Both the position numbers and the translations under genes were made by a program. From Lentinus brumalis (Eukaryota > Basidiomycota > Agaricomycetes > Polyporales > Polyporaceae), in NCBI GenBank assembly GCA_001792895.1, contig MARA01000023.1:372001-436000 (forward strand): a DNA stretch of 64,000 nt. The letters run 5' to 3'. Below are positions 1-64,000 of this stretch, in pieces. Under the pieces are notes generated by a model, which did not search any database, was not told where the DNA came from, and was given only the letters and a program-made list of their open reading frames with translations. Each line of letters starts with the position of its first letter. Within the stretch, counting starts at the first letter, position 1.

Positions 1-28
1 ATCTGCTCTCGCTACCACTACCGGAAAT

Positions 29-2281
29 ATGTCTGCGAGCCAACCCGGAGTACTACCTGGGACGAACACCGGGGAGTCCAAGACGCGCGGCGCCAACCGG
101 TCTACGAAAGTGGCGGGGAAGTTGAAAGTGCTCCCCGAACATGCAGAACCCGTATTGCAGAAGGACAAATCCCCGCAACCCCCACCACCCCCGAGAGCAG
201 GAGATGAGGCCGGCGAAGGATCCGGGACGCTTGCCGACAGCGAGGATGAGGATGTTGATGAGGACACGGAGCCAGAGGACGTCGAGGTGAGCGGTCGTTG
301 GCGGAAGGTGTCCTCGCTGCAGTCTCGAATCTCACCGCGTGGTGGCCCCCTTCGTTTTTTTGATACAGGTGTACAATCAGATTGATCTCATTCCCGCTGG
401 GACGGCGCGTAGAGATGCGCTTCGCCTGACCAAGAAGAAGGCAAAATCCCTCCCCCGGGTGACTGCATATGCAACTGCCGGGTACGTCTCATATCACGCT
501 CCCGAGAGTTTAGTTTCCGGCACGGGGAACCGCAGTTTGACACACCAGCCACCCTCACTTCACATGGCGATCTGGGGCTTCACTATGCTGCCGTCGTCAC
601 CATGACCTGGGTGTCGAAAGTTCATATCCGAAGATGCGCGGAAGTTGTCAAAAGCGCACCGTGTGCCAAAGCTACCAGGAGTATACAGAATTGCTAGGAA
701 CATCAGTGAAGGGACATGGATTCACCGGCCACTGTTTGCTGCATGAGATCCTACGCATGAGGTTCCACAGTTCCTTCGTGCGTTCGAAGACGAGAAGGAC
801 CCTCGTACAGCTCCAGCCAGATCTCCTCGTTGTCGCCAAGTTTCTGCTTTGAGGGATGCATGGACGAACGCTGACGCATTCCGCATAGCTCGTACCGCTT
901 TCCTGAGCTGATGAAGTTCTTCAACGCGCGCCGGGGCTCATACCGCACGAACCCCCGAATCATAGTCGACGTGATATACACCCCATATGTGTACGAGCCG
1001 CCCTCTTCGGCCTCGAACCAACCCTCGACGCAGTCACGCGTCCGCTTCCAGACCGCGTCTTCTCACCAGAGCACAACGGGGGACCTGCTAGGCGTGCCCG
1101 AACTCGCCCCGGACGGTCAGTCAGGCACAGAAGCTGAGCAGCAGCAGCAGCAGGACGAGGGCAGGAGCAAAAAGAGGAGCAAGTTCTCAGAGACACCCAC
1201 CGAGGCGGAAATCTTCATCTTCGAGTACGGCACGGTCGTCATCTGGGGCATGACCGAAGCGCAAGAGAAGCGATTCCTCTCGTCACTGTAAGCGCTTCCA
1301 GCACGGTCGTTCGCAGGCCCCGGGCTCACGCTCCTTGCAGGAAGCGGTTCGAAGTCGAGCGGTTAGGTGAGCGGTGGCCTTGTGGCGTCGACGTGCAAGC
1401 AGGAAAGACTGACCGTTATTCAGCGCCTCAGGACGTCGAAATGGAGGATCTCAACTTCTACTATGCGAGCTACAGTCGGTATGTGTCCTCCGTCTTCGAT
1501 CATCGTCGGAGCGACTGGTTTTGCTCACCGTACGTCAGCATATACAACGATGTCATCACGCTGCGCAAGGGCTCGAGCTACATGTGAGTTCGCGGCCCTG
1601 AGTAAGGAAGTTGACGGTAACTTTCTGACGCGGTCCGTTACAGGACCAAACTTTCGCTCTCACACGCTCTCGCCCAGTCTGTCAAGATATCATTAGTACG
1701 TCCCACTTACCCCGTCATCTTTGGGACCAGATATGCTCATCGTGCCTCAAGTTTGAAAATCTCATCTCGACAACTATCGAGGAGACGAAGGATATCCCAG
1801 AGATCATCAGCGAGACCGGTAAGATTGACATGAACCACAAGGAGATTATGCGGAAGATCGGCGAGTTATTCCTCCTCCGCACGAACATCAACTCCGTTGG
1901 CTCCGTCTTGGACTCGCCGGTGCGTCCACTCTCAAGCCACGCGCACGCCGCTACTAACCACACTTCACTGCGCGCGCAGGAGGTCTTCTGGACGTACCCC
2001 GACCTTCAACCGCTGTACGAAGCCGCCCGCAGCTACCTGGAGATACCCCAGCGCATCGACCTCCTCAACTCTCGCGTCGAAGTCCTGCAGGACATGCTCC
2101 AGCTGCTGAAGGAGACCGTCACGAGTCGGCACGCCGAACGCCTGGAGCAGATCGTCATCGCGCTCATCGCCGTCGAGATCGGTGCGTAACCTCCATCTCT
2201 CGATCGTTGGACCCATAATGACGAGATCGCCATCGTACAGCTCTCGGTATCATCACGATCCTCGTCGACCTATTCTCGTAG
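29..2281 (+). CDS. DUF155 / RMND1-Sif2 family protein
   Basis: Ten exons can be joined in one frame (29-286, 369-481, 889-1287, 1341-1366, 1424-1478, 1539-1583, 1644-1695, 1752-1919, 1980-2181, 2241-2281), giving 452 residues. The N-terminal third is low complexity, acidic and proline-rich. The C-terminal part is the DUF155 domain: RVTAYATAGSYRFPELMKFF, then FEYGTVVIWG, KIGELFLLRTNIN, and a final hydrophobic helix EIALGIITILVDLFS that is a likely membrane anchor, as usual in this family. Relatives are yeast Rmd1/Rmd8, fission yeast Sad1-interacting factors and human RMND1. The biochemical role is unsettled; the human member acts in mitochondrial translation, while fungal paralogues may sit elsewhere. 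No mitochondrial presequence is visible. Intron 2 (482-888) is unusually long at 407 nt. Confidence 0.9.
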
Positions 2282-2620
2282 AAGAGGACGGATCGACGAT
2301 ACTATCTTCTCGGCTTCGAAGCACACTGCACGCCATGCTCACGACGCGCGATCGCACGGTCATACTACGCATTTGTACACCAACTGCATGTCTGCTCTAT
2401 AGGATCCTGGACTTTGAATCATATACCGCTAATACGTACATGTCTCGATGTCCGCATCAACCGTCACTCCCGCACGAACGTCTGGATCAATGGGTATATC
2501 CATTCTCAACTGCACAATACAACGGTCGATAATGATACATCGTGGTGATTACTCTACTAGGCAGTACAACGCCAAGTTACTTCCAATATAGTACATTTTG
2601 TTTTACGTCGACGTGCAAGA
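2282..2620. other. Intergenic, convergent 3' ends
   Basis: Gap of 339 bp between two convergent genes. It should hold both 3' UTRs. I see no further coding or structured element. Confidence 0.5.
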
Positions 2621-4005
2621 TCACGGCCTGATGGCGATCTTGAGCGCACCGCGACTGTTCATCTTGTCCAGTGCTTTCTGGTAGTCGTCGAGCTTGAACA
2701 CATCCGTGACCTTGAGAGAGGGGCGGCGGTAAGCAACAATCACCACAAGCAGCACCAAGAATGAAACATACCATGCCCTTGACGTTGACTTTGCCGCCGT
2801 CCAGGTATGCGACCGCGCGGGGGAAGCAGTGCGCTTGCGAAAATGAACCAATGATCTGCAAAGTGGTGTTCAGTGACCATCCTCGCGGACTCGAAAGGAC
2901 GGACATACCCTGATCTCATCTCCGAAGATCTTCGAAGGAGGCCAGTGGAGCAGGGCTTTGTTCTCGTAAACGCCGTAGATCATGATCGTACCGCCGCGGC
3001 GGACGTAGTTGATGCTGTTCTGTGCGACTTTCTCAACACCCGTGGCCTCGACGACGATGTCGAAGCCGTACGGGTTGTCCTTCTTCAGCTGCTCCCACTG
3101 AGCCTCGGGGTTCTGCCTATCGAGCTCGATGTACTCGTCCGCAGCGTTGAGTTTCTTCGCGATGTCCATCTTGATGCCCTTGTTCGCGGCAAGAACCACA
3201 CGGTGTGCGCCGTTCAGCTTGAGCAGCTGAGAGAGGATGAGACCCGTCGGGCCAGCACCAAGCATCAGGACGTCAACGCCGACGGGAGGGTTGAGCTTGT
3301 CAAGACCGTGGATTGCGCATGCAGCAGGCTCGAGGAGCGTTGACTCCTCGTCGGTGAGGTTGTGGATCTTGTAGCACTTGCGCTGGTGGTAAACGATGTA
3401 TTCGGCGAAGCCGCCATCCATGGTGACACCGCGAGCGTGGAAGTTCTCGCAAAGGACGGGGTTGCCTCGCCGACAGTAGAAGCAGTTGTCACACTACCAG
3501 CATATGACGTCAATGTATGCGGTGGACTATAATGAACAAATAAACGCACAGAGATGCCCACATCGGCGACGATACGGTCACCGATATTGAAGTCCTTCAC
3601 GTTCTTGCCCTTCTCGACGACCTTGCCAATGGCTTCGTGTCCGGGAATGAGCTGCAGAGAGTGACGTAAGTCATGATTACAGAGAATGCACGTCGTGACC
3701 GCGGACGTACCGGGAACTTCGCGATGAACTCTCCCTCGTGGATGTGTGCGTCTGTGCCGCACATACCGCACAGGTCGACTATATGCGCATATGTTGAGCA
3801 TGTGTGCGGACCGAAAGAGCCAGATACTTAGAACATACCCTTCAGAAGCAAGTCGTCATCACCGCACTTCGGAATGGGGACTTGCTTGATCTCGAACTTA
3901 TGGGGCTAGATGTGGGATGACGAGATGTCGATATATGCGTCAACATTCTAGACACAGAAGACGTACCTCGCTGTAGTAGAGCGCCTTCATCATTCCTTCG
4001 GGCAT
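2621..4005 (-). CDS. Zinc-dependent medium-chain alcohol/polyol dehydrogenase
   Basis: Seven exons (4005-3967, 3905-3839, 3778-3711, 3651-3550, 3493-2909, 2855-2772, 2710-2621) join to 344 residues. Catalytic-zinc signatures are CGMCGTD and GHEAIG. The structural-zinc lobe is [16 protein letters not shown], with four cysteines. The Rossmann nucleotide site is [13 protein letters not shown]. This is the GroES-like medium-chain dehydrogenase/reductase fold, acting on alcohols or sugar alcohols with NAD(P)+. Family resemblance is closest to fungal sorbitol/arabinitol dehydrogenases, so polyol oxidation in the cytosol is the best guess; the substrate cannot be fixed from sequence. The start [13 protein letters not shown] is the first ATG that gives a normal N-terminus. 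Confidence 0.88.
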
Positions 4006-4652
4006 GTTGGGCGATGGGATGGGCAACGACGAGGATGTGCGATGTGGTGGTGAGGGTAGAAAAGCAAGATGCTTGAGGAGCAAAAAGTGCGCTGGGCATC
4101 TTATACAGCTGATCTTTATCTGGCGGTGAAGCGGCGCCACTCAGGAATGTGACGGGCGTAGATTTTGCTCGCATGCTCCGCCTGTGGCCTCCTCGTTTCC
4201 TGTCCCGGGCCGTGACATCATAGGACCTTCTCCTCGTTTCTGTCGGCAGTCGTGCCGGCCGCTCTGGCGCGCGACTCTTGCCCGATATGGCTGCGCGCGT
4301 CGCGCTCGTGACCTGTGACGGGACGCGTACCTTCCGAATGCGGCCAAGGACACGAGTTTCTGCGACTTCTGCGACGCGCTACGTCATCGCTTCGCAGCTG
4401 CTATCAGGACCCCGTTTGACGGGAAAAAGCACTTCGTTCTCATGCGCTCGGTCATTGCGCCCATGCAGGGCACTACATACTATCACCGTCGGCGTAGGCC
4501 ATCGTGTTCCGTTCTACTTAGTGTCGCCATAGTTAGCTAGTATGTCCATCTTACAAAATCCAAAAGCAAGAAGAGAGCCTAACGATAGTCTGTTTTCACC
4601 GCACGTCAGCCTAGGTGATGCTGTAAATGGGTGCACCCGTACCTCGTCTCGG
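4006..4652. other. Intergenic, upstream of the dehydrogenase
   Basis: Gap of 647 bp between the start of the dehydrogenase gene and the 3' end of the next minus-strand gene. It should hold the dehydrogenase promoter. I see no other gene or clear motif. Confidence 0.4.
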
Positions 4653-7203
4653 TCACCGATTGTCCGATGACACACGCCCGACGCCCTCCCGGGCCAGCTT
4701 CTTTGACCAATCTCGCAGGATGTGCTTTTGCACCTTCCCGCTTGCTGTCTTCGGCAGCTCGTTGGGCGTTTCGTCTTCGCCAACGAACCATACCCAGGCC
4801 GGCGCGTTCTGATGCCAAGGTGTGCGAGCGATCAACGGATAACATACAGAAGACCGAATGAAAAGAACGCACCTGTGGATTCATGCCCTCTGCGACCACA
4901 CGGCGTGCCAGCTCCTTGGTGATGGACGTCGTGTGAGGTTCCCGCACAAGCCACGCGCCGACAACCTCGCCGTACTTCGAATCCGGCACGGCAACGACGG
5001 CAGCTTCCCGGATTTCGGGATGCGCAGTCAGGACGTTCTCAATCTGCACGGGGAACAGGTTCTGTGGGAGCACACGGTCAGCCAACCCGCACAACTGGAG
5101 CTGTTCACAAGCTCACCTCTCCGCCGCGAATGATGATGTCCTTGATTCTGCCGACGACTGAATCGTTGTTAGCTCTCAGTACGGCCGCGATGGAGGTCTG
5201 TCTGCTCACTTCTGAGGTAGCCTTCCTCGTCCATGATTCCCTCATCGCCAGTATGCATCCACAACGTACCCTCAGCGTCTCGCTGCATGACCCGTCTGGT
5301 CTGTTCCTCGTCGTTCCAGTATCCCTTCTGGAGAGGATAGCCTGCAACGAGCAGCTCGCCTGGCTTGCCCACTGGGACGACCTGTCCCTCGAGGTCGACA
5401 ACTTTCGCCCAGACATGCGGGAGGACCCTCCCCACGGTTTCCACGCGCTTCATAATAGGATCATCGGGTGTAGTCTGGAAGGAGACAGGGCTGCGAGGAC
5501 CCAGTCAACGGGCGTAACCGGATGTAGAGCGACTTCCATACCTCGTCTCCGCTACAAGAAGCCATAGTCAGCCCGGAGTCATCCCTGCGAAGACAAGATT
5601 GCACGCACTCATGCCGTATGCGACCGTTAGTTCCGTCAGATTGAGCTTGTCAATGAGCTGCTTCATGAGGTCAATCGGGACAGGTGAGCCTGCTGCTATC
5701 CCAGTTCTGTGCTCGCGTGAATATCGGCGCGGTGCGTTTACGTGCACGTCTCACTGACCGGAGGCTGCGAGTGTCTACGTGCTGTCCCTCTTCTGTCCGC
5801 CGCTGGACCTCCGCAAGAACTCCGAGGAAATGCGTCGGTACGCCGTGCAACGCCGTACACCGCTCCTCAGTGACAGCATCGACTATCGAGGGCGGGTGGA
5901 AGATCTCGGAGGGGTAGACTATGCAAGCACCGTGCGTCCAGGCGGCCAAGTTACCTAGGACGAGGCGTAATCGCCGCATGAAGTGTCAGCTTGGAGAGAA
6001 ATGGAGCACACGGCGACAGTACTCATCAAAGCAGTGGAATAATGGAGGAACGTTGCCTATGCTTGCGTCAGCGCATACGTCCGAATGGCAGGAAATGAAT
6101 ACTCGTACAGAGGATGTCCGCTGGGGTCAGGCGCATGCAACGCCCAATCGACAGGCCATTGTTGAGAAGGTTATGATGCGTCAACTAGAGGCGGCCAAGT
6201 GAGTCCGCTTGTCGAACTGGGATGCTTGTTGTGTCTGTAGTAGGACGTACAGATACTGCTTTGGGTGCGCCGGTCGTTCCACTGATTCCATGATCAGCAA
6301 CTACTCAAGAGGAGACGCACTAAGCAGGTCACCGACCTCGTGAATTGCAAGTTGATAACATCATGAACGTCCAAGCTGTCCGTAATCTCTTGCACGGTCC
6401 GCTTCTCCGCGACGTCTTCCCGCCAGACAAGCACCTCACGGAAGTCTACAGCAGGCTTGACATCCTGTAGCTCATGCTCGAACTGTTTGGTGTTCCCAGT
6501 GTTGTCGACAACGACCAGATGGCGGAGCGCGGGCAGGGCCTCTTCCTGGATCTCCCCCGGGTGTGCGCTCGCGATCGAAGGGAACGCCTCGCATAGCATG
6601 CGGAGGTACGCCGAGCTCCGAATCTGAGGGACGACGAAGAGATGGCTCACGCCCACGAGACTAAGCGTGTTCACCAGTTCCGGCAGGCGGTACGCAGGGT
6701 TGAGCGTGACGAGGATCGCTCCTACGCTCGCGCACGCCCACTGCAGGCATGCGTATGCACTGTTTAGTGTTCGACGTGCATTACGTCCTCTGCGCTGCGC
6801 CAGAACGGAAGGCTACGCACCTGTTGTTGCCCATTATGACTCCGACCCTGTCCCCCTTCTTCACGCCCAGGTCCAGCAGCCCCCGTGCGAGAGCCTGTAT
6901 GTGCCGGTCGAACTCGCCAAAGTCCCATGCGAGATGGGAGACGTCCCCAAGGTTGTGCCCGAGTGGGCCTCCGTACGGCCTTGCTTGCTCCTTGCGAGCG
7001 ATGAGGGCGGGGCGGGCGCCATGTATCCCAACGATGTCGTCGCGGAAATACGCTGGCAGGGTCTTGGTAACCAGCGGGGGCTCCTTGGGACCCGCGACTT
7101 CGGACAGCGTCAGCGGGCTCACTCCTACGAGCGGAGGTGTCGTTGATGTCGATGTCGATAACCGACGCAAAGCAGCCCGCGGCCGCAGGTGAAGTCTATG
7201 CAT
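4653..7203 (-). CDS. Mitochondrial-type acyl-CoA synthetase (AMP-forming)
   Basis: Multi-exon gene read on the minus strand. The start at 7203 gives MHRLHLRPRAALRRLSTSTS, an arginine- and serine-rich stretch without acidic residues that fits a mitochondrial targeting peptide; an in-frame ATG lies 15 codons upstream. ANL-superfamily motifs appear in order: the P-loop SGTTGAPKAV (split-frame segment near 6237-6275), the acceptor region VAYGMTETSPVSF, the hinge HTGDEGIMDEEGYLR followed by GRIKDIIIRGGENLFP, and the catalytic-lysine motif PKTASGKVQKHILR near the C-terminus. The enzyme activates a carboxylic acid to acyl-AMP and then acyl-CoA. Domain order and sequence resemble ACSF2-type medium-chain ligases, so a mitochondrial fatty-acid ligase is likely; chain-length preference is inference. 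It is divergent from ENP2 across 647 bp. Confidence 0.88.
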
Positions 7204-7850
7204 AGTTGTTGGCTGGATGCGGCGAGGAGTGCGGGGGGAATGGTGCACATCGCGTTGACGTGGGGTGGCTGCTAAGTAGTACCCCGCTTGTGGGGTAGCG
7301 CTCGGATGGGAAGCAGGTGACCGCGCGAGGCGATCAGCCTGCCAATGTAAGTACCTTGCGCTCGGCCTACAGTTGTCGGCCTACGGGACAGAGCGGGAAG
7401 GAGAAGACATCTGCGGGCGGTATGTACGGTGTAGTGCGGTCAGAAAGGAAGTCCCTGTATCAGGAGCGGTTCTTCCAGGAGAGACCACGCAAGTATATGG
7501 TGGTTATAAGTCTAGCTCCGGCGGTTTACAATATTCACTTGATGCAGACATAGTACTATGGTACTGGCATGTTGGCGATCCCGGTTGCTCTGACCTGTCG
7601 TATCTACAGTCTGAGTACTGATCACGACGGCAGCGTCCAAGTTCAGGCTTCGAGGTTCCCGCTCCTGTCGGTCCGAGTCTCCGAGCAAGGTGCACAGCCA
7701 CGAGCACGTGGATTGCTACCAAATTTTGGTAGGCGCACATGCGTTACTTGCACAGATCCTCTGAACTTCCACTCGCTAAGCTTTGTCTGCTCTCCCTCGT
7801 CCTGGTACCCTGCTTCGCTCCTGGTTGTACAGAACTTGCAGGAGGACAAC
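7204..7850. other. Divergent promoter region
   Basis: This 647-bp stretch separates the starts of the minus-strand acyl-CoA synthetase and plus-strand ENP2. It must contain both promoters. No TATA box or named operator is convincing to me. Confidence 0.45.
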
Positions 7851-10545
7851 ATGGGCGCGCCCACTGATCCTGGTGCCGTGAAGGTCTACACCGTAAACGG
7901 AGAGGCCTCAGGGTCTTCATCAGCACTTCCGGACTGGCTCACGCGGAAACGGGAGGCGAAGGGGAAGGGGAAGAGGGCGATTCGGGAGCATGTGGAGGGA
8001 TCTATTGAGCTCATACAACATTTTGAGTTCCCCGAGGCAAGCAACAAAGTGAAGACTACCCGGGACGGGCACCATGCGATCGCGACGGGGACATACAAGC
8101 CGCAAATCCGCGTGTGGGACCTGGACCAGCTTTCGCTCAAGTTTGAGCGGCATACTGACGCGGAGAACGTCGATTTTGTTGTGAGTGAGTCTTCTTGTCT
8201 TCAGTGTCTGCAACCCATGTCTGGCGAAGAACCTCTCGCTCACGTCTCGGACTTCGTAGATGCTCTCGGATGACTGGACAAAGTCAATACACCTACAAAA
8301 CGATCGCTCGGTCGAGCTACATACGCAAGGCGGCTTCCACTACCGCACCCGCATACCCCGCTTCGGCCGCGCACTCGCATACCACTTCCCCTCATGCGAC
8401 GCTCTCTTCGCCGCCTCCGGTCCAGAAGTCTTCCGGCTGAACCTCGACCAAGGTCGCTTCCTAAACCCGCTTGTCCTGCAGGGCGAGGGCGGCGAGGACA
8501 TCGCCGGTGTCAACACAATTGACATCAACCCCGCACACCAGCTCTTCGCGTTCGGAGTTGAAGGGAACGGCACGGTCGAGTTCTGGGACCCGCGTTCGCG
8601 CTCACGAGTGGGCATCCTGCGGTTACCGCGCGACAGACTTATGCCTATGAACTCTTTGGCTATCCCCACCTTGCCTGGGATCGACGACGGGTCGCGACCA
8701 GCGCCGCTTTCCGTCACAGCGATCGCATCGAGGCCGGACGGGCTGTCTTACGCTGTCGGTACGTCGACGGGGCATACACTCCTGTATGATATCCGGTCGG
8801 CGCGCCATCTTGCGGTGAAAGATCAAGGGTACGGGCTGCCGGTGAAGAACGTGTCTTGGATAGAGGGCGGCAGTCGAATGGCCGGTGAGGGCTATGTGCT
8901 CAGTGCGGACAGGAAAGTCATCAAGATCTGGAACCGCAATACGGTACGTCCATGAACAGTATGCACCCTTTCTCTTCATCCTCATAATTTACCCACTTCT
9001 AGCCCGAGTCCAACTTCACATCTATCACGCCTGCAAACGACATCAACGACGTTCACCATATACCCGGCACCGGCCTCATGCTACTCGCGAACGAGGGTAT
9101 CAAGATGACCACCTTCTTCATTCCGCAACTCGGGCCTGCTCCGAAATGGTGCAGCTTCCTCGAGAACCTCACCGAGGAGATGGAGGACCAGACGGCCCGC
9201 ACGGCCTACCAAGACTACAAGTTCGTCGACCGCGCCGAGCTCTTCAAGTGCGTATCGTTTCTCTATTTCATGCGCTCTGTCAATGGACGCCCTACTGAAT
9301 TGTGCGCTCCTCACTTGCCAGACTTGGCATGGACCACCTCGTCGGCACACCCGCGCTCAAGCCGTACATGCACGGGTACTTCGTCTCGCTGCAGCTCTAC
9401 GACGCCGCACGCGTCATCGCGAACCCGTATGCGTACGCCGAGCACCGCGAGCGCATGGTGCAGGACAAGATGGACAAGCTCGCGGAGACGCGCATCCGCT
9501 CGCGCAAGGATGGCGCGGGCAACGTCAAGGTCAACAAGGCGCTCGCGGAGAAGATCAAGAGGGACGAGGAGCGGGCAAAGAAGAGGGAGGAGCGCAAGGC
9601 TGCCAAGAAGGCGAAGGCACACGCTGCCGCGGACAAGGAGGGCGCGGCGGAGGACGAGGACGAGGAAGGAGCGGACGCGATGGAGGTGGACGAGGAGGGC
9701 GCTGGTGGCGAGGGCACGACGAGCCTGCTCAGCGACCCGCGTTTCGCGGCTGTGTTCCAGGACCCCGAGTTCCAGGTCGACCAGAGCAGCAGGGAGTTCG
9801 CGCTGCTCAATCCATCCTCCGCCACGCAGCGGCAGACTCGCGATGCCGGCCGGCCCCGGGGAAAGACCGCCGTCGAGGAAGAGGAGGAAGAGAGCGACAA
9901 GGCCTCCTCGGACCCGCTCAGCGAGAGCGACGAGGGCGAGGGCGGCAAGAGTGGCAGCGAGAGCGAGGACAGCGACGATGCCGGCAGTAAGTGTTCCATC
10001 CCCCCAATCTCCTTGTCATTGTTCACGATCAACTCACAAACATCTTCGCAGAGCTCTGGCAGGACGACATCCGCACACGCATGGCGGCGCGCACCGCGTT
10101 CCGGAACCGCGTCCGCGAGCCTCCTGTGCGGCGCGACCCCAAAGTTCGGCTCGTGCCCTTGCAAGCGCAGGACTCCTCCCGAGGCGGCCGCTCCGTGGAC
10201 AAGAACGCGACGTTCGGCCAGCGTCGTGCGCAGCTCGGCCCGTCAAAGGGCAAGGAGCGGGCGAGAGACTCCGGCTGGCCGGACGTGCGGCACTCGGCGG
10301 ATGGCGGGATGGAGATGACGTTCGTCCCGCGGACGACGTCGTCCGGGGCGGACTACGACGACAGGCCGCAGAAGGCGGGCAAGGGCAAGGAGCCGAGGAG
10401 GAAGGGAGTAGAGGTGTTTGGAGCGGGCATGGAGAAGGGCGGGGAGGACCCCGATGTTGCGATGAGCGAGGCGGACAAGCGGGGGCGGACGAAACGGCGG
10501 CAGGGAATGCGGAGTGGGAGCAAAAATACGTTCAGGCGGATGTGA
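7851..10545 (+). CDS. ENP2: Ribosome biogenesis protein Enp2/NOL10
   Basis: Five exons (7851-8180, 8260-8943, 9003-9247, 9322-9986, 10052-10545) encode 805 residues. The start MGAPTDPGAVKVYTVNGE matches the typical Enp2/NOL10 opening. The N-terminal half carries WD-type beta-propeller blades, for example IRVWDLDQLSLKFERH and VEFWDPRSRSRVG. The middle has the short NUC153 motif SDPRFAAVFQDPEFQVD. A long lysine/glutamate-rich charged helix and acidic serine tracts separate the motif from the propeller, and the tail is basic and arginine-rich. Enp2 is a nucleolar component of the 90S/SSU processome needed for 18S rRNA maturation. The protein is somewhat longer than yeast Enp2 because of the low-complexity inserts. 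Confidence 0.93.
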
Positions 10546-10884
10546 GCCTGTGTGGACGTCCTCTCTTGTATTGTATATTCTCCTGCATCTCACTGTTGCA
10601 TACACTTTGCATATAGACGTCACGACGATGTTGGTTCACGACGATTGCAGAGAAGTGACGAGTGACTATTAGTGAAGGACTCAACGAAAAGACATCATCA
10701 TAAATTACGGGCATATGCATGAAGCTAATAATGAATGGTGCAATTGATACAGAAGAACCATCTAAAACATACAATGCGGCATGCAATTCGCACAACACGC
10801 AGACCTCGTCAGCCTAAGCGTGAATAGATCTTGAGCGTGCTCCTCATCCACCATCCTAGATCCCGCGCCACCATACAGATACAA
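10546..10884. other. Intergenic, convergent 3' ends
   Basis: Gap of 339 bp between the stop codons of ENP2 and the minus-strand coiled-coil gene. It is AT-richer than its flanks, as expected for 3' UTRs. Nothing else seen. Confidence 0.5.
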
Positions 10885-13047
10885 TCACGCACCCATCCTC
10901 GCAGGCCCACCCACTACCCCCGACGCAAACGCCCCGCGCGGGGCGAACGGCGTCGACCCAGGATTCAGCTCCGACTTCGCCGCCACCGCCGCCGCCTGCG
11001 TTGCCGCCTGCAGCACTGGCGGGGCCTGCGACTGGGACTGCGACGGGGCCCGGCTGCGGCTGCGCACTGGCTCGAACGGCGGCGCGCGACTCGACAGCAT
11101 CATTGCTGCGGGGGTCGTGGCGCCCGACGTGGAGGACGAGCCGGACGCGGACGAGCCTTGGGGACGGAAGCCCGGTGCCCGTGCATGATTGTGATTGTGG
11201 GCAGTGTGACTCGGGTGGTGGCTGTGGTTGGGGTGCGCCTTGTGCGGGCCATGGGGGAGTCCGTGCTGCTGGATGTGGACGAACCCAGGGACAGTGTGAT
11301 TTGCGCTGTTGGCGGGGAAGGTGCCTCGAACGGCTGAGCCTGGCGGCCTGTGTACTGGGTCCTGGTGCGCCAGTGCCCCTGGTCCTGGTCCCGGTCCGGG
11401 ACGAGGAGGGGGAAATGAAGGCCGAGGATGGTGGGGATGGTGCTGCATATGTGGATGTGAGTGCCGTTTCCGCGAATGTACATGCTGGTGCGGATGAAAA
11501 TTCGGCGGGTGTGGGTTAGCGTTGGAATTATGCTGCGGTTGAGACGCCAAATGCGGGGGGCGGTCGCCCTCTGGTGAGCTGCCATCCTTCGACCTATCCC
11601 TGCGTCGGGGCCTGTCCTCAGATTCGGCGGCAGCGGCGTCGCCCTCGTACCCGTACGGGTCCTTCTCGATGCGCTCGCGCTCCTCCTCGAGCTTACGTAG
11701 CCGTTCTTCGAGCTCCGCGAGCACCCCGCCCTCGCCCTCCAGCTTCTCGCGCTTGCCGTTCAGCTTCTCCAGTCTGTTCACCAGGCCCACGAGCTCGGCC
11801 TGCATGGCCTCTTGCCTCGCCTTCTCCCGCTGCTCCGCCTCTATCCTCCGCGCCTTCACCTTCGCGGCATCGTCCTTGACCTTCTTCCACTCCTTCTCGA
11901 CCTCCACTTTGCGCTCCTGTAGTGTCGGAAGCGCCGCCTCGATATCCTTCACGAGCGCCTCGATATCTCGTGCAGCAGCCAAGGTCTGCTTGACCGCCTC
12001 TTGCAGGGCGAGCACTTTCTTCCGTGCACGGCCCTCGCCCGCGTTATGTCGATCCGATGCCCGTTTCAGCGTGTCGATCTCAGAACGGAGGGCCGCGTCA
12101 GCTTTCTGAGACTCGCGCCGCGCGGACTTGAGCGTAGATGTGAGAGAGGTGTGTTCGGCGTTCAGAATGTTGAGGGTGTGCGTGAGCTGCACGCGGCGGT
12201 CTTCAAGGCTGAGTGTTGGCGGAGGATGGCCGTTAGGTGAAGCACCGTTGGCGTGCGGCGGTGATGAAGAGAGCGCCACGGACGATGATTCGGGCGAGCT
12301 TGCTGGGGTCTGGTCGGAAAGCGGTTCGGGGAGCGCGGAATCTGACCGTAATTCCGTGTCTATGGTAGCGTCGTCAGTATCATGCAGCGCCCTCAGCATG
12401 CCTGTGGTTGTTCTGACAGAGATTCTAGGGAGGATGCCGCGATCCCTCTTCGCCATCGCAGGGTGCATTGCCAGGCAGGGGAGCCAGGGACAATCCATAC
12501 TCCATTGCTGAGAATGAAGAACGTACCTCCCCTGCGCACTTCCGTAACTTGTTGGAAGTAGGGATACAAGCCATGCCACCACTTCCTGAGCTGGACAATG
12601 AGACATACCTGTAGTGATCTGACTCCGCACACTCGATTCGCCCGGGAGGATCCCTAGCTCAACGTCGTACTGTCTTGAGGGCATGAGACCGTACAAGATG
12701 ATGATGGCCTCGTCCAGCATGTCGTCCATCCTGAGAATGACCCTCTGCCAGGGCGTCCCGTTGACCTTCACGGAGAGCCCCTTTGTGAGGATGTCCGAGA
12801 CGACCTGGCTCTGGCTGGTGTCGGCGGTACTGGCGCTGTCGCGGCTCTGATCATCGTCGTCGGAAGAGGAGAGGCCTAGGGAGGCGAGTTCGGGGTTGGC
12901 AGAGTCGTGTGCGGAGTAGGGCGAGGCGAGGATGAAGGTGACGGAGACGGATGTGATTTCGCGGACAGAGAGGGAGAGCGTAGGATGCCACGGACGGACA
13001 GAGTGCCATTCTGCGAACTGGTCGTCCATTTTGGTGCGCTGATACAT
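10885..13047 (-). CDS. Coiled-coil protein of unknown function
   Basis: One open frame of about 720 codons, starting at 13047 or at a second ATG at 13029 (MDDQFAEWHS). Residues 1-150 look like a beta-sandwich module resembling fibronectin type III (QRVILRMDDMLDEAIIILYG). A serine-rich linker follows, then a long heptad-rich coiled coil (about residues 290-450, with runs such as LEELEERLRKLEEERERIE in style), and finally a histidine/proline/serine-rich disordered tail. The stretch near 12410-12610 reads poorly as protein and contains several GT...AG pairs, so one or two introns probably interrupt it there and the mature protein is likely shorter. I recognise no function. The gene is divergent from the DJ-1 gene across about 390 bp. 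Confidence 0.7.
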   Translation of the reverse strand: MYQRTKMDDQFAEWHSVRPWHPTLSLSVREITSVSVTFILASPYSAHDSANPELASLGLSSSDDDDQSRDSASTADTSQSQVVSDILTKGLSVKVNGTPWQRVILRMDDMLDEAIIILYGLMPSRQYDVELGILPGESSVRSQITTGMSHCPAQEVVAWLVSLLPTSYGSAQGRYVLHSQQWSMDCPWLPCLAMHPAMAKRDRGILPRISVRTTTGMLRALHDTDDATIDTELRSDSALPEPLSDQTPASSPESSSVALSSSPPHANGASPNGHPPPTLSLEDRRVQLTHTLNILNAEHTSLTSTLKSARRESQKADAALRSEIDTLKRASDRHNAGEGRARKKVLALQEAVKQTLAAARDIEALVKDIEAALPTLQERKVEVEKEWKKVKDDAAKVKARRIEAEQREKARQEAMQAELVGLVNRLEKLNGKREKLEGEGGVLAELEERLRKLEEERERIEKDPYGYEGDAAAAESEDRPRRRDRSKDGSSPEGDRPPHLASQPQHNSNANPHPPNFHPHQHVHSRKRHSHPHMQHHPHHPRPSFPPPRPGPGPGPGALAHQDPVHRPPGSAVRGTFPANSANHTVPGFVHIQQHGLPHGPHKAHPNHSHHPSHTAHNHNHARAPGFRPQGSSASGSSSTSGATTPAAMMLSSRAPPFEPVRSRSRAPSQSQSQAPPVLQAATQAAAVAAKSELNPGSTPFAPRGAFASGVVGGPARMGA

Positions 13048-13435
13048 GCTCTCACACCCGGCTTATACTATCTGTCTGTGCGGTAAGTTTAGCACGCGTC
13101 CTGCCACAGCCTGCCGCTGCCGCGCCCATGCTCACCTTGTCCGCAATCCTACACGTTGGCGAGAAACAGCGGGCGTCGTTGGGCATGCGTGGAGGCTGAG
13201 ATGGACGTCGTGGTCGAAGGTGCGCTGCTTCGCCACAGTCGCGGACTCGCGGTGAGCAGCACGCATGCGAGCGCCGATCTCATCGCCCGAATTTTGCCCA
13301 TACCTTAATAGGCAATGTCGCGTACCAACTGTCTTGACGTCATCCTCTGCTGTTGTGCTTTCATACTGACTCTCATTGCACCTGATCGCACGCACGCGTT
13401 GACTGCCACACGCATACAGATCAACATATCCGAGA
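13048..13435. other. Divergent promoter region
   Basis: A 388-bp gap between the starts of the coiled-coil gene and the DJ-1 gene. It presumably holds both promoters. No specific site recognised. Confidence 0.45.
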
Positions 13436-14404
13436 ATGCCTTCAGCTTTGATCTTGATTGCTGACGGGACTGAGGAGATGGAATTGTGCGCCGCTCCCGA
13501 AGCCCCGAGGACTTGCACTGAAAGTCTTTGTCACATCTAGCACCATCACCTACGACACTCTCGTCAGAGCAGGTGTCTCATGCACGTCTGCCTTCGTTTC
13601 GAGCGAAGAGAGGGACGGAAACCAGCAGAATCCGCCTTTCGCGCACGGTTCGCGCGGGATAAACATCCTCCCCGATACATACTTTTCTCCCCAGGCGGCG
13701 ACTCCGGTACGTGGTCATAACCATGAAATCCCTGATGACCAGCATAATTGAGGATAAACTCATAGGACAAGTACGATTTGCTGGTCATCCCTGGCGGAGC
13801 CAAGGGTGCCGAGACGATCTCCGGGAGCTCCCCTGTTCAGCACCTCGTCCGGCGGTACCTCGAGGACGGCAAGTTCGTCGGCATGATCTGCGCCGGTGCG
13901 TATTCGAGAAGAACGCGTGAAGCCCAATTCTCATTGATTGGGCTTCCAGGCAGTCTTGCAGCCTTGACGTCGAAGTTGCCGAAGCAGCCGTTGACCTCTC
14001 ATCCCAGTGTACGCGATCAGCTCAAAGATGGTAAGCTCACGGCTCTGTGCTGGCGGTGTGCACTTACTCTATAGATTATTGATTTGTGGATCCACTGTAG
14101 CCTTTGAGTACTCTGAAGAACCCGTCGTGGTTTCAGGCAAGCTGGTAACGAGGTCAGTCCCGCAATAACTCTGCCTCTCGCAGCGCAGTCTTCTCAACTC
14201 TGATGGAACTCGGGATTGCACTGTCAACGTAGCCGCGGCCCTGGTATGTCCTAAACATATGCCCTTCAGTCTGGGTGCTAACTAGACATCGTTTCAGGTA
14301 CTGCCTTCCCCTTCGCACTGACGCTTGTCGAGCTCCTCTGCGGCAAGGAGAAGCGTGCGGAAGTCGCGGGGCCCATGGTCTTTCCGAAGGGGACGTTTGC
14401 GTGA
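13436..14404 (+). CDS. DJ-1/PARK7 family protein
   Basis: Seven exons (13436-13485, 13541-13706, 13766-13895, 13950-14030, 14101-14152, 14233-14243, 14298-14404) join to 198 residues, close to the 189 of human DJ-1. Family hallmarks are the N-terminal MPSALILIADGTEEMEF, which includes the conserved glutamate, the VIPGGAKGAE loop, and the nucleophile elbow GMICAGS with the redox-active cysteine. The C-terminus PFALTLVELLCGKEKRAEV is the extra DJ-1 helix. Roles reported for the family are oxidative-stress protection and glyoxal/methylglyoxal detoxification; which applies here is unknown. Exon 6 is only 11 nt. Confidence 0.9.
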
Positions 14405-15037
14405 GAACCAGGTTGCAACTCAGCCGGAGATTCGGGAAGCGCAAGAAGGAAGAAGGGATCGCTGGCAATGTAGGATAATGTTCAAGTCTGAAGAAATACG
14501 ACGACATGTGGATGGCCTTGCGCGTCATCGAGCTAGCTGCACCAGCCCGCCGGTACTTAGTATTGCTGCTGCACCACCTAAGCGTGGGTAGTGTGCCTGC
14601 ACACTAACAACTTGGATCCCCAGTCACGCGTTCACTAACTCCAACTGGTTGCGTGAACCGTATGTACAGTAGTGCAGCGGATTGGGTCCAGACTAGGAGG
14701 TGAGCTCATTCCACACTGAAAGTGACCGACCGCCTGGCATCCACGAGGGCGCCGTGCTGCCCCGCATCGAATATTCCTGCGTCATCCAACACATTCTCAC
14801 TCACAAACCACCCCCTTGAACCTCTATGAACTTGCGATGATCATCGTCCATGCAAGCGTCGATCGTGGCTGTCCCCGATCTCAGATGCGCCGCACGGCCT
14901 CTCATTTAGTTGCCGGATCACGACACACAACTGCAGGTTCGCGGGAGCGTCGTAGTCTCTGCCATTAATGGATGCGTGTGTGGAGGACTGTCGATTATCG
15001 CTATTACTACACTACTGGGTAGATGTTCCAACTCAGC
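14405..15037. other. Intergenic, convergent 3' ends
   Basis: Gap of 633 bp between the DJ-1 stop and the IleRS stop. It should hold two 3' UTRs. I find no extra gene in it. Confidence 0.45.
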
Positions 15038-18000
15038 TCAGGCGTGGACGACGTCCGTGCAGCGCTTGCACAGCTCGTCGCTGGCTGGCCGCGTGTACGT
15101 CCAGCACCGGGGGCACTTCTCCAGCGCCGCAGGGCGGACGGCGACCTCTATCTCCGTGCCTGTACAACAGTCAGCCAGGCGTAAGCGGACATCCAGGCGT
15201 AAGCGGACATGAAGAGAAAGCCGCCTCGTACCGTCTATCTCGAGGGTGTCCTTGTACTGCCAGGCGGGCGCCGTCTCATTGACGCTGCGGTCGCACAGGC
15301 TGACACCAGACACGCCGAACAACGACTTGAGGGTGTCCTCTGGAGGAAAGAATGGACGGACGAGAAGAGGACGACTGAGCGCACGGAGAAGGAAGGAGCG
15401 AGGAGCGAGACGTACCTTCGCGCCCGAGCAGGTCGATGACGTCCGACGTAGACGCGGACGAGATGTTCATGGCGACGTCCGCGGAGAGCGAGCTCTTCAC
15501 GACGCCGTCTTTGCGCGCGGTCTCGAGGAGCGAGTTCACTTTGGAACGGATGCGGAAGAGCTTGTCCATGTCCTCCTCAGCTTGCGGATCCACAAAGTCG
15601 TCGGGCTGTGAACCGAGAGTCAGCGGGGTGATTCAAACGTCAAATTGCATCAGGTGGACGCACCAGAGGTGTCCAAGGGGTGGTGAAGACAGAGGACGAC
15701 TCGGGGCCATGCAGGGTAGCGTGTATCTCTTCCGCGAGGTGCGGCAGGACAGGTGCGAGTACCCGCGTCATGGTCGTCAGCACCTGGTCGAGCACGGTCA
15801 AGACGCGGCGCCGCTCGATCCCGTCTACGCGATCCGCATACAAGCAGTCCTTGTTGATGTCGAAGTAGAACGAGGAGAGCGTGATGTTCGCAAAATACGA
15901 CAGCTCGTTGATGACTACACAAATATAACAACATCAGCCTCCCTCGCACATCAGAAACAGGAAACCACGCACCCTGAGGATAATTGTACCCCTCATAGCC
16001 CGCCCTGGTCACCTTGTCCAGCCTATGCAGGCGATGCAACACATAACGGTCCGCGAGCCCAAGCTCTTCCCGAGCAACCTTGTTCTCGAAAGGCTTGTCG
16101 CCCAAGCTGCCAAGGATGAACCGCGACGAGTTCCGGATCTTGCGCATCGTCTCCGCGCACTGCTGCAGCACCGTCGAGCCAATCGTCATGTCCTTCCCGA
16201 ACTCGACCGTCGCGACCCACAGCCTGAGCACATCGGCACCATACGCCTTCTCCTTCTTGCCCTTGCCCCCGTGGATGACAGTCATCGGGGAGACGATGTT
16301 CCCGAGCGACTTGCTCATCTTCTTGCCCGACTCGTCGAGCACCATCCCGTGCGTGATGAGCGTCGAGTACGGTGCGACGCGCCTCCGCTCGTCCGTCGTC
16401 GCGCTCCCGAGCGCCGTGAGGAGCAGGCTCTGGAACCACCCGCGGTGCTGATCCGTGCCCTCGAGACACACGTCGGAACCAAAGGTGCGCCTGACGTCCT
16501 TGCCGTCCTGCGAAGCACCCCCAAGAGTGGCGTACAGGTCGTCCAGCTGGCTCCATGCGGTGCCACTGTCGAACCAGACGTCCATGGTGTCGGTGCCTTT
16601 CTGCCAGACCTCCGAGAGTTCGGCGTCGCTCAGGCCGTCCCGCCGCGAGGGTGGGATGAAGGCGGAGACGGGGCCCTCCCACCAGTAACGTGGTCCGTGC
16701 TCGCGCAGGACAGAGAGGATATGTTCGAGCGAGTCGGAGTCGAGGACGGCCGTGTTCGAGGGGACGTGGTAGAGCGCGGGGATGGGGACGCCCCAGACGC
16801 GTTGGCGGGAGATGCACCACTCCGAACGGGAGCGAACGAAGGACTCGAGACGGTTGCGCGCTGACAGCAACGGTGAGCAATACTGTAAGCTGGTAAATGA
16901 GATCGGTACTGCTCACAGATTGCGGGAACGAACTGAACATCCTGCAGGGCAGCGATGGCGTCGTCCTTGATGTTGTCCAAGTTCGCGAACCACTGTGAGG
17001 TAGCACTGCACGATGTCAGAAGGGCCATTATTCATCAATTCATCTCACTCACAGTGTGATCACAGGCTTGTCCGTCTTCCAGTCATAGGGGTATCTGTGC
17101 TTGAACCGCTGCACCTTCTTCAACGCGCCGACCTTCGTAAGCAGTCCAACGATAGCCCGACCACCCTCGCTCAGTATGTCCTTCGCGACAAGCTCAGAAG
17201 CAGCCTCCGTCCCGACCACGTCCGCGACGTCCTCCGTGAACTGACCAAGGCCGTTGACATGGCACACAATCTCGGATCCCTGAGACAATGTCGGCGTAGC
17301 ATCCGCTAGCGTCTTCGTGGGAGAGGACGAGATAAGACCGAGAGCCTGCATGACCGCGAAATCCTCTGCACCATGCGCAGGAGCGCAGTGTACGAGACCT
17401 GTGCCGGAATCGCTTGTGACGTGTGACGAGGCGATGATGGGCAGAGAGGAGAGCGCGGAGGGAGACTCGTGCAGCGGAGCGAATATCGGACGATAGCTTG
17501 CGCCGACAAGGTCAGAACCTACACACAAGATCAGCGTCCGCAGGCTGGTAGCGGAGGCTGGCTCACCTTCGATCTCGCCGAGTACAACGGGCGAGGACGG
17601 GAACAGACCGGGCACCTGCCGGAGAGCTTCATCGCGGTCTACCGCATACATGAGGATAGACTCGCGGTCACTCTCGTCCTTCACCGAGACGACGCGATAC
17701 CGCATCTCGGGGTTCACCGCGATGGCCTGCACAGGCGACGATGGTCAGCATCGAGCCAACGAAAGGACGCACATACCACTCACCATATTAGCAGTCAAAG
17801 TCCAGGGAGTCGTAGTCCAGACGAGCATGCCGACGTTGTCCTTCCCAGTAAGCAGTGACCGGAGCGACTCTGACGTGCCTTCGCTAGAGGGGTCGAGCTG
17901 GAAGGTGACATAGACCGAATGAGATACATGTGCCTCGTTATAGACCAGTTCCGCCTCCGCAAGCGCAGAGCGAGAGGACGGCGAGTAGTGCACGGGACGG

Positions 18001-19238
18001 TGTTGCCGGTAGATCAAACCCTTCTCGACCATGGCCTTGAATATCTCCAGTTGCCGCAATTCGTAGTCCGGATCTGCGAGGACACCGTTCAGAACGAACT
18101 GGGAAGCGCGCTCCTGCACGTACCTAATGTGCGATAGGTCGTCTCCGGGCTCCAGTCTGCCATTACGCCGAGCTCCCGGAACTGTGCCATCTGAGAAGCG
18201 ACCTCCTTGTGCGCGTACTTCTCGGCCTCCGCGCGGACTTGTGACGGTGTGAGTTCGTTCACCTCCACCTGCAAGAGTGATGCTGAGAGGAGCCGCATGA
18301 GTGAGCCAGTTAGGACGCACCCCGAGCTGCTTGAGAACCTTGTTCTCAATAGGAAGCCCATGGCAATCCCATCCCGGGTGATAACTTGCCGCCCTCCCTC
18401 AGCTACGAGATCATCTTGAGAGGCCTTGACAACACTCACTACACTCGATGTCCTTGTGAGACCCGGTACCGGTTGATGATATCCTTGAGGATCTTGTTCA
18501 AGGCATGACCTGGCAGCAACGTAGTCAGCACCTGCGAAGACGTCTGCGAAGACTCAAAGTCTAGCCATTCACGTCGCATGGGCTCCCGCGATCTCCGTCG
18601 GGCGAGGGGAGGACGTAGGTGTTGGAGAGGACATGATAGATTGTATTAGGCACGCTGGTAGGTACAAGTACAGATTCCCTACAGGAAGCTTCACGGACAA
18701 TCTGTACACGTACCCCCATAGGTCCCTAGACTTGGCGCGTTGCCAGCCTACCGAGCCGTCAATGCCAGCTGCGCTCGCATTAGCTCGGTACCAGCTCCCG
18801 CAGAGACAAAGAGCGCGACTTCGCTTTTCGGGATGGGATGGAGGACTGCAAGTACGAAACGTCGCCATGGCAGCATAGACTCACCCATGTGGAGGTCTCC
18901 GTTCGCATACGGAGGACCGTCAAGGAAGACAAACAGGGGCCTTTGGCATTCTCCCACTACGCTGGTGCTCAGTCACTGACTGCTGGACATTGTGTGCGCA
19001 TGCGGACCTGCCATCGGTACAGAGCCTCCGTTGTCTTTTCGCGTACTTTGGGATCCGCCGAGGGTTCATTGTAGAGCGGGAAGCTGGTCTTCGGTAGATG
19101 GAGCGTGTCTCCCCAGCGTTGAGGTGGCTGCTGGTCGTGGGCCGTCGACCGCGGCGACGAGGAAGAGAGCCATCTACGAGAGCATCGTAAAGCAGAGGAC
19201 AGTCGCGAGCTCGCCGAGAGCAGAGACCACGGCGGCAT
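15038..19238 (-). CDS. ISM1: Mitochondrial isoleucyl-tRNA synthetase
   Basis: Multi-exon gene. The start at 19238 gives MPPWSLLSASSRLSSALRCS, a serine/arginine-rich mitochondrial presequence. Class I signatures follow in order: the HIGH-type motif PPYANGDLHMGHALNK, interrupted by an intron after GDLHMG; WDCHGLPIENK; the CP1 editing domain with VWTTTPWTLTANM; SEWCISRQRVWGVPIPALYH; DVWFDSGTAWSQL; EGTDQHRGWFQS; and the KMSKS loop GKKMSKSLGNIVSP. An anticodon-binding helical domain comes next. The C-terminus has a bacterial-style zinc knuckle, KCPRCW...CKRC, typical of organellar/bacterial IleRS and absent from the cytosolic enzyme. It charges mitochondrial tRNA-Ile. It is divergent from the cyclin gene across 232 bp. 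Confidence 0.93.
15175..15210. repeat. 18-bp perfect tandem repeat in an IleRS intron
   Basis: Two identical adjacent 18-bp units, 15175-15192 and 15193-15210. They lie inside a short intron near the 3' end of the IleRS gene. The intron has no stop in frame, so its removal is inferred from family alignment rather than forced. Confidence 0.8.
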
Positions 19239-19470
19239 GGACGAGCGAGACAAAGCAGGAGTTGGCAGACTTTGCGCGGAAAGGCGGGGACTCGGGGGCG
19301 GGGGGCGCGTGTCACGTGCCTGACGCGCTGGGCTGGGCGTGTTATTTTGTTGTGTTTGTGGCTGGTGTTGAACAAAACGAGCGTGTCGCAGGCGCCTGTG
19401 TGGGTCCTCATCCAACCGTGTCCTCCTCCATCCTGTACGTCGACCTCTCCGCGACCTCTGCTGCCTCTTC

Positions 19471-21533
19471 ATGTCTTCAGCCATCCCCGTAAGTGCTCTT
19501 GCTGCCTGTGCCACCGTCTCCGCTGAGCTCAACGTCGCCCGTCGCAGACACGGCGTGTGACACGGGCCTCAGGTCGCACCATCGTCCTCAGAGACAAGGA
19601 GAACACAACAGCACGTCAGGGACGTACAGCAGCCACCCGCGCGAAACCCCCCTCCACGCAGTCCGCGGCAGACAAGCCAGAGAATGCCAAACCGCCCGTC
19701 ACCCGCGCGACCACCTCAACCGCAGCCACCAGGGCCAAGTCTATCGGTCCAGCAGGTCCATCCAAGGCCGACCCCGCGCCGCAGGTCAAGCGCAAGCGAG
19801 AAGCCCTTGGCGAGGTCCCCAAGCCGCCTAAGAACGAGGCGAAGGTGGTTTCCGCTGGTACGGACCTCAAGGGCAAGGAGCGGGTGAAGGAGATTAAGGA
19901 GAAGTTCGAGGGCGTCGTTCTCAAGCAGACGACCACCACTACATCCCGTAGGCCCCTCCGCACCGTCGTCGATTCGACCACCACTTCCACCACCGTTACC
20001 ACAACCACGACCCGTCGCACGCGCGATGCCGGGCGCTCGCAGGCTAGGTCACTACAGCCGCTCAGAGAAGTTGACGAGGATGCCATGGCTGTTGACACCA
20101 AGCCTAAACCTGTGGCTGTTGACATCAAGCCTAAACCTGTAGCTGTTGACACTAAGCCGAAACCTGCACCCATCCCTTCACCGAAGCGCTTTGTCGCTGC
20201 TCGTGAAGCAGCACGTACCGGCATACCCGCCAGGTCGCATGTGCCTAGACGCGTCATCAAAACGTCAAAACCAGAGGTGGATGAGGAGGAGGACAGCAGG
20301 GTTACCAAGAAACGGCGCACGTCGTCAGACGCGCCTGACGTCCATGAGGCCGAGATCGAGGAGGAGGAGGAGGAGGTTATTCCCGCTGAGGAAGTAGAGG
20401 CCGATCCGAACGGCGACAACTGGGAGGACCTGGACGCAGAAGACGCCGACGATCCGCTCATGGTGAGCGAGTATGTCGTCGAGATCTTCGATTACTTGAA
20501 GCAGGTCGAGGTACGTTCTCTCCTTCTGCGTATATGCGCGATGTAACCCCGGCTCCACAGCAAACGACGATGCCTAACCCGCATTACATGGAGAACCAGA
20601 AGGACCTCGCGTGGAAGATGCGTGGCATACTCATCGACTGGCTCATCCAGGTACACTCCCGTTTCCGTCTCTTACCCGAGACGCTCTTCCTGGCTGTGAA
20701 CATCATCGACCGCTTCCTCTCGAAGCGCGTTGTTTCGCTTGCCAAGTTGCAGCTGGTTGGGATCACTTGTATGTTCATCGCTGCGAAGGTCGAGGAGATC
20801 ATCGCCCCGTCCGCCAGCAACTTCCTCTACTGCGCCGAGGAGTCCTACACCGAGTCAGAGATCCTCCAAGCGGAACGCTACGTGCTCAAAACGATTGATT
20901 GGAATCTGAGCTATCCCAACCCGATCCACTTCCTCCGGCGCATCAGCAAGGCAGACGACTACAACGTTCAAGTCCGCACGATCGGCAAATACTTGCTCGA
21001 GATTCAATGTCTTGAGTGGCGCCTCATCGCTGCGCCCCCATCGTTGCTCGCCGCGGCGTCCGCCTGGCTCGCGCGTCTCATTCTTGGGTTCCCGGATTGG
21101 GTGAGTGTTATGTTGCATTCGTCATGTCTCGGATCACTCAACCATTGTAAATCTAGACACCGAATTTGGCGCACTACTCGTCGTACCGCGAGAGCGAGAT
21201 CATTCCCACCGCCAGTCTCATGCTCAACTACATCCTCAAGCCCATCCGTCACCAGTCATTCTACAAGAAGTACGCTTCGAAGAAGTTCATGAAGGTTAGT
21301 TGTTGGCGTTCCCATCTGGATGAAACTTACTGACAGTTGCCCTGATCCAGGCGAGCGTATTCGTGCGTGACTGGGCCCTTGAGCGTTGGAACGAGGGCGC
21401 GCAGGTGTCCCTGCAGACGGAGCTCCCTGTCCTGAAGCAGCTGATCCGCGAGCAGCAGGCCCTGGAGGAGCACATGCTTGCAGCGCAAGCCCAGGAGAAC
21501 GGTGAAGATGGTGCTATGTTCGCGGCGCGGTGA
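19471..21533 (+). CDS. B-type (G2/mitotic) cyclin
   Basis: Five exons (19471-19488, 19548-20510, 20561-21100, 21157-21294, 21351-21533) give 613 residues. The first 320 residues are a disordered regulatory region with a KEN degradation box (VLRDKENTTARQ) and an RxxL match in KREALGEVPK, consistent with APC/C destruction. The cyclin box follows, with the B-type motif MRGILIDWLIQVHSRFRLLP, then SKRVVSLAKLQLVGITCMFI and AAKVEEIIAPS, and the second cyclin fold ends the protein. It would activate Cdk1 for mitotic entry, like Clb/Cdc13. Exon 1 codes for only six residues. The acidic stretch EEEEEEVIPAEEVEADP precedes the box. A 27-bp minisatellite lies in exon 2. Confidence 0.93.
20088..20168 (+). 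repeat. In-frame 27-bp minisatellite in the cyclin gene
   Basis: Three near-identical 27-bp units encode the nine-residue repeat AVDTKPKPV / AVDIKPKPV / AVDTKPKPA. Each unit is a whole number of codons, so copy number can change without a frameshift. It lies in the disordered N-terminal region. Confidence 0.9.
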
Positions 21534-22638
21534 ATGCGGCGCTCGTCATGGCCGACTCTGGACAGATATACCGCGCCCGTCCGCACCTGGATCTGGATTA
21601 TGCATGATTCCTTTCCATCTTGCCCCTGCTCTTCGTTCTCGCGTGCACGGTCGCGCGCTGTGTTGTCTAGCATGAACTTTCGTCGCCACTCGGACGCTCC
21701 CTCCTCCAAGTCACGTCAAAACTGCATGTCTGCATACCCCGCATGGTGTTTATTGTTGTCCTAATCGTCTCTCGCCCACATTGTATAATCTTCCCTCCAC
21801 CCGTCCTCCCCTCCGCCCCGTCACTGTTCCTCAGCTGTTCTTGTCACGGTCATGCTATCTGCACGTGCTGCGCTGTTGTTGACGTTGTACCCCGCCCGCA
21901 TTTTCCCATCCTTCACGCCCCCCATCCCCTACGCCCTTCCCCATTCACGTTCACGTTCACAGACTCCCGTTTTGCCCACCGACAATCGCCCGTGTTCATC
22001 TCCATATCCACATCCATGCCCCATCCCATCCCATCCCCACTTCGCACTTGTATCCGAGTCTCTCTATATCTATTCCCCTCCGACGCCCCACGCGCTAGAA
22101 GCACAGTAGTGTTCTGCGTCGGTCCGTGACTCACACTTTGGTCAGTTCCGGCACGCCCAGTTACACTACAGCCTTGGTACCACGCCGCAACGACGCAGCA
22201 GCAGCACGCGTATATGTTATACACCCGCACCCGTTACGTTAGTCGTAGTTGTCCCATGGCCCGCATGTCTTTCCGCCTGTGTGTCTCTTGCTTTGTACTT
22301 TACGACCTCTATTGCCCCACGAAGGGCTCGCACATTGGAAGCAAATTCAATTAAACTCGTTACGCCACACTTCGATCGGCGTCGCAGGATAGGTCTCCGT
22401 CGGCCTTCAAGCTTCAAGCTTCAGCGACGCTAACAGACTGGGAAGGCGTTCGTTTCAACACCTCCGAGACCCCGGCCAGTCCCACAAGCACAGCGCGGAT
22501 GAGCAATGGATCTGGACATTCACAGCAACAGCAGAGACGACCCCGTGCCCAATATACGTACATGTTCGATATATCTACTACCTACCCAAGTGCCGCCGCG
22601 TCTCCTGGCAGGCCGTTCTGCGAGCAAGAGCCGACCGT
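21534..22638. other. Intergenic, convergent 3' ends, pyrimidine-rich
   Basis: A 1.1-kb gap between the cyclin and ProRS stop codons. The part from about 21780 to 22090 is strongly C/T-rich on the plus strand with short repeated CCCATCC-like words. I see no protein-coding gene or RNA gene here. Confidence 0.45.
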
Positions 22639-25215
22639 CTAGTACGAGCGGCCGAACATCGTCCAGCGCTTCGCGTCCTTGCCGCACCCAACGCACTTGG
22701 TGACCCCGGGCTCGATCTGCGGCCAGAGCGACTGGTCGAAGGGGATGCAGAGCGACTTGGCACCCGCCGAGGGCGCACGCTCGTCCGTCGGCTCCGACCT
22801 GTCCTCGCACACACTTTGTCAGTATCCAGGTACGCAAGGAAAGAGAGAGCAAGACAAGAGGAAGAGAACTCACGCCTTGGCGCTGCGCTCCTTGATGTCG
22901 TCCTCGCACGCCTCCTCCTCGCACCAGGGGATGACGACGACACACTTGTCGTCGAGCGTCGGCACGACGTCCTCCCAGCGGTGGATCTCGCGCAGGCGCG
23001 AGTGGTACACGTCCTTTGCGCGCTGGAACATGTCTGCCTGGATCTGGTCGAGCAGGCCCTGGACGGTCGTCGTGATGTCCGTGAGTGGGAGCGGGCTCTT
23101 CGCGCCCGTGTCGCGGCGAGCGGAGAGCGTCTGCTGCTTCGAGAGGTCGGCGGGCCCGATCTCGAGGCGGAGGGGGACACCCTATGCATTTCATGATGTG
23201 TCAGCGTGTCGAGTACGAGGAGATGGAAGACAGGCGCCCACTGACCTTCTGCTCCCAGTCGTTGAACTTGTAGCCGGGGGTGTAGCCGTCGCGGAGATCA
23301 GCCTGCGCACGGATGCCGGCCTTCTTGAGGGTGTGGGCGAGGTCGGCGCACGCATCGTTGACGGTCTTGCGCTGCTCCGTCGTCGACTTCGCGGTGAGAC
23401 CGCAGGGCACGACGACGACCTGCACAGACGCGACGCGCGGGGGAGGACGAGACCCTGGTTGTCTCCGTGGATCATGACCATGACGCCGATCGTGCGCGTC
23501 GAGAGCCCCCACGAGTTCTGCCAGACGTACGTCTTGCCCTGGCCGGTGGGGTCGTTCGGGTCCTCGACGAAGATGTTGAACATCTCCGGGCGCGAGAAGT
23601 TCTGCCCGAGGCAGTGCGAGGTCGCGCCCTGGATGCCACGGCCGGTCGTCGGGACGAAACCCTCGACGGTCGTCGTGTAGAGCCCGCCCGCGAACTTCTC
23701 CTTCTCGGACTTGACACCGGGGATGACGGGCACGGCGAGGAGCTCCTCGTAGATCCGGCGGTAGAGGTCGAGGATCTCGAGCACCTCCTTGTCCGCCTCG
23801 GGCTTGGTCAGGTGTGCGGTGTGGCCCTCCTGCCAGAGGAACTCGCGGGTGCGGAGGAACGGTTGCGGGTTCTTGAACTCCCACCGGACGACGGAGTTCC
23901 ACTGGTTAAGCTTCAGGGGGAGGTCTCGGTGGCTCTGAATCCACTTCGCGTAGTCTAGCCTACTTGTCAGTGACTGGAGCACCACGAACAGGCTCGGACT
24001 CGGACTCACATGGGTACATGACAGTCTCGGATGTCGGACGGATAGCGATGGGCTCCTCGAGATCTGAGTTACCACTGGGCGTGCTGTGAGCAAACGCACT
24101 CGAGAATAGCGAACTAGCACACTCACGCTCGTGTGACCCATGCAACCTCAGGAGAGAAACCCTCGACGTGGTCCTTTTCCCGCTCAAGGACCTTCGACGA
24201 CACGAACATTGGGAAGTACGCGTTCTGCACACCCATCGCCTTGATCTCCTTGTTGAACCACTCTGCGGGCGGGCGACATAAACTAGAGGCCATATCAAGC
24301 AATTCAAGCGCATACCTTGGATGATCTCCCAGATGCTATATGACCACGGCCTGAGGATGTAGCAGCCACTGACGTTGTAGTAGTCGAGCATGTCGGCCTT
24401 GATGAGGACATTCGTGTACCATGTGGGGAAGTCGACCTCCTTCTTCACACCAATGGCGATCTGAACGGCACCGTCAATCTTCCCGTCGTCCTTCTCCTTC
24501 TTCACCGGAGCGGTCTTCGACGCAGCAGCCTCGTCGGCGGTGGCCTGCAGCGAGGCGATCTCGACCTCGTGAAGCGCGGGCGCTCCGTCGGTCGCAAACT
24601 GCTTCACGTATGCATAGAGATCCTTCCCGGAGAGGAAGACGGTAGATTCGGAGGACAGACCGCGGACAGCGAAGGGTTTTGATGAGCTCGCGATCGTTGG
24701 GTCAATGACGGTGGTGATTTTCGGGTACGTCTGTGCGTTGATGGCAAGGGGGGAGACTACGAAGGAGTATCAGTAACCGGGACTGAACGCAGCATGGCTC
24801 CGAGGTCTATCTTAAGCGGAGGCGCAGGCCAGCTCAAGTAATAGGACTCCTCTACGCCCTCCATGCTTTGATTTGAGGATGACTCACGAGAGTTTTTGTC
24901 CAGGTTGAAGAACTCCTTCAGCAGATCCTCGGACGCCAGGCGGAGATCCTTCAGGTTCAACGTCTTCCCCAGCACTCCGGATGGCACGTCCGTCGTCTCG
25001 CGCGCGATCACAAAGACCGGGACGGGGGTGGCAGTCTTCGCGGTCTTGGGCTTGTACACGAGCGTTTTGATCAGCTCAAAGTCCTTGGGGGCACTTGAGC
25101 TTCCCTCGAGGGCCTCGCGCCAGGACGCGGGGGAGTTTGTCGCGCCGTGGGACACGGTGGCCGCCGGGGCAATCGAGAGCTTCGAGAGCGAGGCGGTGAT
25201 AGCGTCCAGAGACAT
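22639..25215 (-). CDS. Prolyl-tRNA synthetase (eukaryotic type)
   Basis: Multi-exon minus-strand gene; the cytosolic start at 25215 gives [17 protein letters not shown]. An N-terminal YbaK/ProX-like editing-related domain is followed by the class II core: [20 protein letters not shown]; motif 2 around [40 protein letters not shown]; and the motif 3 region ending in [11 protein letters not shown]. The anticodon-binding domain and a zinc-binding C-terminal domain (CEEEACEDD, later [19 protein letters not shown]) finish the protein; the terminal tyrosine is a hallmark of eukaryotic/archaeal ProRS. The frame is open upstream to another ATG at 25407, which would add 64 residues. Confidence 0.93.
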
Positions 25216-25407
25216 GGCAGCGGGGTGGGTGTGGAGGAGACGGGGAGAGGGGCGTGCGCGAGTGCGAAAGGTGTTACAGCAGCCTGAGGACCCGGCGCTT
25301 TGCGAGATTGACTCGACAGTTTTGGTGGGAGATGTTATCAGATGCCGCGATAGAACCGTCCGAGCCAGTCGAGGAATCCGTCCCGCAACAGCCCTCGAGG
25401 CCAGCAT
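25216..25407 (-). other. In-frame N-terminal extension of ProRS with presequence-like composition
   Basis: The ProRS frame stays open for 64 codons upstream of the cytosolic start, back to an ATG at 25407. The first 20 residues, MLASRAVAGRIPRLARTVLS, have four arginines and no acidic residue, as in mitochondrial presequences. Whether transcripts reach this ATG cannot be told from DNA. Confidence 0.5.
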
Positions 25408-25926
25408 CCGCGCGCGTCGACGTTCGAGGAAGAGCTCAGTCTGCCCGACAGCCAGCGCGATCGGGGCGCTCAGCTCGCGGCCACATCTACGCGAGCTACC
25501 GGGTAGATGCTTGACCTCGAAGTCATGCAGCTACGTATATATGGTTCTATGTCGTCGTGCACGTCTTCATGTTTCTCGAGTGACATCGATAGCTACCCGC
25601 ACAAGACCAACCTCCATTCGAAAACGGACATCAATGTAACGCAATAGCCCTCGTGCCATAACGTCCGGTGGTACCAATGGGATGCAATTTGGCTTGTAAC
25701 TCTACTCATTCTATCTCGGCCCACTCGTTGCAACCATTGACCTGATCTATAGCTTTCAATTCACATATACGCTGCATATGCTGTGGCCTCTATGTCTTCA
25801 GATCGAACACGTTCTTCTCCACTCTAAGTCGGATAGCGTACTGCGTGTGCCAGGTATGTCAGCAGTGACCGCAGGTGGCAGAACCGGCTGGACTCACCAA
25901 CACGGAGGACCGATTACGCGGCGAAC
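25408..25926. other. Intergenic gap at the edge of the duplicated cluster
   Basis: About 520 bp between ProRS and the left acyl-CoA oxidase copy. The part from about 25780 to 25926, read on the minus strand, is clearly similar to the sequence just after the right oxidase copy (50462-50600), so the duplicated unit extends past the stop codon. No gene seen. Confidence 0.6.
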
Positions 25927-27876
25927 TCATAGCTACAGGCGTGCAGAAATAGTCTCAGGACGAAATCCAACCTTCGAGTACTCATTCGCGTCTGCGTTCC
26001 CGGAGTGCGTGGGTAGGAGCTTGAGGTAAGCCTTCCAGGCGGCGTCGGAGACGATGGGAGCGCGAACGTAACGGGCAATCTTCAAGTCGCGGAGGTATTC
26101 GTCCAAGCGGGGCAGAACAGCCGCGCTCGCCTCGTCCTCGCGCATACGCTGCTCAAGACTCGACAGCCCCGCGGATTCCGAGTACCATACGGCGTCGAGC
26201 CGCATGACAGCGCACTCATAGACATCAATGAGTGGCTTGGGGACTGCAGCGTCGATGGCCGCAGAGTATGCAAGGGCGTGGCCGATGGCGCTGACACCGG
26301 CCTCCGCCAGCGGCAGCACGAACGCATTGGCCTTCTCGCTCCGGTGGTCGCCGCACGTAGCGAGGTACTCGCGCGCGGTGCGCAGGAGACCCTCGGCATG
26401 ACGCCAAAGGAGGGTATCCTTGTGAGCGGGCGGGGAATGCTGTATCTTCCCAGCAGAAGCTCGTTGTAGAGGCGGATGCAGAGGGACAATACGTCTCCCT
26501 CAGCGATGATGACCCCGTGGGCGTCGGTCTACGTGGTGTGTGTCAATAAGTCGCGAAGTTCTCGAGTCCAAGATGGACGTACCTCCATGCGCGCCATGAA
26601 GTTGTGCTCGAACGTGCTAGACGAGTTTGTTCAGCCTGTGGAGATGGCTACAAGAGCACAGAAGAAACCTACCCTTGCGCGCCGCACCTCTCAATCACCT
26701 CCCGCATACAAGTTTGGAAAAGCCGGGCGACGCCAGCCTTCGCAATCACGGAGTACGCGTGACGCATGCTTGGTCCCACAGCCTTGTCGACCGACTGCTT
26801 CACCACGGTCGGGTACCAGACGTCGAGGACACGACTGACAGCGACAGCTTGGACCATCGCCCACCGCTGTGTCCAGAAGGACATGAGTGGTACCGGGGTA
26901 GGCGTTTTCCCGACGACGTGACGATGGAGGGAGTAACTGGTGCCAATGTACGCCGCGTGCTTGAGGGCTTGCACCAATGGTCCAGCAACGGCACCAGTTC
27001 CAATTGGAATGCGCCACACCTCGCCCCACCACGCCTGCAGGGGGTTCTTGGGAGCCTCGACGGAGTCTCCGAGAAGAGCGGTGACAGGAAGCAGTACGTG
27101 GTCGAAGGTGGTGATGGAGAAGTCTAGGGGAGCGGTGCCGCTGCGCGTCGGCAGACGGGTGGAGCGGACACCCTTGTACATCTGGACTGTGTCGCAGATG
27201 GGGACGATGAAGCAGCGGCACCCGCGATCCTCACCAGAGACGATGAGCCGAGCCACAACGATGGCGACCTTAGGAATCCCGAAGGAGGGCGTCGTCGCCG
27301 GCATCCACCTATAGAAAATGAGCATCGACGATCATCTGCGAGCAGCCGACTCCCGGCGCAAGCGAGCCACGTACTTGGATGCCTCCTCGCGAGGAGTGTT
27401 CAAGATGAATCCTTCGGGAGTGAGCGTGGCCGTGGTCTCGATGTTGAATGAGTCGAGTCCATGTCCACGCTCGCTGAGTAGGAACAGCCCGACGGTGTCG
27501 AGAGTGAGCATTCTTCCAACGAGGGCCGCAATATCGCCCCGAGTTTCAGCGAACTTGGCTAAGGTCCCGAGAGCCAAGCCCACATGTGCGGCGAGGATGG
27601 TGTAGCAAGCAATATCAAGGGGTAGGCGGGGGTCGGACTGGAGTGCCCAAAATCTAGGTGATGACTCGAGCACGTCTTTGACGGTGAATGCTAACGCAAA
27701 AAGTCAGTCAACTGTCCCCCGATGATAGAATGTCCACAGAGAAAGTTGCACCCACCATATTCGTGCATAAGGAGGCGTGCACGCTTGTAAGACAGAGCCA
27801 CGCGTGCATCTGTGGAGAGGAGCTCGACAGGCTCGTGGAATAGCGGATCGATCTCGAATGTGGCTGCTGGAGTCAT
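25927..27876 (-). pseudogene. Acyl-CoA oxidase-like gene, left copy, frameshifted
   Basis: Start at 27876 (MTPAATFEIDPLFHEPVELL). Exons 27876-27756, 27690-27375 and 27308 onward match the right copy in position and phase. Conserved features are ATLTPEGFILNTPREEASK spliced to WMPATTPSFGIPK, TTFDHVLLPVTALLGD and AWWGEVWRIPIGTGAVAGP, characteristic of FAD-dependent acyl-CoA oxidases that oxidise acyl-CoA to enoyl-CoA in peroxisomes. In the last exon a run of four G (26432-26435, plus strand) corresponds to five C in the right copy. The missing base shifts the frame and gives an unrelated tail ending at 26082, while the old frame stays well conserved down to the stop. This is either a very recent null mutation or a sequence error. 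Confidence 0.82.
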
Positions 27877-28105
27877 GTCGGTGCTGTTACTACAACCTGG
27901 ATGGGACCTTGCGAGCTTTAACTTCTCAGAGTCGAGTCTGACTCAGAAAACCTTTTAGAAGTGTTGAGGGGGACAGAGACGGACACGATCGTAATCAGTT
28001 GCAAGACCATTGAGCCACGGGACTGATTGATAGAGCAGACCGTTCTGTTCTTGACTGGACCTGGCATCGTGCTATCCGAGTGAGCACTGGGAAGAGATGT
28101 CATTA

Positions 28106-28692
28106 CAGCGCTTTGCATAATTCCGTGAACACCGCTGAAATTTCGCGCGGGCGTCTACCTACCATATCGGGAAACGTGACAGTCACTGGCGCCTCCTGCT
28201 GCCTCTGCTCCCTCTTCGAGAACTTGAATTGGATCATGTTTACTTCCTGTGAGCATTAAGATAACCGTAGCGCAAAGGCGACAAGAGGCGAGTGGCGGTA
28301 CAATATGTGAAGGCAAGACCCTTTCCCAGTGACGGACTAAGTACTTACTCCTTTGAATCCTTTCCTTACGTTTGTTATTAGTTGCTCTCCGCTTACGCTA
28401 CTTATTACTAGTTTCACACTCAGCTTACGATAGCTACAAGCGGACTTTACTCTTACTAAGTACGAGTATTAGTGTTCTGTATGATGGTACTTGTATATAC
28501 ACTGGCTGGTGTCTCTCGGAGATCGTCCCGTTACTCGCCTTCCTCCTCGACTCCAACGGAGAGCAAGCTGGGACGAAGAGCTTGCAGGGGCCTGGAGCCC
28601 ACGCGTGCCTTGTGACTGTAACGTTTCCTGATATGGCAGGTAGACGCCCGCGCGAAATTCTGAGCGTGTTCACGGAATTATGCAAAGCACTG
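28106..28692. mobile_element. MITE-like element with about 85-bp terminal inverted repeats
   Basis: The left end 28106-28190 and the right end 28603-28692 are inverted copies with only a few mismatches, sharing CGCGCGGGCGTCTACCT and TTTGCATAATTCCGTGAACA. The outermost bases are CAG...CTG, flanked on both sides by TA (28104-28105 and 28693-28694), as expected for a Tc1/mariner-type target duplication. The 587-bp interior has no transposase-like frame, so it would be non-autonomous. It lies between the left oxidase gene and the bHLH segment. Confidence 0.75.
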
Positions 28693-28983
28693 TAGCAGGA
28701 ATATTCTCTCGTGCAACCGAGTCGAGTTTACGTACTTCCTCTTCCACTTCCCGCCATGGTCGGAACTCCGAAGTGTGGCCGACAGCTTCTACGGCGCGAG
28801 TGGCGGTCGCTTCTTGGCATGAGCCACCTGCGCACGTTGAACGCATGGGCATGGCAGACGGTGCCTGCGAGTCCGTGGACTCGTTGACCATGGCTTGCCA
28901 GTTAATATGCTGATACTTTCGAATTGTCTCATAGTAGTACTTGCTCGTGGAGGCAGAGGCTCCGCATGGATCGTGTCAGGCAT

Positions 28984-29610
28984 TCAGCAGGCTTCTGTTC
29001 CAAGAAAGACGGGGACTGCTCTGAGTCTCCACGAATCGCGCGATTGCGGCTCCATCACGTTGACAGCCCAGATGCGCTCCGAACTCGCTCTCACTGTACG
29101 TCGCCGACGCGTGCTGTAACTGTGAAAGAGTACCCCGATAGTCTCGAGAACGCGCAGTGCGGGGACAGATTGTTTCAGGCCGGTGATCCGAGCGTTAAGG
29201 TTCGTCCGGTATCGTCGCTCGATCGTCGTATGGCTCGTTTTCGGCCGACCAATGACAGTCTGCGTGGGTGGCGGTTGAGGGGCCTCCGCAGGAAACTGGG
29301 CCTGTTCGGCGAGGGGACTAGCGGCAGAAGACGAGGACGAGGACGCCGGGGGAGAGCCGGAGTCCGACGGTGGAGGCGACAGCTTCGCGCTCCGCTTGGG
29401 AGCGGGGACCGGAGTAGGGCTCTGCTTGAGACGGGGAATGGGGAGCTTCGCCTGCCCGCCTGCAGCGGCTAGCTGCTGTACCTGCGCGCTGACCGGAACC
29501 GCGAGGGTGACGCCGGCCATTTGACGGACGCGGTGGGCGAGCTCCGACGCCGGGTCACTGAGGTTGACGTGTGATGGAGGGGAACCCGGCACAGCCGATG
29601 CAGGCTCCAT
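28984..29610 (-). CDS. SREBP-type bHLH transcription factor, partial or degenerate
   Basis: Start at 29610 (MEPASAVPGSPPSHVNLSDP). About 120 residues of proline/serine-rich sequence lead to a basic helix-loop-helix segment: GRPKTSHTTIERRYRTNLNA, then RITGLKQSVPALRVLE. The tyrosine in ERRYR is the residue that marks the SREBP/Sre1 class. Helix 2 and the membrane anchors expected in Sre1 are missing: after LRVLE the frame runs into unrelated sequence and ends at 28984. A stretch near 28880-28910 has a faint, frame-broken resemblance to the helix-2 region. I see a promoter-proximal coding remnant or a gene whose later exons I cannot recover. It sits 159 bp downstream of the left MFS gene, where a cluster regulator might be expected. 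No second copy is visible on the right. Confidence 0.5.
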   Translation of the reverse strand: MEPASAVPGSPPSHVNLSDPASELAHRVRQMAGVTLAVPVSAQVQQLAAAGGQAKLPIPRLKQSPTPVPAPKRSAKLSPPPSDSGSPPASSSSSSAASPLAEQAQFPAEAPQPPPTQTVIGRPKTSHTTIERRYRTNLNARITGLKQSVPALRVLETIGVLFHSYSTRRRRTVRASSERIWAVNVMEPQSRDSWRLRAVPVFLGTEAC

Positions 29611-29768
29611 GACAGGAGACAAAGAGGCTGATGATGAGAACGAACACTGGATTCGATGTCGTGTCCGCATGGACAAGGCATATGTCTTTTGACCCAACAC
29701 GCATCGCGCCCCTTCGAACGATCCCTACATTTCCCACCATCGGACCCATGCAGACGCTGCAACCGGCT

Positions 29769-31820
29769 TCAGAGCTTCTGTGTTCCCCGCGCCTTCACAG
29801 CCAGCTGGCGCGATAGAAGCAGCGTAGCAGCCCCGGCGAGGACGGTGATCTGTTCCAGTTCCAAGAGTAGAAAGCGACAGACAGACCTGCAGTCAATACC
29901 CGCGCACGAGCACTCCGCAGAGAGGAATTGGACTCACGGAGCTGAACAGGATCGGATTCTGCCACTCGTAGAGTGGTGGCTTCAGCAACGCGCCCGATAT
30001 GGGGTTACCCGTGAGGAGTGCAAACGCTACGACGAAGCAGACGACCCCGATGCGTGTCCTGCGCATGGGACGATTCAACTTATAAGCTCTTGACGGATAC
30101 GGGAGGTGCATACCCGACTTCGCCGACATCCACAGAAAAGCTGGCTGCACACGGTGCGATCAGAGAAATGACTGCGGCGCCGACACTGGCAGTCAGTGAT
30201 CGCACGGAATCCAGGAATGAAGATGTGACGTACATCCGCCAGAGAAGAAGCCGTAGAGGATCGCGAATGCGATGAGCGCACCGCTGCTTGTTGCGCCGAA
30301 CATCGCGAAGATGAGGCATCCCGAGATAGCGGTCATGGGAATGATCACTTCGTTAATATGGTAGAATGCATCAGTAGGGTTGCGCCCATATGAGAGCGGG
30401 GTTTATTATGCACCGTTGAACGGTCCCCAGATGTCTGCGAGAAAGTTGGGGACGGTCCGCCCAAAGAGCGATGCGCCGTTGAGAATTGATATCTGCATGC
30501 CGAGCACGAACAAGTCAGCGCAAAAAGATAGAGAGAAGATGTTGACCGCACAGTATAGCGAGCGAGGTTGGGCGAAACGCCATGCACGTTCGCGAAGAGT
30601 TGCAGGTAGAAAACTGCAAGATACGTCAGAAGGCTGCCGTCTGAGTGAAACAAACTCGTACATGGGAAGAACAAGCCCCAGAAGACGAGAAATCCCCTAC
30701 AAGGCTTGTGCGTCAGCGCGGATTTCAATGAGAGGAGGAAGCACTGACCCGAGCGCACAAACCATGAACGGAACGTCAGTGACGATCCGACGAATACTGG
30801 GCGTGAAAGTGGTCTTGCGATGTTTACGGCTAGGCAGGCGAGTGCGCATGAGGAGATTAGCCACGGTCAGGAGCAGAATTCCAAGCAATGCTGCAGCGCT
30901 GCATGTCAAGGGAACAACGGTGGTCAGACAGCGATAAGTGCAGCAAGGAGTCGCTTACCGCACACCCCACGCGAAACCAGCTCTGCCATTGAACAGCTGA
31001 TTCAACATAATGGGATATATGATACCGCCAATGGAGGAGCCTTAAGGCGTGTCGAAGATCAGTACTGAGCATGAAGCGGGCGCAGCAAGCGAGACCTACC
31101 AGCGAATACCACTCCCATGGCTGAAGAGCGTTTGACGCGGAAGTAGTGCGATGACACGCTCAGCGCGGGTATGAACAGGATCCCGTAGGCTATGCCGACA
31201 GCTACGCCTTGGGACAAGATGATCTGGTAGTATTCGTGGCTATGAGCGAGCGAAAGCATGAAGAGGCTGTGAAGTAAAACAGAGTGAGCCTTCGGCAATG
31301 CACGTCAATCGGGAGATACGGACCTAACGACGTAAAGGATGCTGGCTGAGATCATCATCGGATGAAAGTATCCCTCGTCGAAGAGTTTGCCGGATGGCAG
31401 AGAGAGCGCAAACAAGAGAAAGACCTGGACGGAGCCGATCCAGCTAACCTGCGAGGGAGTGCTAGTCCCTGCAAGGTAGACTCGCTGTGAGGTAAGCGGA
31501 TGACATATTAGCACCAGTGAGCGACGATAGGTCAGGAATACATACTGTGTAGTAGTCTTGGTAGACCCCGAACGACTGAATGGCCCCGAAGGTGCAGAAC
31601 AGCACCAAGGACCTGGCGGACATTCCGAACGACTGGTCAGTGCGGATACAGTGACTAGTCGGCTGAGTGCTCACCCTCCGATTACGGTGAGCCAAGCTGC
31701 AAGGCCGCCCTCCGGAAAGTTGGGTACGGCTGGCGGTGACGGTTGAATAGACTCCCTTTCTGATCCATCAAGACCGACGGCGAGAGTGGACGAAACGGGC
31801 TCGAGTTCGACTTTTTCCAT
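29769..31820 (-). CDS. MFS transporter, monocarboxylate type, left copy
   Basis: Start at 31820 (MEKVELEPVSSTLAVGLDGS). About a dozen small exons join in phase; every splice site has a counterpart in the right copy. Membrane helices are recognisable in FPEGGLAAWLTVIGGSLVLF, FGVYQDYYT (the MCT signature region), IGSVQVFLLFALSLPSGKLF, AVGIAYGILFIPALSVSSHY, FLVFWGLFFPFFYLQLF, ISILNGASLFGRTVPNFLAD and TRIGVVCFVVAFALLTGNPI. The C-terminus is ITVLAGAATLLLSRQLAVK followed by ARGTQKL. The fold is the 12-helix monocarboxylate porter family (fungal Mch-like), likely in the plasma membrane and carrying small carboxylates or related molecules. The substrate is unknown. No broken exon found. Confidence 0.85.
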
Positions 31821-32056
31821 GTCGAACAGTGAGGCGGTGGCGAGGGCGGCACCTGGATCAACCGGATGATTCGGCGGGTGGGAGAGGCAAGAGGACGAGA
31901 GGACGACGAGGAGGCAAGCGGACGACGAGAAGGCGAGAGGACGAGACTCCCCAGCGGACGCGACAGAGCATGGGGATCCCGCTCGCAGCAAGTGTTACTT
32001 CCGAATTGTGCAAGTCACAGTCCGGATGTGGCCTGCCTTCGAAATCCTGACACCGT

Positions 32057-32147
32057 CGCTTGTAAGACAGAGCCACGCGTGCATCTGTGGAAAGGAGCTC
32101 GACAGGCTCCTGGAATAGCGGGTCGATGCCGATAGTCGCGATGTCAT
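32057..32147 (-). pseudogene. Relic of acyl-CoA oxidase exon 1
   Basis: On the minus strand this 91-bp stretch reads IDPLFQEPVELLSTDARVAL then SYKR, almost the same as exon 1 of both oxidase copies. The start ATG is still recognisable at 32147, but about four bases are missing right after it, so the frame is lost, and homology stops abruptly before the exon end. It points towards the left MFS gene, 237 bp away, and lies upstream of the left 7TM gene just as the intact oxidase does on the right. Confidence 0.85.
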
Positions 32148-32462
32148 TTTGTGACCGAAGCCGTCGTAGCGGTACCAGGCCAACAGTGAGTCGGACTCGG
32201 AGTCAGTGAGTGCCGAGGACAAGGTCAATTCCTTGAACCTTCTCGGGTGTGATTGTGTCACGCAGTGTTACATAGCGCTGCCTCTGTCTCTTCCCGGGAA
32301 GCACGGTCTTCGCTACGTATCTACGGGCCGTACTCACCTTTCCCCTCAAGGCTAGATTTCAGGGTCTTGACTTCGATCTTTCAGCGTTCCTCGTCGCTGG
32401 TCTTCTCGAGAACCTGATGTTCCCGGCCTTACCTCTCCGTGACTGGCACCAAACTGGCACTT

Positions 32463-32651
32463 CGGACTTGGAGCGCTTTGAACCACAGTTCTCTGTGATG
32501 CAACCGTCGTCCTGTGTGGTTACATCTCTCCCACAGGACGCCGCCGAAGCTATAGACGGACTTGGAGCGCTTTGAACCACAGTTCTCTGTGATGCAACCG
32601 TCGTCCTGTGTGGTTACATCTCTCCCACTGCAGGACGCCGCCGAAGCTATA
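32463..32651. repeat. 94-bp tandem duplication
   Basis: Two direct copies begin at 32463 and 32557. They are identical except for a few inserted bases near the end of the second copy, where CCCACAGG becomes CCCACTGCAGG. No coding sense is apparent. Confidence 0.88.
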
Positions 32652-32713
32652 GATCTCCAGCTGCGCTCTGCGAGCGCCGCCGGCGATGGGGATCATCAGT
32701 CGAATGCTCGAAG

Positions 32714-32748
32714 GAGGCCTGTCCGAGAAGGCCTCTCGGACAGGCCTC
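32714..32748. repeat. Perfect 15-bp hairpin with 5-nt loop
   Basis: Arms GAGGCCTGTCCGAGA and TCTCGGACAGGCCTC are exact reverse complements around AGGCC. It could form a cruciform in DNA or a strong stem in RNA. Confidence 0.85.
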
Positions 32749-32834
32749 ACGGCCGCAGGTAAGGTTGCTCTCGTGAATGTCGCATACATGGCAATGAACA
32801 AGCTTCTCTTTTCTTCTTGCTCCTACGTACTATG

Positions 32835-32975
32835 GCTGCTACGACAGGCATGCCGGCATTCTGGACGGGACAAAAGGCATGCCAACAGGCCAAAAAATGA
32901 GACACAATTCTCGCGCGGTGTCGATCGGTTGCCTTTCTGCCCGTCCAAAACGCGGGTATGCCTGTTGTGCGCTGC
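32835..32975. repeat. Imperfect inverted repeat, about 140 bp
   Basis: The first roughly 47 bases and the last roughly 47 are reverse-complementary with scattered mismatches; both carry ACAGGCAT and TGGACGGG on one strand. The compact size and near full-length pairing resemble a small foldback or MITE-like element. No target duplication was identified. Confidence 0.65.
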
Positions 32976-33275
32976 AGAACCAATGAGAGCAGACTGGACT
33001 CGGTGACCTATCCTGTCCCCGGGCGCTGGTGCGCCGCAGCGATGCTCCGAGTCGGACATGGCCCGAGCGGTTGGTGAGTACTTGAGTCTCCGATTCTTGA
33101 TAGTGGCTTGAGAAGTTCAGTGTCTTGAAACACGCCGTCTGTACACCCTGATTTGCTGGGAGTATAATACGATCATCATGGGACGTTGAGTCCGTGCCCC
33201 TGCCAAATTCTCTTCCTCGCTGTCTGACCTGAGAGGGACACTCCCCTTCGTTCGCTGTCGTGAGCCACATCTACG

Positions 33276-34727
33276 ATGTCCTCGTCGTCGTTCCCGCTGG
33301 ATGCCGCTCAGGTAGCTGCTGGTACGCCCATATCCTGCAATAATGACGTTGCTGATTTATTCCTCCCGTGCGCCAGATTGTGGGGTTGTACATGCAGTCC
33401 ATTGTCTACGGCACGTCCCCGTCGTCGTCTGTCCACGCAGTAGCTCACTGAACCCTGAATGGCAGGGATGGTTCTCATAACTGTTGCGTATGGCTTCCGT
33501 GTCTTGCTCTGGTCTCGCGACGGTCACCTCAAGAGCGGGGCCAGAATCAACTGGATCATGGTCGGGGCCACACTGGCGATGTTCACCATCGCAACGCTGG
33601 AGATGGCTTTAGGGCTCCTACACAATCTTCAAGCTTTCGTCTACTACACAGGTCCTGGTGGCGCGAACGGCGAATTTTCCGACATCTCAAACTGGGTCAA
33701 CGTTATGCGGACGGCGGACTATGTCGCGCAAACGTTCATTGGCGACGGTATCATGGTTTGCACTATTCCTTCGCAGTACCGAGCTCGGACTGACTGCTGG
33801 GCATTCATAGGCGTACAGATGCTACATTATCTATGAGAGGAACTGGAAGGTCCTCGTGGTGCCGGTGCTTCTATGGCTTGCAGAGACAGGTCAGTAACTC
33901 GGCGCGCTCTCCAGGATATCGTTCTGAGCGGTGCGTTCCTTACTCATTAGCGTGCGGTTGGGTCGTCGTCTATATCGAGGCGACGTTGCACACTGCGGCC
34001 ACTCTGAATGAGTCGCGCCTCATGCCGTTCATCACTAGCCTTCTCTCCCTCACTCTTGCAATGACAACAATGACAACAGGTACGAGCCTGATTCTCTCTA
34101 CCTACCAGCCTTAGGAGGGAAAGGCTCATCAGGTCCTACCGACTATCCAGGCCTGATTGTATACCGCATCTTGAAGATCAACGCCGGCGTCGCTGCCCAG
34201 GGCATCACTCGGATTGGCGGGGCTCGCAAGTTGACCCGTGTCGTCCGCATTCTCATCGAGTCCGGGCTCATCTACACTGTCTCTGTTATCGTGTTCTTCT
34301 GCACGTTTCTCGCGTCCAACAACGCCCAGTACGGTGTATCTGACGTTGTATGTAGCATCCTTCGGCTGAAAGTATCATTGGCTGACACTGCGCTCTCGTA
34401 GGTTGTACAAGTCATTGTAAGCCAAATTGGGATCACCGCTTGTCATCCGCTGACCTGCTACAATCCCTCTATCAGCCAATCTCTTTCACGCTCATTCTGA
34501 TTCGCGTAGACCAAGGCATCGCGATCGAGAACCGCACAGTCCCGTCAGCTATCCAGAGGCCCATAACGTTCCCCGGCAGGTCTGGCATGTCCGGCGCTGA
34601 TCTGGGACCGGATACCGTCATGGCTAGGGCTCATTTGTCCGGTGGTCAGAGCGACGCGTACATGATGGAAGACATGGGCAGTGACCGCGATGGATGGAAG
34701 GCTGGCCAATTCGAGCCGGTGGTTTGA
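33276..34727 (+). CDS. Seven-helix membrane protein of unknown function, left copy
   Basis: Start MSSSSFPLDAAQ at 33276, followed by IVGLYMQSIVYG and GMVLITVAYGFRVLLWSRDG. Hydrophobic segments recur through GATLAMFTIATLEMALGLL, the TDYVAQTFIGDGIM-like region, AYRCYIIYERNWKVLVVPVL, ACGWVVVYIEATLHTAAT and SGLIYTVSVIVFFCTFLASN, giving about seven membrane helices. The cytoplasmic tail ends in SDAYMMEDMGSDRDGWK, closely matched in the right copy. This belongs to a large basidiomycete family of receptor-like 7TM proteins recognised by the YRCY motif; no ligand or function is established. The intron after IVYG begins with GC rather than GT. Confidence 0.85.
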
Positions 34728-35664
34728 AGTTCATGTTTGTACGTTGTACTTTTCGATCTTAGACCGAGAGTCCGAGACCAACTGATATCTATGCTTGTGC
34801 CCAACGAATCTGTATGTGCTACGTTAAACTATGTACCGCATACGAGTGTTCCGACTCGGTACGATGTACTTGCTTTCGGTTGATCCCTCTTCGTCGAGTC
34901 TTGTAGCTACTTTGCGTTCACTATGACTTTACCGATTACCGATGTACGCGAGTTTCATCTCAATGGTCCGATGCTGTCAGTCGTTCGTGTCCGCGAACCC
35001 GCATATCCACCAACTGCACTCTGCTACAGCGGCCGCTTGCAATCCAAAACAACTCGCATCAATAGCACGACAGAACAGCTGCCAACAGTAAGTGCGAACT
35101 TTGAAGGAAGGCTTCTGGAACTTGAGCTTCGTCAGTAGATACGATAAGAGCATGCGTTACGTTCCCCGCACTGTCCATCAGCGCCGACCAACTTCCTTTG
35201 TGGACACCGGCAGTGGCAGCCTGTCTGTTCCAAGCTGCCATATGCCATGAGGTCTGAGAGGATCCGGAGACGACGGACTACGGCATGAGGCTGGAATGCG
35301 CATCGAGATGATACTTGACTAAGCTTGATTGACCGCACATGCGGCAGGTATAGATCCGATCCGTTCAGTTGGTTACTACCTCGATAGATGTCACGGTGTT
35401 CCTTGCTCAGCGCTCAGCGCTCATGAGCGCCGAACCCGAGGCGATAAGCGGGAATGGACGCACTGTCCTCGGACACTCTCCGCCACGTCACGACGCCCAC
35501 CGGTGGCATGGCGGCGTCACAGGGCACTTCCATTCCCGGCCGGCATACTGACTGTTCCCCCGTTCACCTCAGGCCTCAAACTTCAACGCTCATGCTCGTA
35601 GTAAATAGGCAGACTCCCATGGGATGGTCCTGTATCATCTGGCCCCTTTCTCGGCATTCCCACC
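34728..35664. other. Intergenic, upstream of P450
   Basis: A 937-bp gap between two plus-strand genes. It should hold the 7TM 3' UTR and the P450 promoter. I see no further gene. Confidence 0.4.
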
Positions 35665-37696
35665 ATGTTCAATGACTTAGTCCCCCTGATCCTTACCGCC
35701 CTCAGCATCCTCTTTTCCTTCGTCGTCTACTGGTTTACTCGTTCTACTGCTCGTCTTCCACCAGGACCCCGCGGCCTGCCCGTTGTCGGCAATGCTCTCC
35801 AAATGCCACGCGGACACGAATGGCTACGCTACGCCCAGTGGGGCGCCGAATATGGTTTAGTCCTCACCTTTGGTTGGGTCATAGTACATACGTTCTGATG
35901 AGCCGTTTGGACAGGTCCTCTCGTATACCTCCGTCTGTTCACCCAGAATGTCTATGTTGTCAATGCGTACTATGTCGCCTCCGAAATCCTCGACAAGCAT
36001 TCGGCCAAAACCGCTGACAGACCAGGAGCTCAGTTGATGGTTGGCGAGCTGTGAGTTACACGTCCACTTTCTAGGCCAGCTCTGCATCTCCCCTAAAACA
36101 GCATCGGCTGGAACAATGGCGTCGCCTTTGCTCGCGCCAGTCCCCGCCACCGCGAGTATCGAAAGCTACTCAGTACCTCTCTCAACACCAATGCCGCTCG
36201 CCGCCTCTCTCCTCTGCAACAGTCCTCCGCGCTTCAATTCCTGAGAGCCCTCCTCGAGAGCCCTCAGCGGCTACGCGACCATATACGCGCTTCGATTGGC
36301 AGCAACACTGTGAACATCGTCTTCGGCGAGCAAGTCTCCACGCCCGATTTCGATTACATCGCACTCGCCGACGATGCGCATTACAAGTTCGCTCTAGCTG
36401 CTACGCCGTATCGTTATGCTGTTGACTTCTTTCCCCTATGTGATCTTCCAGCTTGAATGTAGTCGCTGCAGAAAGCTGACTGTTCTCCTGCCATAGTGAA
36501 ACACCTGCCTTCCTGGTTCCCTGGAGCAACTTTCAAGCGTCAAGCCCGTCAGTGGCGAGCAGAGCTGGAGCGCTTGGTAATCACACCCTACAATATTGTG
36601 AAAGAACGCGCAGTGAGTATGATACCACTCCGGACTAGTATCGAACCGTTCTCGCGCAACAGGTGACATATTTCGTTGCAGGCCCGCGGTGTGGCGTCTC
36701 CGTCCTACGTGTTGAACTGCATGGGCGACTCGTCCGCCGACACACTTGCGATCGCCAAGGATCAAGCCATCATGTGGACGGCCGCGAGCCTCTACACTGG
36801 AGGAGCTGACACAGTAAGAGTAGCGAACTCCGTGAGCCTTTGACGCCTTGCTCACTGAAGTACCCTTGCGTTAGACGATCGCCGGCATGTTGAGCTTCTT
36901 CCTGGCTATGACACTCTATCCGGATGCCCAGCGGAAAGGACGAGAGGAAATTTTGAACAAGATCGGTACTGAACGCCTTCCGACGCTCGACGACAAACCG
37001 TCCTTGCCGTATATCGAAGCCATAGTGAAGGAGGTCTTGCGGTGGAACAGCATCGCGCCGTTGGGTATGTCGCAGTCTTCGGCATTCAATCTATTGGGCA
37101 ACAGACTCAACCCCAATCCGCTCTCATTAGGACTTGCTCATCGCACGACCGACACAATCATCTACAACGACTATGAGATTCCTGCTGGTACTGTCGAAAG
37201 TCAATCATCCTCCCTAAGCACGCTGACTGACAGCAACTCAGGGTCGACTATTATCACGAACATCTGGTGAGCAATCCTGCTGTCGTACCTGCTCAGCTGG
37301 ATACATATATAGCCGAGTATTCCAGGGGAATGATGCACGACGAGGGCATGTACAAGGATCCTTTCACCTTCAAGCCGGAGCGCTTCCTCGGCGCGTCCCC
37401 TGAGCATGACCCGACAACGATAGCCTTCGGTTTCGGGCGCCGCGTCTGCCCTGGGTCGCACCTCGCGCTCCAGAGCCTGTTCATCAACATCGCCCTGGTG
37501 CTCGCGACGATGACCATCGAGCCCGACGGAGAGAAGCCCTATGTGGAATATACGAGCGGAGTCATCAGGTGCGTTCCCTTTGCGTTATCATGTAACCTGA
37601 AATAACGAATCTTGGTCGGTCAGTCAACCGGAGCCGTTCAAGTGTCGAATCTTGCCGTACAGTGAGGCTGCGAAGGAGCTCATCTTGCAGGACTAA
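35665..37696 (+). CDS. Cytochrome P450 monooxygenase, intact copy
   Basis: Ten exons (35665-35854, 35915-36050, 36102-36439, 36497-36612, 36682-36813, 36875-37064, 37131-37187, 37242-37266, 37326-37568, 37624-37696) give exactly 499 residues. The N-terminal anchor is VPLILTALSILFSFVVYWF, followed by the proline hinge LPPGPRGLPVVGN. The I-helix oxygen motif is GGADTT, the K-helix ExxR is KEVLRWN, and the heme-cysteine loop is FGFGRRVCPG. This is a microsomal class II fungal P450 on the ER, reduced by CPR. It resembles the expanded Agaricomycete families annotated loosely as O-methylsterigmatocystin oxidoreductase-like, which says little about the real substrate. It is convergent with the permease, 121 bp apart. 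Confidence 0.93.
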
Positions 37697-37817
37697 GTAG
37701 AGCCTTCTCGTCCGAGTTGTAATCATGAGTTGTGAGGTGCTTCAAGTTGCTTGGCTAATGCACGCTCCAAACAATTCTTCGTTCAAAAAAGCTGAATATA
37801 ACATGCTCCTTGGCTAC

Positions 37818-39921
37818 TTATCTGCCACAATTACACCGCTCTACCGCTCTAAATGCAGGATAGACGACTGCAGCAAGTACAAACCCGACAATGATCCCAA
37901 TGTCGCCCGTGCCAGCGTTCGCAATCGGCCCAGTATACCAGACCTGCGCCATGCAGGGTACAATGATACCACAGGCACACAAGAAAGCCATGATCGCCGC
38001 GAGACCGAGAGGAAGCTCTCTAGGCTTACACCAATCAGAGAGGTCGTACCGCGTCCAATCGTTCTGGCGAAAGATGAGGTGCTCGACGATGATGATGGCA
38101 GCAAAGATAGTGCTCCAGTACCCAATGACGTTCAGGATGTCCACGAAGGTGTCGTAGAAGTGCACCGCGCCGACGATGGCAACCGGGATCAAGCTACGAC
38201 GATATGTTATCAGAGACGAGACTTGCGCTGCATGTTTACAAGAACGGGCGGTGCTTACATGGCTTCGGATACAACCGTGTAGACATAGCGGGGGACGCGT
38301 GCGAACCAGGCGTGGATTGTCATAAAGCTCGACGCGAAGGTGTACATCGTGGGCGCACATGCGCTCGGGATGAAGAGCGCGATGAGAACCGTCAGGAACT
38401 TGCCGAACCCGCCCGCAGGAGAGAGGACCGCCTCGACAAGTCCGCCGACGCTGTTGCCGTTGTCAAAGCCGGCTTCCCATGAGGGCACCGCTGGTGCTGC
38501 AGCTGCAAAGGCTGCGCCCAGCATGTGCGCGACAAGCTGGTTCGTGCAGCAGTCAACGACGTGGCCGACAGTGACAAATACGGGACACTCACGCTTGCGG
38601 TCAGGAATCCGGCGTAACTATACAGGAACACCCTCGTGCTATGTAGGCCCAAGTCAGTAACGCGAAGACATCGGGGTGTGATCGCACGTAGTTACCTGGA
38701 AGCTTTGCTTGTGTGATATACGCCGTAATCGGGTGTCATCATGCACCAGCTGATGACGCTTGACCCAACCGTGGTCGCGTATGACAAGATGGATGCCGCC
38801 GACGCAGGCGGGCCTGGTGGTATGTTGCTCCCGAGGTGCTTGCCGCCAATCCCGAGCATGACGATGAAAGCAATGACGGCTGGAATCCACGCTACCGTTT
38901 CATACCTATGGTGTCCCGATCTAGATCGGTTCACTGGGGCAAAGCAGCATATTCGCTCACCAGTGTATGACCTTGTACCCGAAGAACGTGACCTGTATAC
39001 GATGTTCAGTCCAGGCCGTCGAGCGAGATGAATACCAGAACGACCCACCACCAGTGAGATAACTCCAATGATGACGATTCCCAGGGTATCGTTGAGGCGG
39101 TCAGAGACACTGGCGAGAGTCTGGCCGCCTATAATACAGTTGAGAATCAGGAAGCCTTGCATGGAGAAGACGGTGAAGGCGCTGGGGATGATTGAGCCAT
39201 AGTACCTGCAGCGCGGTGGTCACCAACCAAGCAACAGATATGACATGAACGCAGGACTTACCCCACGAGTATCGCGCCAGCACCATGGAGCGCATTCCAA
39301 GCTTAGGTCCGAAGACGGCACTAAGTATATCGTGTTAGCACCATATACAAGCTTAGACGGGTGCAGAGTACTTACAAGTAGGCCGGAATGGCGCAACAAC
39401 TATGATAGTCAGCGATGTTACAGCGCGCACGCTCGCGAGCTACGTAAGATGTACTCACATGAGGTCAACCACCAGGAGAATCAGGAGCGAGTCCCGCAGT
39501 CCAAGGCCGAAGAACGCAGGTCCAGCAGTACCTGTTCCGAAGCTAGCCATAGCATGATCAATACTATGTCACTTCCGTCCGCAGAAGTGTTCGATACGCA
39601 CCTCAGGATGTTCACGTTGGCAGAGAACCACACGAAGAACATCTGATACAACCTCGTATCCTTCCTGTCCCCGGGGAGGACGGGGTCAATCCTGGAAGAG
39701 CGTCAGTCAGTATTCAGACCACCGCAGTAAGTGGGAGCAATAGCAATGAACGCGCACCCGTTCGTCTCGATTCCCCAGCGCGCGAGGAAGTCGGTAGTCG
39801 TCTTGAACCATCGTTGCGTTCGTGGTAGTGTCGTCTCCTCAGTGCCGACTTGGTGGTCGTGACCATTAGCAGGCTCGTCCGCGGCTCTGCTCGTCTTCTC
39901 ATCTTCGACGGACAGCCCCAT
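37818..39921 (-). CDS. NCS1 purine/cytosine-type permease, intact copy
   Basis: Start MGLSVEDEKTSRAADEPANG at 39921. Multiple exons join in phase, for example LVVDLI to CCAIPAYL and SLVVTFFGYKVIHW to YETVAWIPAVIAF. Typical NCS1 features are RWFKTTTDFLARWGIE at the N-terminus, QMFFVWFSANVNILSFGTGT in helix 1, FGPKLGMRSMVLARYSWG, and the repeated hydrophobic helices that follow. The C-terminal part reads EHLIFRQNDWTRYDLSDW, then LPLGLAAIMAFLCACGI and WYTGPIANAGTGDIGIIVG. The family (yeast Fcy2, fungal Fcy21) takes up purines and cytosine with protons at the plasma membrane; other members carry uracil, allantoin, thiamine or pyridoxine, so the substrate is open. Confidence 0.9.
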
Positions 39922-40329
39922 CGTCCCGGTGGTGGGGGAGCGAGTCAAAGGAAGACGGACGAGAGCTGGAGTGGGAGTGCGTTACAAATACTGAATGTTA
40001 CGTTGTACGACCACGTGGGACTCGACGTCCGCGTCTGTGTGTTACATATGTCCTACATAGAAGCGACGGACCGGGCGTCCGCGCTGCGATAAAGGAGGTA
40101 CGAGGATGGTGGTCGTCGATGAGATCATCAGTCAAAACTGGTTATAGGACGACTCACTTGAACTGTCCTACAGTAGCAAGTACTGGGCACAGAATTGTAC
40201 CTTCGGATTATGGAGTTTAGAACCTGCCCGTCGAGCCCACAGGCTGCATGTCCGTCCTGTCAGCCAAACGAGGATAGATATACCACGAATGCCTTTCACT
40301 TTGAGTGAATCGCGAGCTAGAACTTGAGT
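39922..40329. other. Gap near the axis of the inverted duplication
   Basis: About 400 bp between the permease start and the P450 pseudogene. It lies close to the symmetry axis of the cluster. I see no gene and no obvious transposon ends here. Confidence 0.4.
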
Positions 40330-41305
40330 CTACTCGGGCAAGATAAGCTCCCTCGCAGCCTCGCTGTGCGGCAGAATCCGGGACTTGAACGGCACCTGTT
40401 GACTGAGCACGACTCGTCAGCACAAGGTACTCCAGAGCATTGACACGAAATGCACCTGATCCCCCGGCTCGGCGTATATCCCCACCTCGGACTTCTCCCC
40501 GTCCGGCTCGATCACCGTCGTCGCGAGTACGAGTGCGATGTTGATGAAGAGCTCTGAAACGTGAGGTGTAATACGGGGGAGACGCGGCCCCGAAGTCAAA
40601 CGCGATCGCAGTAGGGTCTAGCGTAGCGGCATGGGATGGTGGCCAAAGCGAACTTGTCCGCAAGCGCGATGTAGTCGATATCGGGCCGTACTAGAGAGCT
40701 GCTCGCCAGAGACGATGTTCACAATGTTGCTGTAAATCGAGGCGCGTATGTGGTCGCGCAGCTGCTGTCGGCTGTCGACTGTCGAGGCTCTCAGGAACTG
40801 AAGCGCGGATGACTGCTGTGCTGCAGAGAGGCTGCGAGCAGCATTGGTGTCAATGAACCTGCTGAGTAGTTTGCGATACAAACTCGCGATGGCGAACACC
40901 AACTGGGGCACAGCAACACCCTTGTTTCAGCGTGTTCTGTTGCGGATGAGCTCAATAGAGCTGGACTGGATGGCGAGTACGCACAGCTCGCCCAGGGGCC
41001 AGCATCAACCGGGCCCTTGGTCGGTCTGTCGGCGGAGTTCGGTGACTACTTGTCGAAGATATCGGAGGAAATGTGGTAGGCATTGAAGACATAGACATCC
41101 TGCGGGAACAGACGGAGGTATACGAAAGGACCTGGACAAGATGGTCATCGGAGACTGTAAGTATCCGTATAAGTAGCCTGCCAAGGGTTCATGAAGAGGA
41201 TACTCACCGTATTGAGAGCCCCACTGAGCGTAGCGTAGCCATTCGTGGCCGCTTAGAATCTGAAACTTTTTACGACAGGGAGGCCGCGGGCAAACCTAGT
41301 AGGAC
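40330..41305 (-). pseudogene. Cytochrome P450 pseudogene, right copy
   Basis: Read on the minus strand, pieces of the P450 at 35665-37696 occur in order: GHEWLRYAQWGSQY, then GPFVYLRLFPQDVYVFNAY ending in FDK plus a stop codon (41048-41046), then YRKLLSRFIDTNAARSLSAA and LRDHIRASIYSNIVNIVSGE. The sequence then jumps straight to a ruined heme region (DPTAIAFDFG without the cysteine loop), FINIALVLATTVIEPDGEK, and the C-terminus VPFKSRILPHSEAARELILPE. The I-helix, ExxR and heme cysteine are absent, so roughly 0.9 kb has been lost internally. The surviving exon ends remain quite similar. Confidence 0.88.
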
Positions 41306-42012
41306 TCGCGAAGAGGAACATAACGCAAGCGTTCAGCGCTCAGGTTGGAAGCAAGCGTGTTGACTGTACACATGTGAAGCTAAGATTTGGGTGAACGCGC
41401 AGAGAACGACCATGGCTATCGAGCTGGGCACGATGGAAGCATGCTGCCAGTTTTTGCAACAGTCGTGCGGGCGACGCCAGCGAAAGGGTTGTGGACACTG
41501 GAAGGGTCCATTGGGCACTGCAGCATCATGATCGTGACGGTGCAAGTAGAGCGCCCGAGCGGCGTGTTGAGACAACACCGCGCTCTTCTCGCTCCCACGT
41601 CGCGCAGCCCTTCATTCTGGTCTATCGGAAGTATATCACCTCCGACCTTCTCTCAGGAGTCGCCAGAAGTTGATCCTGAAGGGAACACCATGCGCAAGGC
41701 GCGCCGCGGAGGTACGCTGGGAAGCTGCCCTCGGAGTCTCACCAAACTTCTGTGTCTTCAACAGGTCTTCGACCGCCCATCCGCCGGTTAACGGCATCGT
41801 TTCGCTACTTGTAATGAGGCCCGCTACCGGCACAGAACGCATCCCATCAGGCTGCCAGGCTGCATCGACGTGCGTGGCCATAGGAATTGGCTCCGAATTC
41901 GCGTACTCGACATCCGCCCACGACTCGTCCCCTTGCCTTCTCCCCCTCCTCTCCTTTCCTCGGCCTCCCCTAGTCTGCTCGGACCCAGCCCTTGGCTACT
42001 GCAGAGGCCAGA
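41306..42012. other. Intergenic, upstream of right MFS gene
   Basis: A 707-bp gap holding the promoter of the right MFS transporter. I found no clear match to the region upstream of the left MFS copy, so the duplication may stop at or near the coding start. No gene seen. Confidence 0.4.
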
Positions 42013-44098
42013 ATGGAGAAACTAGAACTCGAGCCCGCTGCATCCGCTCGGGCTGTCGGTCCTGACGGCGACTCCGAGGTCGAATCCCAAGACACCAAAC
42101 TACCTCCAGCCGCACCCGCCTTTCCTGAGGGCGGCCTTGCCGCTTGGCTCACCGTGATCGGAGGGTGAGGGCTCACTTGGTAGTCTCTTTCTTTCCGCAC
42201 CGAGTCAGCATGCCCATCAGGTCCATGGTCCTGTTCTGCACATTCGGAGCTATACAGTCGTTCGGCGTCTACCAGGACTACTACACCGTACGTTCTCGAC
42301 TCGACCTCCGCGTACTGCTGCTGATATGTTTTTTGTACTCCAGAGAGTCTACCTTGCGGGGACTAGCACTCCCTCGCAGATTAGTTGGATCGGCTCCGTC
42401 CAGGTCTTCCTCTTGTTTGCGCTGTCTTTACCTTCCGGCAAGCTCTTCGATGAAGGATATTTCCACCCCATGATGATTGGAGCCAGTGTTCTATACGTCT
42501 TCAGGTCTACGTCTCGGGAGTTTTTTATCCCGTGCTGCCCAGCTTACATTTCTCCTGCAGTTTGTTTATGCTCTCGCTGGCGCGTAGTCATGAGTTCTAC
42601 CAGATCATCCTGTCCCAAGGCGTAGCTATCGGGATAGCCTACGGGATTTTGTTCATACCCGCACTGAGCGTCTCGTCACATTACTTCCGCGCGAAGCGCT
42701 CTTCGGCCATGGGGGTGGTGTTCGCTGGCAAGTCTCCTGTTCTGCGCCCAATAAATGCGTAGTACTGATCATGGTCGAATTCAGGCTCTTCAATTGGCGG
42801 TGTCATATACCCCATCATGCTGAACCAGCTCTTCAATGGCAAAGCCGGTTTCGCATGGGGCGTGCGGTAAGCGACCTCTTGCTACACCTCGAGTTGTCGC
42901 CGTCTGACGACTGTTGCTTTCTCGACATGCAGCGCTGCAGGGTTCCTGGGAATCGTGCTGCTGACCATTGCTAATCTGCTCATGCGTACTCGCCTGCCTA
43001 GCCGCAAGCAGCGCAAGACCACTTTCACTCCCAACATGCGACGCATCGTTACTGACGTGCCGTTCATCATATGTGGTATTGGGTGGGTTTCGCCCACCAC
43101 CTCTCTCTGAATGATAGGCTTACCGGCAAGCTTTGCAGAGGCTTTCTCGTCTTCTGGGGCTTGTTCTTCCCATGTACGGCCTCAGCTCCCTTAACACGGT
43201 CCATGTTTCCGCCTGCTCACGTATCTTGCAGTTTTCTACCTTCAACTATTCGCGAACTTGCATGGCGTCTCTCCAAATCTCGCCCATTACACCGTACGGC
43301 TGAAGTATTCTAGCTTCGCGCTTTAAGCTGACGTGTGTGTGACCGGCATTCAGATATCGATCCTCAACGGCGCGTCGCTCCTTGGTCGGACTATCCCGAA
43401 CTTCCTCGCAGACGTCTGGGGACCGTTCAACGGTACATACGTCCTGCTTGTGCCCTATCATGCATGCGCAATGATGCTAATGCACCTTTTCCAACGCCTT
43501 GCAGTGATCATTCCCATGACAGCAATCTCGGGCTGCCTGATTTTCGCCATGTTCGGCGCAACGAGTAGTGGGGCGCTCATCGCATTCGCCATCCTGTATG
43601 GCTTCTTCTCTGGCGGATGTGAGTCGCGCGGTCTTCGCTCCGAGTTCTCTGCGCTGTCAACGATCGGCTGATAACAGACACGCTTCTCAGTCATATCTTT
43701 GATAGCACCCTGCGCAGCGAGCTTCTCTGTGGATGTCGGCGAAGTCGGGTGCGCATCTCTTCGTCTTGTGCCTGTCTAACGCGAGTTTGGAGCACATATT
43801 GTCTAACATGTTCTCACATTCTCGTGGATAGGACCCGCATCGGCGTCGTCTGCTTCCTTGTCTCGTTTGCGCTGCTCACGGGCAATCCCATCTCGGGCGC
43901 GCTTTTGAAGCCTCCGCACTACGAGTGGAAAAATCCGATTCTGTTCAGCGGTGTGAGTCTAGTGTTTCTGTGCGCTTGGTGTGGAGTGACTGACGAGGGG
44001 TTCTTGTCTTTGGGCAGATCACCGTTCTCGCGGGAGCTGCTACGCTGCTTTTGGCGCGTCAGATGGCGGTGAAGGCACGGGGAACGCAGAGGGTCTGA
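42013..44098 (+). CDS. MFS transporter, monocarboxylate type, right copy
   Basis: Start MEKLELEPAASARAVGPDGD at 42013; the C-terminus is ITVLAGAATLLLARQMAVK followed by ARGTQRV. All splice junctions checked join in phase: GG/GSMVLF, YT/RVYLAG, VF/SLFMLSL, WGVR/AAGFLG, GIG/GFLVFW, FP/FFYLQLF, YT/ISILNG, FN/VIIPMT, SGG/FISLIAPC and EVG/TRIGVV. The protein is very similar to the left copy, with the acidic N-terminal tail the most variable part. It is predicted to be a functional 12-helix plasma-membrane porter of unknown substrate. It is convergent with the right 7TM gene, unlike the left pair, which is divergent. Confidence 0.87.
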
Positions 44099-46011
44099 TG
44101 ACGGATGTACGGGGTGTATTCACTCGGCGGAAGGGTTACGGGAGGCATTGTCTAGAGTCGTCTGATGTCGGAATCTCAGACGGCCGGGGGCCACTTCGTC
44201 GACTTCAGCGTTCGGCGGCATACCGGGCATGAGCTGGGAACGCACAGACCTGAGTCCTCAACTCGGCTGAGGGCCGCAACCGCACGGTGAGAATTCTCAG
44301 TACGTTATTGACTTCTCAGAAGTCGAGTCCTTGTCAGTGATCATGATGTGCAGCCTCACAAGCCGCCGGCAGCGGTGTAGACCAAGTTCGCCGGTTTTCC
44401 AATTGGAAGCCGCAGTATACAAGACGCCGTCCTTGCTGCCCATGGCAATCCACAATCACGTTGGGCAGAAGGCGCTGTCGTTCCGGTGCCTGCATAGCAA
44501 GCCAGAAATAGCGGCTAGCACTGCAGGTAAAGCAATGTCACCGTTTGACCACGAAGCTCTGCATCAGTGAACGTGGGAGCCGACTGTACGTGATCCCGCC
44601 TTGGTCTCACGCGAAGTCTCTGCTCATCAGCCTGGACATCCTTATCAGCCCCGCACAGGAGGTGAGGCTCCGAGAAACGTACCGACATCGTACCGACATG
44701 CCAAGTGTGGTTTGTGGCTGACAGTGGCAACAGTTCGGATTTGTGCCCATTGCCCAACGCTCGGCGGAGAGAGGAGGCATCATCAAGTGCGGTTCTCGCT
44801 GTTCAATCAAGGGTTAACGGTGAGGCAGTCCGAGTCATCACTGGCACTCTCAAGCACGTCGCGGATGCATCCACATGGACACATAGGTGGGAGCTTTTTT
44901 TGCCCTCGCCGACTTCGCCGCCGCCCCCTGCACCGCGTGCCGGATACGTTCATGATGCGCGTCGCCGTATCACGATAATTGAGCCATCAAGTTCTTCCTG
45001 TCGCTGTGATAATCGCCTTATTTGAATGCCGTGGGCCGCGAGCCTGAGAGTCGCATGCTATCAATAAATACTTCTGGATGTGGCACTGCTGATAGCCCAG
45101 GTAGTTGCCTTGCAGCGAAGGTGGGCAGCAGCAGGCAATCTTCTCTTCTTTGTTTCTGCGGTCTATCACCGCGAAGCTTGGGAGGGCGGCCTGATGGACC
45201 GTGTCTGGAGCGCACTTAGATGTAAGGAGCAGAATAGAACAACAGAATATTGAGAATAGCATACATGGTGACGTACACGGTAAAGGTGCGGTGGTTCCGA
45301 ACGTCAACGAATACATACGATGTACGAATTGCTCTGAAGGGTGAGTCATCAACCTGGCACGCTGTGGGATAATCGCAACCACAAACCACGATGTAGAAGT
45401 ACAAGTTGAAGTGTTGCACTGCCAGCCTGCAGGAAGCGCTTCGGCGTTAACCGGTTTGGCTAGATGCTGCACTGCCATCGGAAGGGCGTTTGCCTCCGAG
45501 CTGACCGGTAAGTACTTACTTCGATGTTGAAGCTACGACTATTATTCAAATTCGCGCCGATGGACACACCTGGCGTCCTTTGCCCTCAGACACCGCGCAG
45601 CCCGGTTTGACGAAGTCTGATTCTATGAAGGTCCGCCGATAAACGCTCATACGCCAAGTACCGACCTTTCTTATCTCTCGCCGCAGTTCTATCATGCTAC
45701 GGATCTGGGTTCCTGCTGGCCCCGTGTGATAGAGTCAAGCTGTAGCACCGAGAAGGCAGGCAACCTGACAGTCTGACGTCCAATCGCGCGGCGGAAATGC
45801 TGCATTGTGGATGCAGAGGCTCAGGCTTTCTAAAAAGCATGCGAGTCACTCCGACTCCTCGCTCAGATGTACCCGGGAGTGTCCTTGTGGTGGTAGTAGT
45901 ACATAAATTCAATACACTGTACTCCGGCAACGAGGGGTACCTTAACTATAAATAAACCTGAACCCCGACGAAAAGAGAGGAAGGGCGACCCGCTGTGCAC
46001 CAAAGGAACGG
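44099..46011. other. Long intergenic gap between right MFS and 7TM genes
   Basis: Nearly 1.9 kb with only short, non-conserved open frames. I see no trace of the bHLH segment that follows the left MFS gene, no transposase and no RNA gene. It may hold decayed sequence inserted during the rearrangement. Confidence 0.4.
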
Positions 46012-47475
46012 TCAGACCATCTCAAGTTCGCTAGTTTTCCATCCGTCGCGGTCGTTGCCGATGTCCTTCATCATGTATGTCTCAGTCTGAATCTGGATGC
46101 CGGGGTAGTTGCTCGAAATCGGAGTGCCTTGGGACGGGTCGGCGTCGGGCATGCTACGCCTCACAGGGAAGGTGATGGGCTTTGGGAAGCTTGTGGATTG
46201 GTGGACGGCGTAGTTTTCCGCAGCGGCGCTTTGATCTGCCCGGATGATAATGAGGACGAAGGTTATTGGCTATGTTGGGGCGGTTGAACATCAAGATCAG
46301 CAAAGCGGACGAGCGGCAAGCTGGACTATGGCTCACGATGAGTTGAACGGTCTACAGAAGCAACGGGAAGTCAGCGACTATACTGCACAGGGTAATGAGC
46401 AGGAGGATGCAACGTACAACGTCAGACACGGGATACTGAGCGTTGTTCGATGCGAGGAACAGGGAGAAGAAGCAGACGACGGAGACGGTGTAGACGAGCC
46501 CAGACTCAACGAGAACGCGGACGACCCGAATTAACCGTTGGTTCCCGCCAACTCGTGTCATGCCCTTGGAGGCCACGCCAGCGTTGATTCTCAGGATACG
46601 AAATACGATCATGCCTAAGCAGTCAGCCGAACGAATGAGCCATCCTTGCGCGCATCGTACACAGTGCGCCACGTACCTGTTGTTATGGTCGTCATTGCGA
46701 GAGTGAGGGAGAGAAAGGCGGTGATCCACGGCACGAGGCGCTGCTCGTTCAATGTGGCCGAACTGTGTAATGTTGCCGTGATATAAACGGCGATCCAGCC
46801 GCACACTGATGAGACGGAACATTCAGCTTAGACGACTTGAGGTAGGGCGCGAGCTAATCACCTGACTCCGCAAGCCAGAGAATTGCCGGTACAGCGACGT
46901 ATCGCCACTTCCTATCATATACAACGTAGCATCTGTAAGCCTAGGAGTACGCAGAAATTAGTCCTGGCCTAGTTCAAAGAACCAGAGGACCAACCATGAT
47001 AGCGTCGCCGATGAAAGTCTGCGCGCCGTAGTCCACTGTCTTCATGACGTTGACCCAGTTTGAGATTTCGGCAAACTGACCCTTAGCACCACCGGGGCCG
47101 GTGTAGTAAATGAAGGCTTCCAGGTTGAGTCGGAGCCCGAAAGCCATCTCTAGCGTTGCGATGGTGAACATGGCAAGGGTAGCCACGACCATGACCCAGT
47201 TGATGCGGTCCCTGCTCTTGAGGTACCCGTCTCGAGACCAGAGTTGAACACGCATGCCATACGTGACAGTGATCAAAACCATTCCTGGAAACTTCGAGTC
47301 AGCCCGCCGAGGTATGGACATGACGACAACGGGAACGCACCGTAGAAGATGGCTTGCATGTACATTGCAATCAACTGGTTCATAGAAGGTATTCATTAGT
47401 AGTGTAGCCGCGTCAGGACGTGGACTTTCCGTGCAGTACCTCAGCGGTATCGATCGGAAGCGACGAGGACGCCAT
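46012..47475 (-). CDS. Seven-helix membrane protein of unknown function, right copy
   Basis: Start MASSSLPIDTAE at 47475, then LIAMYMQAIFYG and GMVLITVTYGMRVQLWSRDG. It parallels the left copy throughout: ATLAMFTIATLEMAFGLRL, AYRCYVVYDRKWRYVAVPAI, VCGWIAVYITATLHSSATL, SGLVYTVSVVCFFSLFLASN, then after two short introns PITFVLIIIRADQSAAAENY and a tail ending in TYMMKDIGNDRDGWKTSELE. All junctions checked are in phase and the GT donor after IFYG is normal. It appears intact and more diverged from its partner than the MFS pair. It is divergent from the right oxidase gene across 1.04 kb, probably the ancestral arrangement. Confidence 0.84.
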
Positions 47476-48512
47476 CGTAGATGAGCAAGTCGAAGTGGAG
47501 CGACCGTCTCGGGCCAGCCAGCGAGGAAAGAACAGACGCACAGAGCTCAACGCTCCATCGTCACCGTGTTATAACGCCAAGAAAATGTGGACAGATGACC
47601 GATGGTTACAGGGACCGAACTTCTAGGGACCGAGCTTCTCAAACCCAAGCGCAGGATGCTGGGCAGACTCATCAAGTTCCATGGGGGCCACATGGACCGT
47701 CAGCGCTGCACACCGGGCGACATGGGTCACAGTAGTCGGTACCTGTCAGATGAGAAGACCGATGGGAACAAGAGGAACAAAGTTCATTCCCATGTATCGC
47801 GGTCTCCTGGAGCGACGGTGTGGCTGCGAAGGCCCGTGTGAGAGGAAGTTCCACCGATGAGCCATCGGTCGGCGGCGCTCTCAGATCAACGCAGCGAGTC
47901 TATGGGTCGGTCCAATGACGCTCATGTGGGGGAGATGGGACCACAGAAGACGATGGTTGCACGGACAGCATTGATTGACATTGGCATATGACGGCGGCGG
48001 TTTGGGCTCAGGAATCAGGACATCAGGTTCTCGAGAAGACCGGCGATTGAGTGCCTGTGGAAGATATCAGAGCAACGCACGACCCGCAGATACGCAGCGA
48101 ATATCCACAGTACCTGACAGTGGCTTGGAGGGAGAGGGACAGACTGCGGGATCATCGATGCACAGTGAGGCAACTTACTTCGACACTTTACTGCTTACTT
48201 ACCTAAGCTTAGTACATTCTGTGCGCCGGCGCGGCCCGTAGTACTGCCACCAGGCCTGGCTACTGAACGTGAACCCACGGCACTGACTCCTACTTCCCGA
48301 TACCACGCAAGGTCTCCGCCAGGTCCCGTCTGAACCGAGCTCCGGCCTCTTCTCTCAATCAGTAAGAAGTCTTCTTGGTCTTTTCGACCTGATAGCGACC
48401 ATGCCATGATCAACCTCAAAACCTGGATTCGAGCTCCAGGCTCAGCGCCACCGAGCATCCGCTGAGCATAAAGCTCGCATCGTTCCATGCAGATTGTGCT
48501 AAACCAGCCAGC
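47476..48512. other. Divergent promoter region, right 7TM and oxidase
   Basis: A 1.04-kb gap between two divergent starts. The short leader CATCTACG just before the 7TM start codon is shared with the left copy. No gene seen. Confidence 0.45.
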
Positions 48513-50461
48513 ATGACTTCGGCAACTACAACTGGGATTGACCCGCTGTTCCATGAGCCTGTCGAGCTCCTCTCCACAGATGCGCGCGTAGCTCTGTCTT
48601 ACAAGCGTGCACGCCTCCTTATGCACGAATACGGTCCGTGCAGCTTACCCTATGGACTCTCTATCGCTACCTTACGGTCCACTGACTTTGTACATTAGCG
48701 TTCACCGTCAAAGACGTGCTCGAGTCATCCCCTAAATTTTGGGCACTCCAGTCCGACCCCCGCCTACCCCTTGATATTGCTTGCTACACCATCCTCGCCG
48801 CACACGTAGGGCTCGCCATCGGAACGCTCGCGAAGTTCGCAGGCCACAGGGCCGACATCGCGGCGCTCGTTCGGAGCTTGCTCAACTTCGACACTGTTGG
48901 AGTGTATCTGCTCAGCGAGCGTGGACACGGACTCGATGCATTCAACATTGAGACCACGGCCACACTCACTTCAGAAGGATTCATCCTGAACACTCCGCGA
49001 GAGGAGGCGGCCAAGTACGTTGCTACCGAATCTGCAAGTACTCTACTTACCGATGCGACCTTATTTTATAGAATGATGCCAGCCACTACGCCTTCCTTTG
49101 GTATTCCTAAGGTCGCCCTCGTGATGGCTCGGCTCATCGTCTCCGGCGAAGATCGCGGAAGTCGCTTCTTCATCGTCCCCATCTGCAACAAATTCCAGAT
49201 GTACCGTGGTGTCCACTCCACACGTCTGCCGACGCGCAGCGGCACCGCTCCCCTAGACTTCTCCATCACGACCTTTGACCACGTACTTCTTCCTATCACC
49301 GCTCTTCTCGGAGACTCTCTCGCGGCTCCCAAGAACCCCCTGCAGGCGTGGTGGGGCGAGGTGTGGCGCATCCCCATTGGAACTGGTGCCGTTGCTGGAC
49401 CGCTTGTGCAAGCCCTGAAGCACGCGGCGTACATTGGATCCAGTTACTCCCTCCATCGCCACATTGTCGGCAAGACGCCTACTCCGGTATCGCTCATGTC
49501 CTTCTGGACACAGCGGTGGGCGATGGTTCAAGCTGTCGCTGTCGCCCGTGTTCTCGACGTCTGGTACCCGACCGTTGTGAATCAGTCGGTCGACATGGCT
49601 CTGGAACCAGGCGTGCGTCATGCTTACTCCGTCATCACGAAGGCGAGCATTGCCCAGCTTTTCCAAACTTGCATGGGGGAGGTGATGGTTAGGTGCGGCG
49701 CTCAAGGGTAAGTTCTTCGTATCCTCTTGGTAGCAACGCCAAAAGCTGAGTAAAACCCCTTAGTACATTCGAGCACAACTTCATGGCGCGCATGAAGGTA
49801 TGTTTTCCTGGTATCAGCATCGAACGTACCACGGATCTCTGACATGTCTCTACCATAGAACGAAGGCTACGGCGTGGTCATTGCTGAGGGAGACATCCTC
49901 ACACTCTGCATCCGCCTCTACAACGAGCTTCTGCTGGGAAGATACAGCATTCCCCCGCCCGCCCACAAAGATACGCTTCTCTGGCGTCATGCCGAGGGTC
50001 TCCTGCGCACCGCGCGCGAGTACCTCGCTACGTGCGGCGATCACCGGAGCGAGAAGGCCAACGCGTTCGTGCTGCCGCTTGCGGAGGCCGGTGTCAGCGC
50101 CATCGGCCACGCCCTCGCATACTCGGCGGCTATCGACGCAGCAGTGCCCAAGCCCCTCCTTGACGTCTATGAGTGCGCTGTCATGCGGCTCGACGCCGTC
50201 TGGTACTCTGAGTCCGCCGGTCTGTCGAGCTTTGAACAGCGTATGCGCGAGGACAAGGCGAGCGCGGCTGTTCTGCCCCGTCTGGAGGAATACCTCCGCG
50301 ACTTGAAGATTGCCCGTTTCGTTCGCGCGCCCATCGTCTCCGACGCCGCCTGGAAGGCTTACCTCAAGCTCCTCCCCACGCACTCCGGAAATGCGGACGC
50401 GAATGAGGACTCCAAGGTTCGGTTTCGGTCTGAGACTATTTCTGCACGCCTGTAGCTATGA
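48513..50461 (+). CDS. Acyl-CoA oxidase-like enzyme, intact right copy
   Basis: Exons 48513-48633, 48699-49014, 49072-49707, 49764-49797 and 49859 onward. The start is MTSATTTGIDPLFHEPVELL. The central domain has ATLTSEGFILNTPREEAAK joined to MMPATTPSFGIPK, then ITTFDHVLLPITALLGD, with a helical C-terminal domain after it. These mark the FAD-dependent acyl-CoA oxidase/dehydrogenase superfamily. If a final 39-nt intron (50417-50455) is removed the protein is 556 residues and ends NEDSKL; if it is kept, 567 residues end TISARL. Both endings fit the PTS1 consensus, so a peroxisomal location is likely. It is shorter than classic Pox enzymes (about 650-700 residues). It oxidises an acyl-CoA; the chain type is unknown. 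Confidence 0.86.
50417..50455 (+). other. Putative 39-nt terminal intron that switches the C-terminus
   Basis: The stretch begins GT and ends TAG, sits in phase 0 and has no stop before its last codon. Splicing gives a C-terminal SKL; retention gives ARL. The donor is weak (GTTCGG). The same 39-nt layout occurs in the left copy at 25933-25971. Confidence 0.5.
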
Positions 50462-51181
50462 ACTTGCCGCATAAATGGTCCTCGATGTTGGTGAGTTGGT
50501 TCGAGTCTGCCGCCTGCGATCACTGCTGACATACCTGATTACACGCAGTACGCTATCCAATGTGGAGTGGAGACCCACATCTTCGAGGAAGATACAGATG
50601 CCCCCGGGTCGCGGGACCGAGATAGAGTGAATGGTGATAAGCCGAGTGACATGTAGACTACGGTTCCCTGCGTCGCTTTTTTTGTTGGTATTACCGGATG
50701 TATTTATGGCATAAGGGCTATCGCGTATACTCGACCGGCATGGAAGATGCACAGAGTCAACGCGACAGCTGATCGCCCACGTCATTGAGGTATCTTCGGA
50801 GGTCGGCACTGACGGGAGCTTGTCTCCTCCCTTCACTATGCAAGGGAGTCGCTGAGTGTCCAGGACTGTCGCGAGGGTACTTACGTTCGTCGATCGCGTA
50901 AATCATTTCGGGTCACGCTTGACCGTAACGTGCAAAGGTTCCTGTGCGAAGCCACTCGTTCAAGTCCTATTCGGTCACGCCTCATAGGAGGAATCAATCA
51001 AGAGACTGGGCGTTCGTCCTTGTACTGATTGGTGGAGGAGCGCGGTTTGAGCCAGGTGAAGAGAGACACGACGCTCCGCCCCCAGGCCAGCTGAGGCTAC
51101 AGAAAGTCTCACGTCTCGTACTCTTCCACGACCTAAGAGGGTCGAAGGTCGGTCAGCTAAGACGGCTGATGCAACGGGGAG
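50462..51181. other. Intergenic gap
   Basis: About 720 bp between the right oxidase and GPI3, convergent. The first 140 bp resemble the corresponding flank of the left oxidase copy. No gene seen in the rest. Confidence 0.45.
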
Positions 51182-52877
51182 TCATGTTACCTCTTGGAAC
51201 CGTTCTGGAGTCCAATGCATCTGAACCTTGTCGAGTTGATCTTCGGGTAGCCACCATTCGAGGAACATGAAGAACAAACAGTCCACAACGAGGATGATCG
51301 CGAAGATGATGCCGGCTACGGGTCCCAGGTCCAGCGTTCTGCAGATGTGTCAGTGGCTTCGTGATGGGACGATCGGGAGGACCAACCGATGCATGCGCGT
51401 CCAGAAGTCGTATGGCTGCGACTTCATTATCGAGTCATAGACGGCTTCCGTACGCTGCGCCACGTCGCGCCAATCGTAGAAGCCTCTCACGCGTTCGTGG
51501 GCTTTGTGTGGATCGTGCTTGCCGGCGGATACGAGTCGGATAGCCTCTGACATTGCGCGAACAACGTCTACAATAGAGCAGCAGGGTTCAGTGGCTAGGG
51601 ATGCGTGGCGGGTCCGCAAGGGGGTCACTTACCATCTTCATCCGGCTTGGCGAAAGAGATCATGTCTTCTGGCAGGATCTCGGGGACTCCACCAACCTTA
51701 GTGGACACGACGTAGAGCCCAGCACATGCAGCTTCAAGGATGGCGATACCGAAAGATTCGGTAAGCGACGTGTTCATGAAGATTGATCCTTGGATGAGAA
51801 CCTGCAAGTATGTCACCACACTGGCTTCTGAGACGAGTGCGTCGCACTCACGTCGCGAACGTCGCTGTGGCGAACAGGTCCAAGCATCTCTATGCGGTCT
51901 TGAAGCAGATACTTCTCTCGCATCTGCAGGAGATCTATCATCTTCGGTCCGTCTCCTCCTAGTCATAGAGCAAGATAAGTCGTAACGTTCGGCACCAGAT
52001 ACAGCGGCCGTACCGATGAGGAAACGGACATTGGGAAACAGGGCGCATATTCGGGGTGCCGTAGCTATGAGAAGATCGATGCCTTTCCTGTACGCAAGCC
52101 GGGATATGACGACAACAGTAACTGCGTGAAGTGAGCACTGTCAACTCGCTGGGTAGAAGTAAGAATGTCTCACTCGTGTCTCCGGACGGCGGAGATGGGG
52201 CAGGCTTGAATTGGTCGGCGACGAGAGAGTTGGGGATGACGTGGACAATGTCGGGAAGTAACCTCGCTCGCAGTACAGTATTCTCGCGACTGGCCTTCAG
52301 TCAGTACCGTGAACGGGGCGGTGCTGACAAGTCACGTACCCGGTGTGAGATACACAAATAGCGGCATCCACATTACGCAGAGCTGCTTCGAGCAGCTTGT
52401 TAGTCAAGATACTCGCTGCGTCGTCGAAGCCAAATAGACTGTGGTCGGTGAACACCGTCCGCACGCCCATGAGATGGGCATGTAAGATGCCTTCATGCGC
52501 CAGTGACGAAAGACCAGCGTGACCGTGTATGATCTGCACACCTTCCCGAAGAATGATGCTACGTAAGTATGGTAAGAATGTGAAGTAGTTTGGTAGCGTT
52601 GCTGATGATGCAATAGTTGGGTATGGGAGATAGTAGACCTTAAGCGATGGTAGAAGCCACCGGATGCCTACACGGTCCGGAGGATGGCTATGAGTGATGA
52701 CGATAACCTGAGAGATGGCGGCTTAGTTCGACGTACATCATCCAACATACTGGACAAAGGTACCTTGTGGCCACGCCGCAGCATGTTCGCGCTGAGCATA
52801 TAGATGTGGTTCTCAACCCCGCCAACATTGGGATGGAAGAAGTCACATATCATCCTGCGTAAAGGAGTCAGGTTCAT
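51182..52877 (-). CDS. GPI3: GPI-GlcNAc transferase catalytic subunit (PIG-A/Gpi3)
   Basis: Start at 52877; the N-terminus [20 protein letters not shown] is the PIG-A signature. Next come [53 protein letters not shown], and the donor-binding half with [38 protein letters not shown] and [19 protein letters not shown]. The C-terminus has the single membrane helix [19 protein letters not shown] that anchors the enzyme in the ER. The protein transfers GlcNAc from UDP-GlcNAc to phosphatidylinositol, the first step of GPI-anchor synthesis (GT4 family). Several short introns interrupt it. It is essential in yeast, so this gene marks the end of the accessory region. Confidence 0.93.
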
Positions 52878-53034
52878 GGCAAATGTACTTGAGGAGTCTT
52901 TCCTACGCTATGTTGAATCCCATGATGGGGTCGCGTGTGGTTAAGGAGGAAGTCCGAGCTCGGCATCGGGCAGGTAGTCAGTGTATTAGCCCTGGGGATG
53001 TGGCTAGATATTTTTGCCTTTGCTCAGTAGTAAC

Positions 53035-53136
53035 GGTTCGATGGTGTAGTTGGTTATCACGTCTGTCTCACAAGCGTTCAGCTGGGCTTGAACATGTGCA
53101 CACAGGAGGTCTCCGGTTCGAACCCGGGTCGAACCA
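53035..53136 (+). tRNA. tRNA-Val (anticodon CAC) with intron
   Basis: A full cloverleaf folds. Acceptor arms are GGTTCGA and TCGAACC with discriminator A at 53136; the D stem is GTGT/TCAC; the anticodon stem TCTGT/ACAGG carries loop CTCACAC with anticodon CAC at 53069-53071; the T arm is TCCGG-TTCGAAC-CCGGG. A 28-nt intron (53073-53100) follows position 37, the canonical site. A T run just downstream (from 53138) fits RNA polymerase III termination. The T-arm sequence GGTTCGAAC provides the B box. Confidence 0.93.
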
Positions 53137-53151
53137 CTTTTACCTAATTAA

Positions 53152-53365
53152 TTTGTCATCTTGGCTTTTACTCTTTTGTTCGCCCATATATGGTTTAACA
53201 TCTTGTACTGATATTACGTAACTGCTTCGGCAGGAGTGCCGCACGCTCTTTTGCCCCATTTGTCATCTTGGCTTTTACTCTTTTGTTCGCCCATATATGG
53301 TTTAACATCTTGTACTGATATTACGTAACTGCTTCGGCAGGAGTGCCGCACGCTCTTTTGCCCCA
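53152..53365. repeat. Perfect 107-bp tandem duplication
   Basis: Units 53152-53258 and 53259-53365 appear identical. The repeat starts 15 bp after the tRNA-Val gene and ends about 195 bp before the oxysterol-binding protein start, so it lies in that gene's upstream region. Confidence 0.9.
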
Positions 53366-53559
53366 GCGTTCCTCCATATTTGGACTACCGGCTTGGCTAC
53401 AATCAGACGCTGCAGTGCTTCGCGTTTAGCATCGCAGTCGGTGTCGACGGGGCGCACGTTCATTGTCTCTCTTCTCTTCTCTCTCGACATTGTCGTTGTC
53501 TTCTGAATCTTCAGTCTTTCCTATATCCTTTGTTTGCACCTGGTTCCTCAACGCACGCG

Positions 53560-55456
53560 ATGGCATCTCAGGACAAGAACGATGTTGCCGCGCTCGAGGA
53601 GGATGCCCCGGGCCAGCCCATCTCCGTTCCTGACTCTGGAGACACAGGGGAGAGCGGGAAGCTTAAGATGATAGTGCAGCTTGTGAAGAAGTGTCTCGGA
53701 GTCAAGGATATAGCTGCCATGTACGTCTCAGTTTGTGGAACACGTCTCTCCTTGCCTGACGGTGCAACAGGCGACTGTCCCTGCCTGCGTCTCTGCTCGA
53801 GCCAATTCCGAATCTCGAGTACTGGCATTATCTCGACCGTCCGGACCTCTTTGCTGCGTGAGTCGTCCCTGATTGTCTGTGTGTGCGCGTTCGGGAGGTG
53901 ATGACGTGCACTCAGCATCAATGATTCGGACGACCCCTTCGAGCGTATGCTGGCCGTGCTCAGGTTCACCTTCTCCAAGGACCTCAAGTTTATTGTAAGT
54001 CCACTCGTCTTCCTACAGCGGTGTCATAGCTTGACCAGTTCACAGCGAGGCAAGGTGTGCAAGCCGTATAACTCGGTACTTGGCGAGCACTTCCGTTCGC
54101 ACTGGGACGTCATCCCCGTCGACTATCCATCGGACCCGAACGAGCCTCCGATTCAACACCTATACATCTCCCCACCGGTAGCAGATCCCGCGCCCTCGTC
54201 CTCATACTTCTTCTCGTCCGCAGCCGTGTCCGCACCGGACGTGACGCACCCGTCCCTCTCTGAGACCGCAAGCGTCAAGAGCGGCCGCAGCGGGAAGAGC
54301 GGGTTCAGCGGCCTCAGCTTCATGTCTCGCGGCCCTTCAACTACGGCCAAGACGACTCCGTCCGCGTCACCCCACCACGTCGAGACCAATCTCGAGGCCG
54401 GCATGTCCAACCTCAGCCTTGCGAACGACCGAGACTCCGGTCCCCTCTTGGAGGCAGACGAGACCGCTGCGGACAAGCCGCGCATCCGTATCGCCTACCT
54501 TACGGAACAAGTCTCTCACCATCCCCCTATCTCGGCGTACCATGCTGCGTGCCCCAGCCGTCACATTGAACTCACCGGCGTCGACCAGATATCCGCCAAG
54601 GTTTCCGGCACGACCGTGCGCGTGATGCCTGGTTCGTTCAACAAGGGCATCTTCGTCCGCATTACGGGCGGTGCTGGCGCCGGGGAGATGTACCACATTA
54701 CCCATCCGGTAGCCTCTGTCAATGGGCTGCTGCGCGGATCGTTCTACGTCACTGTCGGTGACACAACGATCATCACATGCTCGGGCGGTCAGGACGGCGA
54801 GAAGCTTCGAGCCATCATCGAGTACAAGGAGGAATCCTGGTTGGGCAAGGCGCACTTCCTCTTGGAGGGCGTCATCCATGAGTACGACCCGAAGGAGACA
54901 GTACATGAAGAGTGGGCGCGTATCAAGCATGTTCCAAAGGATCGCGTCCTTGCTGTCTTTGATGGATCGTGGCGCGGTCGGATCCGCTGGAAGCGCGTCG
55001 ATGCGTCTGACAGCGAGTACGCAACGCTCATCGACGTGTCGACACTGCATGTCATCCCGAAGAGCGTACGGCCACTGGAGAAGCAGCAGCCGAACGAGAG
55101 CAGAAAGCTGTGGGAGAACGTCACGGACAAGTTGGTGAAGAAGGAGTACAGCGAGGCTACAAAGCATAAGCTCGCGATCGAGCAGAAGCAGAGAGACGAT
55201 GCGGCGGAGAGGAAGCGGAAGGGCGTCGAGTGAGTGACCTCGCACACATGCCTCTCGTCGCTTTGCTGACATCTGCACTAGCTTTGTACCGAAGTACTTC
55301 GAGCCCGACATCTCGACCGGCATTCCGATGCTAACCGAGGAGGGTCGCAAGGCCATAGAAGAGGAGCTCGCCGAGACTGCTGACCACAGGCTGGAGGACT
55401 CGGCACCGACACCCCAGCCGCAGGGCGCGGATCTCGCCGAGGACGTGCAGGCATGA
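53560..55456 (+). CDS. Oxysterol-binding protein-related lipid-transfer protein
   Basis: Start MASQDKNDVAALEEDAPGQP at 53560, after a CT-rich leader. The spliced frame runs VKKCLGVKDIAAM to RLSLPASLLEPIPNLEYW and on to KPYNSVLGEHFRSHWDV. The family fingerprint EQVSHHPPISAY is present, as are NKGIFVRITGG and SWLGKAHFLLEGVIHEY. A serine-rich insert of about 90 residues lies between the lid region and the fingerprint. The last exon ends in DLAEDVQA. There is no PH or ankyrin domain, so this is a short ORP of the Osh4-Osh7 kind, a cytosolic carrier that exchanges sterol or phosphatidylserine for PI4P at membrane contacts. Which lipid it carries is not clear from sequence. Confidence 0.93.
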
Positions 55457-56338
55457 CCGACATGATTTATGACATGACCCATCTACGTTCTGATTCCCCG
55501 CGAACGCTTCCTACACATGCAGCAGTGCTACTTGTACGATAGTTTATACCATGCACGCCCTCCCTCAACCCCTTCGTCGCTTCTCGCACACAGACTTGCG
55601 GTCGGCTTGTACGAACTGGAATGGAGGCAGTTTAATCGTCTCGAGTTGCATACTTAACACATCAATCGTGTGTATATACATCGCAATGCTTTCTTAAATA
55701 GACATGTTCGAGGTTAGGAGGACTGACTGAGCTCGTCAGCGTGTTGGTACGTGCCCGGTTCCCTCCCTGGCGTTTGGTGTGACTGACTGCAGACATCGGT
55801 CTTAAGTAGGTCGGCGATCAGTCGGATACCATACGCAAGGCCTGAGGCCTAGGAATGCCTTTAACGTGCGCATATTCCTTGGAAGGTCGGCTGATCAGAC
55901 GCTCTCCGCCTTCCGCGCTGACTCGCGCCGATCGACTTGTCTTGAAGCGACATGGAGACATCCAGTCCTCGACGAAGGTCTCAGTTCGCCACTCGCTTTG
56001 ACAGGTCACTCTTCGGAGTGTAAGCAAATGCCGAGTTGTCTGCTTCTCTTCAAATGTATGTAAGCTCACTGCTGTCTCTAGATTCCTAGATCGCGGGGGA
56101 GGGAGACATCGTCCCATTGAAGCGTTCTCTCAGTGAATCGAGTACTTACCCGAGTACTCAACACCCTCATGATGCCTCATCGCTACATGGCCGCAAGTGG
56201 GCGTTTCGCTTTCTCACTTGAGACATTCGCGTGGCGCGCGTGAGGTGTCTAGGGTCCCATAAGTACCTGCGAATACCTGCGAACCTTAAAACGACTTCCC
56301 AAGCGCCTCTCCACCTTCCCTTCGCCCACAACAGCAGC
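55457..56338. other. Intergenic gap
   Basis: About 880 bp after the oxysterol-binding protein gene, leading to the permease relic. No gene, RNA or repeat recognised. Confidence 0.4.
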
Positions 56339-56617
56339 ATGGATACGTCGGAAGATGAGAAGACGGGCAACATCGTCGACGAGTACTGCGTTGGTGATGC
56401 TATCACTCGGAAAAGTTGGTTCAAGACGGCTACTGACTTCCTGGCCCGTCGTGGCGTGGAACTCCCTCCTGGTGTATCCGTCATTATGACATTCCTATGT
56501 TCTTGCGGTATCATTGTGCCTTGCATGGAACAAGCATGGTACACCGGCCCCGTAGCGAACGCGGGCACAGGAGATATCGGAGTTCTGGTAGGATCCGCAC
56601 CTGTATCCCTTGTTTAG
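56339..56617 (+). pseudogene. Internally deleted relic of the NCS1 permease
   Basis: A 92-residue open frame begins MDTSEDEKTGNIVDEY, continues SWFKTATDFLARRGVE and then passes directly into LPPGVSVIMTFLCSCGI and WYTGPVANAGTGDIGVLVG. The first part matches the N-terminus and the second the C-terminus of the permease at 37818-39921; everything between, including nearly all membrane helices, is missing. The last residues are frame-shifted relative to the parent. It cannot be a transporter. It lies 6 kb beyond the right oxidase copy, with GPI3, tRNA-Val and the ORP gene in between. Confidence 0.88.
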
Positions 56618-56784
56618 AGCCGTTGAACGGGCATTGTTTGGTAGGTAGTAGATCGATAGTTACAGCTATCCAGATATTTTCCGTTTCACGTTCGTATCAG
56701 TGGTTTTCTGATACCTCTGATACATAACATATCCATGTTGCCTTGGGCAAGGACAGTGCCATTTGTCCGTGCATACTTAGCGGG

Positions 56785-59128
56785 TCACAGCTTGTGCTTG
56801 TATCCAGGTGATCCTACGTACGGCGGTCTAGCACGCAATCGAAGTGGGAGCGTGTGCTCATACGCGTGTACGGCCCACTGATTGGTGCGGTCCGATTCAG
56901 CGACAGAACGATCTACGACCTGAGGAAGCCTGAAGACTCACCTCGCATGCTAGAGGCCGGGTATCACGCGGGTCGATGATCTCGTCGACGCCGAAAGCAT
57001 GAGCGGTACGTATGGGGTCCCGTATATCCTCAAATTGCGCTAGGAGGTCCTTGAGCATCTGCTCACGCGCCGCTGGTGAGGGGGCGCTGTCAAGCTGGCG
57101 TTTGTAGGCGGCCTCGACACCACCCTCGAGGGGTAAGCTTCCCCAATCTCCCGACGGCCTATGTGAATTTGTCAGTACAACAGCACCCGGGGTCGCAATG
57201 TGCGCATGTGCATACCATGCTACGCGTGTGTTTGTGCCATCATCAGGATCTGATAGCGTGCCACCAGCCACACCAAAGGCTCGTCGCACTACCACGGTGT
57301 AGATCGGTATTGTTGCATAGAACAGCGCAGCCATGACAGAAGCGCCATGGCGAATGGTCGCAGCACGTTCAGCAGCGGAACCTTCGATATCACTCAGCGT
57401 GAGCATTCTCATGTACCGTGGAGGAGGGACACTACCTACCAATGGCGAAACCGGGCTGGTCGACAAGGTTCAGTATCGGAACCCTGTGCGTCATGAGTTC
57501 CGATTGCGACGGCCGAGATGACGTGCGTACCCAAAGAGCTCGCAGAGGTTGATGAACCGTGCTGCCTTCTGGCTTCCCAAGGCATCCAGAGCGCCGCCTC
57601 CGACGGTGCAGTCACTGGTCAATATACCAACGGGTCTGCCTTGAAGCCGAGCGAAACCGGTCACCATGCACGTGCCCCACGTAGCCCCAATCTCAAAGAA
57701 AGAGGTCGGCTGTCCATGCGGGGAGTCTGCTGCGTCCACGTCGACGATCAACCGGAGGAGCTTGCGGATATCGTAGGCACGTGCCCGTCTCCGCGGAATG
57801 ATACTGATGAGCTCTTCTTCCCTTCGATCGGCGGGGTCAGTGGAAGAACGGACGGGCGGTAGGGTGAAGACAGAGGAAGGTAAGAACGATAGGAAGGTGC
57901 GGATTTGGCGAAAGGCGTCCAGCTCGGAGGTGGCAACGTTGTCGACGGTACCGTTGCGTCCATGGATCTCCCACCCGCCAAGCTGTTCTTTGTCGAGCTC
58001 TTCGAAGGTGGCGTGCCGAACTATGGGAGGTCCTGCTGCGAACAGCTGAAAGTGGGATCAGGGTCATGCCCAATGTGGCATACATAGAACCGTCGCATAC
58101 ATACTTGGCTGACGCCCTTCACCATCACACTGTTTCATCAATGTGTCAATCCGACGGAACCAGAGGAGAAGAAGGGGTCTACCTGAAGTGGCTCACGACA
58201 GCTTTAGCGGACGCTAAACCGACCACTGGGCCTAGTAATGCACTGACAACAGGAATTACTGTCATTGCTGTCAAGCCCTTGCCCATGCCGGCCATATGAG
58301 GAATATATGTCCTCCCGATGGTCAAGTCTGCATAGGTAGGGTTGAGCGAGAACTCGCGGGCGACAGGTGGCACGTACACTGAGCGACGCTCCCACCTCCG
58401 CTTGAGCCGTCAAGCAGACGGACCTATACCGCGTGAGCAAAAGTAGTTTTATGACGCGGATTGAACGTACGAGAGGAACCTTGTGTTTGATAGCGAGAGC
58501 CTATGTTGCCCTCTGGAAGTCAGACCAAGCTCGGGTTCCTTTGACAATCGTACCTCGCCAAATGCAGCCTTTCCTTGGATCCCTCCGTCTGCATGGCCTC
58601 CACGCACGCTGAAGTCATCGGCAGTGACATATACCTTCCTGGAGTTGACCTTCCCGGACCCTATGATCATGTTTCTGCGCGTGCACGTCAGGACCTCTCC
58701 CTTCGCGACGTACAGAAGGACCCTCACGCAGGCACGAACTCCTTCAGCTCTCCTGTCTTCTCATCATACAACGGTTTGCCAGTGACCGAACCGACTTCCT
58801 GGAATGTCCCGGTATCGAGGAACAGGTCGAGCCGTTCCCGCACCCAGAGCTTTCCCTGCTTCTTCTGCCGTGCATACCCAGGATTGTCGGGATTCGGAGT
58901 TCGTATGACACGCTGCACATTCCTGAGGCTAGCGACAGAATGCTAGTCAATGCCAGTGTAGTGGTATAAGCGGAGGAAATAAGCGAGGCAGCGAATGCGG
59001 GGGAGTACCTTCCAGGTCACCCCGTCGTCCGGCTCAGACTCGCCCGCCGCGGGACCGCGCGCCTTGTCCTCCACCACCATGTTCTCGTGTTGCGATTGCT
59101 GCTGCTGGCCAGGCGGACGTTTCGACAT
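56785..59128 (-). CDS. Acyl-CoA carboxylase, carboxyltransferase (beta) subunit
   Basis: Start MSKRPPGQQQQSQHENMVVE at 59128. The N-terminal crotonase-like half has GKLWVRERLDLFLDTGTFQE, DDFSVRGGHADGGIQGK and GLASAKAVVSHFR, joined to VMVKGVSQLFAAGPPIVRHA. The C-terminal half has YLPSSVFTLPPVRSS, IGATWGTCMVTGFARLQGRP, VIDPRDTRPLACE-type sequence (IIDPRDTRPLACE) and a last exon ending in GSPGYKHKL (stop 56787-56785). The enzyme moves a carboxyl group from carboxybiotin to an acyl-CoA such as propionyl- or methylcrotonyl-CoA. No mitochondrial presequence is visible, unlike standard fungal MCC beta. It shares a 217-bp divergent promoter with the biotin carboxylase subunit. Confidence 0.88.
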
Positions 59129-59345
59129 GGTTCAAGGACTCGCACTGCGCTGTCCGGATGTGTACTTAACTCCTGATATGCACACGGTCACGATGGTCGC
59201 CCGCTCTGTCGTAACCCGGCGTACCGATGTCTTATCACGGGTTCGCAAGCCTCGGGCCCGGACAGTGCTTACTTAGGTACTACGACGCTCTACCCTATAA
59301 TCTTAAAATTCAAGACGCGACACAGAGTCTGTCGCTGTTGGAGAT
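59129..59345. promoter_or_regulatory. Bidirectional promoter of the carboxylase subunit genes
   Basis: Only 217 bp separate the divergent start codons of the two carboxylase subunits, so their transcription control must be packed or shared here. No named factor site is claimed. Confidence 0.6.
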
Positions 59346-61630
59346 ATGGCTGCGCCGAAGGTGCTGGTTGCCAACCGCGGTGAAAGTGAGTGTCCTACCC
59401 ATGGCTCCATGAGAAGCAGGTTACCGATACTCCTTGTCTCTCCAGTCGCAATACGCATCTTTCGTTCTGCGAGCGAGCTTGGATGGCAGACAGTCGCGCT
59501 GTACACGGAGAAGGACGTGTCGCATGCCTACTACGCAGACGAGGCCGTCCTGCTGGATACCCCAACGCGTTACATGGACCCGGAGCACATTGCGGATATT
59601 GCGCGCCGGTGAGTATCCCGCCCACGCCCTTCGAAACCCCGTACAGATGGGATTTCGGTCGCATATAGGACGGGATGCACTCATGTCCATCCTGGATATG
59701 GCTTCCTGAGCGAGAGCCCTCAATCTGCCTCGCTCTTTTGCCAAACCCCTTCGTCTCCGATCACCTTCGTTGGGCCATCTGTGAAGACCCTCAAGATTGC
59801 TTCTGACAAGATGCTGTCCCGGGAACTCGCAACCTCCCTAGGGGTGTCCGTCGCTCCTGGCGCGCGGGTATCCTCCGTCGATGATGTCCACCAGTTTGTA
59901 GCCCGCTCTCGCAGTCACGCCTATCCCATCATCATCAAGGCGCTGGACGGAGGAGGAGGTCGTGGTATCCGCATCGTGAACAGTGCCAATGACGTCGCTG
60001 CCGCATTCGAGCGTTGTCTGGGCGAGAGCCCGTCCAAGCAGATCTTTGTGGAGAAGGCGCTGGTTGGTCCAGGATGGAAGCATGTCGAGGTTCAAATTGT
60101 GGGCGATGGACGGGGGAATGTCACACACTTGTGGGAACGGGAATGCAGTGTGCAACGGAGGTGGGCGATTCCGAGTATCAGTTCTGAGCGTAGCTGACCT
60201 GTACAGGTTCCAGAAAATTGTCGAGGTTTGTCTCGTTTTCCGTGCACGAACGGCGAATCTTATTCGCAAAACAGGTGGCCCCATCTACATTGCCGCGGGC
60301 AGCGGTGAAGTCATTGCTCGAGGCAGCCTTGAAACTTGCTCTTCATTTGCAGTATGCCGGGCTCGGTACCTTCGAGTTTCTCATCGACGCTCGCTCTCAC
60401 GAGTGGGTCTTCCTTGAGATCAACCCTAGAATACAGGTTGAACATACGATCACCGGTGAGTCGACTATGTTGCATTTGAGGCGTATGACTGAATGTAACC
60501 TTTGCACAGAGGAGATCATGGACATAGACCTCGTGCGCGTGCAGCTCCTGCTGGCCACTCCTGGGACGTCCCTCGCCACAGTCTTGCCTCAGCATACAAG
60601 CCCGACTGTGTCACCTTCCGGATACTCAATACAGCTGCGACTTGTTGCTGAGGATCCTCATCGTGATTTCCGCCTTTCTCCCGGTACCATTCACCCTGCA
60701 GAGGTGTCGTGGCCCTCTGGGAAGGGAACCCGCGTTGACACTTGGGTCTCTACTGGCCCAAACGCTCCCAATGATAGCCTCGGGTGGACTGTCGGCGTCG
60801 ACTTCGACTCACTGCTTGCGAAAGTGATCGTGCGTGGTGCAAGTTTCGAGGAGGCTACGACCAGGGCGCTCAGAGCAGTAGCCGAGGTCCGCGTATCTGG
60901 CGAGGTGAAGACCAACAGAGACCTCCTCGCCGGCATTGTATCACATACCGAGTGGCAGCGTGGAGGAGTGCATACCAGATGGCTGGAAGAGCATATCAAC
61001 GAGATCATCCACCTGGGCGAGACAAAGCTCCATAAGCGACACAACCACCTCGCATCCTCCCCGGATACTTCTACGACAGCCTTTCCTGGTGCAACGGACG
61101 TCACGGGCGCCTCTAACACTATACTCCTCCAGCCAGGATCATCATTCCAGCTGTCCATATCCCCAAGAGGCCAGGGCACATCTAGTTCCCAGCTGCCTGT
61201 TCAGAAGCACAGTCTGATCCTGTCCACAATTGGCCATAACGCCTTTCCCAACCAACTCTCCGGGACACTCACGACGTCGCTTACCCCTGATCCCCTTGCT
61301 TTTACTCTCACACAACTCTCGACTATCTCCGCCTCATCGCATTTCGAGTTCGCGAACCCGCAGGATCCTACCCACCTGTCTTGCCCCCTTGCCGGGAAGA
61401 TCGTCGAACTCCATCCCGCTCTTTCGGCGCCGAGTTCTGACGGTCTCATCCGCGCTGGCGAGCAGTTGATAGTGGTCAGCGTGATGAAGATGGAGAGCGT
61501 AGTAAATGCGCCCATCAGTGGCAAAGTGTCGAGGCTCGGTAAGGGTATCAAGGTTGGGGTTATTATCCCGGAAGGAAGTTTGGTTTGTGTTTTGGACGGG
61601 CAGAGTGTTGGAGGTTTGGCGAAGCTGTAG
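59346..61630 (+). CDS. Acyl-CoA carboxylase, biotin carboxylase/BCCP (alpha) subunit
   Basis: Start MAAPKVLVANRGE at 59346, spliced to IAIRIFRSASELGWQTVALY. The biotin-carboxylase domain shows HVHPGYGFLSE, the ATP-grasp glycine loop KALDGGGGRGIRIV, HLWERECSVQRRFQKIVE and FLEINPRIQVEHTIT. The C-terminal biotin carrier domain has the biotinyl-lysine motif VVSVMKMESVVNAPISGKV, and the protein ends VGGLAKL. Domain order equals that of MCC/PCC alpha chains. The polypeptide begins directly at the biotin-carboxylase core, so no mitochondrial presequence is present and a cytosolic or other location is implied. It works with the adjacent beta subunit. Confidence 0.9.
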
Positions 61631-61928
61631 ATACTTATGTACGCTGCATTCAACTATGCTCATGCTCTTGTACAGTACTGTATGACTATGCGTAGAGTAC
61701 TTGTTCCGCTGATCTAGACTCTAGAACCTGCGTCAAACGAGGAAAGCTCTGGAAGGTGCGCGCGACGCGACGCGCCGGCGGGCAGCACGTGACCGCGGTA
61801 GAGTCTACGTGTTCACCGAGGGTGATGAGGTCACAGGAAACGTTGTCTCGACTGCCATCCCCGCCCGCTGTTCTTGCTTGTACTTCTAGTTTCTGAGTCC
61901 CTTGCTTACCGGCTATCTCTGCACCAAC

Positions 61929-62906
61929 ATGTCGCTCGTCGACGAGATCCTCAAGATTCCACCGGTCACCCGCTTTCTATGCGGGTCGCTCTTAGGCGTG
62001 TCCTTACCGATGATGATGAACATCGTGTCTCCGTATAAGTTGCTGTTCGTGAGGGAGTTGGTGACACAGCGGTATGAAGTGAGTATCAGTCACGACCTGC
62101 TGCTTCTCGCACTAACTAGCATGTGTAGATTTGGCGGGTGTTCACGAGCTTCTTCATAGGAGGTACGCCCGCTTGTATATGCCTGAAGGAATCAAGTGTT
62201 CATGGTCGTGCCCTTCGTAGGCTCGGGCATAAACTTCATCTTTGACCTTGCCATGACATAGTACGTCTGCTTGGAAGAATCATCTCAATGTGCGTGTACT
62301 GACAAGCGATCAAGCCGGAACTCGGATGACTTGGAGTCAAGGCATTATGCCGGTCGCTCCGCCGATTACGCGTGGCAGCTCCTCCTGGCAGCCGCGGGCA
62401 TCCTTGTACGTCCTCCCCAATCTCAAGTATGCCCATACAGTCAGTACTCACCGCTACCCGTCGCCGTCATGCGTCAGGCCCTCAACATCCCCCTCCGCAC
62501 CTTCGTGCACACACGCGCACTCCTCATCGCGCTCACCTACGTGTCCTCCTCGCTCGCCCCACCCGGGACGCAAACGTCCTTCTTCGGGCTTCTGACCATC
62601 AACGCGAAGTTTCTGCCATACGTGCTCGTAGGGATGGACCTCCTCATGGGCGGCCCCTCCGCAGCCGCGGTCAGCATCTCCGGAGCAGTCGTGGGCCACC
62701 TCTGGTGGTGGGGCGTCTGGCACACTGGTGCGCTCCGGGGCTGGGGAAGCGCACCCTCGTGGTTGCGGTCGCTGATGGGCCAGCACGGAGGCGTTGCGGG
62801 CGCGGTGAACATTGGTGGTGTGCATGTTATTCCTCCGAGAAGGGAAGCTGCAAGGGCTCCGGGTGGCGCCACCTGGAGGGGTCCGGGTCGTAGGCTCGGG
62901 GATTGA
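61929..62906 (+). CDS. Derlin (Der1-like ER membrane protein)
   Basis: Start MSLVDEILKIPPVTRFLCGS at 61929. Exons join as TQRYE to IWRVFTSFFIGG, SGINFIFDLAMTY, RNSDDLESRHYAGRSADYAW, then ALNIPLRTFVHTRALLIALT and the C-terminal helices with AKFLPYVLVGMDLLMGG and VVGHLWWWGVWHTG. The inactive-rhomboid fold and the C-terminal GGATWRGPGRRLG match Derlins. The protein takes part in ER-associated degradation, helping move misfolded proteins out of the ER to Cdc48 and the proteasome. The length is normal for the family. Confidence 0.9.
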
Positions 62907-63764
62907 GGAAGGCTGTTGACATTCTGGTGTGGTAGTCTCGGTAGTTGTGAGCCGGCTCTCCTATCGTCCGTCTTCAGCTGTCAACTGATGGTCGGTAGAC
63001 AGTGTCATGTTGCGGTGTCAGTCGTGCTATTTACGGAATAATGTCGCTCTCAAATGCTTGCATTCTAGTGCTGAAACAGTGCTCCGTCGACGCATCAAGT
63101 CCTGCGTGCGTTCCGCTGCCCCCTGAGCGACGTGCAGAAAGGCCTCAAGCAAGAAGTAGCGGTTCGATCTCCCTGACAGTTGGGCACCTTGTGTCCTTGA
63201 GGTGCTGTGTCACTGCACACCTGACTCTCGCCAACGTGCTGCGTAACCAACGTTTGACAACGACTGTGGCCAGACGCATAAATCGCGCAGCTTCTATCCC
63301 TGACTGGCGCCGGCACGTCGAGCTCTGGACTGGACGCGAGAGCAGGGCCGTGGACCGGTGAAGGCGGTTTGGGGTGCATTCGTGGATGCGTGAGATTCGC
63401 CACGGGACGAACGATGCGAATGACGGGCGTTCGGTCAGTCTCGCTCTCGACTCATCTGCACGGATTCTTGTGCTGAAGAACGGTGGCGTTGTGGGTCCAT
63501 GTACAAGTTGTGGCATTCCGTGTCATTGTCTGTTTTGCTCGGTGGGCTCTATGCGACACTGCAACGGCTAAGTCAGTCTGCGGCGAAATGAGCGCAACCA
63601 GCTCTCGGTCGGTCACCTCCCCGGCAAGCCCCGCTGCACACTGCGGCCGCGCAGCCCACCACGATACAGGTACAGATCTCGCTTCCTTCGAATCGGCGAA
63701 GCGACATGAAGGCTTCTCATGCTTTCGTTCCGTCTCCCCACACCGGCCCCGCACCGCGTTGCCC
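62907..63764. other. Intergenic, convergent 3' ends
   Basis: About 860 bp between the Derlin stop and the stop of the OPRTase gene. Only short open frames without family features occur. Nothing else recognised. Confidence 0.4.
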
Positions 63765-64000
63765 TCACGCGGCATCCTTCGCGCCAAACTCCTCATAGTA
63801 CGCCTTCATCTTCTCCAGCTCCTCCGTTCGGCCGTTGTCTTGCAGCCAGGCCATGAGGTTCTGCATCGTGAGGATCGTCGGCACGCGACCCTTGCCCCCG
63901 AGCAGCTCCTCGACCTCCGCGATCGTGCTCCGGCCTGCCTTTCCAACCTCCTGACGATCCAGCAGAAGTACCGCGCCAACGACCTCTCCGCCCTCGCGCC
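63765..64000 (-). CDS. URA5: Orotate phosphoribosyltransferase, C-terminal part (cut by window edge)
   Basis: The minus-strand frame from the window edge to a stop at 63767-63765 reads EGGEVVGAVLLLDRQEVGKA, then STIAEVEELLGGKGRVPTIL and MQNLMAWLQDNGRTEELEKM, ending in FGAKDAA. This is the C-terminal helical segment of fungal OPRTase (Ura5/Ura10, bacterial PyrE), including the conserved LLLDRQE strand. The enzyme joins orotate and PRPP to make OMP in pyrimidine synthesis. The PRPP-binding loop must lie beyond position 64000. Confidence 0.82.
   Translation of the reverse strand, partial: REGGEVVGAVLLLDRQEVGKAGRSTIAEVEELLGGKGRVPTILTMQNLMAWLQDNGRTEELEKMKAYYEEFGAKDAA

Follow-up and report, generated by a model that had tools for sequence, protein, structure and literature searches.

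Results

The window analyzed here is a 64-kb stretch of Lentinus brumalis DNA (C53:372001-436000 in the contig numbering of the genome searches) with a G+C content of 56.9%, from a genome of 53.4 Mb in 136 contigs. For Polyporus brumalis KCTC46459, a PacBio/Canu draft is described as 53 Mb (abstract) or about 56 Mb (text), in 138 contigs and with 56.99% G+C (PMC5511909). Where a named L. brumalis or P. arcularius protein is listed as orthologue, the nearest one is 87-98% identical to the protein encoded in the window.

As Table 1 shows, genes for an acyl-CoA oxidase (ACOX), an MFS porter, a 7TM protein, a cytochrome P450, and an NCS1 permease each occur twice in the window, with every pair on opposite strands. 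The original prediction had proposed these five inverted pairs and had named a self-comparison as their test; blastn of the window against itself returns inverted matches for all five families, with E-values from 0 to 2e-9. The matching exon structure that it described is also seen in our spliced models, which were obtained with a purpose-built gene-finding program and by spliced alignment of proteins to DNA and which give left and right exon counts of 5/5 for ACOX, 13/13 for MFS, and 8/8 for 7TM. The arms were said to be shuffled as well as inverted. Indeed, from the axis outward the left arm reads P450, 7TM, MFS, ACOX and the right arm P450, MFS, 7TM, ACOX, a difference of one swap. Because a mirror order equally close is found in 1/6 random orders, the order by itself is weak evidence. 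Inversion of 5/5 pairs has a chance probability of 0.03, assuming independent orientations.

Table 1. Gene copies and gene pieces, in window positions unless given on contig C53, with the extent and DNA identity of the self-blastn match between paired copies
Feature	Position	Strand	Structure and state	Self-blastn match
ACOX left	25933..27876	-	5 exons, one-base shift in C run near residue 395	25785-27920, 84% over 2.1 kb
MFS porter left, MCT-like	29769..31820	-	13 exons, open	29760-31820, 74%
Stray ACOX exon 1 piece, 81 bp	32056..32136	-	96% identical to left and 91% to right copy over 71-74 bp	
7TM left	33276..34727	+	8 exons, open	33151-34367, 71%
Cytochrome P450 left	35665..37696	+	10 exons, open	35768-36372 and 37408-37688, 71% and 73%
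NCS1 permease left, purine-cytosine type	37818..39921	-	11 exons, open	37897-37994, 73% over 98 bp
P450 right, remnant	40334..41434	-	6 shifts and 1 stop in best spliced alignment; middle exons gone	40338-41290
MFS porter right	42013..44098	+	13 exons, open	42013-44107
7TM right	46012..47475	-	8 exons, open	46398-47586
ACOX right	48513..50455	+	5 exons, open, C-terminal end -ARL	48469-50602
NCS1 right	56339..56617	+	N-terminus fused to C-terminus, protein middle gone	56483-56580
P450 third	C53:321004-323077		Nearly open, one-base shift in C run; second, less certain shift near N-terminus	
7TM third	C53:343255-344732		Open	
ACOX third			188-bp stub adjoining third P450	

Decay of the copies is uneven: the right P450 and the right NCS1 are gutted, and both MFS genes and all three 7TM genes are open. 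The spliced models agree with the prediction that the open P450 and permease lie on the left and the open oxidase on the right. The broader statement that each family retains one intact copy is correct within the window for P450 and NCS1 and fails for MFS and 7TM, in which both copies are open. For ACOX the statement fits the open right copy, and the left copy carries a single shift in a short C run. Long-read drafts often contain errors in single-base runs. The left ACOX shift and that of the third P450 are each one base within a C run, and as such a lesion is indistinguishable from an assembly error, the left ACOX, the lesion of which is possibly a long-read error, is not counted as surely dead. 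The right NCS1 copy is located past PIG-A-like and oxysterol-binding-protein genes; unlike it, the L. brumalis relative P0129 is full-length. The 7TM protein matched no Pfam family, and its relatives P0136 and P0166 have no Pfam match at E 1.

Several smaller features lie among these genes. A MITE-like element with inverted ends of 83 bp (92%) adjoins the left oxidase at 28104-28694; near-full copies occur on C72 (89%) and C60 (88%), and short end copies on C134 and C97. Between the left MFS and the left 7TM, at 32463-32653, is a near-perfect tandem duplication of ~95 bp (97%). A bHLH gene next to the left oxidase was considered as a cluster regulator and rejected, being a 488-bp piece (29141-29628) of a longer frame on C50. 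The piece, which we take to be SREBP-like, matches a stretch of a 684-residue open frame (C50:697202-697689) at 99% identity and is a recent gene-fragment copy.

The prediction of exactly two copies does not hold. A third set, split between C53:320736-323077 and 343255-344732, sits upstream on this contig, at a distance of 27–51 kb from the window and 53-77 kb from the outer end of the left oxidase gene. In genome-wide searches with each protein, further close copies are found only on this contig, though the searches scored best candidates only and the copy counts are therefore lower bounds; the ACOX pieces ranking next lie on C2, at 38-52% identity. An inverted F-box stretch of 306 bp (93%; C53:320430-320727 and 342366-342671) flanks the third P450 and third 7TM, so an inversion may have split the third set. 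A 0.18-kb stretch at window 28694-28876 is 74% identical to C53:345384-345551, which adjoins the third 7TM gene.

The ACOX profile matches the PDB ACOX 5k3g with an E-value of 1.7e-23, the predicted model has a pLDDT of 87, and the 32 best Foldseek rows are all ACOX. Glu378 is invariant in 42/42 aligned relatives and aligns with the Glu of 5k3g. The predicted model, which includes the extra C-terminal helical part, thus shows an ACOX-like fold with the active-site glutamate conserved. Acyl-CoA dehydrogenases come close behind ACOX by Z in the VIA list, and it is the aligned length, not Z, that separates them; the Pfam ACOX/ACAD matches are under their cut-offs. Compared with known peroxisomal ACOX (Yarrowia ACOX1 5y9d, C. 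elegans ACOX-1 5k3g, and human ACOX1 7q84), the window protein is 14-17% identical and ~100 residues shorter (566 vs 660-700). The last three residues of the right copy (-ARL) may point to a peroxisomal location; among relatives of 540-600 residues, 29/77 end in a canonical peroxisomal tripeptide and 32/77 in -AML.

The MFS porter scores 80.8 bits with MFS_1, against a cut-off of 33.4. Its best NCBIfam match, the monocarboxylate transporter model TIGR00892, spans most of the protein, but at 51.8 bits it is far under the cut-off of 586.1, so that substrate and direction are not readable from that match. Among the matches listed, relatives in Grifola and Leucoagaricus are named "riboflavin transporter MCH5".

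The original prediction read the five families as a catabolic-type cluster, and the distribution of the genes in other Agaricomycetes supports part of this. ACOX and MFS are contig-mates in 18/27 strains with both listed and in 17/26 outside Lentinus and Polyporus, where ~0.8 would be expected assuming 40-Mb genomes; several of the 17, taken singly, are weak evidence owing to the large size of their contigs. In the control, NCS1 lies on the ACOX contig in 3/19 strains, each of them a Lentinus or Polyporus, and in 0/16 outside these genera. A shared contig was scored as an equal "longest contig" value in both rows, for named rows only, which leaves out unnamed, Rhizoctonia, and Ceratobasidium rows (the latter two with no ACOX row listed). 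The protein tables behind the counts list the best 120 of 276, best 120 of 685, and best 120 of 653 matches. Consecutive ACOX and MFS locus tags are found in Hohenbuehelia grisea (HGRIS_014067/014066), Agrocybe chaxingu (NLJ89_g5345/g5344), and Leucocoprinus birnbaumii (NP233_g4801/g4800). The two genes are on separate contigs in 9/27 strains, some of which may mix assemblies: Agrocybe pediades, Collybiopsis confluens, Gloeopeniophorella, Gyrodon, Lentinula edodes, Lanmaoa, Mycena leptocephala, Mycena venus, and Serpula S7.3.

For P450 and 7TM, the close relatives among the matches listed are all Lentinus or Polyporus. Within these genera, and among the matches listed, L. tigrinus ALCF2SS1-7 has two sets, with ACOX, MFS, 7TM, and P450 on contig 399598 and ACOX, MFS, NCS1, and four 7TM rows on contig 2199977. 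In strain -6, contig 1559795 carries ACOX, 7TM, and P450, and contig 173252 carries ACOX and 7TM. Relatives of ACOX, NCS1, 7TM, and P450 occur together on a 1,086,255-base contig of L. brumalis, and C. squamosus carries two ACOX on one contig of 174,334 bases, again among the matches listed.

Silent divergence between the copies is similar for MFS, 7TM, and P450 (Nei-Gojobori dS 0.76–0.89) and lower for ACOX. The left/right values are 0.76 for MFS, 0.89 for 7TM, and 0.38 for ACOX; comparisons with the third set give 0.86 for the left P450, 0.76 for the left 7TM, and 0.89 for the right 7TM. With dN/dS of 0.08-0.25 across the compared copies, these values point to old duplicates that are under constraint where they are open.

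Trees were built from chosen relatives (ACOX 12, MFS 6, 7TM 9, P450 4, NCS1 5). The left ACOX groups with P. arcularius (100/100) and the right ACOX with L. brumalis (100/99), and the fork uniting left and right is weak (81/85). Two L. tigrinus MFS join the left MFS against the right (98/97), and the third 7TM and third P450 each group with L. brumalis (100/100 each). For NCS1, L. brumalis (94/92) and L. tigrinus (100/100) join the right copy, and P. arcularius (100/98) joins the left one. The NCS1 copies therefore lie in different clades, contrary to the prediction that all five families were duplicated as one unit. In a larger NCS1 tree of 22 rows, from which the short right NCS1 was omitted, the two NCS1 groups and a Ganoderma/Fomes group are unresolved, which suggests that the pair dates back to roughly the time when those genera split. 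Judging from these trees, the NCS1 pair seems older than the rest and was probably not made together with them.

The low ACOX dS is also patchy. Silent differences between the left and right copies cluster at codons 76-151, where they reach 50%, against a minimum of 10% across windows of 60 silent codons; in a shuffle test (5,000) the clustering gives P 0.0002 for ACOX, with MFS (0.26) and 7TM (0.97) both even. When this genome is compared with C. squamosus, 20 sites group the ACOX copies within species, and 2 and 1 sites group them otherwise. The 20 sites show a gap that is not significant when it may fall anywhere in the protein (P 0.10); for that stretch, which was chosen afterwards, P is 0.006. 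Single-segment ACOX trees resolved little. Gene conversion would fit the lower, patchy dS, and partial conversion may account for both the patchiness and the within-species grouping. Uneven codon constraint could mimic the signal, and the 20 sites are also expected if each species duplicated ACOX independently. Conversion through cDNA was considered and dropped, as intron identities (ACOX 66-74%, MFS 60-82%, 7TM 59-78%) differ little from random expectation (mean 59%, maximum 75%) and have no discriminating power.

Discussion

The neighbourhood is real, and it is older and messier than first described. We propose that the two inverted sets and the partial third one, all versions of an ACOX–MFS–7TM–P450 neighbourhood, likely arose by block duplication followed by gene-by-gene erosion, with a predicted acid uptake and oxidation core; we place the probability of this reading at about 0.6. 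An old ACOX–MFS pair would have gained P450, 7TM, and NCS1 neighbours in Lentinus and Polyporus, and this neighbourhood would have been duplicated, likely as a block and perhaps in a single event. The duplicates would now be eroding gene by gene, with ACOX homogenised by gene conversion and NCS1 present as a neighbour of presumably older origin. As for function, the porter may import, rather than export, a carboxylic acid, the CoA ester of which ACOX is predicted to oxidise in the peroxisome, and the P450 may act on the same compound. Block duplication is supported by the five inverted pairs, the matching exon counts, the third set, and the similar dS of the MFS, 7TM, and P450 copies. Against it, the order is not a clean mirror, NCS1 looks older, and ACOX looks younger unless it was converted.

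An alternative is that the genes were duplicated one by one within a rearrangement-prone stretch, with the mirror look partly a coincidence and no working unit. The swapped order, the different age of NCS1, and the 1/6 of random orders that are equally close all favour such local duplications, as do the stray ACOX piece, the SREBP-like fragment, and the MITE-like element among the genes. However, all five pairs are inverted, the MFS, 7TM, and P450 copies have similar dS, and ACOX–MFS contig sharing in other genera is far above expectation, which makes this account a serious competitor but an unlikely one.

A secondary-metabolite cluster, in which P450 and ACOX tailor a product for export by the MFS porter, is less probable still. 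A P450, an oxidase, and an MFS porter are usual tailoring parts, and the P450 weakly resembles terpene-oxidising families, at 80 bits far under the cut-off of 700. However, visual inspection of the 21 gene models in the window reveals no recognisable backbone synthase (Pfam was run on 9 window proteins), and the ACOX–MFS pair is spread wider than the P450 among the matches listed. Finally, although this is a draft long-read assembly of 136 contigs with one-base differences in C runs, a misjoin of two haplotypes or unrelated pieces is highly improbable, since arms with 71-84% DNA identity and dS of 0.38-0.89 are too divergent for haplotypes and since ACOX, NCS1, 7TM, and P450 also share one L. 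brumalis contig and two ACOX one C. squamosus contig.

Beyond duplication and erosion of the neighbourhood, we tentatively consider that a short divergent ACOX and an MCT-like porter may have been linked from the early Agaricomycetes onward, with later gains of a P450, a 7TM protein, and a purine-type permease in Lentinus and Polyporus, and that the arms may serve as conversion partners that sustain the oxidase; this is possible rather than likely. If true, the locus would represent an undescribed mushroom uptake-and-oxidation unit whose mirror-image arms keep the oxidase alive by conversion while the other duplicates rot. In the titles and abstract openings available, with subscription literature mostly outside, we found no paper on the ACOX–MFS pair or cluster and no substrate assigned to the pair.

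Fungal metabolic gene clusters grow and shrink through duplication and loss, and duplications and losses of the sort seen here are otherwise familiar in fungi. Such clusters likewise have adjoining transport and oxidation genes and piecemeal loss of copies. Unlike them, this locus has two inverted arms and a third set on one contig, a homogenised-looking oxidase pair, and no backbone enzyme that we recognised. Its interest lies in the widely linked ACOX–MFS pair, a small and testable gene pair across mushrooms, together with the conversion signal. It also offers a natural experiment in which growth, multiplication, and copy-by-copy loss of a neighbourhood can be followed on a single contig.

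Two further features are found on the right side of the window. A perfect 108-bp tandem duplication (53151-53365) lies immediately upstream of the oxysterol-binding-protein gene. Next to the NCS1 remnant, at 56660-63041, are two head-to-head genes, presumably for the beta and alpha subunits of methylcrotonyl-CoA carboxylase.
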